Virus record (IMG/VR): IMGVR_UViG_3300027905_000009
Coordinates: 1-44,214 of that record
Origin: a virus
DNA length: 44,214 nucleotides
Direction: 5' to 3' (one strand)
In this document: positions 1 to 44,214 of the stretch, piece after piece
Numbering within the stretch: the first letter of the stretch is position 1
Layout: every line of letters starts with the position of its first letter
Notes under the pieces: model-generated
The model's input: only the letters and a program-made list of their open reading frames with translations
Database searches by the model: none
What the model was told of the DNA's origin: nothing
Program-made: the position numbers and the translations under genes

Positions 1-80
1 TGGAGGCGCCGGGCGGAATCGAACCGCCGAATAAAGGTTTTGCAGACCTGTACTTTTCCAGCGCAGCGTGCCGCTTCGCC
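1..80 (-). tRNA. tRNA-Cys(GCA)-like 3' half with decayed 5' half; candidate att core
   Basis: On the minus strand the last 50 or so bases form a good tRNA-Cys 3' half: an anticodon loop CTGCAAA with GCA anticodon, a T arm with five paired bases (GGCGG/CCGCC) around TTCGATT, the acceptor strand CGGCGCC, a discriminator T and an encoded CCA at positions 3-1. The 5' half does not fit: no D stem pairs properly, about a dozen extra bases lie before the anticodon stem, and the best acceptor partner (GGCGAAG) mismatches. A phage that inserts into the 3' part of a tRNA gene leaves such a 3' fragment at one junction and an intact gene at the other, which would lie to the right of this window. A degenerate phage tRNA is the alternative. 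Confidence 0.6.
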
Positions 81-139
81 AACGCTTCCCAATCTTAGCA
101 TGCGATTTGAACCAAATCCGATCCGACGGGGAGGCCGCG

Positions 140-1009
140 ATGCCCTCTAAAATCGAGTGGACTGACCGCACGTGGAACCCCGTGCGCGGCTGTTCGCGCG
201 TATCCAACGGCTGCAGCAATTGCTATGCGGAACGTATAGCGCATCGTTTCCAGGGGCAATGGATTAAAGACGGTCCGGGAACGAAGTTCGTCCAGATCGC
301 CAATGGTCACCCGCAATGGACCGGCAAAGTCGAGTTGATCGAATCGAAGCTTCAGGAGCCGCTGCACTGGCGCAAACCGCAGCGCGTGTTCGTCAACAGC
401 ATGAGCGATCTACTGCATGAGGCTTTGCCGTTTACCGAGATCGCCCGCGTGGTCCGCATTATGCGAGAGGCCAACTGGCACACGTATCAAATTCTAACGA
501 AGCGGGCGGCGCGGCTCTTGCAATTCTGGAACTGGTGGAATTGGCAGATTACCGATCCGCCGCTGCCTCGGAATACGTGGTGGGGCGTCTCCATAGAGAA
601 CCAAGCAACCGCCGATGAGCGGATTCCGTTATTGCGCCGAACCCCAGCGGCGGTGCGGTTCGTCAGTTATGAACCGGCGTTGGGTCCAGTTGACTTTACT
701 GAGTTGCGCGGTGTCGATTGGCTCATCGTCGGCGGCGAATCCGGCCCCGCCGCGCGGCCTGCGCATCCAGATTGGTTCCGCAGCGCTCGCGACCAATGCC
801 AGGCCGCCCGCGTGCCGTTCTTCTTCAAACAATGGGGCGAGCATGTCCCGATCACGCGAACGGATGGTGGACCGCCCGGAGCACAGCAGATGATCCGGGT
901 CGGCAAAAGGGCTGCGGGCCGAATGCTCGATGGCCGCGAATGGAGCGAGTTTCCAAAAAGGGGCAGTCGGAACCAAATGGCGGCGGGAAGCTCCGCGGAA
1001 AGATCCTGA
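140..1009 (+). CDS. DUF5131 family protein (phage Gp37/Gp68, three-Cys motif)
   Basis: The 289-residue product opens with the family signature: a WNPVRGC segment followed by a CX6CX2C cluster at Cys18, Cys25 and Cys28, and it later contains the conserved VGGESG segment. The family is common in phages and mobile elements. Its biochemical role is not established; the Cys cluster suggests a metal or Fe-S site. I chose ATG 140 over the longer start at 68 because GGGGAGG lies about six bases upstream and the protein aligns from MPSKIEW. It heads a rightward set of tightly packed small genes; its stop overlaps the next start (TGATG). Family members often have an adjacent three-Cys partner protein, and none is visible here. 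Confidence 0.85.
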   Translation: MPSKIEWTDRTWNPVRGCSRVSNGCSNCYAERIAHRFQGQWIKDGPGTKFVQIANGHPQWTGKVELIESKLQEPLHWRKPQRVFVNSMSDLLHEALPFTEIARVVRIMREANWHTYQILTKRAARLLQFWNWWNWQITDPPLPRNTWWGVSIENQATADERIPLLRRTPAAVRFVSYEPALGPVDFTELRGVDWLIVGGESGPAARPAHPDWFRSARDQCQAARVPFFFKQWGEHVPITRTDGGPPGAQQMIRVGKRAAGRMLDGREWSEFPKRGSRNQMAAGSSAERS

Positions 1010-1239
1010 TGGCGAAAGCGGCGACAATTCGGCAGGCAGCGGCTAAAGCGGACCGGCTCACCGTCCTTCAGCGGGCTGCCTACGTTCCGGCTCTATCGCG
1101 CTTTGAGAGAGGCGCATACGCAGCCGCGCACCGGCTGCTCTCCTCGGACCTGTGCAGGAGGGATCTCGCTGCGCCTGGCGCCCGGCGTTCGGCCCAGGTG
1201 GACGCGATCGCGCGCATCATCATGGACGCACTGAAATAG
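1009..1239 (+). CDS. small hypothetical protein, 76 aa
   Basis: The ATG overlaps the stop of the upstream DUF5131 gene by one base and the stop lies one base before the next ATG, so the gene fits a translationally coupled operon. The product is alanine- and arginine-rich and largely helical, with a C-terminal stretch AIARIIMDALK. There is no signal peptide or recognisable motif, and I do not recognise the family. The coupled position is the main support for it being real. Confidence 0.55.
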   Translation: MAKAATIRQAAAKADRLTVLQRAAYVPALSRFERGAYAAAHRLLSSDLCRRDLAAPGARRSAQVDAIARIIMDALK

Positions 1240-1240
1240 C

Positions 1241-1759
1241 ATGCTGCTCGGGTTCCAACGCCGCTTCGCTCCCTTCGTGCAAGAAGGCAGCAAGACGCAC
1301 ACGATCCGCGCCGCGCGCAAAATTCCGCCGCGCGTTGGGGAGACCTGCCACTGCTACGTCGATCCGCGCCGGAAGACGATGCGTCTGCTCGGCAGATGGC
1401 CGTGCGTGCGAGTGCAGAAGATCCGGATTGCCGCTACCGGCGACCCGTCCGTTCCGCTCAAAGTCTCGATCGACGGATCGATTCTCTCGCCCGATGAGGC
1501 GGGCCTGCTTTTCTTCCGCGACGGTTTTCGGGATAAAACCGGCGAGATTTACCAGCACATGCAGCAGGCCGCCGAGTTCTGGAAAGACCGCCTGTATTAC
1601 CCCGCCACGAGCTTGTCGTACAAGGCCTGCACCTGGGTGCCGATCTGGACCGTCAGGGCGGCCGCGGCGTTCATCGGGCCAGCCCACCGCAACCTGGTGC
1701 GCGGCGGCGGGTTTCACGGTCATCTGATTCACTGGCGCCACGGAGCTATGAATGGCTGA
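1241..1759 (+). CDS. ASCH/PUA-like domain protein
   Basis: The 172-residue protein begins MLLGFQRRFAPFVQEGSKTH and continues TIR, matching the G-x-K-T-x-T-I-R signature of ASCH domains (PUA-like beta barrels thought to bind RNA or modified bases). Further family-like segments are GETCHCYVDPR and LLGRWPCVRVQ. Such proteins are frequent in the accessory genes of phages from soil bacteria. The C-terminal part after about residue 125 is less typical. It starts one base after the preceding stop and overlaps the next gene by eight bases. The ASCH assignment rests on motif recognition; the substrate is unknown. Confidence 0.65.
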   Translation: MLLGFQRRFAPFVQEGSKTHTIRAARKIPPRVGETCHCYVDPRRKTMRLLGRWPCVRVQKIRIAATGDPSVPLKVSIDGSILSPDEAGLLFFRDGFRDKTGEIYQHMQQAAEFWKDRLYYPATSLSYKACTWVPIWTVRAAAAFIGPAHRNLVRGGGFHGHLIHWRHGAMNG

Positions 1760-1976
1760 AATAATCCGTTGCTTTCTGCATCCCGTGCTCTTCTGCTCGC
1801 GAACGCTCACGGTCAAGCTGATCACGCTGCGCTCGCCGATCCGTTGGCGCAAACTGGCCGCATTCGTCCGCCGCCATCCCGGGCTAGCCTTGCGGTGGCA
1901 TCGCCTCCAGCTCGTGCGGCCGGGCTTCCCTGTGCCCTTGATTCACGGCGAGCCGGAAGCGAGGGACCGCGCGTGA
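1752..1976 (+). CDS. small basic hypothetical protein, 74 aa
   Basis: The ATG overlaps the end of the ASCH-like gene and GGAG lies about seven bases upstream. The product is rich in Arg, Leu and His with several tryptophans and contains a helical RWRKLAAFVRRHPGLALRWH segment. I recognise no family. Its stop overlaps the next start as GTGA, which supports it as part of the coupled operon. Confidence 0.5.
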   Translation: MAEIIRCFLHPVLFCSRTLTVKLITLRSPIRWRKLAAFVRRHPGLALRWHRLQLVRPGFPVPLIHGEPEARDRA

Positions 1977-2149
1977 AACTATCGATCGATAAAGGTCCGC
2001 AGCCCTGTTCGAGATCGGACTGTGAGGACAAACTAAAACCCGGAGACCGCTTCGCCGTCACGCTGCTCTTGTACTCCTTGGACCGTTCCGTCAGGCGATC
2101 CAGCTTCATTCATCAGTGCAGGTCCGTGCCGGATGTCAGTCCAAGGTGA
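1973..2149 (+). CDS. small Cys-containing hypothetical protein, 58 aa
   Basis: A GTG start overlaps the previous stop (GTGA) and GAGGGA lies upstream at good spacing. The product has two cysteines close together (PCSRSDCEDKL) and a third near the C terminus (IHQCRS), with a KPGDRFAV segment typical of small beta-rich metal-binding folds. No family is recognised, and metal binding is inference. The stop overlaps the next GTG. Confidence 0.5.
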   Translation: MKLSIDKGPQPCSRSDCEDKLKPGDRFAVTLLLYSLDRSVRRSSFIHQCRSVPDVSPR

Positions 2150-2562
2150 AAGCCGACGAGCTCGTCGGGACCGACGACTTGGCCGATTTCTTCCGCGTGG
2201 GAACCGGCAATTCCCCGCTTCCGCCGACCCATCCAGCTCGGATGTTTAATCCCCAGCGGACGAAAGTAGCGTTCCGCCGGGTCGGCGCATTTCGGGACCG
2301 TCCAGCCGCGACAAAAATAGCCGAGCTGCCCGAACTCGCGCGGACGGTGATCACAGTCTGGATCACCAAGGCATCTTTGGGCGATCCGGGCTCCGGCGAA
2401 GAAATTTTGGAGCGCTACGGGGAAAAGGCTCTAGCGTGGTGGGAAGAACAAAAGCTCGCGGTTCGCGGGATAGTGGACGAAACCGAGCTGGCCCGGCTGA
2501 TCGTCGAGCGCCTGCGCGCGCAGGAGGGCTGGGGAAGGATTCTCCGAGAGGAAGGGGTTTGA
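2146..2562 (+). CDS. hypothetical protein, 138 aa
   Basis: I chose GTG 2146 because it forms the same GTGA stop-start overlap seen at the neighbouring junction; an in-frame GTG at 2116 would add ten residues, and neither has a strong ribosome binding site. The protein has a mixed N-terminal half and a helical, Glu-rich C-terminal half (residues about 75-138, containing LARLIVERLRAQEGW). I do not recognise it. Confidence 0.5.
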   Translation: MKADELVGTDDLADFFRVGTGNSPLPPTHPARMFNPQRTKVAFRRVGAFRDRPAATKIAELPELARTVITVWITKASLGDPGSGEEILERYGEKALAWWEEQKLAVRGIVDETELARLIVERLRAQEGWGRILREEGV

Positions 2563-2783
2563 TCGTCGCCGACTTTCGCGCAGCGATCGCGCGCTGCGAC
2601 GCCGAACAGCGAGAAATTCTGGAGCGCGCCGACGTGCTTAGCGGAGCGGTCGCCGCGTGGCTGGTCGCTCTTGGGCTTGAAGACTGGGAAATGGAGAAGC
2701 GCCTGATTCAGGCGGAATTCTGCGGAACAGTGCGTGCCTCGCCGCGGAGGGACTCACTCGCCAGATTTTCGGCCCGAGCCTGA
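2559..2783 (+). CDS. small helical hypothetical protein, 74 aa
   Basis: A TTG start overlaps the previous stop (TTTGA) and is preceded by GAGAGGAAGG. The first 50 residues look like real coding (an acidic-basic helix with EQREILERADV and a WLVALGLEDWEMEKR segment). The C-terminal third overlaps the opposite-strand HTH gene, and one of the two reading frames there may be spurious or the genes may truly overlap tail to tail. No family recognised. Confidence 0.4.
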   Translation: MIVADFRAAIARCDAEQREILERADVLSGAVAAWLVALGLEDWEMEKRLIQAEFCGTVRASPRRDSLARFSARA

Positions 2784-2922
2784 ACGCCGGCACGAAGCCT
2801 TCCCGCATCCGGAGCAATGCGGTCTTTTCGCAGACGCCCATATAGGCGGCCAATTCCTTGGGCCCCCAGAGGGCCTGCTCCTTCCCTGGTAATTCTGCGC
2901 CATTACGCGCCATCTCGACCAA
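2638..2922 (-). CDS. excisionase-like small HTH protein
   Basis: Residues about 18-60 read as a winged helix-turn-helix of the excisionase/MerR-like type: LWGPKELAAYMGVCEKTALL, then RMREGFVPAFRLG and a WRVSPSAA strand. Small proteins of this kind direct integrase to excision or act as repressors. The start is uncertain: TTG 2922 with weak GGCGGA upstream, or ATG 2913. The C-terminal 30 residues run antiparallel through the upstream rightward gene and look non-conserved. It is the only leftward gene in the left block, placed next to the possible att site, which suits an excision or control function. That role is inferred from fold and place only. Confidence 0.5.
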   Translation of the reverse strand: MVEMARNGAELPGKEQALWGPKELAAYMGVCEKTALLRMREGFVPAFRLGPKIWRVSPSAARHALFRRIPPESGASPFPSLQAQERPATRRPLR

Positions 2923-3018
2923 TCATCCGCCATAACCCCTTGTAAAATCAAACAGCTAGACGATTAATGGAATATCCAAGACCGGAGAGACCAGTATTTT
3001 CTTGAATACGTCCCCCTG

Positions 3019-3510
3019 GTGCGGCCGATCGCCGGCCGCCTCGCGCCGAAGCTTTGCGCTTCGGCCCAGGATCTGGAGTCCGTCGGGCTTCTGGCTTTGC
3101 TCGGGGCGGCCGCGGAGTTCGATGCCGCGCGTTCGGCCAGCTTCAAGGCCTTCGCCATTTTCCGTATCCGCGCGGCGATGATCGATTCGGTCAAAGGGCG
3201 CCCTTACCGCGAGGCGCATCACGCGCAGCTTTCCGATGCGGCGGCGGACGCGGGGGCGCTCCCGGACGAGCTGGCCTCCCGGAGGATATTGGCCGAGCGC
3301 CTGGCGGCAGCGATCGCGCGGCTTCCCGAGGACGAGCGGCGGGTCATCGAGATGCGTTTCTACGAAGGCCTCGGCGCGCGCACGGCGGCCGACCGGCTGC
3401 GGATCTCGCCGGCTGGCCAGGGGCGCCTGCGCCGCGGCGCCATCGATCGTCTGCGTTCAATTTTATTTGACGGCGGATGGGCCGGCGAGGGACGGGATGA
3501 CGGAAGGTAA
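3019..3510 (+). CDS. phage-encoded sigma-70 family factor (sigma2-sigma4 type)
   Basis: The product has region 2 (about residues 1-65, with SVGLLALLGAAAEFDAARSA and a 2.4-like segment AIFRIRAAMIDSVKG) and a C-terminal region 4 HTH (about residues 100-150, ARLPEDERRVIEMRFYEGLG then TAADRLRIS). This resembles FliA/WhiG-type factors with region 3 shortened. In-frame residues upstream of the annotated GTG (back to 2968, reading YFLEYVPLV) also look like region 2.1, but there is no ATG, GTG or TTG there. The true start may be a rare codon, or the gene may have lost its start by frameshift. The rightward stop end overlaps the lysozyme-like gene by 48 bases. It could direct phage late promoters. Confidence 0.7.
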   Translation: MRPIAGRLAPKLCASAQDLESVGLLALLGAAAEFDAARSASFKAFAIFRIRAAMIDSVKGRPYREAHHAQLSDAAADAGALPDELASRRILAERLAAAIARLPEDERRVIEMRFYEGLGARTAADRLRISPAGQGRLRRGAIDRLRSILFDGGWAGEGRDDGR

Positions 3511-3915
3511 AGGCAGCTTGGGAAGCAGCGCCTCGGCGATGCCGATGCCCAGCCCTTTCCCGACGAACTCGGCATAAGCCAGCGGAGCGTTTGCCCCGCG
3601 TGGATCCGCCGCGGGCGCGAAGCCGCTGTAGCCCCCCGCAATCACGGCTCCCGTGGCCGGATCCCGTTCGCCGGCGAAGAATGTCGACAACGTGATCTCG
3701 GGGTGCTTCCGGATAATCTCCTCGACCAGCTCCTCCGCGTCGGCGAATCCATCGGCGATCGATGCGTAGATGCCGTGCCCGTTGGCGTCGCGTCCCTTGC
3801 AGCGCGGGCCGCTGTTCAGGTTCAGCGGATTATTGTTGTTCCAGGCGGCCTTGTGCGGAAGGTTGAAGCCCTCCTCGAGCATGCACCATTTGACGAAATC
3901 TTGAATAAAGGACAT
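3463..3915 (-). CDS. lysozyme-like peptidoglycan hydrolase (candidate endolysin)
   Basis: The 150-residue protein contains AWNNNNPLNL near residue 25, a GIYASIADGFADAEELVEEI segment and later YSGFAPAADPRGAN followed by AYAEFV. This layout (an NNPxN segment, a conserved aromatic/Phe stretch and a terminal WAP-N-Y block) is seen in phage lysozyme-like proteins related to PRD1 P5, which cut peptidoglycan. Catalytic residues cannot be fixed by eye. It has no signal peptide, so a holin or other route would be needed. ATG 3915 is preferred over an upstream TTG at 3933; neither has a good ribosome binding site. It is the last leftward gene, as expected for lysis at the end of a late operon. Confidence 0.55.
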   Translation of the reverse strand: MSFIQDFVKWCMLEEGFNLPHKAAWNNNNPLNLNSGPRCKGRDANGHGIYASIADGFADAEELVEEIIRKHPEITLSTFFAGERDPATGAVIAGGYSGFAPAADPRGANAPLAYAEFVGKGLGIGIAEALLPKLPLPSVIPSLAGPSAVK

Positions 3916-3960
3916 GATGGATTCAACGGGCAACCAGCCCTACATGGAGAGAATCGAAAT

Positions 3961-4041
3961 ATGAGTACAGCGAAGAAATCGGCCGCGCCGAAGACCAAGA
4001 CCGCGGCCAAGCGTAAGGCGAAGAAGCCGGCCGGACGGTAA
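3961..4041 (+). CDS. 26-residue Lys/Ala-rich basic peptide
   Basis: ATG 3961 follows GGAGAG at about eleven bases and encodes a 26-residue peptide that is almost only Lys, Ala, Pro, Thr and Arg, ending KAKKPAGR. It resembles the tails of histone H1-like bacterial DNA-binding proteins. It points right between two leftward genes. The composition and ribosome binding site suggest a real product; a chance reading frame is possible. Confidence 0.4.
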   Translation: MSTAKKSAAPKTKTAAKRKAKKPAGR

Positions 4042-4046
4042 ATTCC

Positions 4047-4058
4047 AGCGGGCCCGCT
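4047..4058. terminator. GC-rich palindrome, possible bidirectional terminator
   Basis: A perfect 12-base palindrome AGCGGGCCCGCT lies six bases after the stop of the 26-residue peptide gene and about 100 bases beyond the end of the leftward exported-protein genes. CCAG and CTGG flank it and can extend the pairing. There is no clear T-run, so termination is only a suggestion. Confidence 0.25.
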
Positions 4059-4162
4059 AAACTGGGATCAACAATCCGCCGCGATGAGGGCGAAAAACCG
4101 GGCGGGCGCCTGGCCACAGCCCTCCGCGAGCGGTCCTCACTGCACTCCTTGGAAACCCGCTC

Positions 4163-4477
4163 TCACTGCGAATAAATCAGCGCAACGCATGGCGGCGGCG
4201 TCATCAGCACCACCGGCGGCGAGACGCTGATATCCACCATCCAGCCCGGCGGCATCCCTCCGGTGGCCGTGTACGTCGCGGGCAGGCCCACGGCGCGCGT
4301 GATCTGAATCGACCGCAGCGCGATTTGTCCGGACTGGCACAGGACTGCGGCCTGCTGCAGCGTGATTTGAGTCGCCCCGGACGGCGGAGCGGCGATCTGG
4401 TTCATCGCGACCCTGGTCTGTCCCAGAAGACCCGGAGCGAAGCAGACGCCGCACAGCCCCAGAAGCAGCGCCCTCAC
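4163..4477 (-). CDS. small exported protein, 104 aa
   Basis: The GTG-initiated product begins with a Sec-type signal peptide: basic N terminus, hydrophobic core LLLGLCGVCFAPGLL and a likely cut near GQT. The mature part, about 84 residues, is rich in Ala, Pro and Thr and contains three cysteines, two of which could form a disulfide. No family is recognised. It is the last gene of a five-gene exported block and overlaps the stop of the upstream gene (GTGA). Placed after the fibre gene, it may be a fibre accessory or a secreted protein of the lysogen. Confidence 0.6.
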   Translation of the reverse strand: MRALLLGLCGVCFAPGLLGQTRVAMNQIAAPPSGATQITLQQAAVLCQSGQIALRSIQITRAVGLPATYTATGGMPPGWMVDISVSPPVVLMTPPPCVALIYSQ

Positions 4478-4962
4478 TGTGATCTATAATCCACGGTCAG
4501 CGTCGAGCTCAACGAGGGAACCTGCGAGGCCGCGAAGATCAGCGTCGCGCCGGTGAGCGCATAATCCACGCCCGGCGTCATCCGCAGGCCGTTCAGGTAG
4601 ACGTGGGCGGTGCCGGTGACCGGCGCGGCTTTCAGCGTGAACGCGACATTGGTTCCGTCGATCGTCCCCGATGGGGTCTCGCTGTCGACGAAGACCGGCG
4701 AGGCCGCCGGCGGAGCGGAGACGATCACCCGCAGCGCGGGCGGATTTACCGTGGTATCGAGCTTGAAGCCAGCGGGGTCGAGCGTCGCGCAGACCAGTTT
4801 GAGCATCGGGAACCCGCTGGTCACGCCGGCCGGAAGCACTACCGGAATCTGCGGACCGGCCGCGCCTCGGCAAGCCACCTGGTCCAGCGGCACGATCGTT
4901 TGGCCGCGTAACGCGGCCGCGAGCAGAAGCATTCCCAGCATTGGGAGAGCCGGACGATTCAT
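4474..4962 (-). CDS. exported protein with a tail-type C-terminal beta domain
   Basis: ATG 4962 is preceded by GGAGGG and encodes 162 residues, starting with a signal peptide whose core MLLLAAALRGQT suggests a cut before Q. The C-terminal half (about residues 85-162) reads ETPSGTIDGTNVAFTLKAAP, then VYLNGLRMTPGVDY and TLTVDYR. This is a beta-rich segment (NGTNxxFTLxxxP, then VxLNGLRxxxGxDYxxxG) found in many phage tail-fibre and minor structural proteins. The exported N terminus on such a domain is odd. Start and stop overlap the neighbours as ATGA and GTGA. Confidence 0.65.
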   Translation of the reverse strand: MNRPALPMLGMLLLAAALRGQTIVPLDQVACRGAAGPQIPVVLPAGVTSGFPMLKLVCATLDPAGFKLDTTVNPPALRVIVSAPPAASPVFVDSETPSGTIDGTNVAFTLKAAPVTGTAHVYLNGLRMTPGVDYALTGATLIFAASQVPSLSSTLTVDYRSQ

Positions 4963-5297
4963 CGCGTCCCTCCGTGAATGGCGAGATTCCTGACGGCGGA
5001 GAAACCGGACGTGCCGGCAGCCGAATAGTTCAGGACCGTCGCCAGCTTGCGATGCCGGGGAAGCAGCAGCTCGATCGCCACCACGGCCGTGACAACCCCG
5101 AACTTGACGCCGCATTGGCGAGCGCCGAACTGGCCGCGGCCGAGCAGCGGATTGGCTTCGATCCCGCCGCGCGAGCTGAATGCGTCGGCGGCGTTCGCGC
5201 CGGCCAGGACGCCGACCGAAATCCAGAACTCGTGGTCCGCCGCGCGCGCAGGAAGCGTCGCCATGAGCAGCAGGCAGCTCGCCACGAGGACTTTCAT
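4959..5297 (-). CDS. exported or membrane protein, 112 aa
   Basis: A signal peptide (MKVLVASCLLLMATLPARAA) is followed by WISVGVLAGANAADAFSS, GGIEANPLLG and a hydrophobic helix near GVVTAVVAIELLLP. The pattern of small hydrophobic helices with an 'EANP' turn resembles small integral membrane proteins of the DUF5658 type, common in Acidobacteriota. The function is unknown. It overlaps both neighbours by four bases (ATGA), so it is co-translated with the exported block. Confidence 0.6.
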   Translation of the reverse strand: MKVLVASCLLLMATLPARAADHEFWISVGVLAGANAADAFSSRGGIEANPLLGRGQFGARQCGVKFGVVTAVVAIELLLPRHRKLATVLNYSAAGTSGFSAVRNLAIHGGTR

Positions 5298-5659
5298 TTC
5301 TCGTCTCCATTCAGCTTTTTGAGATCGGGCTTAATTTCGACCGGTGGCGGCGGGATGCTCCCATCTTCGCCGGGTTTACAGTCTCCCTTTTGGATCTGGC
5401 CCACGGAGAAGCCGGCCTCTTTGCAATACCGCTCGATCAGAGCGTTATGCTCCTTCAGCGCGGCAGCGCCCTCGGCCTGAGCGCGCTGTAGCGTCTCCTG
5501 CGCATGCTGGGCCGTCTCCTTGGCATGCCCGATCTGCTCGCTGGCGAGCTTGACCTGAAGCTGGAGGCGCTTCAAACGCTCCCGGTCTTCGGCCGGTATG
5601 GTGACGTTCCCGGCGCTAAGCGTCACGGCGCAAAGGGCTAGAATCGAGACCCGTCTCAT
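5294..5659 (-). CDS. exported coiled-coil protein, 121 aa
   Basis: The first 17 residues form a signal peptide (ILALCAVTLSAG). Residues about 22-75 form a strong heptad-repeat coiled coil (AEDRERLKRLQLQVKLASEQ onward), followed by a short Cys-containing region and a proline-rich tail. There is no lipobox. An exported coiled coil with a Pro-rich tail recalls spanin or Rz-type lysis proteins, but the evidence is compositional only. It sits between two exported genes with four-base overlaps. Confidence 0.55.
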   Translation of the reverse strand: MRRVSILALCAVTLSAGNVTIPAEDRERLKRLQLQVKLASEQIGHAKETAQHAQETLQRAQAEGAAALKEHNALIERYCKEAGFSVGQIQKGDCKPGEDGSIPPPPVEIKPDLKKLNGDEK

Positions 5660-6024
5660 CGGCCCTCTTTCCTGGCCCGTGCCGCGGACGCACTCGGCGG
5701 GACGGGTACTACGCTATCCACGATCGATGCGTCCACCTTTAAGATCAGCTCCGTGTCGACGCCGGTCCCTGGTCCGGCCAGGATCGCGGATCGTGGTTGG
5801 CCCTGTTGATCGTGGTAAGCCACCGCCAGATTGTAGAAGTCCGCAGCAGTGGGGCTCGGATTATAGATCCAGACGGCCACGTGCACCGGAATCGTCGAGG
5901 TCGGCGGATCCGCGATGGTTCGCAGCAATGAAGTGCTGGACCAGTTCACCCACGAAATGATGAGCTCCGGGTTTTGCGCCATCGCCAACATCGCGACAAA
6001 AACAGTCAAAAGTAATCGCTTCAT
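5656..6024 (-). CDS. small exported protein, 122 aa
   Basis: AGAGGT lies just before ATG 6024. The protein has a clear signal peptide (MKRLLLTVFVAMLAMAQ), then a beta-rich mature region with IISWVNWSSTSLLRTI and VHVAVWIYNPSP, and an Ala/Arg-rich end. Acidobacteriota secreted proteins often look like this. I recognise no family. It is the first gene of a block of five overlapping exported genes behind the fibre gene. Confidence 0.6.
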   Translation of the reverse strand: MKRLLLTVFVAMLAMAQNPELIISWVNWSSTSLLRTIADPPTSTIPVHVAVWIYNPSPTAADFYNLAVAYHDQQGQPRSAILAGPGTGVDTELILKVDASIVDSVVPVPPSASAARARKEGR

Positions 6025-6037
6025 TTGGACCTCTTTT

Positions 6038-6091
6038 CAGTAGATTCTCTGAGCTTCGATGTGAAAGTCATCTTCCCGGACCCGCGCAGCC
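6038..6091 (-). pseudogene. decayed copy of the fibre C-terminal end
   Basis: This stretch matches the last 18 or so codons of the adjacent fibre gene (6100-6156): both read GGCTG-GC-GG-CC-GG, then TGACTTTCACAT, then AGAATCTACT and a stop. The copy lacks two bases before TGACTTT, which destroys the frame, and differs at several other positions. It starts eight bases after the fibre stop and has no start codon, so it is a remnant, not a gene. Confidence 0.75.
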
Positions 6092-6099
6092 ATTGGTTG

Positions 6100-8427
6100 T
6101 TAGTAGATTCTCAAGGCTTGAATGTGAAAGTCATATCGACCGGGGCCAGCACAGCCACCGCTATTCACTAGATAGCTGATGTTCCCGCTGGCCAGCCAAA
6201 TCGTGAATGTCTCCGCGTCGGAGTTTCCGACTCCGGCGGCGGCCATGGTCATCCCTGTCCCGGTATGCGCGTTCGATCCTGAGCTGTCGGTGTAGTTGAC
6301 TGTCGGGGATACGCCGGCCGAGCCGGACGAGCACCTAGTTGACTGCACGAGGTAGTAATTGATCTGGTAAAACCCGGCCCCCGGAGCGGTGGCGAGAGTC
6401 ACTACGGAAATGTTTCCGGTAATCCCGGTGGAATCCGCGGTGTACTGCGACCCCGGAATCACGAGGTCCCCTTGGCGCCCAACATAAACACAGTTACTAC
6501 AATTCCCGCCAGATCCTGCCCCTATCGCCGTCTGATAGGTAGTGTTGGGGCTCGTCGGGCCAGAGCCGGCGCCTACAGACGTATTGCCATAGCCGGTAGC
6601 GGTATGGATACCGGCCCCGTTCCCGACAGCGGTGTCGGCTGAGCCTGTCGTTATTGCTAGCAACGCGGTTGTTCCAACCGCTACGTTGTCCGCAGAGGAC
6701 GCCGAGTTGAGCAGAGCCTGATAGCCGATGGCTACGTTGCTGACCGAATTCCCGTCGCTGTTTAGCGCCTGGTTCCCAATTGCGATATTCTGATAGCCGG
6801 CCGTGTTGGCCTCAAGGGCTCCATACCCTATAGCTAAATTGTCGCTTGCGGTTGTGTTGGAAGCCAGGGCAAGAGACCCAAATGCGGTATTCCTAGATCC
6901 CGTGCTGGCAGTTAGGGCATCGAACCCAAAAGCGGAGTTGTCGGTGCCTGTGCTATTTGAATCGAGGGCCAAATAACCGAAGGCCGAGTTGTCGGTTCCG
7001 CTAGTATTGTGAGACAGAGCCTGGTGGCCCACGGCGGTTGTGCTGGGCGCCGTGCTGGCGAAGAGAGCCTCGTAACCGATTGCGACGTTGCCGTTGACGC
7101 CCACGGCTTGATCTAGGGCTTCCCACCCAATAGCCACGTTGTACGCCCCGGTCGTCAGTAGGATCGCGGCATCGTACCCGATAGCCACGTTGTCAAAGCC
7201 GCTCGTGTTCGCGCTTAGTGCCCCAGCTCCAATGGCTGTGTTTTGCGCCCCGCCTAAATTGGCCGCCAGGGCCACGCTTCCGATCGCGACGTTAGAGGCG
7301 CCACTCGTGTTGGCCAGCAACGCCTGATAGCCTATGCCGGTGTTGTCGCTGCCTGTATCGTTTTCCAGGGCGGAGTCGCCCACGGCAGTGTTGTCGGAGC
7401 CGGCCGCGTTGGCGTTCAGCGTTCCATATCCTATGCCGGTATTGTGTATGCCAGAGGTGTTCCCGTTGAGCGCCTGAAAGCCGATTGCTGTTAAATAAGA
7501 CCCCGAAACATCATTGGCGATGGCCGCATAGCCGATCGCCACATTAAACTGGCCGGAGGTAAGCTGCGCCATCACGGTGCCGCCGCCAATGCCGACGTTG
7601 CAGCAGCCGGTAACCACGTTGGGCATTGCCGTCTCGCCGATGGCTACGTTGTTACCTCCGGTCGTGCCGTTCAGGTATGCGCCATACCCAATCGCCACGT
7701 TGTAGTCGCCCGTCGTGTTGGCACCGGCGGCATTCTGTCCGACTGCGGTGTTGTAATCGCCCGTGTTTTGCTCAAGTGCGTAATAGCCCAGGGCGACGTT
7801 CTGCGAGCCGGACACGTTCTGGTTCAGGGAGAACGCGCCAAACGCCGTGTTCTGAGCACCTCCGACGTCGGCCTCCATCGCCGCAAATCCGCAGGCCGTG
7901 TTTCCGCCGCCCGTAGTATCCGCGGCTAATGCGTCTGATCCGCAGGCCGTGTTGTTGTTGCCGGTCGTTAGCGCGGTGAGCGCCTGGTAGCCGACGGCCG
8001 TGTTGTCGTGTCCGCTCGTAACGGCGAACAGTGCGTAGTACCCCCAGCCCGTGTCGTTCACTCCGGTCGTGGAGCTTGAGCCGGCACCGGCATTCACAAC
8101 CACTGCGTTGGCGTATTGCAAATTCGCGCAATAGCGCCAGGTCGTTCCGTAATCGTTGGCGTTCGTGAGCGCCTCAAGGCACTGATCTATTTGCGGCTCA
8201 GCGCTGGGAACTTCCAGCGTCATGTTATTTCCGAACCCGGTAGCCGGAGAGATGAATCGGAACCAATGATGAGTCGGCGTCTCTAGGTCGTCGATTTGGA
8301 CCGCCCCGCTGGACGAGGGCGCCCCGGTTGAGCCCGTGTTAGGAATCGCCTCGATTAAAGGATTTTTGACGGCCTGAGAAAAGGCCAGCCCGGAGGCGAC
8401 GCAGAGATAAGCGCTGAAGCGATTCAT
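6100..8427 (-). CDS. exported tail fibre with YadA-type head repeats
   Basis: ATG 8427 follows a GGGGGG run and encodes 775 residues. It begins with a signal peptide (CVASGLAFSQ). From about residue 125 to 640 it consists of some 29 repeats of 16-18 residues with the core N-T/V-A-x-G-x-x-A-L (for example NTAVGYQAL, NVAIGYGAY, NTAIGAGAL). This is the left-handed beta-roll of trimeric adhesins such as YadA, also used by phage fibres. The C-terminal 120 residues (VVTLATAPGAGFYQINYYLV to YDFHIQALRIY) form a typical fibre C-terminal beta domain. It directly follows the hub gene with a seven-base gap, as for receptor-binding fibres. Confidence 0.85.
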   Translation of the reverse strand: MNRFSAYLCVASGLAFSQAVKNPLIEAIPNTGSTGAPSSSGAVQIDDLETPTHHWFRFISPATGFGNNMTLEVPSAEPQIDQCLEALTNANDYGTTWRYCANLQYANAVVVNAGAGSSSTTGVNDTGWGYYALFAVTSGHDNTAVGYQALTALTTGNNNTACGSDALAADTTGGGNTACGFAAMEADVGGAQNTAFGAFSLNQNVSGSQNVALGYYALEQNTGDYNTAVGQNAAGANTTGDYNVAIGYGAYLNGTTGGNNVAIGETAMPNVVTGCCNVGIGGGTVMAQLTSGQFNVAIGYAAIANDVSGSYLTAIGFQALNGNTSGIHNTGIGYGTLNANAAGSDNTAVGDSALENDTGSDNTGIGYQALLANTSGASNVAIGSVALAANLGGAQNTAIGAGALSANTSGFDNVAIGYDAAILLTTGAYNVAIGWEALDQAVGVNGNVAIGYEALFASTAPSTTAVGHQALSHNTSGTDNSAFGYLALDSNSTGTDNSAFGFDALTASTGSRNTAFGSLALASNTTASDNLAIGYGALEANTAGYQNIAIGNQALNSDGNSVSNVAIGYQALLNSASSADNVAVGTTALLAITTGSADTAVGNGAGIHTATGYGNTSVGAGSGPTSPNTTYQTAIGAGSGGNCSNCVYVGRQGDLVIPGSQYTADSTGITGNISVVTLATAPGAGFYQINYYLVQSTRCSSGSAGVSPTVNYTDSSGSNAHTGTGMTMAAAGVGNSDAETFTIWLASGNISYLVNSGGCAGPGRYDFHIQALRIY

Positions 8428-8434
8428 AACCCCC

Positions 8435-11400
8435 CTAGCCGATGATCGGCTGACATGCCAAGTGCCACTTCGAGTCAAGTCTGTTGAGGACCAGGATTAG
8501 GCAGCTCGCGGAGTTTGCCATCCCCGAGAGGGTTACTGCCGCCACATCGGAGCCATAGGCAGTCCCCCAAGCCGGCGACGGCCTCCCGGCCGTTCCATCA
8601 GTGGTGATGGTTAGGATCATCCAACTCTCCGCGCTTCCGGAAGTCGACGAGCCGGCGCCTGTCGGGTTCTGAATCGTCACCTGCGCCGACTGGCTCAGCG
8701 TAAGCTCGCAGAACAGGCCGATGTCCAAATCGATGGCGACGCTGTTGCTGACAATCGATAGCGGGTTGGAGCCGGGCGCGAAAGAGCCCCCGCCGCCTCC
8801 GCCGCTCCCGAGCGGGGTCCACACTCGAGATCCGCCGGATACCGAGACGCTCTGCTGCCAGTTCCCGCTCGCCGGGTCTTTCCTGAAGAGCGCGTAATTA
8901 GCGCCGTAGGAGTTGGCCACCGCGTCCGAATACGGGGCGCCACTGCCCGCCACGACGATCCCGGAGGCTTGCCCGAACACGTAGACCATTCGCAGGACCG
9001 CGTCGGCTTCGTCCGACGTCGCTCCGGTATCGTCGACGCAGAAGCCGCCGACCAGCAGCGGAGTGTTCTGAAAGTTCTGGGTGGGAACGCTCAACACCGT
9101 GGAAACGCCCACGTTCGCGTTCTGGATCTGTGACGAGGGCGCCGAATATTCCCACGACGGCGATTCCACGATCCAGACCGAGGTGGCGTCGATGGGCAGC
9201 GCCCGGTCCAGCGTATAGGCGGTCGCGGTGTTGCTGACGATCTTCGCGGTGGCGCCGCGGTTCGTGCCCTTGATCACCCGCACGATGTTTCCCTTGCGGT
9301 TGGGATCGTTGGGCGTCTCGCCCGCGTGAGGCGTGGGATTGGTGGCGTTGGCCAGGCCCGTGTCGCCGATCTGCAACGGGTTGGCGCTGTTGTCGTAGCC
9401 CTTGAAACACACCACGAAGGCGTCGCCCGCCTGGACGCCCGCCGCATCCGCGGCGCGATCGAGGGTAAAATGCCCGTTCGCCGGATTGAAGGCGGTTATG
9501 TTGAAGTGCGCGAAAGGCGCCGATGCGCCGGGGCGGCCGATAATCGCCAGCGCGCGCCCGGCCCAGTTGTCGGTTCCCGCCGAATCGATGGTTTCCGAGG
9601 CAACAATGACATTGCCCGACACGGAATCTACGGGAGAGCCCACCGGTCCGCCGTGCACCAGATGCTTCACGCTCACCATGACGTTGGTGAGATGGGCGTT
9701 CGGGAGCGCCCAGATGGACCGCATCAGGGGGCCCTTGATGGTTACGCTCGCGGGCAGCGATCCCGGGGCATTGCCGAAGATCACGCTGGCCGAGTCTGAC
9801 GGCTGCGCGCCGATGAGATCGTCCGCGGTGGAGGCGAAGACCACGTAACCGGTGAGTCCGGAAACAGGCGGCCAAACGATCCCGCCGATCGTGATCTTGT
9901 TCGTATTCGTGCCCGACGGCACCTGCACCAGGACGATCGGCGAGGGCGGCGAGCAGTTGCTGAGCGCGTCGGTCGCGCAGATCGCGATGCGCAGCGTGAC
10001 TCCGCCCGGGATGGAGCCGCCGGTGGTCGATTGCGTCACCTGGCCCGAGGCGATGTTCGGAGCTCCGCAGCCTGGAAGATACTCGTTGATGGGAAGCTTT
10101 CCCGTCGCATTCAGGCCGGCCTTTACGGTTCCGTCGGCGAGCGTGGAATAACCTTGCGCCAGGTCGAAGGTCCATTCCGAGGGATAGAGGGCGTCCGCAG
10201 CCGCTGCCTGCACCTGATAGGGCGCCCATTCGCCCAGCGGCACGGGCCAGTTCATCGCGGGCAGCGGCGCCGGCGTCACGCTGGTCGGCTTGGGACCGGC
10301 GTCGAGATCGTACATCGAGTCCGTGACGGTCTGCCCTTCGAGCTGAACGGACCAGTCCTTGAACAGGCGGAAGCTGCGGATCCGGAACTTGGCCTGGCCG
10401 TTGGGCACGTCCGCATGGGTGATCGAGACCACGTCGCCCGCCTCGCCGTCCAGCGCCATGATGGTGCTCTTCCAGGTGGCCGTCCGGGCCGCGGCCCATT
10501 CGGTGGGGTTGACGCCGCCGATCTCCTCCCGTACGCGCGTGGCGGCGATCCGCAGGCCCTGGGACAGCGTGCTGCAGCCCACCACGTGCTGCCGGGCGGT
10601 ACGCGGCGCGTTGGGGCGCCCCATGTAGGCGGCGTAGCTCTTGTCCTGGTATTCCGCGGTGTCCGCCTGGAACTGATAGGCGACGTCGGCGAAATCCACG
10701 ATCAGGTGTTCGAACCTGGCCTGGATCGGTTTCAGGGTCAAGCTCTGGAACAGCATGTTGCCGGGGGTGTAGGCGGCCACCGCGCTCGCGTTGATGCGGC
10801 AGCCCAGCTTCAGCTTCCCGAATTCGAAGGTGTAGAATCCCAGCGCGCAGGCCAGGATCTCCGTCAGCCAGTCGCGGAACGGCTTCTGCTGCGCGACGGT
10901 TCCCTGGAACTGGAACTGGACCTCGGAGCCGCCGCCCACTAGGGCGGACACGAGCGTGTCGGCGATCTCGGCGGTCCCGGAGCCGTCGCCGACGTAAAGC
11001 GAATCGAGGACGAAGGTCCCGAGCTGAACGTCAGAGGTCGCGTTCTGCAGGCCCAGGCAGCGCAGATACGAGTTCACCGCGATCCAGAAGGGATTCGTCA
11101 AGCCCTGGACCGGCACGCGGTTCAGTGCTAGGCCCCCCGTCCAAGTGAGCCCTGTCAGGCCCATTGCAATCGGGACCGTCATCGAATGCTGATCGGGTGT
11201 TGTTGGAAGGATTCCGGAGGGCTTCTGATACCGGAGCTCCACGAACGCCGTGCCGGCCGCCATCTGCGGCCCGTAGATCTGACCGAGGGGAGGCAGCGCC
11301 CCATTTGTGGCTATAGGATTCTGGCCCAGGCTGAAACTGTCCGAGGGACTCGCGAGCATTCCACCGCCCACGGGGGTTCCCGGCACGGCCACCGGATCGT

Positions 11401-12856
11401 CGCCGTTCACCTCCCGCAAGCCCAAGTTTGGAACGTTGATGTGGTATGTGTCGTTGGGGATGTTGACCGTGAATCCCTCCGGCGGAAAGCCGTCCGCCAT
11501 CGGAGCGACTACGTAGGTATAGCCGTCGGCGTTTGTGGCGAGTCCCATCCCCGTGAAGAGGCCAATCGGCCCGGCTCCGACGATGCCGAGCACATCGAAG
11601 GCATCGCCCTCATCGCGCACGGCCGCGATGAGGGCGTTTACCATAAACGCGAAGAGCGGGTTGCCGCGCTGGTTGCACCAGATCTCCGGGAGCGCCTGTC
11701 CCCACATGGTGTCGGATACGATCGAGGTCGCCGTGACGGTATTCCTGCCGAAGCCGAACACGCCCGTGGAATTGTCCTTGATGTTGACGCCCTGGGGCTG
11801 CGCGGGATGGCCTCCGAAAAACGTGGTCATCCCATGCGCCTCGCAGCCGTTGGGCGAATCGAAGTAATAATCGCACTGCGTTCCGTCGCCCACGCCGCTG
11901 GCCGTGGACCAGGGGCAGTTCAGGCCGTCGTTGAACGTCTTCCAGCAGGTGCGCGAGATCACGTTCACCGGGTACTGCTGGGTGACCTGGTACAGCCCGT
12001 CGCTGCACTGCATGCTGAATTTCGGCGAGCCGTCGGAGACGAAGCTCCGGACGAATCCCTTCCAGAGCTGCAGCAGCACTTTCGGCCCCGGAAAATACAG
12101 CGTCAGGTCGATGCTCGCCCACAGCAGATCGGTGTCGTTGGCCAGCCTGGTCATGGTCCGGTCGGCGTTGCCGAACACGAACTGGACGTTATCCGCCGTC
12201 CCATTGATGTCCTGCGAGATGATCACGTCCGATCCCGGCTCGCCCAGGTCCAGAACGCGCGGCAGGTAGAGCTGGACGCCGACGGTGCAGCGCCGGTCGG
12301 AAAGATAAATATCGGGGACGGCCGCTTCGCGCACGCGAATGTGGACCAGCGGGATCACCACCTGGACTTGCGAGAGCAGCGCCGCGGCCAGGCCGGATGC
12401 GGCGGAAGGAAAACGCAGGTCGGTGGTCAGGACGCTGTATATCGGAGCGGCCGAGGGATCGGGGCACTCGATGAAGTTGATCCCCACGCGGCAGCCGTTC
12501 GATAGCTCGTCGATCGTCAGCGGGGCCGTCTCGAAGATTACCTGGTAATCGGTGGTGGTCCCGTCGGCGTTGGGCGCGTGGTACAGGAACGACTGGTAAG
12601 ATCCCTGGACCTGCTCAAAGAACGCCAGCAGGTTGATCTTGTCCGGATAGCTCAGCTTCTCCCTGCGGAAGTTGAATTTGCGCGGACCGAAGCCCACCTG
12701 GAAGCGCTGCTCGGCCTTCGTCGCCAGTTCTCCGAAGCGATGCACGATCACCGGCCAGGGCCGCGTCATGCCGAAGCCGAAGTCGGGTGTGAGCGGAAAG
12801 GTGAGTCCGGACGCGGCTGGAGTGGGGACAACTATCCTCCCGATCGCGTCCGGCAT
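8435..12856 (-). CDS. fused tail hub/tip protein with four-Cys cluster
   Basis: This 1,473-residue protein appears to fuse parts that are separate in many phages. Residues about 20-130 resemble a DUF2460/minor-tail domain (FGPRKFNFRREKLSYPDKIN then FFEQVQG). Residues about 150-350 resemble DUF2163/gpL-like proteins, with Cys304, Cys314, Cys328 and Cys338 in the pattern where lambda gpL and gene transfer agent hubs carry a 4Fe-4S cluster. The middle (about 620-880) has hub features. The rest is FN3-like and beta-rich, with a Gly linker before a C-terminal beta domain. It has no signal peptide, unlike the fibre after it. The ribosome binding site is weak. It is likely the distal tail platform to which fibres attach. 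Confidence 0.75.
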   Translation of the reverse strand: MPDAIGRIVVPTPAASGLTFPLTPDFGFGMTRPWPVIVHRFGELATKAEQRFQVGFGPRKFNFRREKLSYPDKINLLAFFEQVQGSYQSFLYHAPNADGTTTDYQVIFETAPLTIDELSNGCRVGINFIECPDPSAAPIYSVLTTDLRFPSAASGLAAALLSQVQVVIPLVHIRVREAAVPDIYLSDRRCTVGVQLYLPRVLDLGEPGSDVIISQDINGTADNVQFVFGNADRTMTRLANDTDLLWASIDLTLYFPGPKVLLQLWKGFVRSFVSDGSPKFSMQCSDGLYQVTQQYPVNVISRTCWKTFNDGLNCPWSTASGVGDGTQCDYYFDSPNGCEAHGMTTFFGGHPAQPQGVNIKDNSTGVFGFGRNTVTATSIVSDTMWGQALPEIWCNQRGNPLFAFMVNALIAAVRDEGDAFDVLGIVGAGPIGLFTGMGLATNADGYTYVVAPMADGFPPEGFTVNIPNDTYHINVPNLGLREVNGDDPVAVPGTPVGGGMLASPSDSFSLGQNPIATNGALPPLGQIYGPQMAAGTAFVELRYQKPSGILPTTPDQHSMTVPIAMGLTGLTWTGGLALNRVPVQGLTNPFWIAVNSYLRCLGLQNATSDVQLGTFVLDSLYVGDGSGTAEIADTLVSALVGGGSEVQFQFQGTVAQQKPFRDWLTEILACALGFYTFEFGKLKLGCRINASAVAAYTPGNMLFQSLTLKPIQARFEHLIVDFADVAYQFQADTAEYQDKSYAAYMGRPNAPRTARQHVVGCSTLSQGLRIAATRVREEIGGVNPTEWAAARTATWKSTIMALDGEAGDVVSITHADVPNGQAKFRIRSFRLFKDWSVQLEGQTVTDSMYDLDAGPKPTSVTPAPLPAMNWPVPLGEWAPYQVQAAAADALYPSEWTFDLAQGYSTLADGTVKAGLNATGKLPINEYLPGCGAPNIASGQVTQSTTGGSIPGGVTLRIAICATDALSNCSPPSPIVLVQVPSGTNTNKITIGGIVWPPVSGLTGYVVFASTADDLIGAQPSDSASVIFGNAPGSLPASVTIKGPLMRSIWALPNAHLTNVMVSVKHLVHGGPVGSPVDSVSGNVIVASETIDSAGTDNWAGRALAIIGRPGASAPFAHFNITAFNPANGHFTLDRAADAAGVQAGDAFVVCFKGYDNSANPLQIGDTGLANATNPTPHAGETPNDPNRKGNIVRVIKGTNRGATAKIVSNTATAYTLDRALPIDATSVWIVESPSWEYSAPSSQIQNANVGVSTVLSVPTQNFQNTPLLVGGFCVDDTGATSDEADAVLRMVYVFGQASGIVVAGSGAPYSDAVANSYGANYALFRKDPASGNWQQSVSVSGGSRVWTPLGSGGGGGGSFAPGSNPLSIVSNSVAIDLDIGLFCELTLSQSAQVTIQNPTGAGSSTSGSAESWMILTITTDGTAGRPSPAWGTAYGSDVAAVTLSGMANSASCLILVLNRLDSKWHLACQPIIG

Positions 12857-12872
12857 TTCTTACACGGAAGCG

Positions 12873-13037
12873 CTACCGGGCCGGATGCACCGTAACGGTC
12901 TCCCACATGTCCGGTTTCGTGGTCTTCTGGGCCTGCTGCGCCGGCGTCAGCTGCAGCGGGTTCAGCTCGTGCGCCGGCACCATCGCGGTCACCGCGAGCG
13001 GCGCGATCGCCACCGGCGTCCACATGTCTGGACTCAT
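12873..13037 (-). CDS. small tail-module protein, 54 aa
   Basis: ATG 13037 overlaps the preceding stop (ATGA), and GGAGGAGG lies seven bases upstream. The 54-residue product contains MSPDMWTPVAIAPLAVTAMV and ends VTVHPAR. The phrase P-D-M-W occurs twice, near each end. It is not recognised as a family. The strong ribosome binding site and exact coupling make it convincing despite its size. Confidence 0.65.
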   Translation of the reverse strand: MSPDMWTPVAIAPLAVTAMVPAHELNPLQLTPAQQAQKTTKPDMWETVTVHPAR

Positions 13038-13309
13038 ACCATGCCTCCTCCGACGGGAACTCCGAACTGATCCAAGATCACGCCGCTATAGGAATTGCGC
13101 TGGCCCTCGGCGTGGTCCAGGCGCGCCTCTTCCGGGATGCAGGCGTCGCAACGCGCACTGCCGCACGTCACGCCGCCGCATCGCATGCACCAGCCCCGTG
13201 TGACGCCCGAGCCCCGCAGCATCTGGAAGTGTCCGCCGCAGTGGACACACTTCCGGGTAGAGCCAATCTGGATCCCATCGACGAGAATCGCTCCGTGTTC
13301 TGCAGCCAT
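13034..13309 (-). CDS. zinc-ribbon tail-module protein, 91 aa
   Basis: Four Cys pairs are visible: KCVHCGG near residue 20, GWCMRCGG near 40, and CGSARCDACIPEEARL near 48-60, matching small CxxC-rich proteins found between tape measure and hub genes of many siphophages. Zinc binding is likely; the exact structural role is not established. The stop overlaps the next ATG and the start lies three bases after the upstream stop. Confidence 0.7.
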   Translation of the reverse strand: MAAEHGAILVDGIQIGSTRKCVHCGGHFQMLRGSGVTRGWCMRCGGVTCGSARCDACIPEEARLDHAEGQRNSYSGVILDQFGVPVGGGMV

Positions 13310-13312
13310 CGG

Positions 13313-13771
13313 CTACTCCTTGAAGTGGACGGTGAAGTCGTTCTGATAGGGCCCGTTATTCACCACCGCCGGCAGCAGAGCCAGGCCGTTCGCGGCCACG
13401 GCGGGCACGATCAGCTCATAGCCCTCGCCGGCTTGAAAGGTCAGCGAGGAGCGCAGATTCGAGGTGCCGCGGAACAGGAATGCGCCCGCCGTCAGCGTGG
13501 GGCCGACGCTGAACGTGGCGATGCCGCAGGTCGCGATCGCGGCGCCGTCGGCCGGATCGGTCTGTTGGGGAGTCACCGTGCCCCCGGGAGTGCCGGCGGA
13601 CGTGCATCGCTGGACATCGTAGCGGACGCTGGCGTCGTTGGGCGCGGCATCGGACGAAATCACCAGCAGGAACAGTTTGACCCGCTTGCTGGACGACGCC
13701 ATCAGCGTCATGCTGGGCAGGGTCGACGACACGGCGTTGCTCACCGCCGCCACAAGAGCATAAACTGCCAT
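13313..13771 (-). CDS. putative virion protein, 152 aa
   Basis: ATG 13771 is preceded by GAGGAAAG, which decides this start over a longer frame reaching 13930. The product opens MAVYALVAAVSNAVSSTLPS and is beta-rich throughout, with GTSNLRSSLTFQAGEGYELI and NNGPYQNDFTVHF. It resembles small single-domain virion proteins. I do not recognise a named family. It lies between the minor tail gene and the zinc-ribbon gene in one transcription unit. Confidence 0.55.
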   Translation of the reverse strand: MAVYALVAAVSNAVSSTLPSMTLMASSSKRVKLFLLVISSDAAPNDASVRYDVQRCTSAGTPGGTVTPQQTDPADGAAIATCGIATFSVGPTLTAGAFLFRGTSNLRSSLTFQAGEGYELIVPAVAANGLALLPAVVNNGPYQNDFTVHFKE

Positions 13772-13814
13772 TTCTTTCCTCTTTCTTTCCGGCGCGCTTT
13801 CGACGCGCGCGCCC

Positions 13815-14255
13815 TCACGCAATTTCGGCGATCTCGATCTGGGTATCGCTCCGTCCCAGCCCGATCGTCTCGGTCCAGTTGCCGCGGAATACGCAGGTAT
13901 GCCGCCCTTGAATCGCGGTGCCGCTAGCATCGTAGTTCGAACCGATGGGCGATCCGGGATTCGGCTCGAACGGATTGTAAAAATAGAACGGAATCAATCC
14001 GCCTTGCTGCTGCTCGAAGAACATTCGGAGCGTTGCCAGGTCGGCGGCTTTGAGGCGCCGCGCCAGCTTCCAGGTCCGCACCGAGCTCGGCGGATCCCCG
14101 CCCAGCAGGCTGGCATCCGTGATCAGCCCGCGTTCCTGCGTCCCGTCGTGGTACGCGACCGACAATTCCGGATAGAGACGGCTCTCCTGAAACGCCGTGC
14201 ACAGGTTCTGCGGCAGCACTCCCGAGGGAGCCGCGGCCGCCAATGCCCCCGGCAT
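13815..14255 (-). CDS. minor tail protein (gpM/DUF2460-like)
   Basis: The central segment RTWKLARRLKAADLATLRMF, then EQQQGGLIPFYFYNPFEPN, fits the minor tail proteins that follow the tape measure in lambda-like phages (gpM, DUF2460). A related pattern occurs at the N terminus of the hub (FNFRREKLSYPD, then FFEQVQGSYQSFLYH), suggesting two copies of one fold at the tail tip. The gene starts ten bases downstream of the tape-measure stop. Confidence 0.65.
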   Translation of the reverse strand: MPGALAAAAPSGVLPQNLCTAFQESRLYPELSVAYHDGTQERGLITDASLLGGDPPSSVRTWKLARRLKAADLATLRMFFEQQQGGLIPFYFYNPFEPNPGSPIGSNYDASGTAIQGRHTCVFRGNWTETIGLGRSDTQIEIAEIA

Positions 14256-14265
14256 GTCGTCTCCG

Positions 14266-17200
14266 TTACGCCACGATGAGCGCGGGCTGGCCCTGCATGG
14301 ACGCGCTATTGTTCACGCGGCCGTTGCTGGCCTCCTGCGCGGTGGCGAACTGCGATTGCACGAAGCCCGGCGTCACATAGCTGCCGGTCATGAACCCGGC
14401 GGCGTCCTGGCTGCCGATGTTCAGCGACACATAGGTCGGGCTCGAAGGATTCGGCCAGCTCCCTCCGGACGGCCCCAGCGTGGGCAGGTTGCTCTGCATC
14501 GTGTACGGGTTCCCATACTGGTAGGTGGCCGACTGGTAAAGCGATCCTCCGGATTCCACCAGCGACGCGCCGTGGGGCGTCGCTGCCGATTGCGGGAATC
14601 GCGACGACTGGCCCGTACCCGCCGCATACAGGCCCATCATTTGCCGGACTTCAGGCGAGCGGATCGCCACCGACATCGTGTTTCCGTACTTCTCTTTGGA
14701 GATGGAGACGATCTGCCGCGCCATCTGGTTATCGATGCTGATGTTGTAGACCTGGCGCGCCAGGCGCTTGGCCTGATTCTCCGGAGTCTCCACGCCCGCC
14801 AGCTTCTCGCCCAGGCCGATGCCGAAGCCGGCGGCCGCTCCGATCGCGGCTCCGAGGGGCCCGCCGAACTCCATGCCGACCAATGCGCCTCCGACGGTCC
14901 CGCCCGCGATTCCGCCCCATGTTCCGCGGCCCGATCCCAGCAGCCCCCATTGCGCAGCCATCATGCCGGCAGCGCCCGCAAGCGGCGAGCCCGCGATCGA
15001 GCTGAAGGAGGTCCCGCTCATCAACGGCCCTTGGCCCGGAAGCGTAGGACCGGGGAGCTGGTGTCCGCCGATGCCCAGCGCGCCTTTGAGGCCGGACCAG
15101 CTTCCGCCGAGGCCCTTAAGCAATCCGCCGCCGCCGATGCCGCCGCTGGAGGTTCCGCCTCCAAAGACTCCCCCTGGAGCGAAGCCAGGCGTCCCTCCCG
15201 GCCCGAGGATCGACGCCAGCGGAGATATGCCGCCGCCGCCCGACGGGAACGCTCCACCGCCGCCCCCAAAGCCTCCCATGGACAGGCCAAGGCCGGTCGG
15301 TATCGACGCAGCTCCCCCGCCGCCGCCGGCCATCGAGAAGATCGAGGGGACCGCGCCCGCGCCCTGGATGCTGAAGCTCGAAGCCGAGGGCGCCGCGACG
15401 CCCATTCCGGCCGCCAGCAGGCTGGTGATCGCCGCCAGGCGCCAATTCGTCTCCTGATGCAGCGGAACCAGCGGGTTCACTTCCTTCTGCCCGCCGAACA
15501 CGCCGCGGAACATGCCCGCGATGCCGCCCTGTCCGTCGGCGCCATAGACCAGCGGCTGCAACGTCCGCGCGGCCAGCCCTCCGAGTCCCGCCTCCACGGG
15601 CTTCAGCATCGAGTCCCGGAGCGTGCTCTGCAGATGGCTGCCGAAGCTGCGCGGATTGGTGAACAGCGTGTGGAACAGTCCCTCGGCGGGCCTGGAGATC
15701 GATTCCATCTGCTGCTTCTGCTGCTTCTCCTGTTCGTCGGCCATCTTCTTGGCATTCTCGGCGACGATGCTGGCTTCCTGCTTCAAGTACTCGATTCCCG
15801 CGAGCTGCTGCTCCTGGACCGTCTTGGCCGTCGAGATACGGATCTCATAGATCTTCTGCGCGGTCTCGAGCTCGCCGCCGGGCCCGGAGGTCAGGCGCGC
15901 GACCTCCTCCCAATAGCCCGCGATCTCGCGCGTGAGCTGCTCGGAGCGCTCGTCCTGAACCTTATACAGGCCGATCTGGCCTTCAAAGCGGGCCTTGTCG
16001 ACCGCGGACTGGGCCAGATCGCTTCCGCGGTTCGCGGCGGCGATGTCGGCCCCGGTGATCTGAAGCGCGGATGATCCGCCCATCAGGCTCGGAACGCGCC
16101 CGCTCGTGCCGGCGCCAGCGTAAGGCGAGGCAGGCTTGCCTATCAACGTGCCCGCGTCCATCCAGTTCTTCTCGAGCTTGAAGCCCTCGCCCAGCGCGTC
16201 GATGCGCGCCTTATAGCCCGCAACGGCCTGCTCCGCCTGCCGCCACGCGTCGCGCGCTTTGGTAACGGCCTCATAAGTCGCCGTGGCGTCGTCCTTCATG
16301 CCGAAATACGCTTCCCGGCTGGTCTTGGCGGTCTTTTCCGCCGAGCTGAGCAGCTCGTGCAATCCGGCTTCCGTGCCGCCGAACGCGCGTTCGTCGCCCG
16401 AGATCATGCCTGCGAGCGTCCCGTGCCGCTGCGCCTGAATCTGCTGCGCGAGTCCGCTGGTTGCCCCGAGCTCGGGTACCGGCGCGCCGGGCCGTCCGCT
16501 CAGAGCCATCCCGCCGAGGGCGGGGAAGAATTCCATCACCTTGGAGAAATCGGATTGTCCGTTTACGACGAATTCGAACGCCGCGGCCACCGGCTTCTCC
16601 ATTTCGGTCCGCAATTGCTTCCAGCGCGTCTCCACGTCGGCGACCTGGCGGTTTACTTCGATCATTTGCTTGACCTGGTCTTCGCCAAAGCCGAACCCCG
16701 CCTCGCGGGCATGCTCGATGTTCTCCCGCAGCTCGATCAGGGTCGGTACCGCCTCGATCCCGACCTTCTTGAACAAATCCAGGGCCGCCCGATTGCGCTC
16801 CCATTCATTGGGCATCTTGTTCAGCCCGTCCGAAATCTGGAGCAGAACCTCGGAGGTCGGCGCAAGGCCCTCGCGCACCGCCCGAACGTCCACGCCGAAG
16901 CCGGTGAGGATGCTGCGCGCTTTGAGCGCTTCCGCCGAGTCCTCGGTAACCGCATTCGTCAGGCCGCGCATCATCCGCTCGAAGATGCCCACTTCGGCAC
17001 CGGTCGCCCTCGCGGCGTATTGGAACTGCCCGACCTCCTTGGTGGTCAGGCCGGTGCGGAGCTGCATGTCGCGGATCTGCACGCCGGTTTCGCCCAGGCT
17101 CTTGGCCATTTCATAGCCGGCCGCGGCGAAAGCGGTTCCAGCGACGGCGGCGCCGGCGAGGACACCACCGACAGGTCCAAGCTTTTCCAGCATCCCGCCC

Positions 17201-17637
17201 AGCGCTCCCTGTGCCGCCTGCGCCGGGCGTTCGATAAAATCCGCGATACCTGCTCCAATCTGCTTGAAGCGGCCGGCGCCGCCCCCTTCCTCGGTTTTGA
17301 TCATCTTGTCGTAGGCGGCGGTCACGCGGTCGATCATGTCCTTTTCGCTGCCGAGGCGCTTGATGTACTGGTCGCGCTGCGCGATCAGTTTGTCGACGCC
17401 GGTGCGGCCGTAAGCCACGGCCTGCTTCTCGATCGACTTCGTCAGGCTCTCCATGGAGTTGCGCGATTTGTCGTTCATCTTGAGCAGCAGGTTGGAGACG
17501 CGCTCGAAGGACCCCTGCAGCCGTTCGTTAGCTCCAGCGCTGCCTTTTTCGAAGCCCTCGACGGCCTTGTTCATCTGCGCCAGTGCGCCGACGACACTCC
17601 GCGGGTCGATCTCGAAAGCGATCTGTTCCTGGCCCAT
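14266..17637 (-). CDS. tail tape measure protein
   Basis: The 1,123-residue protein has the usual organisation: a helical, charged N-terminal third (ALAQMNKAVEGFEKG), hydrophobic segments near residues 135-175 (GPVGGVLAGAAVAGTAFAAA), a TMP-core region with LRTGLTTKEVGQFQYAARAT, coiled-coil stretches and a very Gly-rich C-terminal third with hydrophobic segments. At about 1.5 Angstrom per residue it predicts a tail near 170 nm. AGGAAG lies about eleven bases before ATG. The upstream neighbour is not the tail chaperone, as usual, but a morphogenesis-like gene and a 10-kb fibre cassette. Confidence 0.9.
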   Translation of the reverse strand: MGQEQIAFEIDPRSVVGALAQMNKAVEGFEKGSAGANERLQGSFERVSNLLLKMNDKSRNSMESLTKSIEKQAVAYGRTGVDKLIAQRDQYIKRLGSEKDMIDRVTAAYDKMIKTEEGGGAGRFKQIGAGIADFIERPAQAAQGALGGMLEKLGPVGGVLAGAAVAGTAFAAAGYEMAKSLGETGVQIRDMQLRTGLTTKEVGQFQYAARATGAEVGIFERMMRGLTNAVTEDSAEALKARSILTGFGVDVRAVREGLAPTSEVLLQISDGLNKMPNEWERNRAALDLFKKVGIEAVPTLIELRENIEHAREAGFGFGEDQVKQMIEVNRQVADVETRWKQLRTEMEKPVAAAFEFVVNGQSDFSKVMEFFPALGGMALSGRPGAPVPELGATSGLAQQIQAQRHGTLAGMISGDERAFGGTEAGLHELLSSAEKTAKTSREAYFGMKDDATATYEAVTKARDAWRQAEQAVAGYKARIDALGEGFKLEKNWMDAGTLIGKPASPYAGAGTSGRVPSLMGGSSALQITGADIAAANRGSDLAQSAVDKARFEGQIGLYKVQDERSEQLTREIAGYWEEVARLTSGPGGELETAQKIYEIRISTAKTVQEQQLAGIEYLKQEASIVAENAKKMADEQEKQQKQQMESISRPAEGLFHTLFTNPRSFGSHLQSTLRDSMLKPVEAGLGGLAARTLQPLVYGADGQGGIAGMFRGVFGGQKEVNPLVPLHQETNWRLAAITSLLAAGMGVAAPSASSFSIQGAGAVPSIFSMAGGGGGAASIPTGLGLSMGGFGGGGGAFPSGGGGISPLASILGPGGTPGFAPGGVFGGGTSSGGIGGGGLLKGLGGSWSGLKGALGIGGHQLPGPTLPGQGPLMSGTSFSSIAGSPLAGAAGMMAAQWGLLGSGRGTWGGIAGGTVGGALVGMEFGGPLGAAIGAAAGFGIGLGEKLAGVETPENQAKRLARQVYNISIDNQMARQIVSISKEKYGNTMSVAIRSPEVRQMMGLYAAGTGQSSRFPQSAATPHGASLVESGGSLYQSATYQYGNPYTMQSNLPTLGPSGGSWPNPSSPTYVSLNIGSQDAAGFMTGSYVTPGFVQSQFATAQEASNGRVNNSASMQGQPALIVA

Positions 17638-17662
17638 TGATGTTTGCTTTCTTCCTGCGGCC

Positions 17663-18112
17663 TTAGGCCGCGCGCTGGAATTTCACCACCGGCTGCCGGC
17701 GCAGCTCGGCGAGAACCGCCGCGTTGAGCGCATTGCGGTCCTTGGGCGAAACTCCGAACTGCTGCTCGCGCAGATTGTTGATGTGCGCGATCGCGTCGGC
17801 GCGCGCGTCGACGAAGCCGATGACCACGCGGTTCTCGCTGGCCGTCAGCACTTTCATGGACCGCATGGTGCGCCCGCTCCACTTCCAGTCGCGGATGGGC
17901 TGCAATCCCCGCGCCGACTTGTAATCCGGATAGCCGCGGTGGCCTCTGCGTCCGGGCTTCAACGGCCGCGCGGCTTCATCGTCCGCGTTTTCGCCCCGCG
18001 CGATCCGCGCCGCGATGCTGTCGAGCACCGCCTGGCCGATGCGCTGCATCTGATCGGCGGAGAACGGGCCGAGGACGAATCGGGCCTTCTGGATCTTGGT
18101 TTGGAACGCCAT
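17663..18112 (-). CDS. putative tail completion/virion morphogenesis protein
   Basis: The 149-residue protein has a helical N terminus (ADQMQRIGQAVLDSIAARI), a central WKWSGRTMRSMKVLTASENR and VVIGFVD segment, and NNLREQQFGVSPKDRNAL near the end. The order (helix, 'L/W-x-S-G-x-T' then a VxIGF strand, then a residue block facing the interface) is like phage virion morphogenesis/tail completion proteins (P2 gpS, Mu gpG type). It lies 25 bases before the tape measure gene. The assignment is by pattern only. Confidence 0.5.
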   Translation of the reverse strand: MAFQTKIQKARFVLGPFSADQMQRIGQAVLDSIAARIARGENADDEAARPLKPGRRGHRGYPDYKSARGLQPIRDWKWSGRTMRSMKVLTASENRVVIGFVDARADAIAHINNLREQQFGVSPKDRNALNAAVLAELRRQPVVKFQRAA

Positions 18113-18118
18113 GGTTTC

Positions 18119-18451
18119 CTACTTCTGCGTCTCGGGCTTCGCCGGCGCGGCCGCCGGAGGCGCAGGCTGGGCGGGCTGGAAGCATTCGGGCCAGCCGGTC
18201 TGTTCATTCTCGCGGTAAAACTGGACGCCGCCGCAGAATTCGTAGGCCTTGTTCATGAAGAAATTGAGCAGGAGCTGGGCCTGGGAGACATTGCGCTGCT
18301 GCGCCAGGATCTGCTTCACCTGGTCGTCGCTCAGCTGGCGCTTAGGCGTCGAAGCCGCGGCCGGCGCGGGCTTCTGCTCCTGCGCCCTGACCGGCGGCGC
18401 CAGGAGCGCAGCCGCCAGCAAGATCCACGGAATGTATCTAGATATATTCAT
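18119..18451 (-). CDS. small exported protein, 110 aa
   Basis: A signal peptide (ISRYIPWILLAAALLAPPVR, cut near RAQ) precedes a helical central segment (RQLSDDQVKQILAQQRNVSQ) with two cysteines further on and an Ala/Pro-rich C terminus. The family is unknown. It is the last gene of the 10-kb exported fibre cassette, six bases from the morphogenesis-like gene, eight bases after the repeat-protein stop. Confidence 0.6.
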   Translation of the reverse strand: MNISRYIPWILLAAALLAPPVRAQEQKPAPAAASTPKRQLSDDQVKQILAQQRNVSQAQLLLNFFMNKAYEFCGGVQFYRENEQTGWPECFQPAQPAPPAAAPAKPETQK

Positions 18452-18458
18452 TTTCCCT

Positions 18459-20390
18459 TTAGGGCTGTCCCACGATGATGCTGACCGGAGTAAGCAGCCC
18501 TCCGGAGAGCTTCGCGGCGGCCACCAGCGTAATCAGCGGCAGATTTTCGGCCACCATCGCGACATGCGCGACCGGCAGCCGCGTCCCCGCGTCGCGCAGC
18601 GAGAAGAATTCGGACGCCGTGCCGAGATGCGCGCCCAGGCCGGCGGCCGCCGCTGTCAGATTGGAAGCATCCGAAGCCGCTCCGAAATGCGCGCCGAAGC
18701 CCGAGGCGGTCGCGACCAGGCTCGAAACATCCGAGGCCGACACGTGCAGATTCGCCAGGCGCGAGGTAGCATCCAGGGCGCTGAGCTCCTCGCTGACCAG
18801 CACGGCGGTGTTATGGGTCCGCGAGGCCGCATCCACAATCGAGAACGCTTCTGAAGTCTTAGCCTGGTGAACTCCCAGGCCGGCCGGCGCATCGCGCAGC
18901 GTCAGCGGATCGGAGCCGTTACCGAAATGGGCGCCCAGGCCGGAGGCCGCCGTTGTCAGATTCGAAGCGTCCGAAGCCGCGCCGAAATGCGCGCCCAGGC
19001 CGGAGGCCGCCGTTGTCAGATTCGAAGCGTCCGAAGCCGCGCCGAAATGCGCACCCAGGCCGGCGGCCGCCGTTCTCAGATTCGAAGCGTCGGAAGCCGC
19101 GCTGAAATGCGCGCCGAAGCCCGAGGCCGTATCCTTCGCGAGCAAAGCTTCCGCCGGCGCCGCGAAGTGCGAGGCTAGCCCGGTGGCGAAGTCAGACGTC
19201 GGCAAGCCCTCCGTCCCTGTCCCTGTGTATCCGTTGCCGGACGGACTGGGCGGAAACGTAATCCACAATTCGAGCAGATTGTCAGTGGCGGACCGGAATA
19301 GTCCGCGGGAGATCGCGTCCATCGCCAGCGCTTTATCCGACGGACTGCGAATCAGGGCCTGCCGGATGGCATTGGCGTCGAACATCGACAGCGGTTCGTT
19401 CGCGGAGGCGACAAAGCCGTGGATCTTCGCGTTCAGATCCACACTCGAAAGCCTATCGGCCGCCGTGCCGAAGTGCGCGCCCACGCCCGCGGACGCATCC
19501 AGCGCCGGCGCACTGTCCGTCACCGAGAGATGCAAGGCCGCTTGCCGGGATGTCGCGGCCGACAGCGGCAGCAATTCGCTTACGCTCGTAAAGCTGCTAT
19601 GGGTGCGCCCTGCCAGGTCCAGGATCGAGACCACATCGGCCGCCGCGCCGAAGTGCGTGCCGAGCCCCGCGCCGGCATCGAGCATGGCGACCGCGTCGGT
19701 CGTGGCGACGGTATATAACGATCCTCCCGAACAGCCGCCGCCGGAGTTGCAGACGCTCAAGCCGGCCAGAGCCGGGTTAGTCGGTGTAGACCACGTATGC
19801 GTCACGCTCGCCGCGCCGGTGGTCGCATAATCGGCGCCCGCTCCGTAATTTCCTCCCGAATTGCTGCTGATCTTGGTCTGCGTCGTGCTGGTGGCCGAGC
19901 CCGGCCCGGAATTAAGGCACGTGGTCGATTTGTCGTTGGCGTTGCTGGTGATCGTGATCGCGCTCGTCGTGCTGGTGTTATACGAACCGCTGCGGACGGG
20001 ATTGGTCTGGTCCACGCCGCTGTACTCCTCGAGCAAGGAGTAAATGTCGTTCACGGTGCCCGACGTGGTGACCGCAAAAACATGGGTCCCGGTCGGCGGG
20101 TTCACCAAGTAAAACAGCTGAGCGTAAGCCTCCGAGGTGCCGTTTAGAGCCGCGGACCCGGCGGAAGTCATCGCCACGGAGTTGTACGTGACCGAGGAAA
20201 CCGATGCTCCCGAAGCCTTGTCGAATGCGACGCAGGCGATCGCTACGGTGTTCGTGCCGGAGTTGATGATCGCGTTATTGCTGGTCGGCGATGCGGTGTC
20301 GTTGTGCATCGTGTTGCCGGTCGCAACGAACGCCACCTGCGCTCCGGCAGGGAGGCCTAGCAGCAGAAAGAGGAACGCTTTACGCGGCAT
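18459..20390 (-). CDS. exported repeat protein, beta-sandwich head and 20-residue repeats
   Basis: The 643-residue product has a signal peptide (AFLFLLLGLPAGAQ). Residues about 20-190 form a beta-sandwich domain common in phage tail and Acidobacteriota surface proteins (INSGTNTVAIACVAFDKASG, EEYSGVDQTNPVR). From about 220 on it is made of degenerate repeats of about 20 residues, best seen as ASGLGAHFGAASDASNLTTA, including neighbouring copies identical at the DNA level. Start and stop overlap: ATG 20390 lies 11 bases inside the upstream gene. The repeats look like an extended stalk. Virion fibre or cell-surface protein are both possible. Confidence 0.7.
   Translation of the reverse strand: MPRKAFLFLLLGLPAGAQVAFVATGNTMHNDTASPTSNNAIINSGTNTVAIACVAFDKASGASVSSVTYNSVAMTSAGSAALNGTSEAYAQLFYLVNPPTGTHVFAVTTSGTVNDIYSLLEEYSGVDQTNPVRSGSYNTSTTSAITITSNANDKSTTCLNSGPGSATSTTQTKISSNSGGNYGAGADYATTGAASVTHTWSTPTNPALAGLSVCNSGGGCSGGSLYTVATTDAVAMLDAGAGLGTHFGAAADVVSILDLAGRTHSSFTSVSELLPLSAATSRQAALHLSVTDSAPALDASAGVGAHFGTAADRLSSVDLNAKIHGFVASANEPLSMFDANAIRQALIRSPSDKALAMDAISRGLFRSATDNLLELWITFPPSPSGNGYTGTGTEGLPTSDFATGLASHFAAPAEALLAKDTASGFGAHFSAASDASNLRTAAAGLGAHFGAASDASNLTTAASGLGAHFGAASDASNLTTAASGLGAHFGNGSDPLTLRDAPAGLGVHQAKTSEAFSIVDAASRTHNTAVLVSEELSALDATSRLANLHVSASDVSSLVATASGFGAHFGAASDASNLTAAAAGLGAHLGTASEFFSLRDAGTRLPVAHVAMVAENLPLITLVAAAKLSGGLLTPVSIIVGQP
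18931..19110 (-). repeat. three tandem 60-bp coding repeats
   Basis: Units at 18931-18990 and 18991-19050 are identical over 60 bases; the unit at 19051-19110 differs at five. A further separated copy at 18631-18690 differs at about five or six positions. Each unit encodes 20 residues, so changes in copy number keep the frame. Identity this high points to recent duplication or ongoing gene conversion. Confidence 0.95.
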
Positions 20391-23300
20391 CTTTCACCGA
20401 TTTCGAGACCGTCGGCGCGCCGCCGGAATTGTTGTAGCAGCCCGCCGCATCGAAGCCCTTGATGTGCGGATAGGAGAATGTGCCGGACGAGATTCCAGGA
20501 TTCGAAGCGGCCGCATAGCTGAACGTGGTGGACGTCACGGCGGTCACGAGCACCGTGCCGCTGGTCGGAATGCCGGAGACTTGATCGCCCACTAGCAAGG
20601 TATGCGTACCGACGGTCAGCTCCTCGGTTCCGGCCGAGAAGCTTCCCGCGGTGATCGTGTAGGTCGTGGAATAAGCCGGGTCGTCCGCCGCGTTGGCAAA
20701 GCAGACTCCGGCAGGAATCGTCGACGCGTGCCCGGTTGGGTCGCTGGCCGTCACGTCCGGGCCGATAGCGGGCCAGGGGATCGTCACCCACGGGTTGGTC
20801 CACCAGGCGGGCTGGCTGTTCACGATAAAGCTCGCGGGCAGCGTGTGGTTGGCCGGGACCGTCTGGTCCGACGGAATCTCCGATGAATTCCAGCGAGTCC
20901 CCGTCGCGGCGTCGTTGTTGCCCCACAGCAGCAGCGTGGTTTTCACCGCCGAGTCGGAAGCGACGCCCCCGGAGTTGCTATCCAGGAATCCGCTCCAGCC
21001 GGTCACCAGGTTGCTGGCGTTAGGCGTTCCGTTGGAGGCCGATTCGTCGTCCCAGTAAACCGTATTCTGGCCGCCCGTCCCGATGACGTTGCCGATCGTG
21101 CTCCATTTCCTGGCGTAGCTGTTCAGGTTGATCGGGACGGTGTTATTCGACTTCTGGACCAGGCTCGCGTCCTCGTTGCCCTTGATCCGGTTGCGGAACG
21201 CCGTCAACAATCCGCCGACCCCGTGGACATCGTCGCCGGTGAACTGGGTGGCATAGTTGCCTTCGGCCAGGTTCATATAAGTAAAAGCGTCGTGGCCCAG
21301 GAAGTTGTCGCCGCCCAGGATCGTCGCGGGGTCGGCGTAGTTATCGAAGTTGTAATTGTAGGCCGTGACGGTCCCTTCGTCCGCCCCACGGATGAAGCCG
21401 GTCCCCATGTGCTGGAAGATCGAATTGATGACCAGGTTGTCGGCGGCCTCGTAATCCTCTCCGCCGTACTGGCACGAATCCGGTCCGGTGTTGACGAAAT
21501 AGCTGTTCTGGACGGTGACGTGGTTCGAGAACTGGTTCCAGAAGTGGTTGCGGACGCTGTTGGACGCGCCCGCCGCTACCTGCGGACCGATCGAGCGGAC
21601 ATTGCTGATCCAGGTCCCGTAGGCGTTGTAGTTATTCACGCCGCTGAACGGATTGCCGCACGAGTACCCGGTGACGGCGGTGAAATCCAGGGTGATGTTC
21701 TGGATGCCCGAGTTCGTGATCTGGGTGCCCGTCCACCAGGCGCCGGGAGACTTGCCGCGAATGGCCCAGTTGGCCGCATAGAGCGGGGGCGTGACCGTCA
21801 CCAGGTAGGGTCCGGAGCCGGAGATCGAAACGACTTTGACGAACTGCTGCTGGCTGGAATTGACTCCTCCGATGGTCCGGCCCGCACTGCCGTTGCCCGA
21901 GCCGCCGTTCGTAGCGAACGTGCCGATGAGGTCCCCGGAGAAAGGATCGGTCCCGCTCGGCAGAGTGGTGTCGTTCGGCTGATCCAGGATCAGGATCTGT
22001 CCGGCGGCCAAGGCCACGCCGGTCGACTGGTGGTCGATCAGGATCTGCGTCGATCCCTGGGCGAAGCCCTCGACCCAATTGGCGCACTGCTGCGTCGTTC
22101 CGCAAGGAGGCGTGATGATCGCCGTCCCGTCTCCAATGTTCGCCCCGGCGAAGCCGACGGAGGCTGTTCCGCCGGCACAATCGGAACCATCGGAAAACAC
22201 TATCTTTGTTGTTTTCGGACTGGCTGCGCGGAGTTCAGTATTCGACCCCACGCAAATTCCATTAGCCAGATAGAACGTCCCAGTCCCCAGCATCACGTAA
22301 GTGCTGGAGGCGCATCCCGTGTAGCCCGTCCCGGTGTGATTTAGGGCATTGATGATCGTATTCGGCGAGGCGGGGGAGCCGCTCGTCCCGTAAGCCGAGA
22401 TAGTCGCTCCGCATTGGCTCCAGCTTGCCGATGGGAGCACCAGGGCGGTCTTGTCTTCGCCCGGCACGCCCGCCTTGGTCCAGTCGATCGCGCGCCCCGA
22501 GTTCAGGATCGGCGACCAATTCCCCGTGATGGCCGGCTGAGGCGGGAGCAGCGGCCACGGACAGACCGCCGGGCCGACGCAGAAGAACCATTTGTCATAG
22601 AAGTTATGGTTCGTCGTGAAGGTGCCGACGTTTCCGCCCGAACGCCCGAGCTGAACAAGCGCGGGAGGCTGCGTTCCGGACTCGGCCGCGACCCCGTTGA
22701 TCTCCGCTACGCCGTTCACGGCGGACAATACCGGACGCAGGGCTGCGTCGTACAGCCGGTATCCGTCCTGGCCGCTGCCTCCGGGCGTGTTGTAGCCGGC
22801 GAGGAAGTACCAATTCCCCACGCCGTTAGCCCAATTACAGCCGGTCGCCGAGCTCGACTTGAGCGGGAAGTAATCGGTGTGATTGGTCATCCCGCAGCAT
22901 TCGATGTTCAGGCCGATCACGCCGGACGCCTCGGCCGGCTCCAGCGAAAGGTTCGTGAAATTCATGCTCCCGGCCTGGTCGAGGGTGGCGACGTCGTACC
23001 AGGAGCTCGTGTTGCCGGTGCTATCGGGAATGTCCGTGCAGAACCAGCCGCCGAAGCTGGCCATGCGGTTCTGGCGCAGGAATTGCGGCCAGTTGATCTC
23101 TACGGTCTGCTGGTCGCTGGTGGTGGAGATGGTGTTGTAGCGGAGCTGGGTGCCGCCCAGATCGTCCGTATACGTCGCCCCCGCCGTGTTCCCGTTTCCG
23201 CCATAGCAGAAGCGGATCGGATTCGGGTTCACGTGGTGGCCAGCCGTATCCCAGACCAGGTTGTCGGTGCCGTTGGGCGTCGCGACGCTCATCCCGTCGC

Positions 23301-24120
23301 CCGAGCCGGTCGAGATCCATGGCGCTCCATAGATCGAGGCCTGAAGCGTGGAGTTGGTGACCTGGTTCCCCGAGGTGCCTCCCGAGAAGTCGATCATCGT
23401 CAACTGGCTGCAGGGCAGCGTGACGCCGATGCCGAAGCTGATGGCCAGCACCGTCTCGTGGGCCGGGGTCGCGGTCGCGGTCCAAGTGGGAGCCGCCGCG
23501 GAGGTCGTGTTCGCGTTGACCGCGACGCCCATGCCGCCGGCGAACACCGCGTTGGCGCTGTAGGGGCTGCTGACAGCGGTCACGGATGTGCTGGCGATGG
23601 CCGCTTCGATCACGAGGCACTGCGTACAGCTCAGGGTCAGCGCCAGCCCACTGAAGGTCGTCGCGGACACGGCGCGGGGCGTGCTGTCGAGCGGCTCCAG
23701 GTACAGCGTCCCGGCCGGCGGAGTGACGACTACCAGAACGACCGAGCCGCCGCCGTCGGTGGTCCCGCCGTCGTTATTTGCGAAAGTGACGGTGACCGTG
23801 GCGTTGGAAATGGCGGTGGCCCCAATCACATAACAGGCATCGAGCCAATTGGTGGAGACGAACTCCGCGCCGTTGATCAGCCCGCTGGTAAGGCATGTGC
23901 CGCCAGCGCTGATGCTGGCGATGGTTGTGCCGACCGTGGTGCCCCCCGCTGTGCCGGTACCCGCCACGGCCACGACCAGATCTCCGGAATTGATCGTTAC
24001 GTTGGGAATAGCGCAGGTAAGGCCAGCGGCGCAGGAACCGTTCGAGAAGAAATGAACGGTGCCGAACGTCTGCCCGAAGCAGGCAGAAGCCAGCAGGAGG
24101 AACGAAAGTAGCCGTGGCAT
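20380..24120 (-). CDS. exported beta-helix tailspike-like protein
   Basis: The 1,246-residue protein begins with a signal peptide (LLSFLLLASACFGQT). Residues about 20-230 form a beta-sandwich like that of the adjacent repeat protein. A central lectin/jelly-roll-like part follows. Residues about 640-1080 show the short strand-turn repeats of a right-handed parallel beta-helix, with Asn-rich ladders (NSGIQNITLDFTAVTG, NSYFVNTGPDSCQYG, NLVINSIFQHMG), as in pectate-lyase-like tailspikes that bind or cut polysaccharides. The C terminus adds a small beta domain (EELTVGTHTLLVGDQVSG). Catalytic residues cannot be fixed by eye. Confidence 0.7.
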   Translation of the reverse strand: MPRLLSFLLLASACFGQTFGTVHFFSNGSCAAGLTCAIPNVTINSGDLVVAVAGTGTAGGTTVGTTIASISAGGTCLTSGLINGAEFVSTNWLDACYVIGATAISNATVTVTFANNDGGTTDGGGSVVLVVVTPPAGTLYLEPLDSTPRAVSATTFSGLALTLSCTQCLVIEAAIASTSVTAVSSPYSANAVFAGGMGVAVNANTTSAAAPTWTATATPAHETVLAISFGIGVTLPCSQLTMIDFSGGTSGNQVTNSTLQASIYGAPWISTGSGDGMSVATPNGTDNLVWDTAGHHVNPNPIRFCYGGNGNTAGATYTDDLGGTQLRYNTISTTSDQQTVEINWPQFLRQNRMASFGGWFCTDIPDSTGNTSSWYDVATLDQAGSMNFTNLSLEPAEASGVIGLNIECCGMTNHTDYFPLKSSSATGCNWANGVGNWYFLAGYNTPGGSGQDGYRLYDAALRPVLSAVNGVAEINGVAAESGTQPPALVQLGRSGGNVGTFTTNHNFYDKWFFCVGPAVCPWPLLPPQPAITGNWSPILNSGRAIDWTKAGVPGEDKTALVLPSASWSQCGATISAYGTSGSPASPNTIINALNHTGTGYTGCASSTYVMLGTGTFYLANGICVGSNTELRAASPKTTKIVFSDGSDCAGGTASVGFAGANIGDGTAIITPPCGTTQQCANWVEGFAQGSTQILIDHQSTGVALAAGQILILDQPNDTTLPSGTDPFSGDLIGTFATNGGSGNGSAGRTIGGVNSSQQQFVKVVSISGSGPYLVTVTPPLYAANWAIRGKSPGAWWTGTQITNSGIQNITLDFTAVTGYSCGNPFSGVNNYNAYGTWISNVRSIGPQVAAGASNSVRNHFWNQFSNHVTVQNSYFVNTGPDSCQYGGEDYEAADNLVINSIFQHMGTGFIRGADEGTVTAYNYNFDNYADPATILGGDNFLGHDAFTYMNLAEGNYATQFTGDDVHGVGGLLTAFRNRIKGNEDASLVQKSNNTVPINLNSYARKWSTIGNVIGTGGQNTVYWDDESASNGTPNASNLVTGWSGFLDSNSGGVASDSAVKTTLLLWGNNDAATGTRWNSSEIPSDQTVPANHTLPASFIVNSQPAWWTNPWVTIPWPAIGPDVTASDPTGHASTIPAGVCFANAADDPAYSTTYTITAGSFSAGTEELTVGTHTLLVGDQVSGIPTSGTVLVTAVTSTTFSYAAASNPGISSGTFSYPHIKGFDAAGCYNNSGGAPTVSKSVKDAA

Positions 24121-24136
24121 CGATTGTCGACAATCG

Positions 24137-25240
24137 TTAGAAGTAGACCGTCTCCGTCAGCTGGAACGTGTCTCCGTTATTCAGGGAGACCGGGGTGAAC
24201 GTGCCTTCAAAGCACATGGTTCCGGACGAGGAGGCCGTCAGGACGCCGAACGCCTGCGCGGATTGGCTGGCGGTGGCCGTCCAGGTGTGCACCAGCGTGA
24301 ATTTGCCGAAATTGGTCAGATTGCTCCCGGGAATCGTGACCGACAAGAGCGTGTTGCTCTCGTCGTCCTGTTCGCAGGCCAGCGCGGCGGAGCAGTCGGG
24401 GTTGCCCTGGACCTGATCGGTCACCGTGCCGGAGGGCGCGGTGCTGGAGGTCGTCCGGTAGACCTGATAGGTGCTTGCGCCGTTTTGGCCGGTCCATGTG
24501 ATGGTGTTGAAGTTGGTGGCGCTCAGGGTCGCGTTGGCGGTGGTGATGTTATTGCTCGCCGCCGAGGGCGTGGTACAGATGCCCTGATTGCAGGCTGCGA
24601 CCCAATACCAGTAGGAGGTCGATCCAGCGGTGCCGAGCACGGAGGCGGTGGGCGCGGCGGGAACGGAAAGCGTGGTCGAGGCATCGGTGTATGTCGCCTG
24701 CGCGCGAGCCAGACCGTTGGTGGTGATCTCGCCGGAGAGCGTGGTGTCCGCCTCGGCCGGAGTGAACGCGGTGTTGGTGAGCGCAATATTATTGCACTGG
24801 TTGTTCACCGCCGGCGTGCTGGTGTCGCCCATCAACTGGGACTGCCAGGTTGTCCCGGCGCTGGTCCGCATGTTGTGCGTCTCGCCGGAGAAGAACAGTT
24901 CCCCGCACTCCTCCGTCTTCAGGCACCCGGGCACGGGATGCCTGGCTTCGACGTGAACCGGATGCGTCAACGCCCAGAGCGCTTCGGATTGCTCCAGACC
25001 CGTTGAAGCCGCCACCGGCGCCGTGGCTCCCTTGGCCGGCCGCTTGAAATTCCACCATTTGCGCCAGGGCGTGATTTTCACCGCCATCGGCCGCCCCGGA
25101 GCCGGCTGAATCATCAGCGGATGCGCCGCCCGGGTAACTACGACCGAGGCCTGATCGTGCGCCCCGGACTTGTCGGAGCCCTGCGCGAACAGGCACGCGG
25201 CAGCTGCCGCAAACGTAAGTATTCTTACAATCGGTTTCAT
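24137..25240 (-). CDS. exported fibre-type virion protein with internal FN3-like insert
   Basis: After a signal peptide (ILTFAAAAACLFAQ), residues 136-188 (LMGDTSTPAVNNQCNNIALT, FTPAEADTTLSGEITTNG) and 297-367 (TIPGSNLTNFGKFTLVHTWT, TMCFEGTFTP) match two halves of a single domain seen in many phage minor structural proteins. Between them, residues about 189-290 read as an FN3-like beta domain (STSYWYWVAACNQG, ITWTGQNGASTYQVYRT). The N-terminal 110 residues include a basic KWWNFKRPAKG stretch. So it is a virion-type domain that is interrupted and carries an export signal. Confidence 0.65.
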   Translation of the reverse strand: MKPIVRILTFAAAAACLFAQGSDKSGAHDQASVVVTRAAHPLMIQPAPGRPMAVKITPWRKWWNFKRPAKGATAPVAASTGLEQSEALWALTHPVHVEARHPVPGCLKTEECGELFFSGETHNMRTSAGTTWQSQLMGDTSTPAVNNQCNNIALTNTAFTPAEADTTLSGEITTNGLARAQATYTDASTTLSVPAAPTASVLGTAGSTSYWYWVAACNQGICTTPSAASNNITTANATLSATNFNTITWTGQNGASTYQVYRTTSSTAPSGTVTDQVQGNPDCSAALACEQDDESNTLLSVTIPGSNLTNFGKFTLVHTWTATASQSAQAFGVLTASSSGTMCFEGTFTPVSLNNGDTFQLTETVYF

Positions 25241-25273
25241 GTCTCTCCTTGAATTCAGTGCGAACCGACCGGC

Positions 25274-28200
25274 TCACTGCGGCCGCATCGCCGTCCACTG
25301 CAACGTCAGCGCTCCCGGCGTCACCGAAGAGGCCAGCTGGTTGCAGACGTTGATGTTGATGGTGTTGGTGGTGATGTAATGCGAGATCTCCAGGCCGCCG
25401 CTGCCCGGCACGTAGCCGGCGATGCCGAAGATGTTGGTGGTCGGCATCAGGTAGACCACGTCCTTGGTGGGATCCAGTCCGGTCACCGTGATCGTGGTCG
25501 GCGTGGCGCAATTCGGCGCGGCGCCGATGCTGGACGTGGCCATGGCCACCTGCCCCGATCCGAGCAGCAGGCCCAGCGTCGACGCGTTCCCTCCGGCGTT
25601 GGCGATGTTGACGTTCTGGTTCGCCGTCACGTTGACCGGATTGAACTGCGTCACGAATCCCGTGGCGTTCCGCATCTGGATGCCGTCGAAGCCCACGCCG
25701 AACTGCTGCACGCTCAGGTTGCCGTTGCCGTTGCAGGGGCTATTCGTCATCGCGGCCAGGCACTGCGCGTACAGCCATTGGTGGGTCCCGGCGAGCGTGG
25801 CGTTGCTATCCGGCTCCGAATCCCAGAACGAATACATGGGGTGCTGAGCCGAGCCGCCCCATACCGAGGCGATCATGCCGACGTTCTGCGATTTGACGTT
25901 CGTCCCGCTCGTCGCGGCGGCAGTGGGCGTCAGCCAGAAGCCGTAATTGCTGTTCCCGTAGGCGTTGTAGCCCAGCATCGCCAGGGGATTCTCGGTTCCG
26001 CCGCCGGTCTCGAGATCCAGCTCAAACGTCCCGCCGTAGAGGTTTCCGTAGGTGCCGAAGGAGACCTGGTGAAAAACCAATTCGTCGGAATTCGAGCCGT
26101 TCTTGATGCCCTTTAGGCCGAAATAGGCGTCGCGCGAATTGGTGTAGTTCCAGATCTGCAAACCGCTGGCGTCGAGCATCGCGCCTTGCGTGTACCCATC
26201 CCCGCCGACTCTATCGAGCGCGGAAAAGCAGCCGGCCGTCGTCTCGGCGCCGCCATTGCCGAAACCGCAGGCCTTGAACAGCCCGTTGCTGTCCGTGCCA
26301 ATGCTTCCGCCGGTGTTTTGCCAGATCCACGATCCGCTGGTCGACGGCAGCAGTCCAGCTCCCAATAAGAGCTTGGTGGAGGGAAACTGCAGCAGGTAAT
26401 TGAACGTCGGGTTGGAGCCGCCTGCATTTCCGCCGTCCGCCAGGAAGGCATTGAAGGCCGGCGCGGCCATCGACCCGTTATTTCCGGCCATCAGGTTCTG
26501 GACCTGGAAAATGTTGCCCTGCGGTTGTCCGCCGTTATTGGCCACATTCATGAACGCCCGATTCAGCGTGCCCGGCGTGTAGCTGTTCAGGAAATAGTTG
26601 AAGCCGGTGTTGTCGGGATACGGAGAAACAGCCAACTCCACCGTGTCGCCGTTCGACCATGTCGACGTGTTCGGCGTCAGCCAGACGGTGCTGCCGGTAA
26701 TCGCCAACGTCCGGCCGCACGGATAGACTGCGTAAGTGCTCCCGGTATACGTTGGGCCGTGATAGGAGCCGGTTCCCGGGAGGTCGAAACTGAACCAGCC
26801 CATGCTGGTGTTGCTGTTGACGCCGCCTCCAAAGCCGCCGATCTCCCAATAGGAGCCCAGCGCCGCCGTTCCGGATCCGAACGGCGAATATGTCTGATCC
26901 TCCGCGGCCGCGCGGCCGCAGCCGGGGCTGTTGGCTTCGCCTCCGACCATACCCGTCGTCCAGGTGGTCCCGTGGCCCACGACCGTCGTCGCATTGTTGG
27001 CCCGGTCCAGCGTGCCGGTGGTGTAGGATGCGCCGCTGAGGTCCACAAGCACGCGGTCCTGCCCGAACGCATACACGCTCGTGAGCGGAAGACCCAGGCT
27101 CGGCCGTACCGTAGCCCCGCTGGAATGGTTATTTGTCCAGACCGCAGTGATCGAACCGAAAGTGATCCCGGTCAGCACGAAGTCCTCGTAGTTGTAATAC
27201 CCGGTAGGCCCGTTCCAATCCGCCGTGAGGTGATCGCCGACCATGCAGCCGGTGGTATTCGGTGTCACTGTTACGGTCAGGCTGACCGGAGGCGAGTTCG
27301 CCGGAATCACGACCGCCTGAGACAAGGTCATGTTCGGACAGCCCGACCGTACCGGCGCGCCGCTGACCGTGGTCTTGACGATGAAGCCCTGCTGCTGCAG
27401 GCGGCTGACCACGCTGAATCCGCGCCCCTCATCGCCGGCCACGCTCGCGCCGGCGTAGGTGAGCGTCGTGCTCTCTCTGGCTACATCCCCCATCCCGTAT
27501 TTGGTGAGCGTGTAGTTGTGCATGATCGCCTGGCCGGAGCCGATGACGCTCATGCCTTCATTAGTCACGGACTGGGTGATCTTGGCGTTCGTCCCGCCGC
27601 CGTATTCGCTGTTTCCCCAGCCGACGTTCACGTTGATGTCCTGGCAGTACTGCGCCGTGAAACCCACGTTCAAAGTGGTGTCGGTGCTCGCGTTGAACGT
27701 GCACGCGAAATCCTGCCCGGAATGCAGGTTCGGACTGTTAAGAGCGTTCGGATTCGTGAGGGAATAGCCGAATCCGCCGCCGCCGGCGTTGTCGGTGAAC
27801 GTCGTGCGGTAGCCGCCCATGTTGAGCGCCTGATTCGCCAGGGGATTCTGCAAAGCGGACCAGGGCGGCGTGCCGCTCGAAGGCGTGCACCATCCGGTAA
27901 CGCCCGCGAGGTTGCACAGGACCTGTCCGTTCGTGGATCCCGTCACCGAAATCTGGCGCGGCGCGAAGGAGAGAGTCGGGCTTCCCGGATAATTGACGGT
28001 GACTTCTTTGATCGTGCAGAAGCTGGAGGAAGCGCACTGGCTGGAGGGGAGGGTCGGAACCGACCAGTAGGTGGTGATGGACTGGCTACCCACGGTAAGC
28101 ATCACCCGATAGGTCAGGCCGCTGGACGTCGCATGATCCGTCGGGACGAGCGGGATGTTGACCACTCCGGCGACCACCTGGTAGATCTCGCCGATCAGCG

Positions 28201-28384
28201 GACTTTGGGCGACGCTGGCGCCGTTGTAGGTGAATTCGGCCCAGGCGACGGCGATGGTGCCGTTCACGAGCGCTCCGTTGGCGCCGGGCGCGAGCGTGTC
28301 GGAGATGGTAGTGTACGGCGGAGTCTGCGCGAGCGCGCACACTGCGAGCGCCGACGCCAGCGCCAACTTGAAGAGGGTCCTCAC
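25274..28384 (-). CDS. exported tail fibre/spike protein, 1,036 aa
   Basis: A signal peptide (LALASALAVCALAQT) is followed by a fibre-type N-terminal domain (LAPGANGALVNGTIAVAWAE, GLTYRVMLTVGSQSI, TTYWSVP, then VTVNYPG), widespread in phage tail fibres. The remaining 850 residues are beta-rich, with Asn/Gly-rich strand-turn segments typical of beta-helix or beta-prism spikes, and a C-terminal beta domain (TTITVTGLDPTKDVVYLMPT). The ATG overlaps the stop of the frameshifted T extension (ATGA), so translation is coupled to the chaperones. It is the first gene of the exported cassette. Confidence 0.75.
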   Translation of the reverse strand: MRTLFKLALASALAVCALAQTPPYTTISDTLAPGANGALVNGTIAVAWAEFTYNGASVAQSPLIGEIYQVVAGVVNIPLVPTDHATSSGLTYRVMLTVGSQSITTYWSVPTLPSSQCASSSFCTIKEVTVNYPGSPTLSFAPRQISVTGSTNGQVLCNLAGVTGWCTPSSGTPPWSALQNPLANQALNMGGYRTTFTDNAGGGGFGYSLTNPNALNSPNLHSGQDFACTFNASTDTTLNVGFTAQYCQDINVNVGWGNSEYGGGTNAKITQSVTNEGMSVIGSGQAIMHNYTLTKYGMGDVARESTTLTYAGASVAGDEGRGFSVVSRLQQQGFIVKTTVSGAPVRSGCPNMTLSQAVVIPANSPPVSLTVTVTPNTTGCMVGDHLTADWNGPTGYYNYEDFVLTGITFGSITAVWTNNHSSGATVRPSLGLPLTSVYAFGQDRVLVDLSGASYTTGTLDRANNATTVVGHGTTWTTGMVGGEANSPGCGRAAAEDQTYSPFGSGTAALGSYWEIGGFGGGVNSNTSMGWFSFDLPGTGSYHGPTYTGSTYAVYPCGRTLAITGSTVWLTPNTSTWSNGDTVELAVSPYPDNTGFNYFLNSYTPGTLNRAFMNVANNGGQPQGNIFQVQNLMAGNNGSMAAPAFNAFLADGGNAGGSNPTFNYLLQFPSTKLLLGAGLLPSTSGSWIWQNTGGSIGTDSNGLFKACGFGNGGAETTAGCFSALDRVGGDGYTQGAMLDASGLQIWNYTNSRDAYFGLKGIKNGSNSDELVFHQVSFGTYGNLYGGTFELDLETGGGTENPLAMLGYNAYGNSNYGFWLTPTAAATSGTNVKSQNVGMIASVWGGSAQHPMYSFWDSEPDSNATLAGTHQWLYAQCLAAMTNSPCNGNGNLSVQQFGVGFDGIQMRNATGFVTQFNPVNVTANQNVNIANAGGNASTLGLLLGSGQVAMATSSIGAAPNCATPTTITVTGLDPTKDVVYLMPTTNIFGIAGYVPGSGGLEISHYITTNTININVCNQLASSVTPGALTLQWTAMRPQ

Positions 28385-28875
28385 GTGTTTCCATCCGGGC
28401 GGACTGCCGGCGGAGCGGGCTTTGCGGCGATCCGGTCCCTATCGTTTTCCTGAGCTTCCCGGACGCAGCGATCGCGCTCCTCTTTCAGGGCCCGGAGCCC
28501 GTTCACTTCCTCCGCGCTGACGTCGCTCCAGGGGATCGAAAAGCGTTCGATCAGGAACTCCAGCTCGAGCAGCCGGCCCAGCAGCTGGCCCGCGGCCGAG
28601 TGCGCCCGGGCGTGCTCCAAATCGTCCAACTGGCAGCGCGGGCAGCGGTTGACGGTGGCCGGTAACACGCCGCAGGAAGGGCACATTCCCGGACGCGTTA
28701 CGTCGGCGGCCTTCCAGGTCAGTCCACAGCGCCCGCAGGCGACTTCTTCCGCCGCGGGGCAGGCCTCCGCGCCATCGTCGCCGCCGTGGCACAGCCGTCC
28801 CGGCCGGAGCGAGCAATAGATCAGGAACCGCAGCGTCGGCCGCTCCGGCCACTCGTCCGGCTCTAGGAGTTTGGG
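28381..28875 (-). CDS. tail assembly chaperone T extension (made by -1 frameshift)
   Basis: In the -1 frame relative to the upstream chaperone, an open stretch runs without a start codon from the slippery site to the stop, giving about 162 further residues. Composition is coding-like throughout. It holds a zinc-ribbon-like part: ACPAAEEVACGRCG, then MCPSCG and NRCPRC, followed by a helical acidic-basic C terminus. The stand-alone ORF from ATG 28686 covers only its C-terminal 101 residues and would split the Cys pairs. The combined G-T product would have about 361 residues, like lambda gpGT, which recruits tail tube subunits to the tape measure. Confidence 0.75.
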   Translation of the reverse strand, partial: PKLLEPDEWPERPTLRFLIYCSLRPGRLCHGGDDGAEACPAAEEVACGRCGLTWKAADVTRPGMCPSCGVLPATVNRCPRCQLDDLEHARAHSAAGQLLGRLLELEFLIERFSIPWSDVSAEEVNGLRALKEERDRCVREAQENDRDRIAAKPAPPAVRPDGNT

Positions 28876-29465
28876 TCGAACGCCGGATCGAGCTCTTCGA
28901 TGGCGTGCACCAGCTCGATCGCGATCGCGAACTTGTGATGCGCCGGGACCTCGGTCCCGTCCGCGTATCCGGAGGAGCTCTGAACCGCCGCGTCGTACAG
29001 ATCCATGGTCGATTGCGTTCGGTAGCGCAGTTCTTCCTGGTTGTGCGGCAACTCGCGCGATTTGACCACGGTGCGCTTATAGTCGGCGAGCTGCCGGGCC
29101 GTGGGAATGCCCAGGACGTGGACGCTCTCTCCGAAAGGCGTCTTGAGCGTCACCGTATAGCCGTCGCTCGATCGCTCGCAGTCCACGACTTCCGAGGAAG
29201 TCAGCTTCTGGATGGCGTTCCGCGCCTCGAACTCGTCGAAATCGTCTCCCGAGAGCCGCAGCTGGGCGAACAGATCCAGGTCCGCTTTGGCGTTGGGGAG
29301 CGTTTCGGTCTGGGACTGGCGCCGGCCGATCATGCGCCGGATGGTCTTCTGCGCGTCCATGTGGGCCGCGATTTCATCCGACTTGGGCAGCCGAAGGAAG
29401 GCTTCCTTCTTGGGATTCGCTACCGTGAAACGGAAGCCGCCTTCGGGCATTTCGCCATAAAGCAT
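28863..29465 (-). CDS. tail assembly chaperone (gpG-like)
   Basis: The 200-residue protein directly follows the major tail protein, the fixed place of the tail chaperone G. It is acidic and helical with FTVANPKKEAFLRLPKSDEI near the N terminus and KFAIAIELVHAIEELDPAFD near the end. It has no export signal. The -1 slippery heptamer lies two codons before its stop, so a fraction of ribosomes continue into the T extension. Identity rests on position, size and frameshift, since G-type chaperones share little sequence. Confidence 0.75.
   Translation of the reverse strand: MLYGEMPEGGFRFTVANPKKEAFLRLPKSDEIAAHMDAQKTIRRMIGRRQSQTETLPNAKADLDLFAQLRLSGDDFDEFEARNAIQKLTSSEVVDCERSSDGYTVTLKTPFGESVHVLGIPTARQLADYKRTVVKSRELPHNQEELRYRTQSTMDLYDAAVQSSSGYADGTEVPAHHKFAIAIELVHAIEELDPAFDPNS
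28869..28875 (-). promoter_or_regulatory. -1 ribosomal frameshift slippery site CCCAAAC
   Basis: On the minus strand the gpG-like frame reads GAC CCA AAC TCC TAG; CCCAAAC is a canonical X-XXY-YYZ heptamer in the correct phase. After a -1 slip the ribosome enters an open frame for 162 codons. A GC-rich hairpin GGCCG-GAG-CGGCC lies 18 bases downstream (28838-28850) and could help, although its spacing is longer than usual. Confidence 0.8.
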
Positions 29466-29511
29466 TCAGTTTTCCCCTTTTGTGGACCAGTAAGCGCCGC
29501 TTACTGGTTCG

Positions 29512-30519
29512 CTATTGCCCGATGCCGGTGATGGCGCAATTCGCGGTCACAGTCACGACGCCGTTGCTGGACTGGTACTGCGGGATGATGGTCACCGTGA
29601 CGTCCACGATCCCGTCCGCTTCTCCGTTCACCACGACGCCGTAGGAAATCTGCTGCCAGGTCCAGGTGACCGAATCGTTGGCGTCGTACTGGACGGTGAC
29701 CACGGCCGTTCCGGTGGTCTGGGCGACCAGCTTGGTGTATTCGTCGGAGGCTTGCAGCAGCCGCGCCCGGAAGGAGAACGTCGGGACGCGTGCCCCGATT
29801 TCCAGCCGGCCGCGGATGGCGGCGCCGCTTTGGATGCCCGAGCCGGGGAAGAAGCCCGTATTCAACAGCAGGTTGTTTTTCCAGCCCAGGCTGACGCTGA
29901 GGATCTTCTTGGTGCCGACGTAATCCACGCCGTTGATGGTGATCGCGGCCGACCCGGAGAGCATGTGGTGCTCGGTGGTCAGCGCCGGCGCCGAGACGCC
30001 CGAGGGGCTCGTGAGTTTTCCGGATCCCACCCACTTGACGGTGCATTTGTGGGTCGCGCGGCCGGCGCCGTAGGTGATCTCATTCATCACCTCCTCTATC
30101 GCGCAGCCGATGTAGGCGTTGTCGATGGAATTGCCGCCGCCTTCGGCCATCTGCTCCACGACGGTCAGATAAGGCAGCTCGATGGTCGTGCCGGGATTGA
30201 TGGGCGTGAGCGTGTAGGCGTAAGGCCCCGAACCGGTCTGCGCGACGTTGCCCAGCGCGTAGGCCCAGGCCCAGACCACGAATTCCGTGGTGCCGTACTT
30301 TTCCAGGTCCCCGCTGGTTTCAAAGGAGACGGGATAGACGGCGGTCGCGAACTCGTGACCTTTTCCGATTTCCGGCGCGTCGTTCTCGGTGGTGAACATC
30401 GGGCTGGCGATCTGCGCGTTCAGCTGCTTGAAGGTCAGGAAGCTGGACGCGATCGTGGTAATGCTGGTCTGCTTCGCCTTGCCCAAGGCGAGGACCTTTT
30501 GTTGAATTCTCGACGCCAC
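29512..30519 (-). CDS. major tail (tube) protein
   Basis: The GTG-started protein of 335 residues is placed between tail connectors and tail chaperones. It is beta-rich with typical tail-tube elements: an N-terminal arm (RIQQKVLALGKAKQTSI), a central core (CAIEEVMNEITYGAGRATHK) and a C-terminal Ig-like stretch (VVVNGEADGIVDVTVTIIPQ). GGAGGA lies about nine bases before the GTG. It should be the most abundant tail protein. No signal peptide is present. Confidence 0.8.
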   Translation of the reverse strand: MASRIQQKVLALGKAKQTSITTIASSFLTFKQLNAQIASPMFTTENDAPEIGKGHEFATAVYPVSFETSGDLEKYGTTEFVVWAWAYALGNVAQTGSGPYAYTLTPINPGTTIELPYLTVVEQMAEGGGNSIDNAYIGCAIEEVMNEITYGAGRATHKCTVKWVGSGKLTSPSGVSAPALTTEHHMLSGSAAITINGVDYVGTKKILSVSLGWKNNLLLNTGFFPGSGIQSGAAIRGRLEIGARVPTFSFRARLLQASDEYTKLVAQTTGTAVVTVQYDANDSVTWTWQQISYGVVVNGEADGIVDVTVTIIPQYQSSNGVVTVTANCAITGIGQ

Positions 30520-30522
30520 GGA

Positions 30523-30675
30523 CTATTCCTCCGCCTTTTTGGCTGGTTGCTGGCCCGCGGCCGCCGGCGGATCGCACTGCTGATAGCCCTGGACCATCAG
30601 CTTGACCAGCTCCTCTTGGGTGTGCACCTCTACGGGCGCTGCCTCGTGCGGATGCTTCAGCCAGACGTTTTCCAT
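30523..30675 (-). CDS. small conserved-type tail protein, 50 aa
   Basis: ATG 30675 is one base after the upstream stop and GGAGATAGG lies about ten bases upstream. The product begins MENVWLKHPHEAAPVEVHTQ and continues EELVKLMVQGYQQC, a pattern (short beta hairpin 'v-l-k-H-P', then a helix ending G-Y) shared by small phage proteins encoded near the major tail gene. The C-terminal end is Pro/Ala/Lys-rich. Function unknown. Confidence 0.65.
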   Translation of the reverse strand: MENVWLKHPHEAAPVEVHTQEELVKLMVQGYQQCDPPAAAGQQPAKKAEE

Positions 30676-30676
30676 G

Positions 30677-31153
30677 TCAGTTGTCGCCTATCTCCGGGAT
30701 GACAAAGCTCCCGATCAGAAAATCGAGACCGTCCGCATCCGTGTGCCTCTGCACGCTGGGCGTGTCCATGATCTCGAGCGTCGGCGGGATGATCTGGATT
30801 TGCCGGATGTTTTGGGCCCCGCCATTGACCCCGCCGTTGGTGATGGTCCACCAGATGCTGTCGTAGCCCGCCGGAGGCACGCGCCCGGCTTGATTCGCCA
30901 GGCGGACGTAGATTCCGATCTGGTGGCGCAGAATATCGGCGCCATTGAAGGTCGCGGCCTGCGTGCCTTCCCAGGCTACCAGCACCCCGGGAGCCTTCAG
31001 CTCGTGAATCGCAAGCGCCAGGGGCACGTTCAGGCCGTACTGGTCGTGAAAGGCCGCGATCCGCTCGATATCGCCGTTCATGGCGGTGGCCAGATCGGCG
31101 ATGGTTTGAAGCGCGGCCACCACCGCGTCGACGATCACCGCGGGGTTGAGCAT
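30677..31153 (-). CDS. putative tail terminator protein (gpU-like)
   Basis: ATG 31153 shares one base with the upstream stop (TAATG), which decides it over longer frames. The 158-residue product combines an N-terminal helix (VIVDAVVAALQTIADLATAM), a beta core (RHQIGIYVRLANQAG) and later LEIMDTPSVQRHTDADGLDF. Its position between the head-tail joining protein and the major tail protein is that of the tail terminator. Assignment is by gene order and fold pattern. Confidence 0.6.
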   Translation of the reverse strand: MLNPAVIVDAVVAALQTIADLATAMNGDIERIAAFHDQYGLNVPLALAIHELKAPGVLVAWEGTQAATFNGADILRHQIGIYVRLANQAGRVPPAGYDSIWWTITNGGVNGGAQNIRQIQIIPPTLEIMDTPSVQRHTDADGLDFLIGSFVIPEIGDN

Positions 31154-31479
31154 TATCCGTTGCGCCTCAGCTTCAAGACCGCGCCGCCTTCGATGTCGAC
31201 CTCGACCTTTCCGACGTCGTAGTTCACGCCGTCGATGGAGATCTGGTCGCCCATCAGCGGCTGCGGCGTGATGTTTTTGTAGTCCACCCATAAACGCACG
31301 GCTGAAACGCCGGCCGCGCTGCCCGGAAGCAACTCCTCCTCCATCCCGGGGTTCTTGATGACCCCGGTGATGGAAAAGGTGTGTCCAGGTTGGGAGGCGG
31401 GAGAAAGAAGAATCGCCGGGATGCCCCAGGTCGCGAGAAACTGCGCGTGCGCCCGCTCGACGCTATCGGTCCAGGGCAT
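31153..31479 (-). CDS. putative head-tail joining protein (gpFII-like)
   Basis: The 108-residue protein has an N-terminal helix (SVERAHAQFLATWGIPAIL), a middle beta strand, and GDQISIDGVNYDVGKVEVDI at the end. This is the arrangement of small beta-barrel head-tail stoppers such as lambda gpFII. It sits ten bases after the capsid-cement gene and is coupled to the tail terminator gene. Confidence 0.6.
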   Translation of the reverse strand: MPWTDSVERAHAQFLATWGIPAILLSPASQPGHTFSITGVIKNPGMEEELLPGSAAGVSAVRLWVDYKNITPQPLMGDQISIDGVNYDVGKVEVDIEGGAVLKLRRNG

Positions 31480-31489
31480 GGCTCAGAAA

Positions 31490-32284
31490 CTAGCCGAGGG
31501 TGAGGATCGAATAGTAGACCGTAACAATCGCCGTCCCGTTGCCGGTGGTGAAGGCGCCGGTCCCGTTGGTGATCTCCAGGCCGGTAGCCGTAGGCGGCTG
31601 GATCACGGCGCTCGGAGGCGCGAGCACGTTGTTGGAGGAGCTGGCGCTGTTAATGGTCGCGGCGGGGACGTTGCCCGCGTGAGGATTGACGGAGGTCCCG
31701 TGATACTGAAACGTCACGGCGCCGCCACTGGCGAACTGAGTGCTGCCGGCCTTAAACTGCACGACGATCTGGTCGATCACCAGGACTTGGCCCGCGGCCG
31801 GCGCCGGCAGAATGGGAACCGGCGTTCCATTCATGGCCAGAATGTTCGCCGCGGAGAGGGCCACGGTCGCCTTTTGGAGCAGGCCCGGATCGATGTCGCT
31901 GGAGCCGATCAGCGCGAACGACGTCGGCGTCAGACGCACGCGGACCGTGGCGTCTCCCGAGCCACCGCCCAGCGCGTTGGTGCCGCTGGGATTGGTCAGT
32001 GAAGCATAGCCGATTTCCAGATTGGCCACGCCGGCCGCGGTCGTGCGCGAGGACGTGCACTGCCCCAGGGCGTCGTTCCAATACACCTTGTCGCCCTCGT
32101 TGAAGGTGCTGGTGTCCTTGGCCAGGTCGAACACGCCCTGGACCATGCCGGCCAGAGCCGCGCCGGACAGAACCGTCTCCACCGCGACGGCGAAGATGTT
32201 GCCGACCTTGAAGCCGCCCCCGCCGTTGACGTTATACGGGGCCAGAAAGTCGAGGGTTTCCCCACGATGCACAAAATTCTGCAT
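31490..32284 (-). CDS. capsid cement protein (DUF2190) with C-terminal extension
   Basis: Residues 1-115 match DUF2190 capsid decoration proteins: QNFVHRGETLDFLAPYNVNG, then GFKVGNIFAVAVETV and KVYWNDALGQ. Members are usually about 100-120 residues; this one has 264. The extra C-terminal 150 residues are beta-rich (VLVIDQIVVQFKAG, FQYHGTSVNPHAG, AIVTVYYSI) and may be an added domain on the outside of the capsid. The gene follows the capsid gene, as usual for cement proteins. Confidence 0.75.
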   Translation of the reverse strand: MQNFVHRGETLDFLAPYNVNGGGGFKVGNIFAVAVETVLSGAALAGMVQGVFDLAKDTSTFNEGDKVYWNDALGQCTSSRTTAAGVANLEIGYASLTNPSGTNALGGGSGDATVRVRLTPTSFALIGSSDIDPGLLQKATVALSAANILAMNGTPVPILPAPAAGQVLVIDQIVVQFKAGSTQFASGGAVTFQYHGTSVNPHAGNVPAATINSASSSNNVLAPPSAVIQPPTATGLEITNGTGAFTTGNGTAIVTVYYSILTLG

Positions 32285-32311
32285 ATTGCCTTGTCTCCTT
32301 GTTCGGGGAAA

Positions 32312-32342
32312 GGCGGGCCCTCTTGTTTAGGGCTGGGCCGCC
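32312..32342 (-). terminator. stem-loop between capsid and cement genes (attenuator-like)
   Basis: The transcript would read GGCGGCCC, a 14-base loop and GGGCCCGCC, pairing over eight base pairs with one bulged C, followed by TTT. The T-run is short. It could lower readthrough or stabilise the capsid mRNA. It occupies most of the 77-base gap between the two genes. Confidence 0.35.
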
Positions 32343-32362
32343 TCGTCCTTGATTTCCGGGTT

Positions 32363-33814
32363 TTACGCCCCCGCGTTTTGCTGCCAGCCGCGGTAATCGA
32401 TCGCGGCGGCCGCGAAGTCCAAACGGGCCTTGATCTCGACGCCGTCGACGTCGAAGCCCTGGCGGGTTTCGATGTAGACGCCTTCCTGGCCTTCCAGGTA
32501 GCAGTACTCCAGACCGTCGATCTGGGCCGGATCGGCCACCGCGTACCAGGCCGTGCCGCTCGCGGCATCCAGACGGGGTTCGATGACCGGGATCATGCTG
32601 CGCACCCAGCTCGGGACCACCTTGGTCAGATCCGAAGACGCGATATCGATCGGGTAGACGGCTTGCAGCAGGTAGGTTTCGAGAGCCGCCGGGCCGCAGA
32701 GGAATCGCGGGACCAGATTCAAGGGGGTCCCTTGAGGACCGCTCTGCAGCCGGAGCTGCTTGCGGGCGGCGGCCAGCGCGCCAAGCGCGTTGGTGATGAT
32801 GCTGCTGCTGGATCCGGTCAGGACGTTGTTGTGGGCGGAATTGAACATCGCCACGTTATCCACCTGCATCACCTGGTTGCCGGTGATGACGGCCCAAACG
32901 GTGTCGGACTCGAGGCGCGCGGCGGCCACGCCCAGGATCGCCGGGACGCGGGTGAACGCCTGCAGGTCGTCGTTGATGATGACCTTGCGGGTGATGGCCA
33001 CTATCTCGCCGTAGGTGGCGAGCGAATAGTTCTGGTTCGAATCGGTGAGATTCGCCCGGTGGTATTCGCCCTTCTGGTTCAGCTTCTGCAACGCCGAGGC
33101 GTCGCTCAACTGCACGCGATTGATGGGCTTGAAGTCGGCCGCCGTGACCTGCTTGGCGAGCGGCTGGAAGCTGCGCGGCCAGGCCTCATAGGCTTGCCGC
33201 AGCGTCTTGTTGGCAACGTTGGCCAGAATGCTGGGGAAGTCGGTGGTCGATTCCGCGCCGCCGGAGAAGGATTCCGACTGGATGCGGCCCTCGGAGAGGG
33301 CGCGCTGGGCGAGTTCCATTTTGCTCATGCCGCGGGGATTGATGCCGCGCAGTTGGAGCGATTCGCGAGCCATCTCGAGCAGCGAGAAGCCGCGGTAATT
33401 GCGCCCCTGCTCCTCCAGCCGCCGCTGATAGTCCGGTCCGCGCCCGTCCAGATATTCCCCGGTGGGCTCGCCGCTGGAGTTCAGCCTCTTGGCCATGCCG
33501 AATTTCGGGTCGTGCCGCAGGAGCAGGGCGGACTGCATCTGCGCCAGGCGGGTTTCGCCGGCTTCGCGGGTGATCACGGCCTCGCCGGTGATGCGGAAGT
33601 CTTCGCCCTTGGCGTCCTGCTCCCCTTTGACCGCCAGTTGCGTCATGATGCTCTTGCGGGCCTCGTCGGCGGAGATCCCGTCGCCGATGAGTTTGGCGAC
33701 GAAGGTCTCGTCCAGGGCCTTGAAAGGAGCCGCCATGGCGCGAATGTCACTTACGCGCTGCCGCTCCGCCTTAACTGCCTCGTCGCGCGCTGCGGCGAGC
33801 TGCTGTTCTTCCAT
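32363..33814 (-). CDS. nested scaffold-major capsid protein from internal start
   Basis: Met351 of the fusion (MEEQQLAAARDEAV) is preceded by GGAGGAG with six bases between, the best ribosome binding site in the neighbourhood. It lies exactly at the boundary between the protease part and the helical scaffold-like part. A 483-residue product would result, comparable to the way lambda makes Nu3 scaffold from inside gene C. This would supply excess capsid subunits over protease. Confidence 0.5.
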   Translation of the reverse strand: MEEQQLAAARDEAVKAERQRVSDIRAMAAPFKALDETFVAKLIGDGISADEARKSIMTQLAVKGEQDAKGEDFRITGEAVITREAGETRLAQMQSALLLRHDPKFGMAKRLNSSGEPTGEYLDGRGPDYQRRLEEQGRNYRGFSLLEMARESLQLRGINPRGMSKMELAQRALSEGRIQSESFSGGAESTTDFPSILANVANKTLRQAYEAWPRSFQPLAKQVTAADFKPINRVQLSDASALQKLNQKGEYHRANLTDSNQNYSLATYGEIVAITRKVIINDDLQAFTRVPAILGVAAARLESDTVWAVITGNQVMQVDNVAMFNSAHNNVLTGSSSSIITNALGALAAARKQLRLQSGPQGTPLNLVPRFLCGPAALETYLLQAVYPIDIASSDLTKVVPSWVRSMIPVIEPRLDAASGTAWYAVADPAQIDGLEYCYLEGQEGVYIETRQGFDVDGVEIKARLDFAAAAIDYRGWQQNAGA

Positions 33815-34864
33815 GTTGTGCTCCTCCACTGATTTGGAAGCGCTTGTTGCGCTCCCGATTGTTCCGCCGCTGGCGGACAAAAACGCCGTGCTGAAATCGG
33901 CCGGCACCGGGCACGGGGAGATTTCGAACGGCTCCCAATCGGTAGCCGCGAACATCCCCATTTCATTCGGATTGGAATACTGCGGCGCCCCTTCCGGCAG
34001 CGGATTGCCCGCGCTCAGCTTCTCCCGGTCGTAGATCCAGGCGCCGAAACTCAGATTCTGGACGATGCCGGCGGAAACCTTCCGGAACAACTGGGCGGCG
34101 TCCGGATCGCCCAGATCGAACTGCAGCGTCGCCGTGCCCTTGGTCCCTTGGGCCTGCGCCTTGCGGACCACGCCGACCTGAGCTTTCGTCCCGGTCTTGC
34201 CCGCCATGGCGGACTTGAAATCGTCCCCGGTGAAATGCGTATCGAAGACCGGAGCGCCCGCGTTCAGGCGGTCCAGCCTGGCGCCGGCCATGTCGAGCCA
34301 CAGCATGCAGGGATCGCCCGTGTCCGGATCGCGCCGGGAGACCCATTGGCCGCCATACCAGACGCAATCGATGGTTCCGGCCTTCAGATCGACCGTGCTG
34401 GGCACGAATTCGGCGATACTGCCGCCGTCGACTTTGCCGCCGAAGTAGTCCTCGGGGCCGATCTCGCCCGCGGCCTTGAGGTCGGGAGCCTTCATTCCCG
34501 CGTCCTTGTAGTGCGCCGCGAGGTGCGCGTGCACGCCTTTGCGGTCCGCATCCGGGACGCTCAGTCCGCCGCCGTTCAGCCGGCCCATGGCAGAGGCGAC
34601 GCCCTTCATGTTGGCCGCGCCCACGGTTCCGTCCGCGGACACGTTGTGGTGCGGCAGCTTGTAGGCGTCCTTGGTTTCCGGATCCTTGGACGGGTCCACC
34701 CAGGCGTGCATGGCGCGCAGCGCTTCCTTGGTGGGCTTGTCGCCCAGCCGCTTCAGGTTCGCGCCGGCGTCCCAGGCGCCGTCCTTGTCGACGGCCGTAT
34801 GCTTCACGCCGATCGCTCCGAGCTCTTCCGGCGCCGTTCGGCGCCCCGTTTTGAGATCGCTCAT
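32363..34864 (-). CDS. prohead protease-scaffold-major capsid fusion protein
   Basis: The 833-residue protein combines a domain with AYKLPHHNVSADG and SVPDADRKGVHAHLAAHYKD (residues 50-125) often found in phage prohead proteins, a protease region (about 145-330) with likely His210 (FDTHF) and Ser264 (RKVSAGIV), a charged helical scaffold-like part (350-440), and a major capsid part (440-833) with SDASALQKLNQKGEYHRANL, DSNQNYSLATYGEIVAITRK and ITGNQVMQVDNVAMFNSAHN, as in Mu-like gpT capsid proteins. Such fusions are known. Cleavage should release the capsid protein. An internal start at 33814 could also make the scaffold-capsid part alone. Confidence 0.9.
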   Translation of the reverse strand: MSDLKTGRRTAPEELGAIGVKHTAVDKDGAWDAGANLKRLGDKPTKEALRAMHAWVDPSKDPETKDAYKLPHHNVSADGTVGAANMKGVASAMGRLNGGGLSVPDADRKGVHAHLAAHYKDAGMKAPDLKAAGEIGPEDYFGGKVDGGSIAEFVPSTVDLKAGTIDCVWYGGQWVSRRDPDTGDPCMLWLDMAGARLDRLNAGAPVFDTHFTGDDFKSAMAGKTGTKAQVGVVRKAQAQGTKGTATLQFDLGDPDAAQLFRKVSAGIVQNLSFGAWIYDREKLSAGNPLPEGAPQYSNPNEMGMFAATDWEPFEISPCPVPADFSTAFLSASGGTIGSATSASKSVEEHNMEEQQLAAARDEAVKAERQRVSDIRAMAAPFKALDETFVAKLIGDGISADEARKSIMTQLAVKGEQDAKGEDFRITGEAVITREAGETRLAQMQSALLLRHDPKFGMAKRLNSSGEPTGEYLDGRGPDYQRRLEEQGRNYRGFSLLEMARESLQLRGINPRGMSKMELAQRALSEGRIQSESFSGGAESTTDFPSILANVANKTLRQAYEAWPRSFQPLAKQVTAADFKPINRVQLSDASALQKLNQKGEYHRANLTDSNQNYSLATYGEIVAITRKVIINDDLQAFTRVPAILGVAAARLESDTVWAVITGNQVMQVDNVAMFNSAHNNVLTGSSSSIITNALGALAAARKQLRLQSGPQGTPLNLVPRFLCGPAALETYLLQAVYPIDIASSDLTKVVPSWVRSMIPVIEPRLDAASGTAWYAVADPAQIDGLEYCYLEGQEGVYIETRQGFDVDGVEIKARLDFAAAAIDYRGWQQNAGA
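33821..33827 (-). promoter_or_regulatory. internal Shine-Dalgarno GGAGGAG
   Basis: GGAGGAG on the minus strand, followed by CACAAC and ATG at 33814, inside the protease-capsid fusion gene and in frame with it. It encodes VEEH in the long protein. It decides the proposed internal start. Confidence 0.55.
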
Positions 34865-34877
34865 GTTGTTCCGTCCG

Positions 34878-35351
34878 CTAGTTCAGTCCGAGCTGGACCT
34901 TGACGTATTCGGTTTCGCCCATCAGCGCGATCTGGGCGAGCTGGCGCTCGAGCCAATCGATGTGATCGTCCTCATGCCACTTGATCCAGTGCTCGAACTT
35001 GTTGCGCGTGTTGTCGTCCTTGGCTTCGAGCGCCAGCACCGCATAGCCGTTGTAGGCGTCCACGATGGCCGTCTCGGCGTCCAGGGCCTTCTGCAGGATG
35101 TCCGTGAGGGTCGCCCGCGTGGCGGCGTTCGCGGCGCCGTAGGCCGGGTCGGCTCCGAGGAAGAAGATCCGGTCCGTGATTTCCTTGAGATACGACTCCG
35201 CGTCTTCGCCGAAGCCGCAATATTTGTCGGCCAGCTTCTTGAGGCCGCGGTAGCGCAGGTCGCGCTTGTCCAGGTGATACTGGACGTTCAGCCGCGCCTC
35301 CATGGAGGCCGCCTGTTGCAGGACACCAATGACCTTCGGATCGCCGTTCAT
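34878..35351 (-). CDS. bacterioferritin-like four-helix protein
   Basis: The 157-residue protein has full bacterioferritin length and layout: VIGVLQQAASMEARLNVQYH, DRIFFLGADP, then HEDDHIDWLERQLAQIALMG. By alignment with E. coli Bfr, di-iron ligands Glu18, Glu93 (Bfr 94), Glu127 and His130 are kept, but Bfr Glu51 and His54 are Ala51 and Tyr54, with Glu52 at the haem Met52 position. Ferroxidase activity may therefore be altered, and haem binding is unlikely. AAGGAGA lies before ATG, a strong signal. It sits between portal and capsid fusion genes, where no ferritin is expected. Dps-like or structural use is possible. Confidence 0.8.
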   Translation of the reverse strand: MNGDPKVIGVLQQAASMEARLNVQYHLDKRDLRYRGLKKLADKYCGFGEDAESYLKEITDRIFFLGADPAYGAANAATRATLTDILQKALDAETAIVDAYNGYAVLALEAKDDNTRNKFEHWIKWHEDDHIDWLERQLAQIALMGETEYVKVQLGLN

Positions 35352-35455
35352 GAATCTCCTTCGATACCAGGAAATACCAGGATTACCGCCCGCCGAATTC
35401 CTCTAAGCTGTGGCAACGAGAGCCCTTGGGTTTTCTTTCTACCAGCTTTTACCAC

Positions 35456-37183
35456 CTAGTTCACATACAGCCGGGAGCTGGATTCCCATCGCCGTGATCC
35501 ATGCCTTAACGCCTGGGCGGTCAAATGGTCGGCCGCGCTCGCGAGCTGCCCGGCCTGGTGGCGAACTTCCTCCGCGGTCATTCCTTGGCCGGGCGTACCG
35601 CTCAGGCCCTGGCCCTTTGGCGCTCCCACCGCCGGCTTCGCGCTGGGCGTTCGTTCCTCGGTTCCGGCGGGCTGCTCCTGTCCGCGGTCGGTGACGTTGC
35701 GCGGGTCGCAATCCAGGATGATTTCGAGCTTGTCCAGCTTGGCGTTGATGCGCGCGATTTCCTCGAGCTGGCCGTCCGGGTCGTAACCGTTCTGGGCGAT
35801 GGCTTCGGTCAGCGTCAGCACGCCCATGCGGATCCGCTTCAGGTCCGCCATCGTGTCTTTCAGCGGATCGACGCTCTCGAACTTCGGCGCCGTCCACTGG
35901 GTGGCGTATAGACTCAGCTTTTCATCGTCCACGGCCGCCGCCGGGATCTTGCCCTGGAGCACCAGCGTGTCGATGAACCTGCGCCGCACGGGCGAGCAGA
36001 ACATCGGGACCAGCGTCAGCCAGCGGTAGCCCTCGATGGTGTTGCGGAAGCCCAGCATGCCGCCGCGCCACGAGGAATAGGTGGTCTGCGACAAATCCCC
36101 GGTCATCACTTCATACGGCGTGCCGATGCCGGCCGCGATGCGGTGCAGCTCGGTCTTAACGTAGTCGCTGTAGCCCCCGGCGCCCTGCGGATTGTTGAAT
36201 CTCACGTCCTGGCCGGGCTTCAAATATTCGATCATGGCCGGCTCGAACGACTCCACCTGGTTATCGTTCTGCGGATCCGTGTCCTTGATTCCCAAAGGCG
36301 TGCCAGCGATGCCTTCCGGCTGCGTAACGAAGGCGACCACGCACGCTTCGATCTTCTTCCGCACGCCCTCGGCGTCCCGGTAGTCGTCCAGGTCGCGGAA
36401 GGCCATCATGGACGGCGTCATCCAGGGCACGCCGCGGACCTGGCCCGGGCGCAAGACCCGGTAGATGTGCATGATCTGCTCGGCCGGAACCGGCTGGCTG
36501 ATGATGCCGCCCCGCGGGTTCAGGATCAGCACGCCGCCCGGGTGATAGCTGAACAGCCAGTAGGCCACCCGGCGGCCCAGCATGTCGAACTGGACGCCCT
36601 GCATCACGTGCCCGTTGATCAGGCCCATGGTCCGGGTCTGGTCCAGAAAGTCGGCTTCCAGGATCTGGAGCTGCAGGGGAACTCTCAGGGCGGCCTGGGG
36701 CAGACGCGGCCGGTAGCGGATGATTCCTTCGCCGCTTTCCGCCGTGCTGCGCATCACCAGCGCCTGCATGCCGTAGAAATCCAGGCGCTGCGGCGTATCG
36801 CACTGCTCCACGAAGTAGGGCCACTCGCCGTCGATGATCCTGTCCAGCTTCGCGTTACCCGTTTTGGCCTGTGGAACGATGCCGGTCCCGACGGTGTTCC
36901 CGACCAGCTCCTCCAGCGCCTTGGCGGCGTGCGGATTGTTTCGGACCAGGTCCCGCGACCGGTTGCGCAGCCAGATGAGCGCGCCCATCAGCTCGACGTT
37001 GGCGTCGGTCGAGGCCGCGTACCACCCGTGCGCCCGCCGACCCGAAGTTGCCCCGTCGTAACGGAAGCGCTCGGCGCGTTTGTCCCGCAGCTCGGAAACG
37101 TAGTCCAGCGCCAGCCGGGTCTTGACCCGCCGCAAAGCCGTGTCCGGCGAGACGAGACCGATGGCCCGATCGAGAAGATTCAT
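35456..37183 (-). CDS. portal protein (lambda gpB-like)
   Basis: The 575-residue protein carries hallmarks of the lambda-type portal family: an N-terminal AERFRYDGATSGRRAHGW segment, LRNRSRDLVRNNPHAAKALE, QILEADFLDQ, the loop RGVPWMTPSM, and IGTPYEVMTGDLSQTTYSSW near the C-terminal third. It forms the DNA gateway at one vertex and binds terminase. A Gln/Pro/Gly-rich tail (about residues 500-575) is poorly structured. It follows the DUF4177-like gene and precedes the ferritin-like gene with a gap of 104 bases, in which I see only a doubled CCTGGTAT and no clear promoter. Confidence 0.9.
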   Translation of the reverse strand: MNLLDRAIGLVSPDTALRRVKTRLALDYVSELRDKRAERFRYDGATSGRRAHGWYAASTDANVELMGALIWLRNRSRDLVRNNPHAAKALEELVGNTVGTGIVPQAKTGNAKLDRIIDGEWPYFVEQCDTPQRLDFYGMQALVMRSTAESGEGIIRYRPRLPQAALRVPLQLQILEADFLDQTRTMGLINGHVMQGVQFDMLGRRVAYWLFSYHPGGVLILNPRGGIISQPVPAEQIMHIYRVLRPGQVRGVPWMTPSMMAFRDLDDYRDAEGVRKKIEACVVAFVTQPEGIAGTPLGIKDTDPQNDNQVESFEPAMIEYLKPGQDVRFNNPQGAGGYSDYVKTELHRIAAGIGTPYEVMTGDLSQTTYSSWRGGMLGFRNTIEGYRWLTLVPMFCSPVRRRFIDTLVLQGKIPAAAVDDEKLSLYATQWTAPKFESVDPLKDTMADLKRIRMGVLTLTEAIAQNGYDPDGQLEEIARINAKLDKLEIILDCDPRNVTDRGQEQPAGTEERTPSAKPAVGAPKGQGLSGTPGQGMTAEEVRHQAGQLASAADHLTAQALRHGSRRWESSSRLYVN

Positions 37184-37194
37184 CGTTCCAGGGC

Positions 37195-37395
37195 CTATTT
37201 CTTCTTGCCTTTATTGGTTGCCTCAAAGAACTCGCGGCGCGGCGCTTCGGTGTTCGTTACAGGCGGTGCTTCCGGCTTGGGCCGCCGGAAAATGTAGCGG
37301 CCGCGGTCGCATGCTGCGAGCTCCCAGCCTTCTTCGCCGAGCTCGGCGAGATCTCCAGCCTCCGGATAGCCGGTCACCTTATACTCCCAGCGCAT
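37195..37395 (-). CDS. small DUF4177-like protein, 66 aa
   Basis: ATG 37395 overlaps the preceding stop by one base (TAATG), fixing the start. The product begins MRWEYKVTGYPEAGD and continues LGEEGWELAACDRGRYIFRR, the pattern of DUF4177 proteins (WEYKV, then GWEL and YIFKRP). The C terminus is Lys-rich. Such small proteins occur in many phages and bacteria without an assigned role. Confidence 0.65.
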   Translation of the reverse strand: MRWEYKVTGYPEAGDLAELGEEGWELAACDRGRYIFRRPKPEAPPVTNTEAPRREFFEATNKGKKK

Positions 37396-37649
37396 TAGTC
37401 GAACTCCCGCAAGCAAGGACCGGTCGGACCGTCGCCGCGCTTATGCTGAGCGAAGGCGACGCGCACGTCCGTGCCTCCGGAAGCCTGGCGGATCCAGTCT
37501 TCGCCGGCCTCGATCGCCTTCAGCATGTCGGCGCCGTTTTGAAACCTCTGGCTCTTCCCGTCGGAGAAGCGCACTTCCAGCGTCCCGGACAGGTAGGCGA
37601 GCTTTAGGGCGTCGACCGAAGCCTGCAGCTGATCTACGGTAAGCGCCAT
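37395..37649 (-). CDS. gpW-like head-tail connector
   Basis: The 84-residue protein has two helices around a short hairpin: LQASVDALKLAYLSGTLEVR, then FSDGKSQRFQNGADMLKAIE. This is the layout of lambda gpW, which joins head and tail, and the place between large terminase and portal matches the lambda order (A, W, B). Residues after about 60 are less typical. It begins at the base after the terminase stop. Confidence 0.75.
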   Translation of the reverse strand: MALTVDQLQASVDALKLAYLSGTLEVRFSDGKSQRFQNGADMLKAIEAGEDWIRQASGGTDVRVAFAQHKRGDGPTGPCLREFD

Positions 37650-39602
37650 TTAGTCTCGTTGAAACCAGTTCCTTTTGGGAATCCACCGTTCCGTCTTCTG
37701 CAAGGGCTGCACAGCCGCCGGAGCCTGCGCAGGCTCGGGAACCAGGCGGAGCGCCTCTTCGAATCTGCGCCACTGCGCGTCGTTCATGCGGTCGATACCG
37801 AAGATCGCCGCCGCGCCGCGGTTGTAGACCTTCAAATCCAGCGGCTCATTGCGGGCATTGGGCAGCTTTTCCCAGCCGATCTCGCCGTTCTGGCGGACCA
37901 TCCGCTTTTCCGAGCACAGCCCCTCGAAATAGCGCCGCTCATAGGCCACCGGAAAGTGGTAGGCCCCGGCCATCGGACTGCCGTCCGACCGCGGCCGCAC
38001 ATGCCGCAGCAGATCGTACACTTCCTGTTTGACGCAATGCGTCCCGATACCGACGATGTGCACGCCCTGGCGCTTGCGCGCGGCGTCTTCTTTCGACACC
38101 GAAGAGATCACCCGCAAGGCGTCGTCGGTTCCTTTGACCGGAACCACCGTCCGCGGCGCGACGACCGCGATCCCCGCCGGGCTTACGGCCAGCCGGGCGT
38201 GCCGCAGCGCGAAGTCGTACACCGGCTTCGGCCGGCTGCCGGTGTCGATCGCCATGATCATGATCGGCATGGTCTGCCCGCCAGCGTGCGGGAAATCCCG
38301 CTGCAGGACCTTGGCGTTCAGCGCGTCCCAGAGTTCCTGGGACGTGACCGGTAAGTCTTCTCCGTTGGGCGCCTGCGCCCGGATCGAGCCGTACTCGATC
38401 GACCAGTTCTCGCGATCCCGGCCCCAGGCGACCACTTCGTATTCGAGGCGCGGCGGGTTCTCCTGGACGTCGACAGCGGCGGTCAGAAACAGTCCCCGCT
38501 GCGGAATGACGGCCTGCCCGTTGGCCGGATATTCTTCGCGGCGGGCGAAGAGCAGCTCGTCGTCGGGCGTTTCGCCCTGCTCGGTCCACAGTTCCGCGAG
38601 CGCGGTGTTGACGAAGACCTGGAAGCGCTGCCGGTCGTCCTTGCGGGCCAGGAAGTCCTCCACCATCGTCCCCAGCCGCTTCCACGGCGAATAGAGATGC
38701 GAGATCCAGAAGCCGGCGCGTCCGCGGAACGGGCGCTGCGCGCGCCACTCGGCGAGATCGCAGGCGCTCCACCGCGCTTCGTCTTCCCAGATGGCCTGGC
38801 AGTGCAGGCACTGATAGCCCAGGACGGGGCTGAACTTGACCTGTCCCCAGTTCAGAACCTGGAAGGTTCCGCAATTGGGGCAAGGCACCCAGGGCCGGCG
38901 CCCGTCGCTTTCGTCGTAGGCCTTCCCGATGCGGCTGCGGCCCAGGACGGTCGGCGAGCAGCACAGCACGATCTTGCGCCGCGTGCCGAACGTGACCGTC
39001 CGTTCGCGCGCCAGGTCGATCGGATCGCCCTCGCTGCCGGCAGAGGCCGGATATTTATCGATCTCGTCGGCGAACAGGTAGCGGACCGACCGCCGCGCCA
39101 GGTTTCCCGGCGCGATCGCGCCCACCAGGGCCAGCGATCCGCCCGGATAGGTCTTTTCGAGAATCGTGTTCGACGAATCCCGACCCTTGGCCTGTGCCAC
39201 GCGGCCGCGCAGGCATTCGCAATCGCGAACCATGGGCGCCAGGCGTTCCTTGCTGAACGAAATGGCGTCGTCGGCCCTGGGCTCGATCACCATGGCCGGG
39301 CCCGGGTCCTCGCAGATCGAATAGGCCAAGGCGCACTGGATCAGCAGCGTCTTGAGCATCTGCGTCGAGCACATCAGCACCAGCGAGTCGACCGCCGGGT
39401 CGGTGAAGGCGTCGAGCGGCTCTTTCTGCCAGCCATACAGTTTCAGGAGGCCGGCGCGCGCCGAGTATTCCGAGGACAGGACCAGGTTCCGTTCGGCCCA
39501 CTGGGAGAGCGGCAGCCGCTCGGGCGGAAGCCACAGCTTAGCCCACGAACTCCGATAGCTCTCGGAGAGCCCGGTCGATTTCTCCGCGGGTGCGCTGGTC
39601 AC
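37650..39602 (-). CDS. terminase large subunit (GpA family)
   Basis: The 650-residue protein has GpA-type motifs: a Walker A-like CSTQMLKT (residues 78-85), a Walker B-like RYLFADEID (near 174-182), a zinc-binding pair CPNC (241, 244) and CLHC (265, 268), and nuclease acidic residues in AAVDVQ (near 378) and IMAIDTGSRP (near 453). It cuts and pumps DNA into proheads and would generate cohesive ends as in lambda. The GTG start lies inside the small-subunit gene (65-base overlap); there is no later ATG before the Walker region, so this start or a nearby one is needed. Confidence 0.9.
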   Translation of the reverse strand: MTSAPAEKSTGLSESYRSSWAKLWLPPERLPLSQWAERNLVLSSEYSARAGLLKLYGWQKEPLDAFTDPAVDSLVLMCSTQMLKTLLIQCALAYSICEDPGPAMVIEPRADDAISFSKERLAPMVRDCECLRGRVAQAKGRDSSNTILEKTYPGGSLALVGAIAPGNLARRSVRYLFADEIDKYPASAGSEGDPIDLARERTVTFGTRRKIVLCCSPTVLGRSRIGKAYDESDGRRPWVPCPNCGTFQVLNWGQVKFSPVLGYQCLHCQAIWEDEARWSACDLAEWRAQRPFRGRAGFWISHLYSPWKRLGTMVEDFLARKDDRQRFQVFVNTALAELWTEQGETPDDELLFARREEYPANGQAVIPQRGLFLTAAVDVQENPPRLEYEVVAWGRDRENWSIEYGSIRAQAPNGEDLPVTSQELWDALNAKVLQRDFPHAGGQTMPIMIMAIDTGSRPKPVYDFALRHARLAVSPAGIAVVAPRTVVPVKGTDDALRVISSVSKEDAARKRQGVHIVGIGTHCVKQEVYDLLRHVRPRSDGSPMAGAYHFPVAYERRYFEGLCSEKRMVRQNGEIGWEKLPNARNEPLDLKVYNRGAAAIFGIDRMNDAQWRRFEEALRLVPEPAQAPAAVQPLQKTERWIPKRNWFQRD

Positions 39603-39954
39603 AATCGATTTGCAGGAGAATGTCGCGCGCCCGGACGATCATGCCGGCCACCCAGGCGTTCACCACGGAGAGCTCGACCAGCTCGCCCTTTTCCTTGCGG
39701 TAGCGGAGCCGCTTCATCGCGACCGTGACCCGCTCCTTGGCCAGGACGACCTTGGCCAGGTCGGTGGATTTCTCCTGCTTGAGCGTCCGTTTGAGCTCTT
39801 CCGGGTCCCGATTGGCGCTAATGCGTCCGCGCTTCTCCGCTTTCAGCACCGCGACGTGGGAGACGCCGGCCTTCTTCGCCGCCGCCCTCGCGCTGAGACG
39901 CTTGCTCGGTTTCGCGGGGCTCTTCTTCTTTGGGGAGGCCTTCTTCACATTCAA
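39538..39954 (-). CDS. terminase small subunit-like DNA-binding protein
   Basis: The 138-residue protein has a very basic N terminus (VKKASPKKKSPAKPSKRLS), an HTH segment (ARAAAKKAGVSHVAVLKAEK) and a helical C-terminal part (NAWVAGMIVRARDILLQIDC). This is the form of small terminase or Nu1-like proteins that bind the packaging site, and it is directly upstream of and overlapping the large subunit gene. Confidence 0.7.
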   Translation of the reverse strand: MNVKKASPKKKSPAKPSKRLSARAAAKKAGVSHVAVLKAEKRGRISANRDPEELKRTLKQEKSTDLAKVVLAKERVTVAMKRLRYRKEKGELVELSVVNAWVAGMIVRARDILLQIDCDQRTRGEIDRALRELSEFVG

Positions 39955-40006
39955 TCACGGGTCATCGGCGGAACCAGGGGGATCTGTTCCCGGCGTGGCA
40001 CTCTCT

Positions 40007-40231
40007 TTAGGCTGGCGGCGTTCCGAGCGGGAGCGCTGTGCCCGCGATGCCCGGCACTCCGGGCGGACCGCCGCCCCTGCCTGTCATGGCGTAGAACAGA
40101 GTGCCCGTCGCCGCCGCGCCCAAGGCTTTTCCTTCGTCCGGAAGGCCGAAGTGGAGCATCAACGCGCTGAGAGCGATCAGGAAGAGGCAGATGACCATGT
40201 GGCCACCCGGCGTATCCAGAGCATCGAACAT
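40007..40231 (-). CDS. small membrane protein, holin-like
   Basis: The 74-residue product has one clear transmembrane helix (MVICLFLIALSALMLHFGL) and a weaker second hydrophobic segment (LGAAATGTLFYAM), then a Gly/Pro-rich tail. Small two-helix proteins of this type next to terminase genes are often holins, but nothing here proves it. It would allow the lysozyme-like protein, which has no signal peptide, to pass the membrane. Confidence 0.5.
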   Translation of the reverse strand: MFDALDTPGGHMVICLFLIALSALMLHFGLPDEGKALGAAATGTLFYAMTGRGGGPPGVPGIAGTALPLGTPPA

Positions 40232-40270
40232 TGCGGGGCGTCGAACCTTTCTCGATTCTGATCTTCGTTT

Positions 40271-40286
40271 GGTAACCGGTAACCGG
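40271..40286. promoter_or_regulatory. tandem GGTAACC repeats, possible operator
   Basis: GGTAACCGGTAACCGG holds two directly repeated, nearly palindromic GGTAACC units in the 130-base gap before the holin-like and terminase genes. Repeated half-sites in a gap are typical of a protein-binding site. I see no good -10/-35 pair around it. Confidence 0.35.
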
Positions 40287-40361
40287 ATTTTTCAAACCAA
40301 AACTAGCGCAAACGAGCCACAGATACACTCGCGCGCGGGAGGGGTCGATGAAAGGACCCGG

Positions 40362-40601
40362 TCAACCTGCGGCAGCCGCGCATGTGGCGCGCGCAGGGGT
40401 AGCGCACGCGCCGCATGCGCCCCGACGCGCGCGGGAGACCTTTTCTTTCGCTTGGATCATTGCGCGCAACTCTGCATTTTCCGTCCGCAAGCGCGCCGCT
40501 TCTTCGTCCCGAGGCTTGGAAAAGTAGTCCTCGATGCCGCGCTGCAGGGACGTGCCGTCGTACCAATCCGGCCGGTCACGGCCGTCAGACCACATTCCCA
40601 T
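40362..40601 (-). CDS. small coiled-coil protein, 79 aa
   Basis: GGAGGCGG precedes ATG 40601. The product has an aromatic N terminus (MWSDGRDRPDWYDGTSLQRG), a coiled-coil centre (EEAARLRTENAELRAMIQAK) and a Cys/Ala/Arg-rich end with three cysteines. Short proteins of this style occur near phage packaging genes. No family is recognised. It overlaps the end of the Tat-type gene by 17 bases. Confidence 0.5.
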   Translation of the reverse strand: MGMWSDGRDRPDWYDGTSLQRGIEDYFSKPRDEEAARLRTENAELRAMIQAKEKVSRARRGACGACATPARATCAAAAG

Positions 40602-40845
40602 GTGCCGCCTCCGGGTTCGGAGTCCGCCGTGCTATCCTCGCGCCCTGAAGCTTCCGCCATTGGCGTTCGACACGCGCCCATTGCTTCAGGTCAACGATCC
40701 CCTTCGCGAGCTCCGCAGCGTACTTGTTATATTCATCCGCGAATGCGTTCAGTTCGGCAGGCTCGGTCGGCACTGCGGCCGATTTCTTCGGACTGGCCAC
40801 GATCATCCCGGCCGCCGCTAAGAATGCGCGCCTGTTCGAGTTCAC
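40585..40845 (-). CDS. small protein with twin-arginine (Tat) type signal
   Basis: From GTG 40845, preceded by GGAG seven bases upstream, the product starts MNSNRRAFLAAAGMIVASPK. The NRRAFL motif followed by a short hydrophobic stretch fits a Tat signal peptide. The mature part is a helical, charged segment (NAFADEYNKYAAELAKGIVD, QWARVERQWRKL). A TTG at 40863 is an alternative start. Phage Tat substrates are uncommon; some phage lysis proteins use this route. Function unknown. Confidence 0.5.
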   Translation of the reverse strand: MNSNRRAFLAAAGMIVASPKKSAAVPTEPAELNAFADEYNKYAAELAKGIVDLKQWARVERQWRKLQGARIARRTPNPEAAHGNVV

Positions 40846-40863
40846 CTGGCAGCTCCGAACCAA

Positions 40864-41160
40864 TCACAGGATTTCCTCCAGCCTGCGTATCCCTTCGCTC
40901 TCGAGCTGCTCGCGCATGCACCGCAGCGCCTGCCCGCTGACTCGATCCACGCCCTGCTCCGTGAGCTGCATCGCGACCGCCGTTTGTGCAACCGTCAGCC
41001 CGAATCGATACCGTAGGCGAATCACCTTGCGGCTCGCTTGAGGCAATTTCCGTTCGCATCGCGATACCACTTCGCGCCGCTGGGCCGCCGCGATCTGGTC
41101 GAACGGCGAAGGCCAGTGGCTTCGGAACGCCCACGACAGTTCGTGCGATGGCGCAGGCAA
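40864..41160 (-). CDS. sigma region 4-like HTH regulator, 98 aa
   Basis: Residues about 38-90 read like sigma-70 region 4: KLPQASRKVIRLRYRFGLTV, then AQTAVAMQLTEQGVDRVSGQ and a closing helix. There is no region 2, so it cannot act alone as a sigma factor; small phage proteins with only this fold can be late activators or co-sigma factors. The TTG start lies six bases after the upstream stop. It may work with the separate sigma factor at the left end. Confidence 0.6.
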   Translation of the reverse strand: MPAPSHELSWAFRSHWPSPFDQIAAAQRREVVSRCERKLPQASRKVIRLRYRFGLTVAQTAVAMQLTEQGVDRVSGQALRCMREQLESEGIRRLEEIL

Positions 41161-41166
41161 ATCCGT

Positions 41167-41367
41167 TCAACCCCGCTTGGCGACCAGCAATAGCAAGGTC
41201 GCGACCGCATTTAGGAGCACGATAATGATTCCCGTATTCAGCCAGTTGAGCTTTTTCTCGATAGAGTCCAGGCGGCGACCCGTGAAGTGCTTGGATTCCT
41301 CGAGCACAGCGACGCGCTCCGTCAGATCCCGATAAGTAGCGGATGGCATGGTCGTGGAGGGCGTCAT
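41167..41367 (-). CDS. XhlA-like coiled-coil membrane protein
   Basis: ATG 41367 overlaps the stop of the upstream gene (ATGA), deciding this start over a longer frame. The 66-residue product has a coiled coil (LTERVAVLEESKHFTGRRLD, SIEKKLNWL) followed by one C-terminal transmembrane helix (TGIIIVLLNAVATLLLLVAK). This is the architecture of XhlA-type phage lysis accessory proteins. Together with the holin-like protein it suggests that membrane lysis functions sit at the head of the late operon, far from the lysozyme-like gene. Confidence 0.6.
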   Translation of the reverse strand: MTPSTTMPSATYRDLTERVAVLEESKHFTGRRLDSIEKKLNWLNTGIIIVLLNAVATLLLLVAKRG

Positions 41368-41750
41368 TGCGTTCGGTCCGTTAGCGTCCGGCCGGCTTGA
41401 AAATATCTCCAAAGCGGAAAAAGTGGATGCGGTTTCAGATCGCGGAAGGCGCGCCCGAGCTTGGACTCGATTCGGCGAAGTCTGGCGGAGATCTCAATCG
41501 CCGGCATCGAAAACCGGCGCGAGCACATCTCTATCGGCTCCTGCAGCAGGAAGTGGGCCCGGAAGATTGGCCATTCCTCCGGCGACAGAGTTCTTTTGCT
41601 GGTCAGCTCGAAATCCGCAGCGTATTCTTCGTCGGGCCGATTCCAGGAATACGATCTGCTCCCGCGCTGGATCCGGCCAGGCGCGCTGAACTCCATATAG
41701 CGCCGATAGCAGATCCGGAAAACCTTCTCCAGCGAAGCGGTTGCTTCCAT
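41364..41750 (-). CDS. HTH-like protein heading the leftward operon
   Basis: The 128-residue protein has an N-terminal helical part, an acidic middle (DEEYAADFELTSKRTLSPEE) and a C-terminal sigma4-like segment (EMCSRRFSMPAIEISARLRR, ESKLGRAFRDLKPHPLFPL). I do not know a named family; the C-terminal pattern resembles small HTH proteins of soil-bacterium mobile elements. As first gene after the control region it could regulate the late operon. Confidence 0.5.
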   Translation of the reverse strand: MEATASLEKVFRICYRRYMEFSAPGRIQRGSRSYSWNRPDEEYAADFELTSKRTLSPEEWPIFRAHFLLQEPIEMCSRRFSMPAIEISARLRRIESKLGRAFRDLKPHPLFPLWRYFQAGRTLTDRTQ

Positions 41751-41806
41751 GGCTCTGCTGTCTTGAATCGAGGTGAGGCGGCGGGAGCGATCAGAAATTC
41801 CGCATG

Positions 41807-41812
41807 ATTATA
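41807..41812 (-). promoter_or_regulatory. putative -10 element of the leftward operon
   Basis: A perfect TATAAT on the minus strand lies about 57 bases upstream of ATG 41750. At 17-base spacing the -35 position has only GGGGCG, so an activator or alternative factor may be needed. A six-base dyad covers the spacer and -35 area. Confidence 0.45.
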
Positions 41813-41821
41813 CCGGTGTCT

Positions 41822-41840
41822 GTTCCGCACGCCCCGGAAC
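41822..41840. promoter_or_regulatory. operator-like dyad GTTCCG-N7-CGGAAC
   Basis: Two perfect six-base inverted arms separated by seven bases lie ten bases upstream of the TATAAT for the leftward operon and between divergent genes. Binding there would block or alter leftward transcription. The regulator is unknown. Confidence 0.5.
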
Positions 41841-41873
41841 TTTTTTTCAACGCGATGAAAACTCAGCAACATA

Positions 41874-41909
41874 AAGTTTTGGGGCAGCGCATTCTGGCCT
41901 CAAAAACTT
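41874..41909. promoter_or_regulatory. imperfect inverted repeat upstream of the Ku gene
   Basis: AAGTTTTGGGG and CCTCAAAAACTT are inverted copies (one inserted A and one mismatch) around a 13-base centre. The right arm ends 24 bases before the GTG of the Ku gene. It is suited to a second regulator site or to an mRNA leader hairpin; it has no downstream T-run. Confidence 0.4.
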
Positions 41910-41933
41910 GGAGCTTCGGTTGACAATACGGGC

Positions 41934-42665
41934 GTGGCTACTCCTGTCTGGAAAGGCAATCTGATCGCCGGCGATGTCCGTATTCCCGCGAAGCTGGTCG
42001 CCGCCGCCCGCAAGCACGCCTCTGAACTCTGCCAGGTCCACGAAACCGACTGCTCGCCGGCCAAGCAGGTCCTGTTTTGCGCAGCGGAGGAGAAACCAAT
42101 CCCGCGAAGCGAAGTGGCGAAGGGTTTCGAATACGAGCCCGGCCGCTTCCTCAAACTGAACGAAGAGGACCTGAAAGCGATCAATGCCAAGCCTGGTGAT
42201 ATGGAGCTGTTCCGGTTCGTGGCGCCCGATGAAATCGACCTGCGCCACATCGAGTCCTCCTACTACGTGCTGCCGGATGGAGACGAAAGTCTCTACGCCG
42301 CCCTGGGGCGCGCGCTGATCAGAACGGCCTCAATCGCGCTGGGGCAAATCGTCCTGTACGGACAAGAGCGAACCGCAATGATCCGGCCCGGCCATTCCGG
42401 CCTGGTGCTCTTCACGTTGTTCTGCGACGATGAGCTCCGCCTGCTGGACGAGTTCCGCACGGACACGGAGTCGGCCGACGAGCGCGATATCCGGGACTTT
42501 TCGGCGCTGATGCGCTCGCGGCGCGGCCTGGAGCCTGGATTCACCATCCAGAACCCCTACCGGGAGCGGCTCAGGCAGCTCGTCGAGGCACAGGTCCTGA
42601 AAATGATCCCTCAGAAAACCGACCGGTCAGAACTCCGATCCGGGGCCTCCGCCAAGGCCTCCTAA
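41934..42665 (+). CDS. ku: prokaryotic Ku protein
   Basis: The 243-residue protein follows bacterial Ku from its start: MATPVWKGNLIAGDVRIPAK, then QVHETDC, EVAKGFEYEPGRFLKLNEED, VAPDEIDLRHIESSYYVLPD, and ALGRALIRTASIALGQIVLY. Ku binds DNA ends and recruits LigD for end joining. The core ring domain covers about residues 1-190; the C-terminal tail is short. Ku genes are known in mycobacteriophages Omega and Corndog, where Ku aids genome circularisation. No ligase is in the window, so a host LigD would be needed. GTG is the only suitable start. It is transcribed rightward with the recombinase. Confidence 0.88.
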   Translation: MATPVWKGNLIAGDVRIPAKLVAAARKHASELCQVHETDCSPAKQVLFCAAEEKPIPRSEVAKGFEYEPGRFLKLNEEDLKAINAKPGDMELFRFVAPDEIDLRHIESSYYVLPDGDESLYAALGRALIRTASIALGQIVLYGQERTAMIRPGHSGLVLFTLFCDDELRLLDEFRTDTESADERDIRDFSALMRSRRGLEPGFTIQNPYRERLRQLVEAQVLKMIPQKTDRSELRSGASAKAS

Positions 42666-42760
42666 GTGCATGAATCTTCGTTCAACCAACGGCCCGAACC
42701 GGTCAAAATGCTCCTTTTGACCGCTTCATATCGGCGCTGAAAACAAAGGAGTTCATTATA

Positions 42761-43018
42761 GTGAATTCGGCCAATCAGAACGTCTCGCTGGGCCGTATCG
42801 TCCACTTCGTGCTTCGCGACGGCCTCCATCATCGCCCAGCGATCGTCGTCGAAACCTGGGGAAATCGCGAGCCCGTCGACGGCGCCTGCTACGTGAACCT
42901 GCAGGTCTTCACCGACCAGCACAACGACGGCTGGCCCGAAGGCACGCTCTGGGAGACCAGCGTGCCCTATTCGGCCGAACCCAAGCCGCGCACCTGGCAC
43001 TGGCCCGAGCGCGACTGA
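42761..43018 (+). CDS. small phage-type protein, 85 aa
   Basis: AAAGGAG lies ten bases before GTG 42761. The product contains GRIVHFVLRDGLHHRPAIVV, then NLQVFTDQHNDGW and a C-terminal SAEPKPRTWHWPERD. This layout (R-P-A-I-V-V, V-N-L-Q-V-F, G-T-W-H-W-P-E) is recurrent in small phage proteins of unknown function. It lies between Ku and recombinase with a two-base gap to the latter. Confidence 0.7.
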   Translation: MNSANQNVSLGRIVHFVLRDGLHHRPAIVVETWGNREPVDGACYVNLQVFTDQHNDGWPEGTLWETSVPYSAEPKPRTWHWPERD

Positions 43019-43020
43019 AA

Positions 43021-43587
43021 ATGCCGCCGCGGAAATACAGCGCCGAGACCATCCAGTACCTGAACGAAGACGAGATCGCGGCGCTGTTCCGCTCCATCGA
43101 TTCGCCGCGCGACCTGGCGCTGTTCGAAGTCGCGCTCCGCCGCGGCCTGCGCGCCAGCGAAGTCGGACTGCTCCAGCTCTCCGATCTTCGCTTGAATGTC
43201 CGGCGCTTGTACGTGCGCCGGCTGAAGCACGGCAATTCCGGCGAATATCTCCTCGGCGATCGCGAAGTGCGCGCGCTGCGCAAGTGGCTCGCGGTTCGCG
43301 GGTCTTCGCCAGGCCCGCTGTTCCCCTCCCGCAATCACAAACAGATTTCCCGCCAGCGCCTGGACGAGCTGATGCGTCATTACGGCGACCGCGCCGGCCT
43401 GCCGCCCGAGAAGCGTCACTTCCACTGCCTGCGCCACACCGCCGGCACACATCTCGGCGAGAGGGCCGACCTGATCGAAGTGCAGGACTGGCTCGGGCAC
43501 CGCGATCCGCGGTCGACGATGAAATATCTGAAGGTCCGCAACAAGCGCCGCACCGAACTCGGCGAGCGCCTGCGCGGAGAGTGGTGA
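43021..43587 (+). CDS. short tyrosine recombinase (integrase-like)
   Basis: The 188-residue protein carries all catalytic positions: Arg44 (RRGLRASEVGLL), Lys69 (RRLKHG), His135-x-x-Arg138 (HCLRHTAG), His160 (LGHRD) and Tyr169 (TMKYLKV). It lacks the N-terminal core-binding and arm-binding domains of typical phage integrases, matching FimB/FimE-size enzymes. It may integrate the element at the tRNA-Cys 3' end or invert DNA nearby. It starts two bases after the preceding stop. Confidence 0.9.
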   Translation: MPPRKYSAETIQYLNEDEIAALFRSIDSPRDLALFEVALRRGLRASEVGLLQLSDLRLNVRRLYVRRLKHGNSGEYLLGDREVRALRKWLAVRGSSPGPLFPSRNHKQISRQRLDELMRHYGDRAGLPPEKRHFHCLRHTAGTHLGERADLIEVQDWLGHRDPRSTMKYLKVRNKRRTELGERLRGEW

Positions 43588-43811
43588 TCACACCACTCTC
43601 GCCCCGGCGGCGCCATGACGGCCTTGCGCACGGCGCGAGCGAGACGATGACTGCGGAAAGCCGGGTTCGGCGGATCCAACATCCGGCAGACCGCGTCTTC
43701 CACGGCATCGCGGAACTTCGATTCCAGAAGATCGACGGTGCGGTCGTACTCTTCACGATCCTTAGGGTCGGCGTGAACGGCCCTGGTGAGCGATTCTAGC
43801 AGCTCTCTCAT
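43416..43811 (-). CDS. small hypothetical protein convergent to the recombinase
   Basis: ATG 43811 follows GGGGGA. The first 74 residues look real and helical (MRELLESLTRAVHADPKDRE, TVDLLESKFRDAVEDAVCRM). Beyond 43588 the frame runs antiparallel through the recombinase gene and turns very Arg/Ser-rich, so the true C terminus is doubtful; no stop occurs earlier. No family recognised. Confidence 0.4.
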   Translation of the reverse strand: MRELLESLTRAVHADPKDREEYDRTVDLLESKFRDAVEDAVCRMLDPPNPAFRSHRLARAVRKAVMAPPGREWCDHHSPRRRSPSSVRRLLRTFRYFIVDRGSRCPSQSCTSIRSALSPRCVPAVWRRQWK

Positions 43812-43905
43812 TCCCCCATCGTATAACCGCAGGTGCCCGCGCCCTGCGCTGCTCGCTGCCCGTTCCCGGCTTTTGTTCTTTTCCGTTTCGGCCTCATGCA
43901 AGTGG

Positions 43906-43956
43906 GTGGGTGAGTGGGTGCGTTTCGCCCTTATTACTACCCACCCACTCACCCAC
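43906..43956. repeat. perfect 15-bp inverted repeat
   Basis: GTGGGTGAGTGGGTG (43906-43920) and CACCCACTCACCCAC (43942-43956) are exact reverse complements around 21 bases; a four-base GTGG-GT periodicity extends both arms. It is far from a T-run on the plus strand. It may be a recombination or protein-binding site near the recombinase, or a terminator-type structure. Confidence 0.8.
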
Positions 43957-44001
43957 TCTTATTCTTAATTCTTACGTAATAATGATGGGCCGCCCCAAAC
44001 C

Positions 44002-44089
44002 CCCACGTGGAGTTGGGCAAAAAGCCCACGTGGAGTTGGGGGTCGCAAACCCCCTACTGGAGTTGGGGGTTTTGCGTCACTGGAGAAGT
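44002..44089 (+). repeat. array of four stem-loops with TGGAG loops
   Basis: CCCACGTGGAGTTGGG occurs at 44002-44017 and 44025-44040; CCCTACTGGAGTTGGG at 44052-44067; CACTGGAGAAGTG at about 44077-44089. Each can fold with the loop showing TGGAG. The third has an eight-base perfect stem (AAACCCCC/GGGGGTTT). Flanking stems vary while loops stay the same. It lies upstream of the gene that leaves the window. Confidence 0.6.
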
Positions 44090-44149
44090 GAATCCCAGAG
44101 GTAACACGTCTGACAACAAGGCAACGGCGTGACCTGATTTGAGGTTTCT

Positions 44150-44214
44150 ATGGATTTCATCGCACACGTCCGCCCTGCCGTTTCCGCCGTGGTACACTAC
44201 GACTACGATGGCGG
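44150..44214 (+). CDS. 5' end of a gene cut by the window end
   Basis: ATG 44150 is preceded by TTGAGG at about six bases, and the frame stays open to the end, giving MDFIAHVRPAVSAVVHYDYD. It is too short for assignment; it may be phage or host. The stem-loop array lies about 60 bases upstream and could be its leader. Confidence 0.4.
   Translation, partial: MDFIAHVRPAVSAVVHYDYDG

Follow-up and report, generated by a model that had tools for sequence, protein, structure and literature searches.

Two blocks of tail-operon genes with Sec-type signal peptides in a temperate soil Acidobacteria phage encode candidate exported adhesins

The window analysed here is the whole 44,214-nucleotide stretch of IMG/VR record IMGVR_UViG_3300027905_000009 (positions 1 to 44,214), and it derives from a soil Acidobacteria virus whose family infects Bryobacterales (Acidobacteriota). 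The phage is temperate, since it encodes an integrase on the plus strand (43021..43587; PF00589, E 6.9e-32), and prophage relatives of it occur in MAG contigs. Related phages were located by means of the protease-major capsid fusion (32363..34864, minus strand; phrog_4523, E 4e-165). The tail operon is also on the minus strand and includes a tape measure protein (14266..17637) with matches to PHROG tape measures and a tail hub (8435..12856) that is conserved at 43-67% in relatives, both of them lacking a signal peptide. Within this operon eleven signal-bearing ORFs, all on the minus strand, form two blocks, and the block genes overlap tightly and share the strand of the late genes; overlapping ORFs in a late operon are where virion genes are expected, a counter-point to the explanation that we favour below. 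The larger block is bounded at its 3′ edge by a conserved tail gene (17663..18112, minus strand; 54-68% in relatives) and at its 5′ edge by a conserved zinc-ribbon-like gene (28381..28686, minus strand; 53-66% in phages L007, L193, L196 and L278). The slot after the zinc-ribbon-like gene is empty in these same four phages, and in relatives the corresponding slot is filled by unrelated genes of the opposite strand, one of these cargo genes having a signal.

The smaller block (4163-8427) begins with sp1 (4163..4477), a small protein with the signal peptide VRALLLGLCGVCFAPGLLG cut before QT, and sp2 (4474..4962; MNRPALPMLGMLLLAAALRG before QT), whose domain also ends secreted host singletons and occurs in tail fibres, with weak tail-fibre matches (E 0.0055). 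These are followed by the small proteins sp11 (4959..5297; MKVLVASCLLLMATLPARA before AD), sp3 (5294..5659; MRRVSILALCAVTLSA before GN), which is coiled-coil-like, and sp4 (5656..6024; MKRLLLTVFVAMLAMA before QN). The last member, sp5 (6100..8427; MNRFSAYLCVASGLAFS before QA), is the first gene past the tail hub; repeats resembling YadA heads are visible in its sequence and it matches the tail spike family phrog_4636 (E 1.7e-84), with no Pfam match up to E 0.5 and hence neither a C-terminal membrane anchor nor the YadA family found. Relatives of sp5 in host genomes carry signals, whereas those in other, unrelated phages, fibres with YadA-like repeats, do not. Each of the seven related phages whose contig extends that far has a separate signal-less post-hub protein beside a signal-bearing one; the window lacks this usual protein and sp5 follows the hub instead, so that sp5 could occupy its place in the virion.

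The larger block contains sp6 (18119..18451), a small protein with a signal ending in PPVRA before QEQ for which no relatives turned up; sp7 (18459..20390; MPRKAFLFLLLGLPAGA before QV; phrog_26323, E 2.8e-9), which has repeats of GLGAHFGAASDASNL and an N-terminal domain like that of secreted host proteins; and the long protein sp8 (20380..24120; MPRLLSFLLLASACFG before QT), residues ~525-1236 of which match secreted host beta-helix proteins. The host relatives of sp8 adjoin glycosyltransferase genes, and because one of them (L268) matches the PF12708 pectate-lyase family, a beta-helix in sp8 is indirectly supported. The product of sp9 (24137..25240; signal ending in AAACLFA before QGS) has a domain known from phages only, part of which is FnIII-like, and its relatives in three other phage lineages have signals, the L301 relative adjoining two more signal-bearing genes; a search of 200 Bryobacterales genomes with sp9 gave nothing beyond short weak matches. 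Finally, sp10 (25274..28384) starts with GTG, has a 4-nt overlap with the stop of the gene upstream, and consists of a signal peptide (VRTLFKLALASALAVCALA before QT), a beta-rich first domain of ~115 aa and a long, variable distal part. No significant Pfam family was returned for ten block proteins scanned together, nor for sp11 (4959-5297), and PDB sequence searches with sp5, sp8 and an alignment of the sp10 first domain yielded nothing useful. Cultured phages gave no match to sp8, sp9 or sp10, and when viral contigs were searched with the tape measure and with sp7, sp8 and sp10 at full length, either nothing or only a second copy of the same phage was recovered.

Signal peptides were evaluated with a home-made, rule-based score that considers a basic n-region, a hydrophobic core and the -3/-1 rule, with weights chosen by hand. 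By this score the eleven block ORFs, which have the SPase I-type features of a basic start, a hydrophobic core and small residues at -3/-1, range from 5.7 to 10.2 and all reach the threshold, and nine well-known E. coli, M13 and vector signal peptides range from 6.8 to 11.1. The threshold was reached by none of 152 non-gene ORFs, by 0.33% of segments drawn at random from inside the block proteins, and by none of 651 core virion-gene instances of related phages at their called starts, and the remaining virion genes of the window score at most about 4. In nine of the eleven ORFs the hydrophobic core is followed by a cut site of A, G or S before Q. The preliminary description of this DNA, that eleven Sec-type signals lie in two blocks and that the flanking virion proteins have none, is thus borne out by this score. 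Homologues starting past the hydrophobic stretch would have counted against it, and the signal is instead kept in the sp10-type proteins of ten out of ten phages, in the sp9 relatives and in host relatives; it is the sp5 relatives with YadA-like repeats in unrelated phages that lack it. The accompanying proposal that at least four of the proteins contain virion or fibre domains fared unevenly: it stands for sp5, through phrog_4636, and has the weak tail-fibre matches of sp2 and the indirect support noted above for sp8; the supposed fibre N-terminal domain of sp10 is common to ten phages in the tail operon, and the supposed minor structural domain of sp9 matched no family.

The ten further phages with an sp10 relative (L277-L286) carry it in the interval from the tape measure to the following tail gene, and in L278 it overlaps the tape-measure stop codon. 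In eight of the ten, dN/dS is 0.31 for the signal, 0.14 for the first domain and 0.18 for the rest, and is thus below 1 across the signal itself; on sequence grounds, the signals of the sp10 type are no local accident. The first unit is constant and several different distal parts are attached downstream of it. A model of the first domain (24-row alignment) reached a mean pLDDT of 54 and a fold search with it found nothing below E 0.001. In the L282 protein the distal part is modelled as a beta-helix (residues ~271-400, block pLDDT 73-89) whose nearest PDB folds are the polysaccharide lyase RbmB, alginate lyases and tailspikes, with low whole-chain TM-scores. The first domain in the L282 model weakly resembles a Bxb1 tail-tip protein.

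Several block proteins have relatives among secreted bacterial proteins, which bears on the suggestion that the export signals were acquired from host genes. For sp10 this is supported, because its signal and first domain are a single unit in common with secreted singletons of Bryobacterales, which are chromosomal and have housekeeping surroundings. One chromosomal, signal-bearing gene (L240:6275-9088) has minor-tail and tail-fibre PHROG matches (E 7.5e-13), and its end and that of sp10 match at 43%. A host origin is probable for the signals of sp5 (6100-8427), sp7 (18459-20390) and sp8 (20380-24120), and unsupported for sp9, since it was not found in the 200 host genomes.

Could the genes be in the wrong place, or wrongly read? 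Two of the starts are GTG and the upstream Shine-Dalgarno sites vary, but an origin by chance or artefact, whether from miscalled starts or from a chimera in which secreted genes of a host were assembled onto a phage, is extremely improbable. A second public contig (3300000567_000006) is identical across the capsid, the tail tube and sp10-sp9-sp8-sp7, the signals are conserved in relatives, and we reject both chimeric assembly and wrong starts. Nor do we think it at all likely that these are accessories of lysis or lipoproteins, the small ones aiding lysis and some of the large ones being lipidated. There are six small signal-bearing ORFs, with sp3 coiled-coil-like, and both sp8 and sp9 have a cysteine past the hydrophobic core in a loose fit to a lipobox, but spanin, endolysin and lipoprotein families went unmatched and relatives do not conserve that cysteine. 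By the usual assumption, tail fibres and spikes remain cytoplasmic until assembly, and the block proteins differ from virion tail fibres in having export signals. It is nonetheless conceivable, if rather unlikely, that they serve as virion fibres and are added from outside: exported, folded in the periplasm with disulfides, and joined to released tails during or after lysis. The fixed position that sp10-type genes take in ten phages, with the tape measure on one side and tail-tip genes on the other, the L278 overlap, the combination, familiar from receptor-binding proteins, of a conserved first domain and interchangeable distal parts, the weak resemblance to Bxb1 and the missing signal-less post-hub protein of the window are all consistent with it, as are the conserved cysteine pairs of the exported proteins and their cysteine content (1.6% versus 1.0% in core proteins, a measure that does not separate the two cleanly on its own). 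However, we found no precedent in the literature, a separate post-hub protein without a signal is present in seven related phages, several block proteins have secreted bacterial proteins as their relatives, and the chromosomal secreted singletons with the same first domain have no tail to join, so that this first of three readings offered in the preliminary description is less likely than a secreted role. Slightly less probable again is its extension to a tailed-phage family that exports some fibres or spikes via the host Sec system and mounts them from outside, giving a particle that would be built in part outside the cytoplasm, with disulfides.

The second of those readings, in which secreted or surface proteins alter the host, is the best supported of the three, although expression in a quiet lysogen is less likely than late expression, given how tightly the block sits within the late operon. 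Lysogenic-conversion cargo, providing surface adhesins or superinfection exclusion in a quiet lysogen, is a possibility to which we give limited weight. It would fit the integrase, the prophage relatives, the secreted host relatives and the unrelated, partly signal-bearing cargo in the same slot of relatives. Classical phage morons carry their own promoter and terminator; the absence of the block from the same place in four relatives is moron-like, but between 17400 and 29000 we found no promoter-like sites (1.6 expected) and no more terminator-like sites than chance, and the genes overlap on the late strand. In E. coli prophages lom sits between J and stf, that is, after the tail hub gene, as sp5 does here. 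Both Lom and Eib are prophage-borne surface proteins, Eib having YadA-type heads (PMC8065619), but Lom is a small beta-barrel, and Eib, a trimeric autotransporter, has a membrane anchor for which sp5 gave no match; neither is a large late-operon cluster.

The reading that we prefer, with moderate confidence, is that the blocks encode genuine Sec-exported, modular phage adhesins or putative glycan-acting spikes that are made together with the late tail genes and would act at the host surface or after release, and are not the main virion fibres. The genes have signals, fixed tail-operon places in relatives, a modular build and parts in common with secreted host proteins; export tags on tail-operon genes, together with their retention in related viruses, make extracellular use probable, and these viruses thus probably use tail-like proteins outside the cell, beyond particles alone. 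Late in infection, or where late genes are leakily expressed in a lysogen, the block proteins would pass through the host Sec machinery into the periplasm and lose their signals by cleavage, and they could then reach the cell surface or the medium. Fibre-like and beta-helix parts may there attach to glycans of the surface or cleave them; the likely benefit is that host exopolysaccharide or receptors are loosened or masked and that progeny spread without sticking to debris or to already infected cells.

Such an action would resemble that of the mosaic adhesive trimer (MAT) proteins of Bdellovibrio bacteriovorus, but phage-borne. These combine a signal peptide, a conserved beta-rich domain of ~130 aa, phage-fibre-like parts and exchangeable tips, and are exported to act on the glycans of other cells (PMC10769870). 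The sp10 type, compared by build, is alike in that the signal is directly followed by a conserved first domain (~115 aa, with a low-confidence model) and then by diverse distal parts; in contrast, MAT genes lie on the predator's chromosome and yield trimeric surface fibres, and the block genes lie in a phage tail operon. The PblA and PblB proteins of streptococcal prophages are tail-type proteins that act as bacterial-surface adhesins, and pneumococcal PblB reportedly has a putative signal peptide; the S. mitis PblB is reported to be released as lysis makes the cell permeable and has an important part in tail formation, and these proteins differ in having a Gram-positive host and no described cluster of exported proteins (PMC4508584). 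RbmB of Vibrio cholerae, a secreted glycan-active protein, and phage tailspikes have the right-handed beta-helix predicted for the L282 protein, a fold-level match to a partly low-confidence model. Phage-encoded exported surface proteins are already known as a kind; no publication treating signal-bearing tail fibres as a system came up in our literature searches, and neither did a described system of this form.

The repeated retention of export signals on fibre-like proteins of the tail operon suggests that phages deploy tail-like adhesins or putative glycan-acting spikes as secreted tools. It also suggests an exchange of parts between phages and proteins secreted by Acidobacteria, a phylum abundant in soil, and the tail-operon context is where phage-borne counterparts of the Bdellovibrio MAT fibres can be sought.

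The window, a virus record of 44,214 bases, comes from a temperate tailed phage. Its minus strand bears the genes for terminase, portal, protease-capsid fusion, decoration protein and tape measure, while integrase and Ku protein are encoded on the plus strand. The Ku-type DNA end-binding protein (41934-42665, +; PF02735, E 8.4e-28) adjoins the integrase, and a DUF5131/phrog_2045 protein is encoded at 68-1009 (+; E 1e-95 and 5e-104). A ferritin-like gene (34878-35351, -; PF00210, E 2.4e-14) lies between the portal and capsid genes and has 57 called relatives across related phage loci; such a conserved gene within a head operon is unusual. Capsid relatives are frequent in IMG/VR (208 stretches), and Bryobacterales/Solibacteraceae assemblies contain them in prophage form, which makes an acidobacterium of the order Bryobacterales the very probable host. 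Contig 3300000567_000006 is identical to the window across the capsid and tail tube genes and 18459-28384, and possibly comes from the same site.

All eleven ORFs for which the preliminary description claimed signal peptides are present, the eleventh being 4959-5297. With gene starts picked by a simple caller and signals judged by a rule-based score, they score 5.7-10.2, as compared with 6.8-11.1 for known signal peptides; the remaining virion genes of the window reach at most about 4. False positives amount to 0/152 non-gene ORFs and 0.33% of random internal segments. Among core genes of 110 related phage loci, none of 651 instances (some redundant) has a signal at the called start, and one, a terminase, reaches a signal score with an alternative start; on host chromosomes 22-28% of 259 genes are positive. 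The presumed cut site is A, G or S followed by Q in nine of the eleven, a pattern also frequent in the host (33/73 signals versus 12/123 signal-less proteins). Export of the block proteins, as predicted from sequence, is well supported.

The gene order common to the related phages runs capsid, decoration, connectors, tube, chaperone-like gene, slot A, g17663, tape measure, slot B, g13815, slot C, hub and slot D, where g17663 is a conserved tail gene and g13815 the next tail gene past the tape measure. Slot A holds a 10-kb signal-bearing block in the window, is empty in four relatives (L007, L193, L196 and L278), and elsewhere carries unrelated cargo, at times on the opposite strand. By sequence appearance, a ParA-like gene occupies it on the opposite strand in another relative (L198:8618-9625, -; L068:9580-10587, -), and DNA-methyltransferase-like and GHKL-ATPase-like genes, perhaps defence cargo, lie between the hub and post-hub genes of a related phage (L204:10576-14120, -). 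Gaps in the larger block of the window are at most 33 nt, with overlaps of 4 nt (28381/28384) and 11 nt (20380/20390), no promoter-like site was found within it, and five genes of the smaller block overlap by 4 nt; judged by this layout, the block genes belong to the late operon.

When the first 180 residues of sp10 (25274-28384) and two relatives served as queries, ten more phages (L277-L286) emerged, each encoding a protein of 400-718 aa in slot B. Slot-B gene counts are biased, as some loci were retrieved by searching for those very genes. These genes lie on the late strand and start 34-42 nt past the tape measure, except that of L278, which instead overlaps the tape-measure stop by 4 nt. 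All ten products bear signals, so the signal is kept in related phages. One distal type is common to eight phages, and L279, L281 and the window each have another; in the eight, the pooled dN/dS of the signal is 0.31, that of the first domain 0.14 and that of the remaining sequence 0.18. For the first domain, a low-confidence model suggests a beta-sandwich. The L282 protein, modelled at a mean pLDDT of 42, shows a beta-helix predicted with confidence around residues 271-400, with RbmB, PL6 alginate lyases and tailspikes as best PDB matches (whole-chain TM-scores low) and tail spikes and pectate-lyase-like proteins among its viral matches.

Signal-bearing relatives of sp9 (24137-25240) occur in L298, where the gene directly follows one for a portal protein, in L299/L300 and in L301, the last having its signal only if an upstream GTG start is taken. 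Since L301 has two additional signal-bearing genes upstream, such clusters recur in phages. L298, of a different phage lineage, encodes another large signal-bearing protein (15265-16902, +; MRKLLFWLAVSASATNIPISVQA..) that matched no family. A search for sp9 in 200 host genomes gave nothing except short weak matches.

Matches were found in 17 of 150 Bryobacterales genomes, 16 of them to the sp10 signal plus first-domain unit. The carriers are chromosomal singletons outside prophages, mostly of about 280 aa, and adjoin serS and other housekeeping genes. The serS-adjoining secreted singleton (L229:8937-9767, L233:8795-9640 and others) has a tail-fibre-like C-terminal domain and conserved synteny. 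Another host protein, L240:6275-9088, combines a signal with tail-fibre-like repeats, matches minor-tail PHROGs (E 7.5e-13) and is similar at its C-terminal end to that of sp10. Host relatives of sp5 (6100-8427), sp7 (18459-20390) and sp8 (20380-24120) bear signals wherever the start is visible, those of sp8 lying near glycosyltransferases, a carbamoyltransferase or a nucleotidyltransferase.

Where would these proteins act? In five cultured marine phages and in IMG/VR relatives, the fibres with YadA repeats have no signal. The post-hub protein that usually follows the tail hub is separate and signal-less in seven related phages and absent from the window, which leaves room for sp5, with its YadA-head-like repeats, as a virion part. 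That the block proteins are exported and then attached to virions seems improbable. Bdellovibrio MAT proteins have a signal followed by a conserved beta-rich domain (PMC10769870), and in sp10 a predicted domain of this kind would likewise come directly after the signal. From the secreted relatives, the separate signal-less post-hub protein of the seven related phages and this MAT-like architecture, we infer that the block proteins probably function extracellularly rather than as components of the virion.

Follow-up and report, generated by a model that had tools for sequence, protein, structure and literature searches.

We found that a stretch of DNA of 44,214 nucleotides from an uncultured soil-type phage (hereafter the window; IMG/VR record IMGVR_UViG_3300027905_000009) very probably encodes a lambda-type G/GT pair of tail assembly chaperones, in which a -1 slip at C-CCA-AAC would join G to a T part that looks like a metal-binding module with a nested zinc ribbon. 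Judged from sequence, it is a G/GT pair by gene order and expression logic, and the reading draws on the frame overlap, on a slip site that is conserved or replaced by an equivalent one, on selection in the -1 frame, on the absence of an alternative start, on the gene order and on invariant cysteines. We infer the slippage itself and its efficiency as follows. Most ribosomes would end at the G stop and release G (200 aa), while in a minority the P-site Pro tRNA (CCA) and the A-site Asn tRNA (AAC) would move back in tandem by one base, to CCC-AAA; these ribosomes would continue in the -1 frame to yield a G-T fusion of 361 aa with the junction peptide FDPN-LLEP. If the two proteins behave like their lambda counterparts, the tape-measure protein would be coated with G, and tail-tube subunits would be brought in by T. 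The T part would consist of an outer Cys4 site, a nested zinc ribbon and then a long helical C-terminus. The mechanism is the textbook G/GT frameshift and as such of a known kind; the new elements are the strict AAC shift site, a G without match to named families and the putative zinc-ribbon T part. With ordinary annotation, the T protein would be overlooked or given a start in the middle of a domain.

The features of the locus are collected in Table 1. The earlier note, made from the window's letters, had placed C-CCA-AAC two codons before the G stop and had described a -1 frame open for 162 codons without an early start. Coordinates and phase of the heptamer were confirmed at 28875..28869, where CCCAAAC is followed by TCC and then by TAG, the G stop. 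The -1 frame is open from the heptamer to a TGA at 28383..28381 on the minus strand, and the earliest ATG, GTG or TTG in it is ATG 28686. Base composition and codon usage follow the same course. The GC3 peak switches frame at the heptamer, from about 0.8 in the G frame before it to 0.80-0.92 in the -1 frame after it. The codon-usage comparison that the earlier note had suggested favored the -1 frame over the five others, with -0.06 bits per codon over 28687..28875 against -0.78 in the 0 frame, -0.54 in the +1 frame and values between -0.38 and -0.88 on the opposite strand.

Table 1. Features of the G/GT locus and its tail-gene neighborhood in the window. T residues are numbered from the CCC codon.
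Feature	Position	Strand	Basis
G, 200-aa tail assembly chaperone-like ORF (zero-frame product)	28863..29465	-	ORF, profile of 43 relatives, AlphaFold
T part, -1 frame, 162 residues after the predicted slip	28381..28869	-	open -1 frame, GC3, codon score, dN/dS, AlphaFold
C-CCA-AAC slippery heptamer, putative -1 shift site	28869..28875	-	sequence; 48/57 junctions
Candidate hairpin, possible stimulator (unproven)	28823..28864	-	CCGGA...UCCGG consensus in close relatives
Outer Cys4 set of T (C29, C39, C78, C81), enclosing the ribbon	28633..28791	-	alignment of relatives
Nested candidate zinc ribbon, C47-x2-C50 ... C65-x2-C68	28672..28737	-	alignment, weak Pfam matches, structure alignment
Putative major tail (tube) protein, 335 aa, just upstream of G	29512..30519	-	synteny; PHROG match of the L078 relative
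149-aa gene, directly after GT in relatives	17663..18112	-	61-68% identity to L027, L019, L038 and L017 genes
Tape-measure protein gene, 1123 aa	14266..17637	-	phrog_9483 (E 3.9e-9), phrog_2276 (E 5.5e-9)

We then scanned viral contigs with patterns and profiles of G, T and the upstream tail protein, which yielded relatives L001-L003 and L005-L118. Another candidate, L004, found in genome contigs, was a 54-residue match of 35% in a Clostridiales MAG and was rejected as probably due to chance. In profile searches of all ORFs, G and T were neighbors at most loci. After removal of duplicates, 57 distinct junctions from many samples were left, the window included. The second frame was the -1 frame in all of them (57/57). 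CCCAAAC was in phase in 48/57, in almost every case 10 nt ahead of the G stop, and six others carried a different XXXYYYZ heptamer (AAATTTT in L070, L074 and L076, GGGTTTT in L071, AAATTTC in L075 and GGGAAAC in L088), which brings the junctions with an in-phase XXXYYYZ heptamer to 54/57. In the remaining three (L066, L068 and L078), a TTTTT run leads into the G stop and there is no XXXYYYZ heptamer. At such junctions (L066 around 7638, L078 around 7930), a single-tRNA slip with the stop codon in the A site is possible. Overall, a -1 overlap at every junction and a slip site at the end of G support the claim of the earlier note that a G/GT pair is made here by programmed frameshifting. Homologues in which the two frames are separate and the second has a plausible start, named there as the contrary case, were found at none of the 57 junctions.

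The same survey bears on two other ways of explaining the overlap. With a single metagenomic window, a sequencing or assembly indel, or the decay of a gene, could be suspected of splitting one ORF. However, the same -1 overlap recurs in 57 distinct junctions from many samples, the frames are clean and the distance to the G stop varies; the nearest relative of the window on the G tree, L002, keeps the heptamer and has a G that is 14 codons longer. Since independent contigs share the overlap, we consider an artefact refuted and its residual probability negligible. Alternatively, transcriptional rather than ribosomal slippage might mix the frames, as the A4T5 or T5 runs at the junctions of distant relatives would allow. 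Against this, the longest homopolymer in CCCAAAC is three, which is generally too short for polymerase slippage, and 48 junctions share this heptamer. Polymerase slippage is thus extremely unlikely.

The window's heptamer is found in one copy on the coding strand of the whole 44 kb. In this genome alone it is nevertheless weak evidence, because 90 XXXYYYZ heptamers occur in the 44 kb in any frame, and one would fall in frame within the final ten codons with a chance of about 2%. Comparison with relatives takes it far beyond chance. All seven positions, wobble bases included, are 100% invariant among the 48 CCCAAAC sequences, and CCA, which makes up only 59 of the 752 Pro codons in G (8%), is nonetheless invariant in the heptamer. 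The 48 sites are not independent, as most relatives belong to one clade. A branch of the G tree separates the 45 complete rows with CCCAAAC and ribbon from the other states, and slip-site and ribbon states group with the minimum number of changes. C_CCA_AAG is very prone to shift in E. coli; there, AAC as second codon, termed mammalian-like, is a weaker shifter than AAG, and tRNA-Asn slips only in tandem with its neighbor tRNA (PMC5009743). Invariance over seven bases would fit an obligatory tandem slip. A large clade has fixed an AAC shift site that is poor in E. coli; because it is poor there, the tRNA-Asn of the hosts or a stimulator must make it work.

One candidate stimulator is a hairpin a few bases downstream of the heptamer. 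With the hairpin set by hand in close relatives, 84% of cells were paired, versus 33-52% when it was slid along the alignment. Covariation is weak, the copy in the window is imperfect (6/8 core pairs), and RNAalifold did not find a consensus hairpin in the junction alignment. Coding constraint could be the source of the pattern.

T could also be produced from a separate gene, by re-initiation or internal initiation past the G stop. ATG 28686 opens a 101-aa ORF in the window's ORF list, and some relatives have TTG or GTG near T codon 16-22. A start at ATG 28686, however, would cut the ribbon and lose conserved T residues. The earlier note had foreseen this cut, which holds, but had counted three CxxC pairs; the count is refined here to eight conserved cysteines, four outer and four nested, of which four would be dropped, the first ribbon CxxC among them. 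Moreover, start candidates vary in place among relatives, with no position common to their T parts. They are lacking or lie deep within conserved T (first start at codon 63 in the window, 74 in L060, 77 in L077, 83 in L065 and 124 in L066), and several relatives have none before codon 60. At nine junctions a TGA in the -1 frame stands directly 5' of CCC, and since it closes this frame just before the heptamer, T can be reached there only by slipping. Finally, the stretch before 28686 is selected in the -1 frame. As dN/dS over all pairs was saturated, we used independent close pairs instead, and over the 60 codons past the slip 16 such pairs gave 0.16 in the -1 frame, 1.68 in the 0 frame and 2.59 in the +1 frame, i.e. 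purifying selection in the -1 frame only. Taken with a heptamer that is kept or swapped for an equivalent, this makes a separate start of T very unlikely and argues for the frameshift.

Among the relatives, the cysteines of T fall into two sets. Three of the outer ones, C29, C39 and C81, are present in 56 of 57 rows, the remaining row being a contig end, and C78 is present in 54/57. The ribbon occurs in 47 of the 55 complete T parts and is replaced by a clean single gap in eight distant rows; wherever it exists, C47, C50, C65 and C68 are invariant. T therefore reads as a Cys4 domain with a ribbon that would have been gained or lost as a unit. The ribbons of L066 and L068 sit on the mostly ribbon-less side of the G tree, and either direction of change is conceivable. 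T parts with the outer Cys4 only and those with the nested ribbon form a natural series for asking what a T domain does, a question so far answered mainly from lambda.

Zinc binding by T we infer from several lines of similarity; its function is likewise a prediction, in which the ribbon would dock on the tail tube. The two CxxC knuckles (C47xxC50 and C65xxC68) lie on a predicted beta-ribbon with strands at 44-47, 53-55 and 73-75. Pfam matches of the ribbon are weak and, among members of the family, include HypA, DUF1451, Zn_ribbon_6 and double zinc ribbon, with a best E of 7.4e-5 among 43 members; the protein of the window stays below the curated zinc-ribbon cut-off in its sole match (13.8 vs 26 for PF23470). 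The AlphaFold models are confident, with a pLDDT of 92 for G and 90 for T; in the latter, strands surround the ribbon and are followed by long helices. Fold searches of both against BFVD and PDB returned nothing at E <0.001 or Z >5, and for T mainly the ribbon region aligned with solved zinc-ribbon structures (Z up to 4.8). The nearest of these include ribosomal and RNA-binding proteins, and metal identity is unreadable from sequence; the frameshift might thus be real and the cysteines bind no zinc, forming an iron-sulphur site or structural remnants, or the partner of the ribbon might be RNA or a host factor. This is a possibility of some weight but an unlikely one given the CxxC...CxxC pattern on its predicted beta-ribbon, the zinc-ribbon Pfam matches, weak as they are, and the invariance of the four ribbon cysteines. 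Compared with the HypA, DUF1451, Zn_ribbon_6 and PF0610 kinds of ribbon, the inner CxxC...CxxC is the same, whereas here the putative ribbon lies inside a second Cys4 site of a phage chaperone.

The G/GT frameshift is conserved and ordinary in long-tailed phages, where T binds the tail subunit (PMC5009743). As in the window, lambda has a tail protein, G, T in a -1 overlap and a tape measure, with a heptamer near the end of G, but its GGGAAAG lies 22 nt before the stop as opposed to 10 nt for CCCAAAC here, and its G and T have no detectable sequence relation to those described here. Similarly, HK97 gp13/gp14 is an annotated -1 fusion between major tail subunit and tape measure, but no XXXYYYZ heptamer was found within 60 nt of its G stop. 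The earlier note had called a CxxC-rich T domain unusual, and in a small sample this holds: past the slip, lambda T lacks Cys, as does the T extension of HK97, and the T part of TP901-1 has one, in contrast to the eight conserved here. The AAC second codon is shared with two other systems. Acinetobacter phage Loki gp12/gp13 has an A_AAA_AAC motif and likewise a small gene between chaperones and tape measure, but a different first half of the heptamer, and a zinc ribbon was not reported for gp13 (PMC5313236). The haloarchaeal virus HCTV-1 has G_GGA_AAC, with the "mammalian-like" AAC, but is an archaeal virus, and a Cys-rich T is not mentioned for it (PMC5009743). A literature search, with most subscription papers outside its reach, found no paper on a zinc-binding tail chaperone T domain.

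G and T had no match in Pfam chaperone families, PHROGs, PDB sequence profiles, lambda G/T or fold libraries, although they may yet be kin to known chaperones. Similarly, tblastn against INPHARED phages gave no match for G, T and tail protein of the window, for G, T and tail protein of L084 or for G of L088. The best-known programmed phage frameshift is thereby extended to a group without match among deposited phage records. We see an even chance that this group is an unnamed soil-type phage clade with a frameshift-made zinc-metalloprotein as tail chaperone, combining a zinc ribbon within a Cys4 T, an obligatory tandem slip at C-CCA-AAC and folds of G and T without kinship to known chaperones. 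If so, tail assembly in this clade would be zinc-dependent.

The position of G/GT right after the major tail protein, as in lambda, had been pointed out in the earlier note and was borne out by the gene order of relatives and by the tape-measure PHROGs. In the contigs found, relatives of the tail protein (40-63% identity) precede G/GT, and the distant homologue in L078 matches the PHROG tail family phrog_290 (E 1.7e-13). The order in relatives is tail protein, G/GT, small gene and tape measure, with L027, L019, L038 and L017 carrying counterparts of the 149-aa gene between GT and tape measure. The window keeps this order, with some 10 kb of additional genes lying between GT and the small gene with the tape measure. 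This block (18119-28384, minus strand) holds five genes of 1036, 367, 1246, 643 and 110 aa, and each product starts in a secreted-like manner with a hydrophobic stretch ending in AQ or FGQ. None of the relatives compared was seen to carry it at this location, and Pfam gave no match for any of the five products. The first part of the block is also present in a second contig, IMGVR_UViG_3300000567_000006, whose sequence is identical in the stretch that was compared.

The window also carries genes for terminase gpA, a lambda-family portal and capsid/protease as well as a head-closure match. Head maturation protease and major capsid protein are apparently fused in one 833-aa ORF (32363-34864, minus strand; phrog_4523, E 4e-165; Phage_capsid_4). 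Further additions were seen among the relatives. L025 has additional sequence with ORFs between the post-GT small gene and the tape measure (8859-9987), absent in L027 and L017. In L008, an antisense gene (551 aa; PF01048 nucleoside-phosphorylase domain, E 7.5e-12) lies between the tail protein gene and G (5203-6858, minus strand) and resembles a moron-like insertion.

Follow-up and report, generated by a model that had tools for sequence, protein, structure and literature searches.

Proteins of the ferritin superfamily have been described both in viral genomes and beside capsid genes. A viral bacterioferritin (Bfr) derived from Thermoproteota is read, in the passages found of PMC10904782, as a functional Fe2+-oxidising auxiliary metabolic gene. 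The ferritin-like protein gp217 of Vi01-like phages, assigned by fold prediction only, underlies the 'ferrojan horse' proposal, and no dependence on TonB or FeoB was found (PMC10892097). In encapsulin systems whose cargo is ferritin-like or a Bfr (PMC8346489), the ferritin-superfamily gene adjoins a capsid gene of the HK97 lineage. The papers searched describe no ferritin or Bfr gene within the head module of a phage, an absence that is not proof.

Here, we have analysed an entire IMG/VR record of 44,214 nt (the window) that carries a Bfr-like gene among its head genes. Comparison with its relatives shows that the order of head genes in several phage lineages stably includes a ferritin-family protein, whose metal centre is altered alike in almost all members.

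Results

The original prediction had placed a Bfr-like gene with a very good ribosome binding site in the head module, and both were borne out: a ferritin-superfamily reading frame lies between the portal gene and the fusion of prohead protease and major capsid protein (MCP), and the AAGGAGA site lies 3 nt before the ATG (Table 1). AAGGA- or AAGGAG-type sites also precede the start codon in most relatives. Judged from the ribosome binding site alone, strong late expression of the gene may be expected. An identical protein (100%) is encoded by four other metagenomic contigs and a 99% identical one by a fifth, partial contig; the gene keeps its place in each and is therefore not an assembly artefact. 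The protease-MCP fusion of the window has an N-terminal extension, MSDLKTGRRTAP... (approximately residues 1-150), which is shared with one other contig (L012) and largely with a second (L105).

Table 1. Features of the head module in the window
Feature	Position	Strand	Evidence
Head decoration/cement protein	31490..32284	-	phrog_122 E=1.6e-18, PF09956
Prohead protease/MCP fusion; downstream neighbour	32363..34864	-	NF045541 552 bits, PF25209
Bfr-like head-module gene, 157 aa	34878..35351	-	ATG start; Pfam, TIGR and PDB matches, AF2 model
Ribosome binding site AAGGAGA of the Bfr-like gene	35355..35361	-	sequence; 3 nt 5' of ATG
Portal protein, lambda type; upstream neighbour	35456..37183	-	Pfam PF05136 E=8e-104, TIGR01539
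Head-tail adaptor (Ad1-like)	37395..37649	-	phrog_2545 E=3e-7
Terminase large subunit (gpA type)	37650..39602	-	PF05876/PF20454

The window protein belongs to the Ferritin superfamily (Pfam PF00210, E=2.4e-14, 53.9 bits against a gathering score of 24.5) and scores below the cut-off of the bacterioferritin equivalog TIGR00754 (55.2 against 125.55 bits). Its top PDB sequence matches are bacterioferritins, spanning residues 1-154. AlphaFold2 (AF2) gave a poor model from the single sequence (pLDDT 53), and the model used here is the one based on an alignment with 13 relatives (pLDDT 94.7, pTM 0.88), in which four helices are followed by a short fifth. The best matches of this model in Foldseek and VIA-align were all Bfr or FtnA, with TM of about 0.9; superposition on E. 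coli Bfr by VIA-align gave a Z of 24.8 and an rmsd of 1.2 Å over 155 residues. The length and layout of a bacterioferritin, as first proposed, agree with the 157 residues of the protein and the Bfr fold of the predicted structure, and the four-helix fold, whose loss in prediction would have told against that proposal, is retained. A Dps protein would lack the C-terminal fifth helix, whereas here one is predicted at residues 146-154 and the closest structures are Bfr and FtnA. Nor does the protein resemble an encapsulin cargo: it stops three residues past the last helix and has no C-terminal targeting peptide, and its gene lies among those for portal, terminase and protease-MCP fusion, not beside a shell gene that stands without portal or terminase. 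The search of PHROGs yielded no family for the protein; the one match was weak (E=0.0096) and covered 23 residues against a profile of 42 positions. Some BFVD models of 'prohead protease' proteins (A0A6J7XDU5, A0A6J7WIS1, A0A6J7WPK9) have a ferritin-like match, and in these three the functions may have been fused independently.

Approximately 85-90 distinct relatives of the protein were found in viral contigs. In a search based on the portal, about half of the phages recovered had the gene between portal and MCP, while in the remainder the portal was mostly joined directly to the protease/MCP gene. Since such gene-less relatives exist, the gene is an accessory one. Later searches used alignments of the Bfr-like proteins themselves as query, so that the head-module slot is not built into those matches, and they added phages in which the portal is of the HK97 type (phrog_12) and the head-maturation protease is separate. 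Among distinct proteins with enough flank, a portal lies at most 250 nt before the gene in 81/86, and a protease or capsid gene follows directly in 78/79; the original prediction had called for a search for the same gene at the same place in related phages. The slot is constant across lambda-type (phrog_21) and HK97-type portals and several protease types. The exceptions include a locus where two major-head-protein (phrog_10) genes flank the Bfr-like gene, which is 3' of a head-maturation protease (L221:4796-8055), one with about 1.25 kb between portal and gene (L063:6692-7947) and one whose flanking genes match no known family (L098).

The search of a genome collection returned three matches, two beside an MCP homologue (L156 and L157) and one a bacterial gene (L158). 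L156 is a contig of a Bryobacterales MAG and may be a binned phage contig. Acidobacteriota are candidate hosts of such phages. When three family members were compared with INPHARED by tblastn, the family was not found in an isolate phage at that sensitivity; the queries gave either nothing or matches of about 24-27% only, annotated bfr or unannotated.

The metal site was compared between 84 distinct phage proteins and 32 host Bfrs, with the bacterial Myxococcales gene (L158) and a distant host ferritin (L166) left out. Positions were numbered on a sequence that we take to be that of E. coli Bfr and that serves as a ruler only; the Pfam, TIGR and structure comparisons are independent of it. All 32 host Bfrs keep the six ligands (E18, E51, H54, E94, E127 and H130), whereas a complete di-iron ferroxidase set is found in only one of the phage proteins, L020 (5375-5842), which occupies the slot after a lambda-type portal on a contig that stops before the next gene. 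The bridging Glu51 is lost in 83/84 phage proteins and the haem ligand Met52 in every one, while E18 (82/84), E94 (81/84) and H130 (79/84) are kept; position 54 is His in 49/84 and aromatic in the others. The motif HxxK[WY]H, present in 83 of the 84, aligns a His with the E127 position, a placement that depends on the alignment because this stretch varies in length between clades and the ungapped window protein keeps E127. The residues that the original prediction had read in the window protein were correct: Glu18, Glu93 (Bfr E94), Glu127 and His130 are kept, and Ala, Glu and Tyr take the places of Glu51, Met52 and His54. In 52/84 phage proteins, the position of E51 is held by Cys. At loci of an insertion clade (e.g. 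L066:6716-7201), helix D is longer by about seven residues than in the HK97-portal clade.

The ratio dN/dS of the Bfr-like genes has a median of 0.10 (883 pairs). The gene is under purifying selection, and its metal site has been consistently rebuilt and has not decayed. In a tree with Bfrs of Acidobacteriota and E. coli, a branch with support of 99/97 separates all phage copies from the host Bfrs, L020 being the basal phage copy; branches are long, and the bacterial Bfrs sampled are those of Acidobacteriota, one Myxococcales gene and E. coli. The phage gene is an old phage clade, separate from the sampled host Bfrs. A recent insertion from a host, which the original prediction had named as the finding that would undo it, was rejected within this narrow bacterial sampling: gene-less relatives do exist, yet the other relatives hold the slot and form a clade of their own. 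Presence and absence of the gene on the portal tree imply six changes, and strict vertical descent is therefore not claimed.

Two of the gene-less phages (L237 and L240) have portals 98-99% identical to that of the gene-bearing L212. In both (from 5086 and from 4266, respectively), the first 17 codons of the Bfr-like gene are fused in frame to the linker of a ClpP-type prohead protease, an in-frame deletion of about 435 nt (about 145 codons) having removed the Bfr-like gene and the protease's own tag. This deletion is a natural loss of the gene. The many gene-less relatives and the deletion show that the gene is dispensable.

Proteases and protease-MCP fusions beside the Bfr-like gene often begin with a short tag (MPLLRTE, MPLKF, MALKF, MPLQL and similar) and a Pro/Ala-rich linker, and the gene-less relatives lack the tag. 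Related pairs illustrate this: gene-bearing MALKF..-LKYGHIL against gene-less MKKDSSLKYGHIL (portal identity 80%), MPLQL..-RFQAS against MKNGQTRGFRAS (76%), and MPLLRTE against MSESPQYD. The pattern occurs in 22/31 gene-bearing and 1/49 gene-less N-termini in a hand-collapsed list of representatives; it was chosen after inspection of the data and the rows are related, so these counts are not a probability. In a test of independent pairs, tag and gene agreed by 3 to 0 (p=0.25), which is too few pairs. The N-terminus of the fusion protein in the window, MSDLKTGRR..., does not fit this pattern. As L237 and L240 lost gene and tag in one deletion, the tag could also hitchhike with the gene without functional coupling.

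Discussion

Taken together, the constant slot, the conserved rebuilt site and the protease tag argue for an accessory protein of the head module working together with the prohead protease, and not for an iron-mineralising Bfr. We estimate a probability of roughly 0.5 that the protein is a phage-specific, non-ferroxidase offshoot of Bfr that serves the head as an accessory docked to the prohead protease. The head slot itself suggests a protein that enters the virus head or acts on it, not one that stores iron for the cell. It would be translated together with portal and protease, and its predicted fold is that of a four-helix subunit of the Bfr type. The N-terminal tag of the protease or fusion (M-P/A-L-x-F/L and a flexible linker) could, in many of these phages, hold the protein, which would then enter or act on the prohead. 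As the sequences show, the di-iron centre has been rebuilt, with both bridging carboxylate positions changed in most members and with E18, E94, H130 and the new His kept under selection; such a centre may hold a single metal ion or serve only to stabilise the bundle. A further step, which we offer tentatively and by analogy with encapsulins, is that the tag recruits the rebuilt Bfr into the prohead as cargo, with E18, E94, His and H130 as a new metal site.

An alternative is that the gene is an auxiliary one for iron storage or oxidative protection in the cell or virion, with a modified centre, and that its place in the head operon reflects late expression only. The ferritin superfamily fold, the retained E18, E94 and H130, the basal phage copy with all six ligands in the same slot, and the report of a lake-sediment virus whose auxiliary bfr is presumed to act as a ferroxidase (in the passages found of PMC10904782) are consistent with it. 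We consider it unlikely nonetheless: E51 and the haem ligand, which every host Bfr in the comparison keeps, are gone from 83/84 and from all phage proteins, respectively, and a gene of host metabolism would not usually keep one slot across differing types of portal and protease. Since Glu51 and Met52 are lost and a His motif lies in the region of the bridging Glu127, iron oxidation and mineralisation as in Bfr seem unlikely on the sequence evidence. The same losses speak against the proposal, made at the outset, that the protein loads iron into the virion or protects packaged DNA from oxidative damage; they agree better with a role in structure or docking, or with a different metal site.

Perhaps the protein is instead a scaffold, chaperone or protease regulator, that is, a metal-free bundle that serves head assembly structurally or by binding the protease. 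That the gene adjoins the protease/MCP gene, that these proteases carry N-terminal tags, and that the BFVD prohead protease models have ferritin-like matches would all suit such a role, which we regard as improbable because E18, E94 and H130 are kept in 79-82/84 proteins, more than a bare structural bundle requires, and gene-less relatives evidently manage without the protein. Co-assembly with host Bfr into a hetero-oligomer that alters or taps the host iron store seems least probable, for although the closest structures include subunits of hetero-oligomeric Bfr/Ftn shells (9iig, 9bts, 9h1u), only about a quarter of residues are identical to solved Bfrs, and the head slot and protease tags would be left unexplained.

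If the prohead does contain this accessory, phage heads would be connected with encapsulin-ferritin compartments, which have the HK97 capsid fold in common with them, and a ferritin-capsid partnership would become directly testable in a virus. In either case, the ligands should be checked before viral bfr genes are labelled as iron-storage auxiliary genes.

The window protein is like E. coli Bfr (1BCF) and P. aeruginosa FtnA (3R2H) in its length, four-helix bundle and short C-terminal helix, the model superimposing on both with a Z of 24-25 at an rmsd of 1.2 Å, and it shares E18, E94, E127 and H130 with bacterioferritin. It differs from bacterioferritin in falling below the TIGR00754 cut-off and in lacking E51, H54 and the haem Met52, and the phage proteins as a group differ in their phage-specific HxxK[WY]H motif, head-module context and separate clade. 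Like the viral bfr of PMC10904782, ours belongs to the Bfr family, lies in a viral contig and is under purifying selection, but the passages found of that report describe no head-module placement. Like gp217 (PMC10892097), it encodes a ferritin-like protein in a neighbourhood of phage structural genes, but gp217 lies near a tail completion gene. The encapsulin systems (PMC8346489) share with our locus the adjoining HK97-lineage capsid and ferritin-superfamily genes and a short terminal peptide with flexible linker, here a possible docking tag. They differ in that the phage locus is a full head module with portal and terminase, in that the ferroxidase ligands are lost, and in that the phage tag is found at the N-terminus of the protease/capsid precursor, whereas the encapsulin tag is found at the C-terminus of the cargo.
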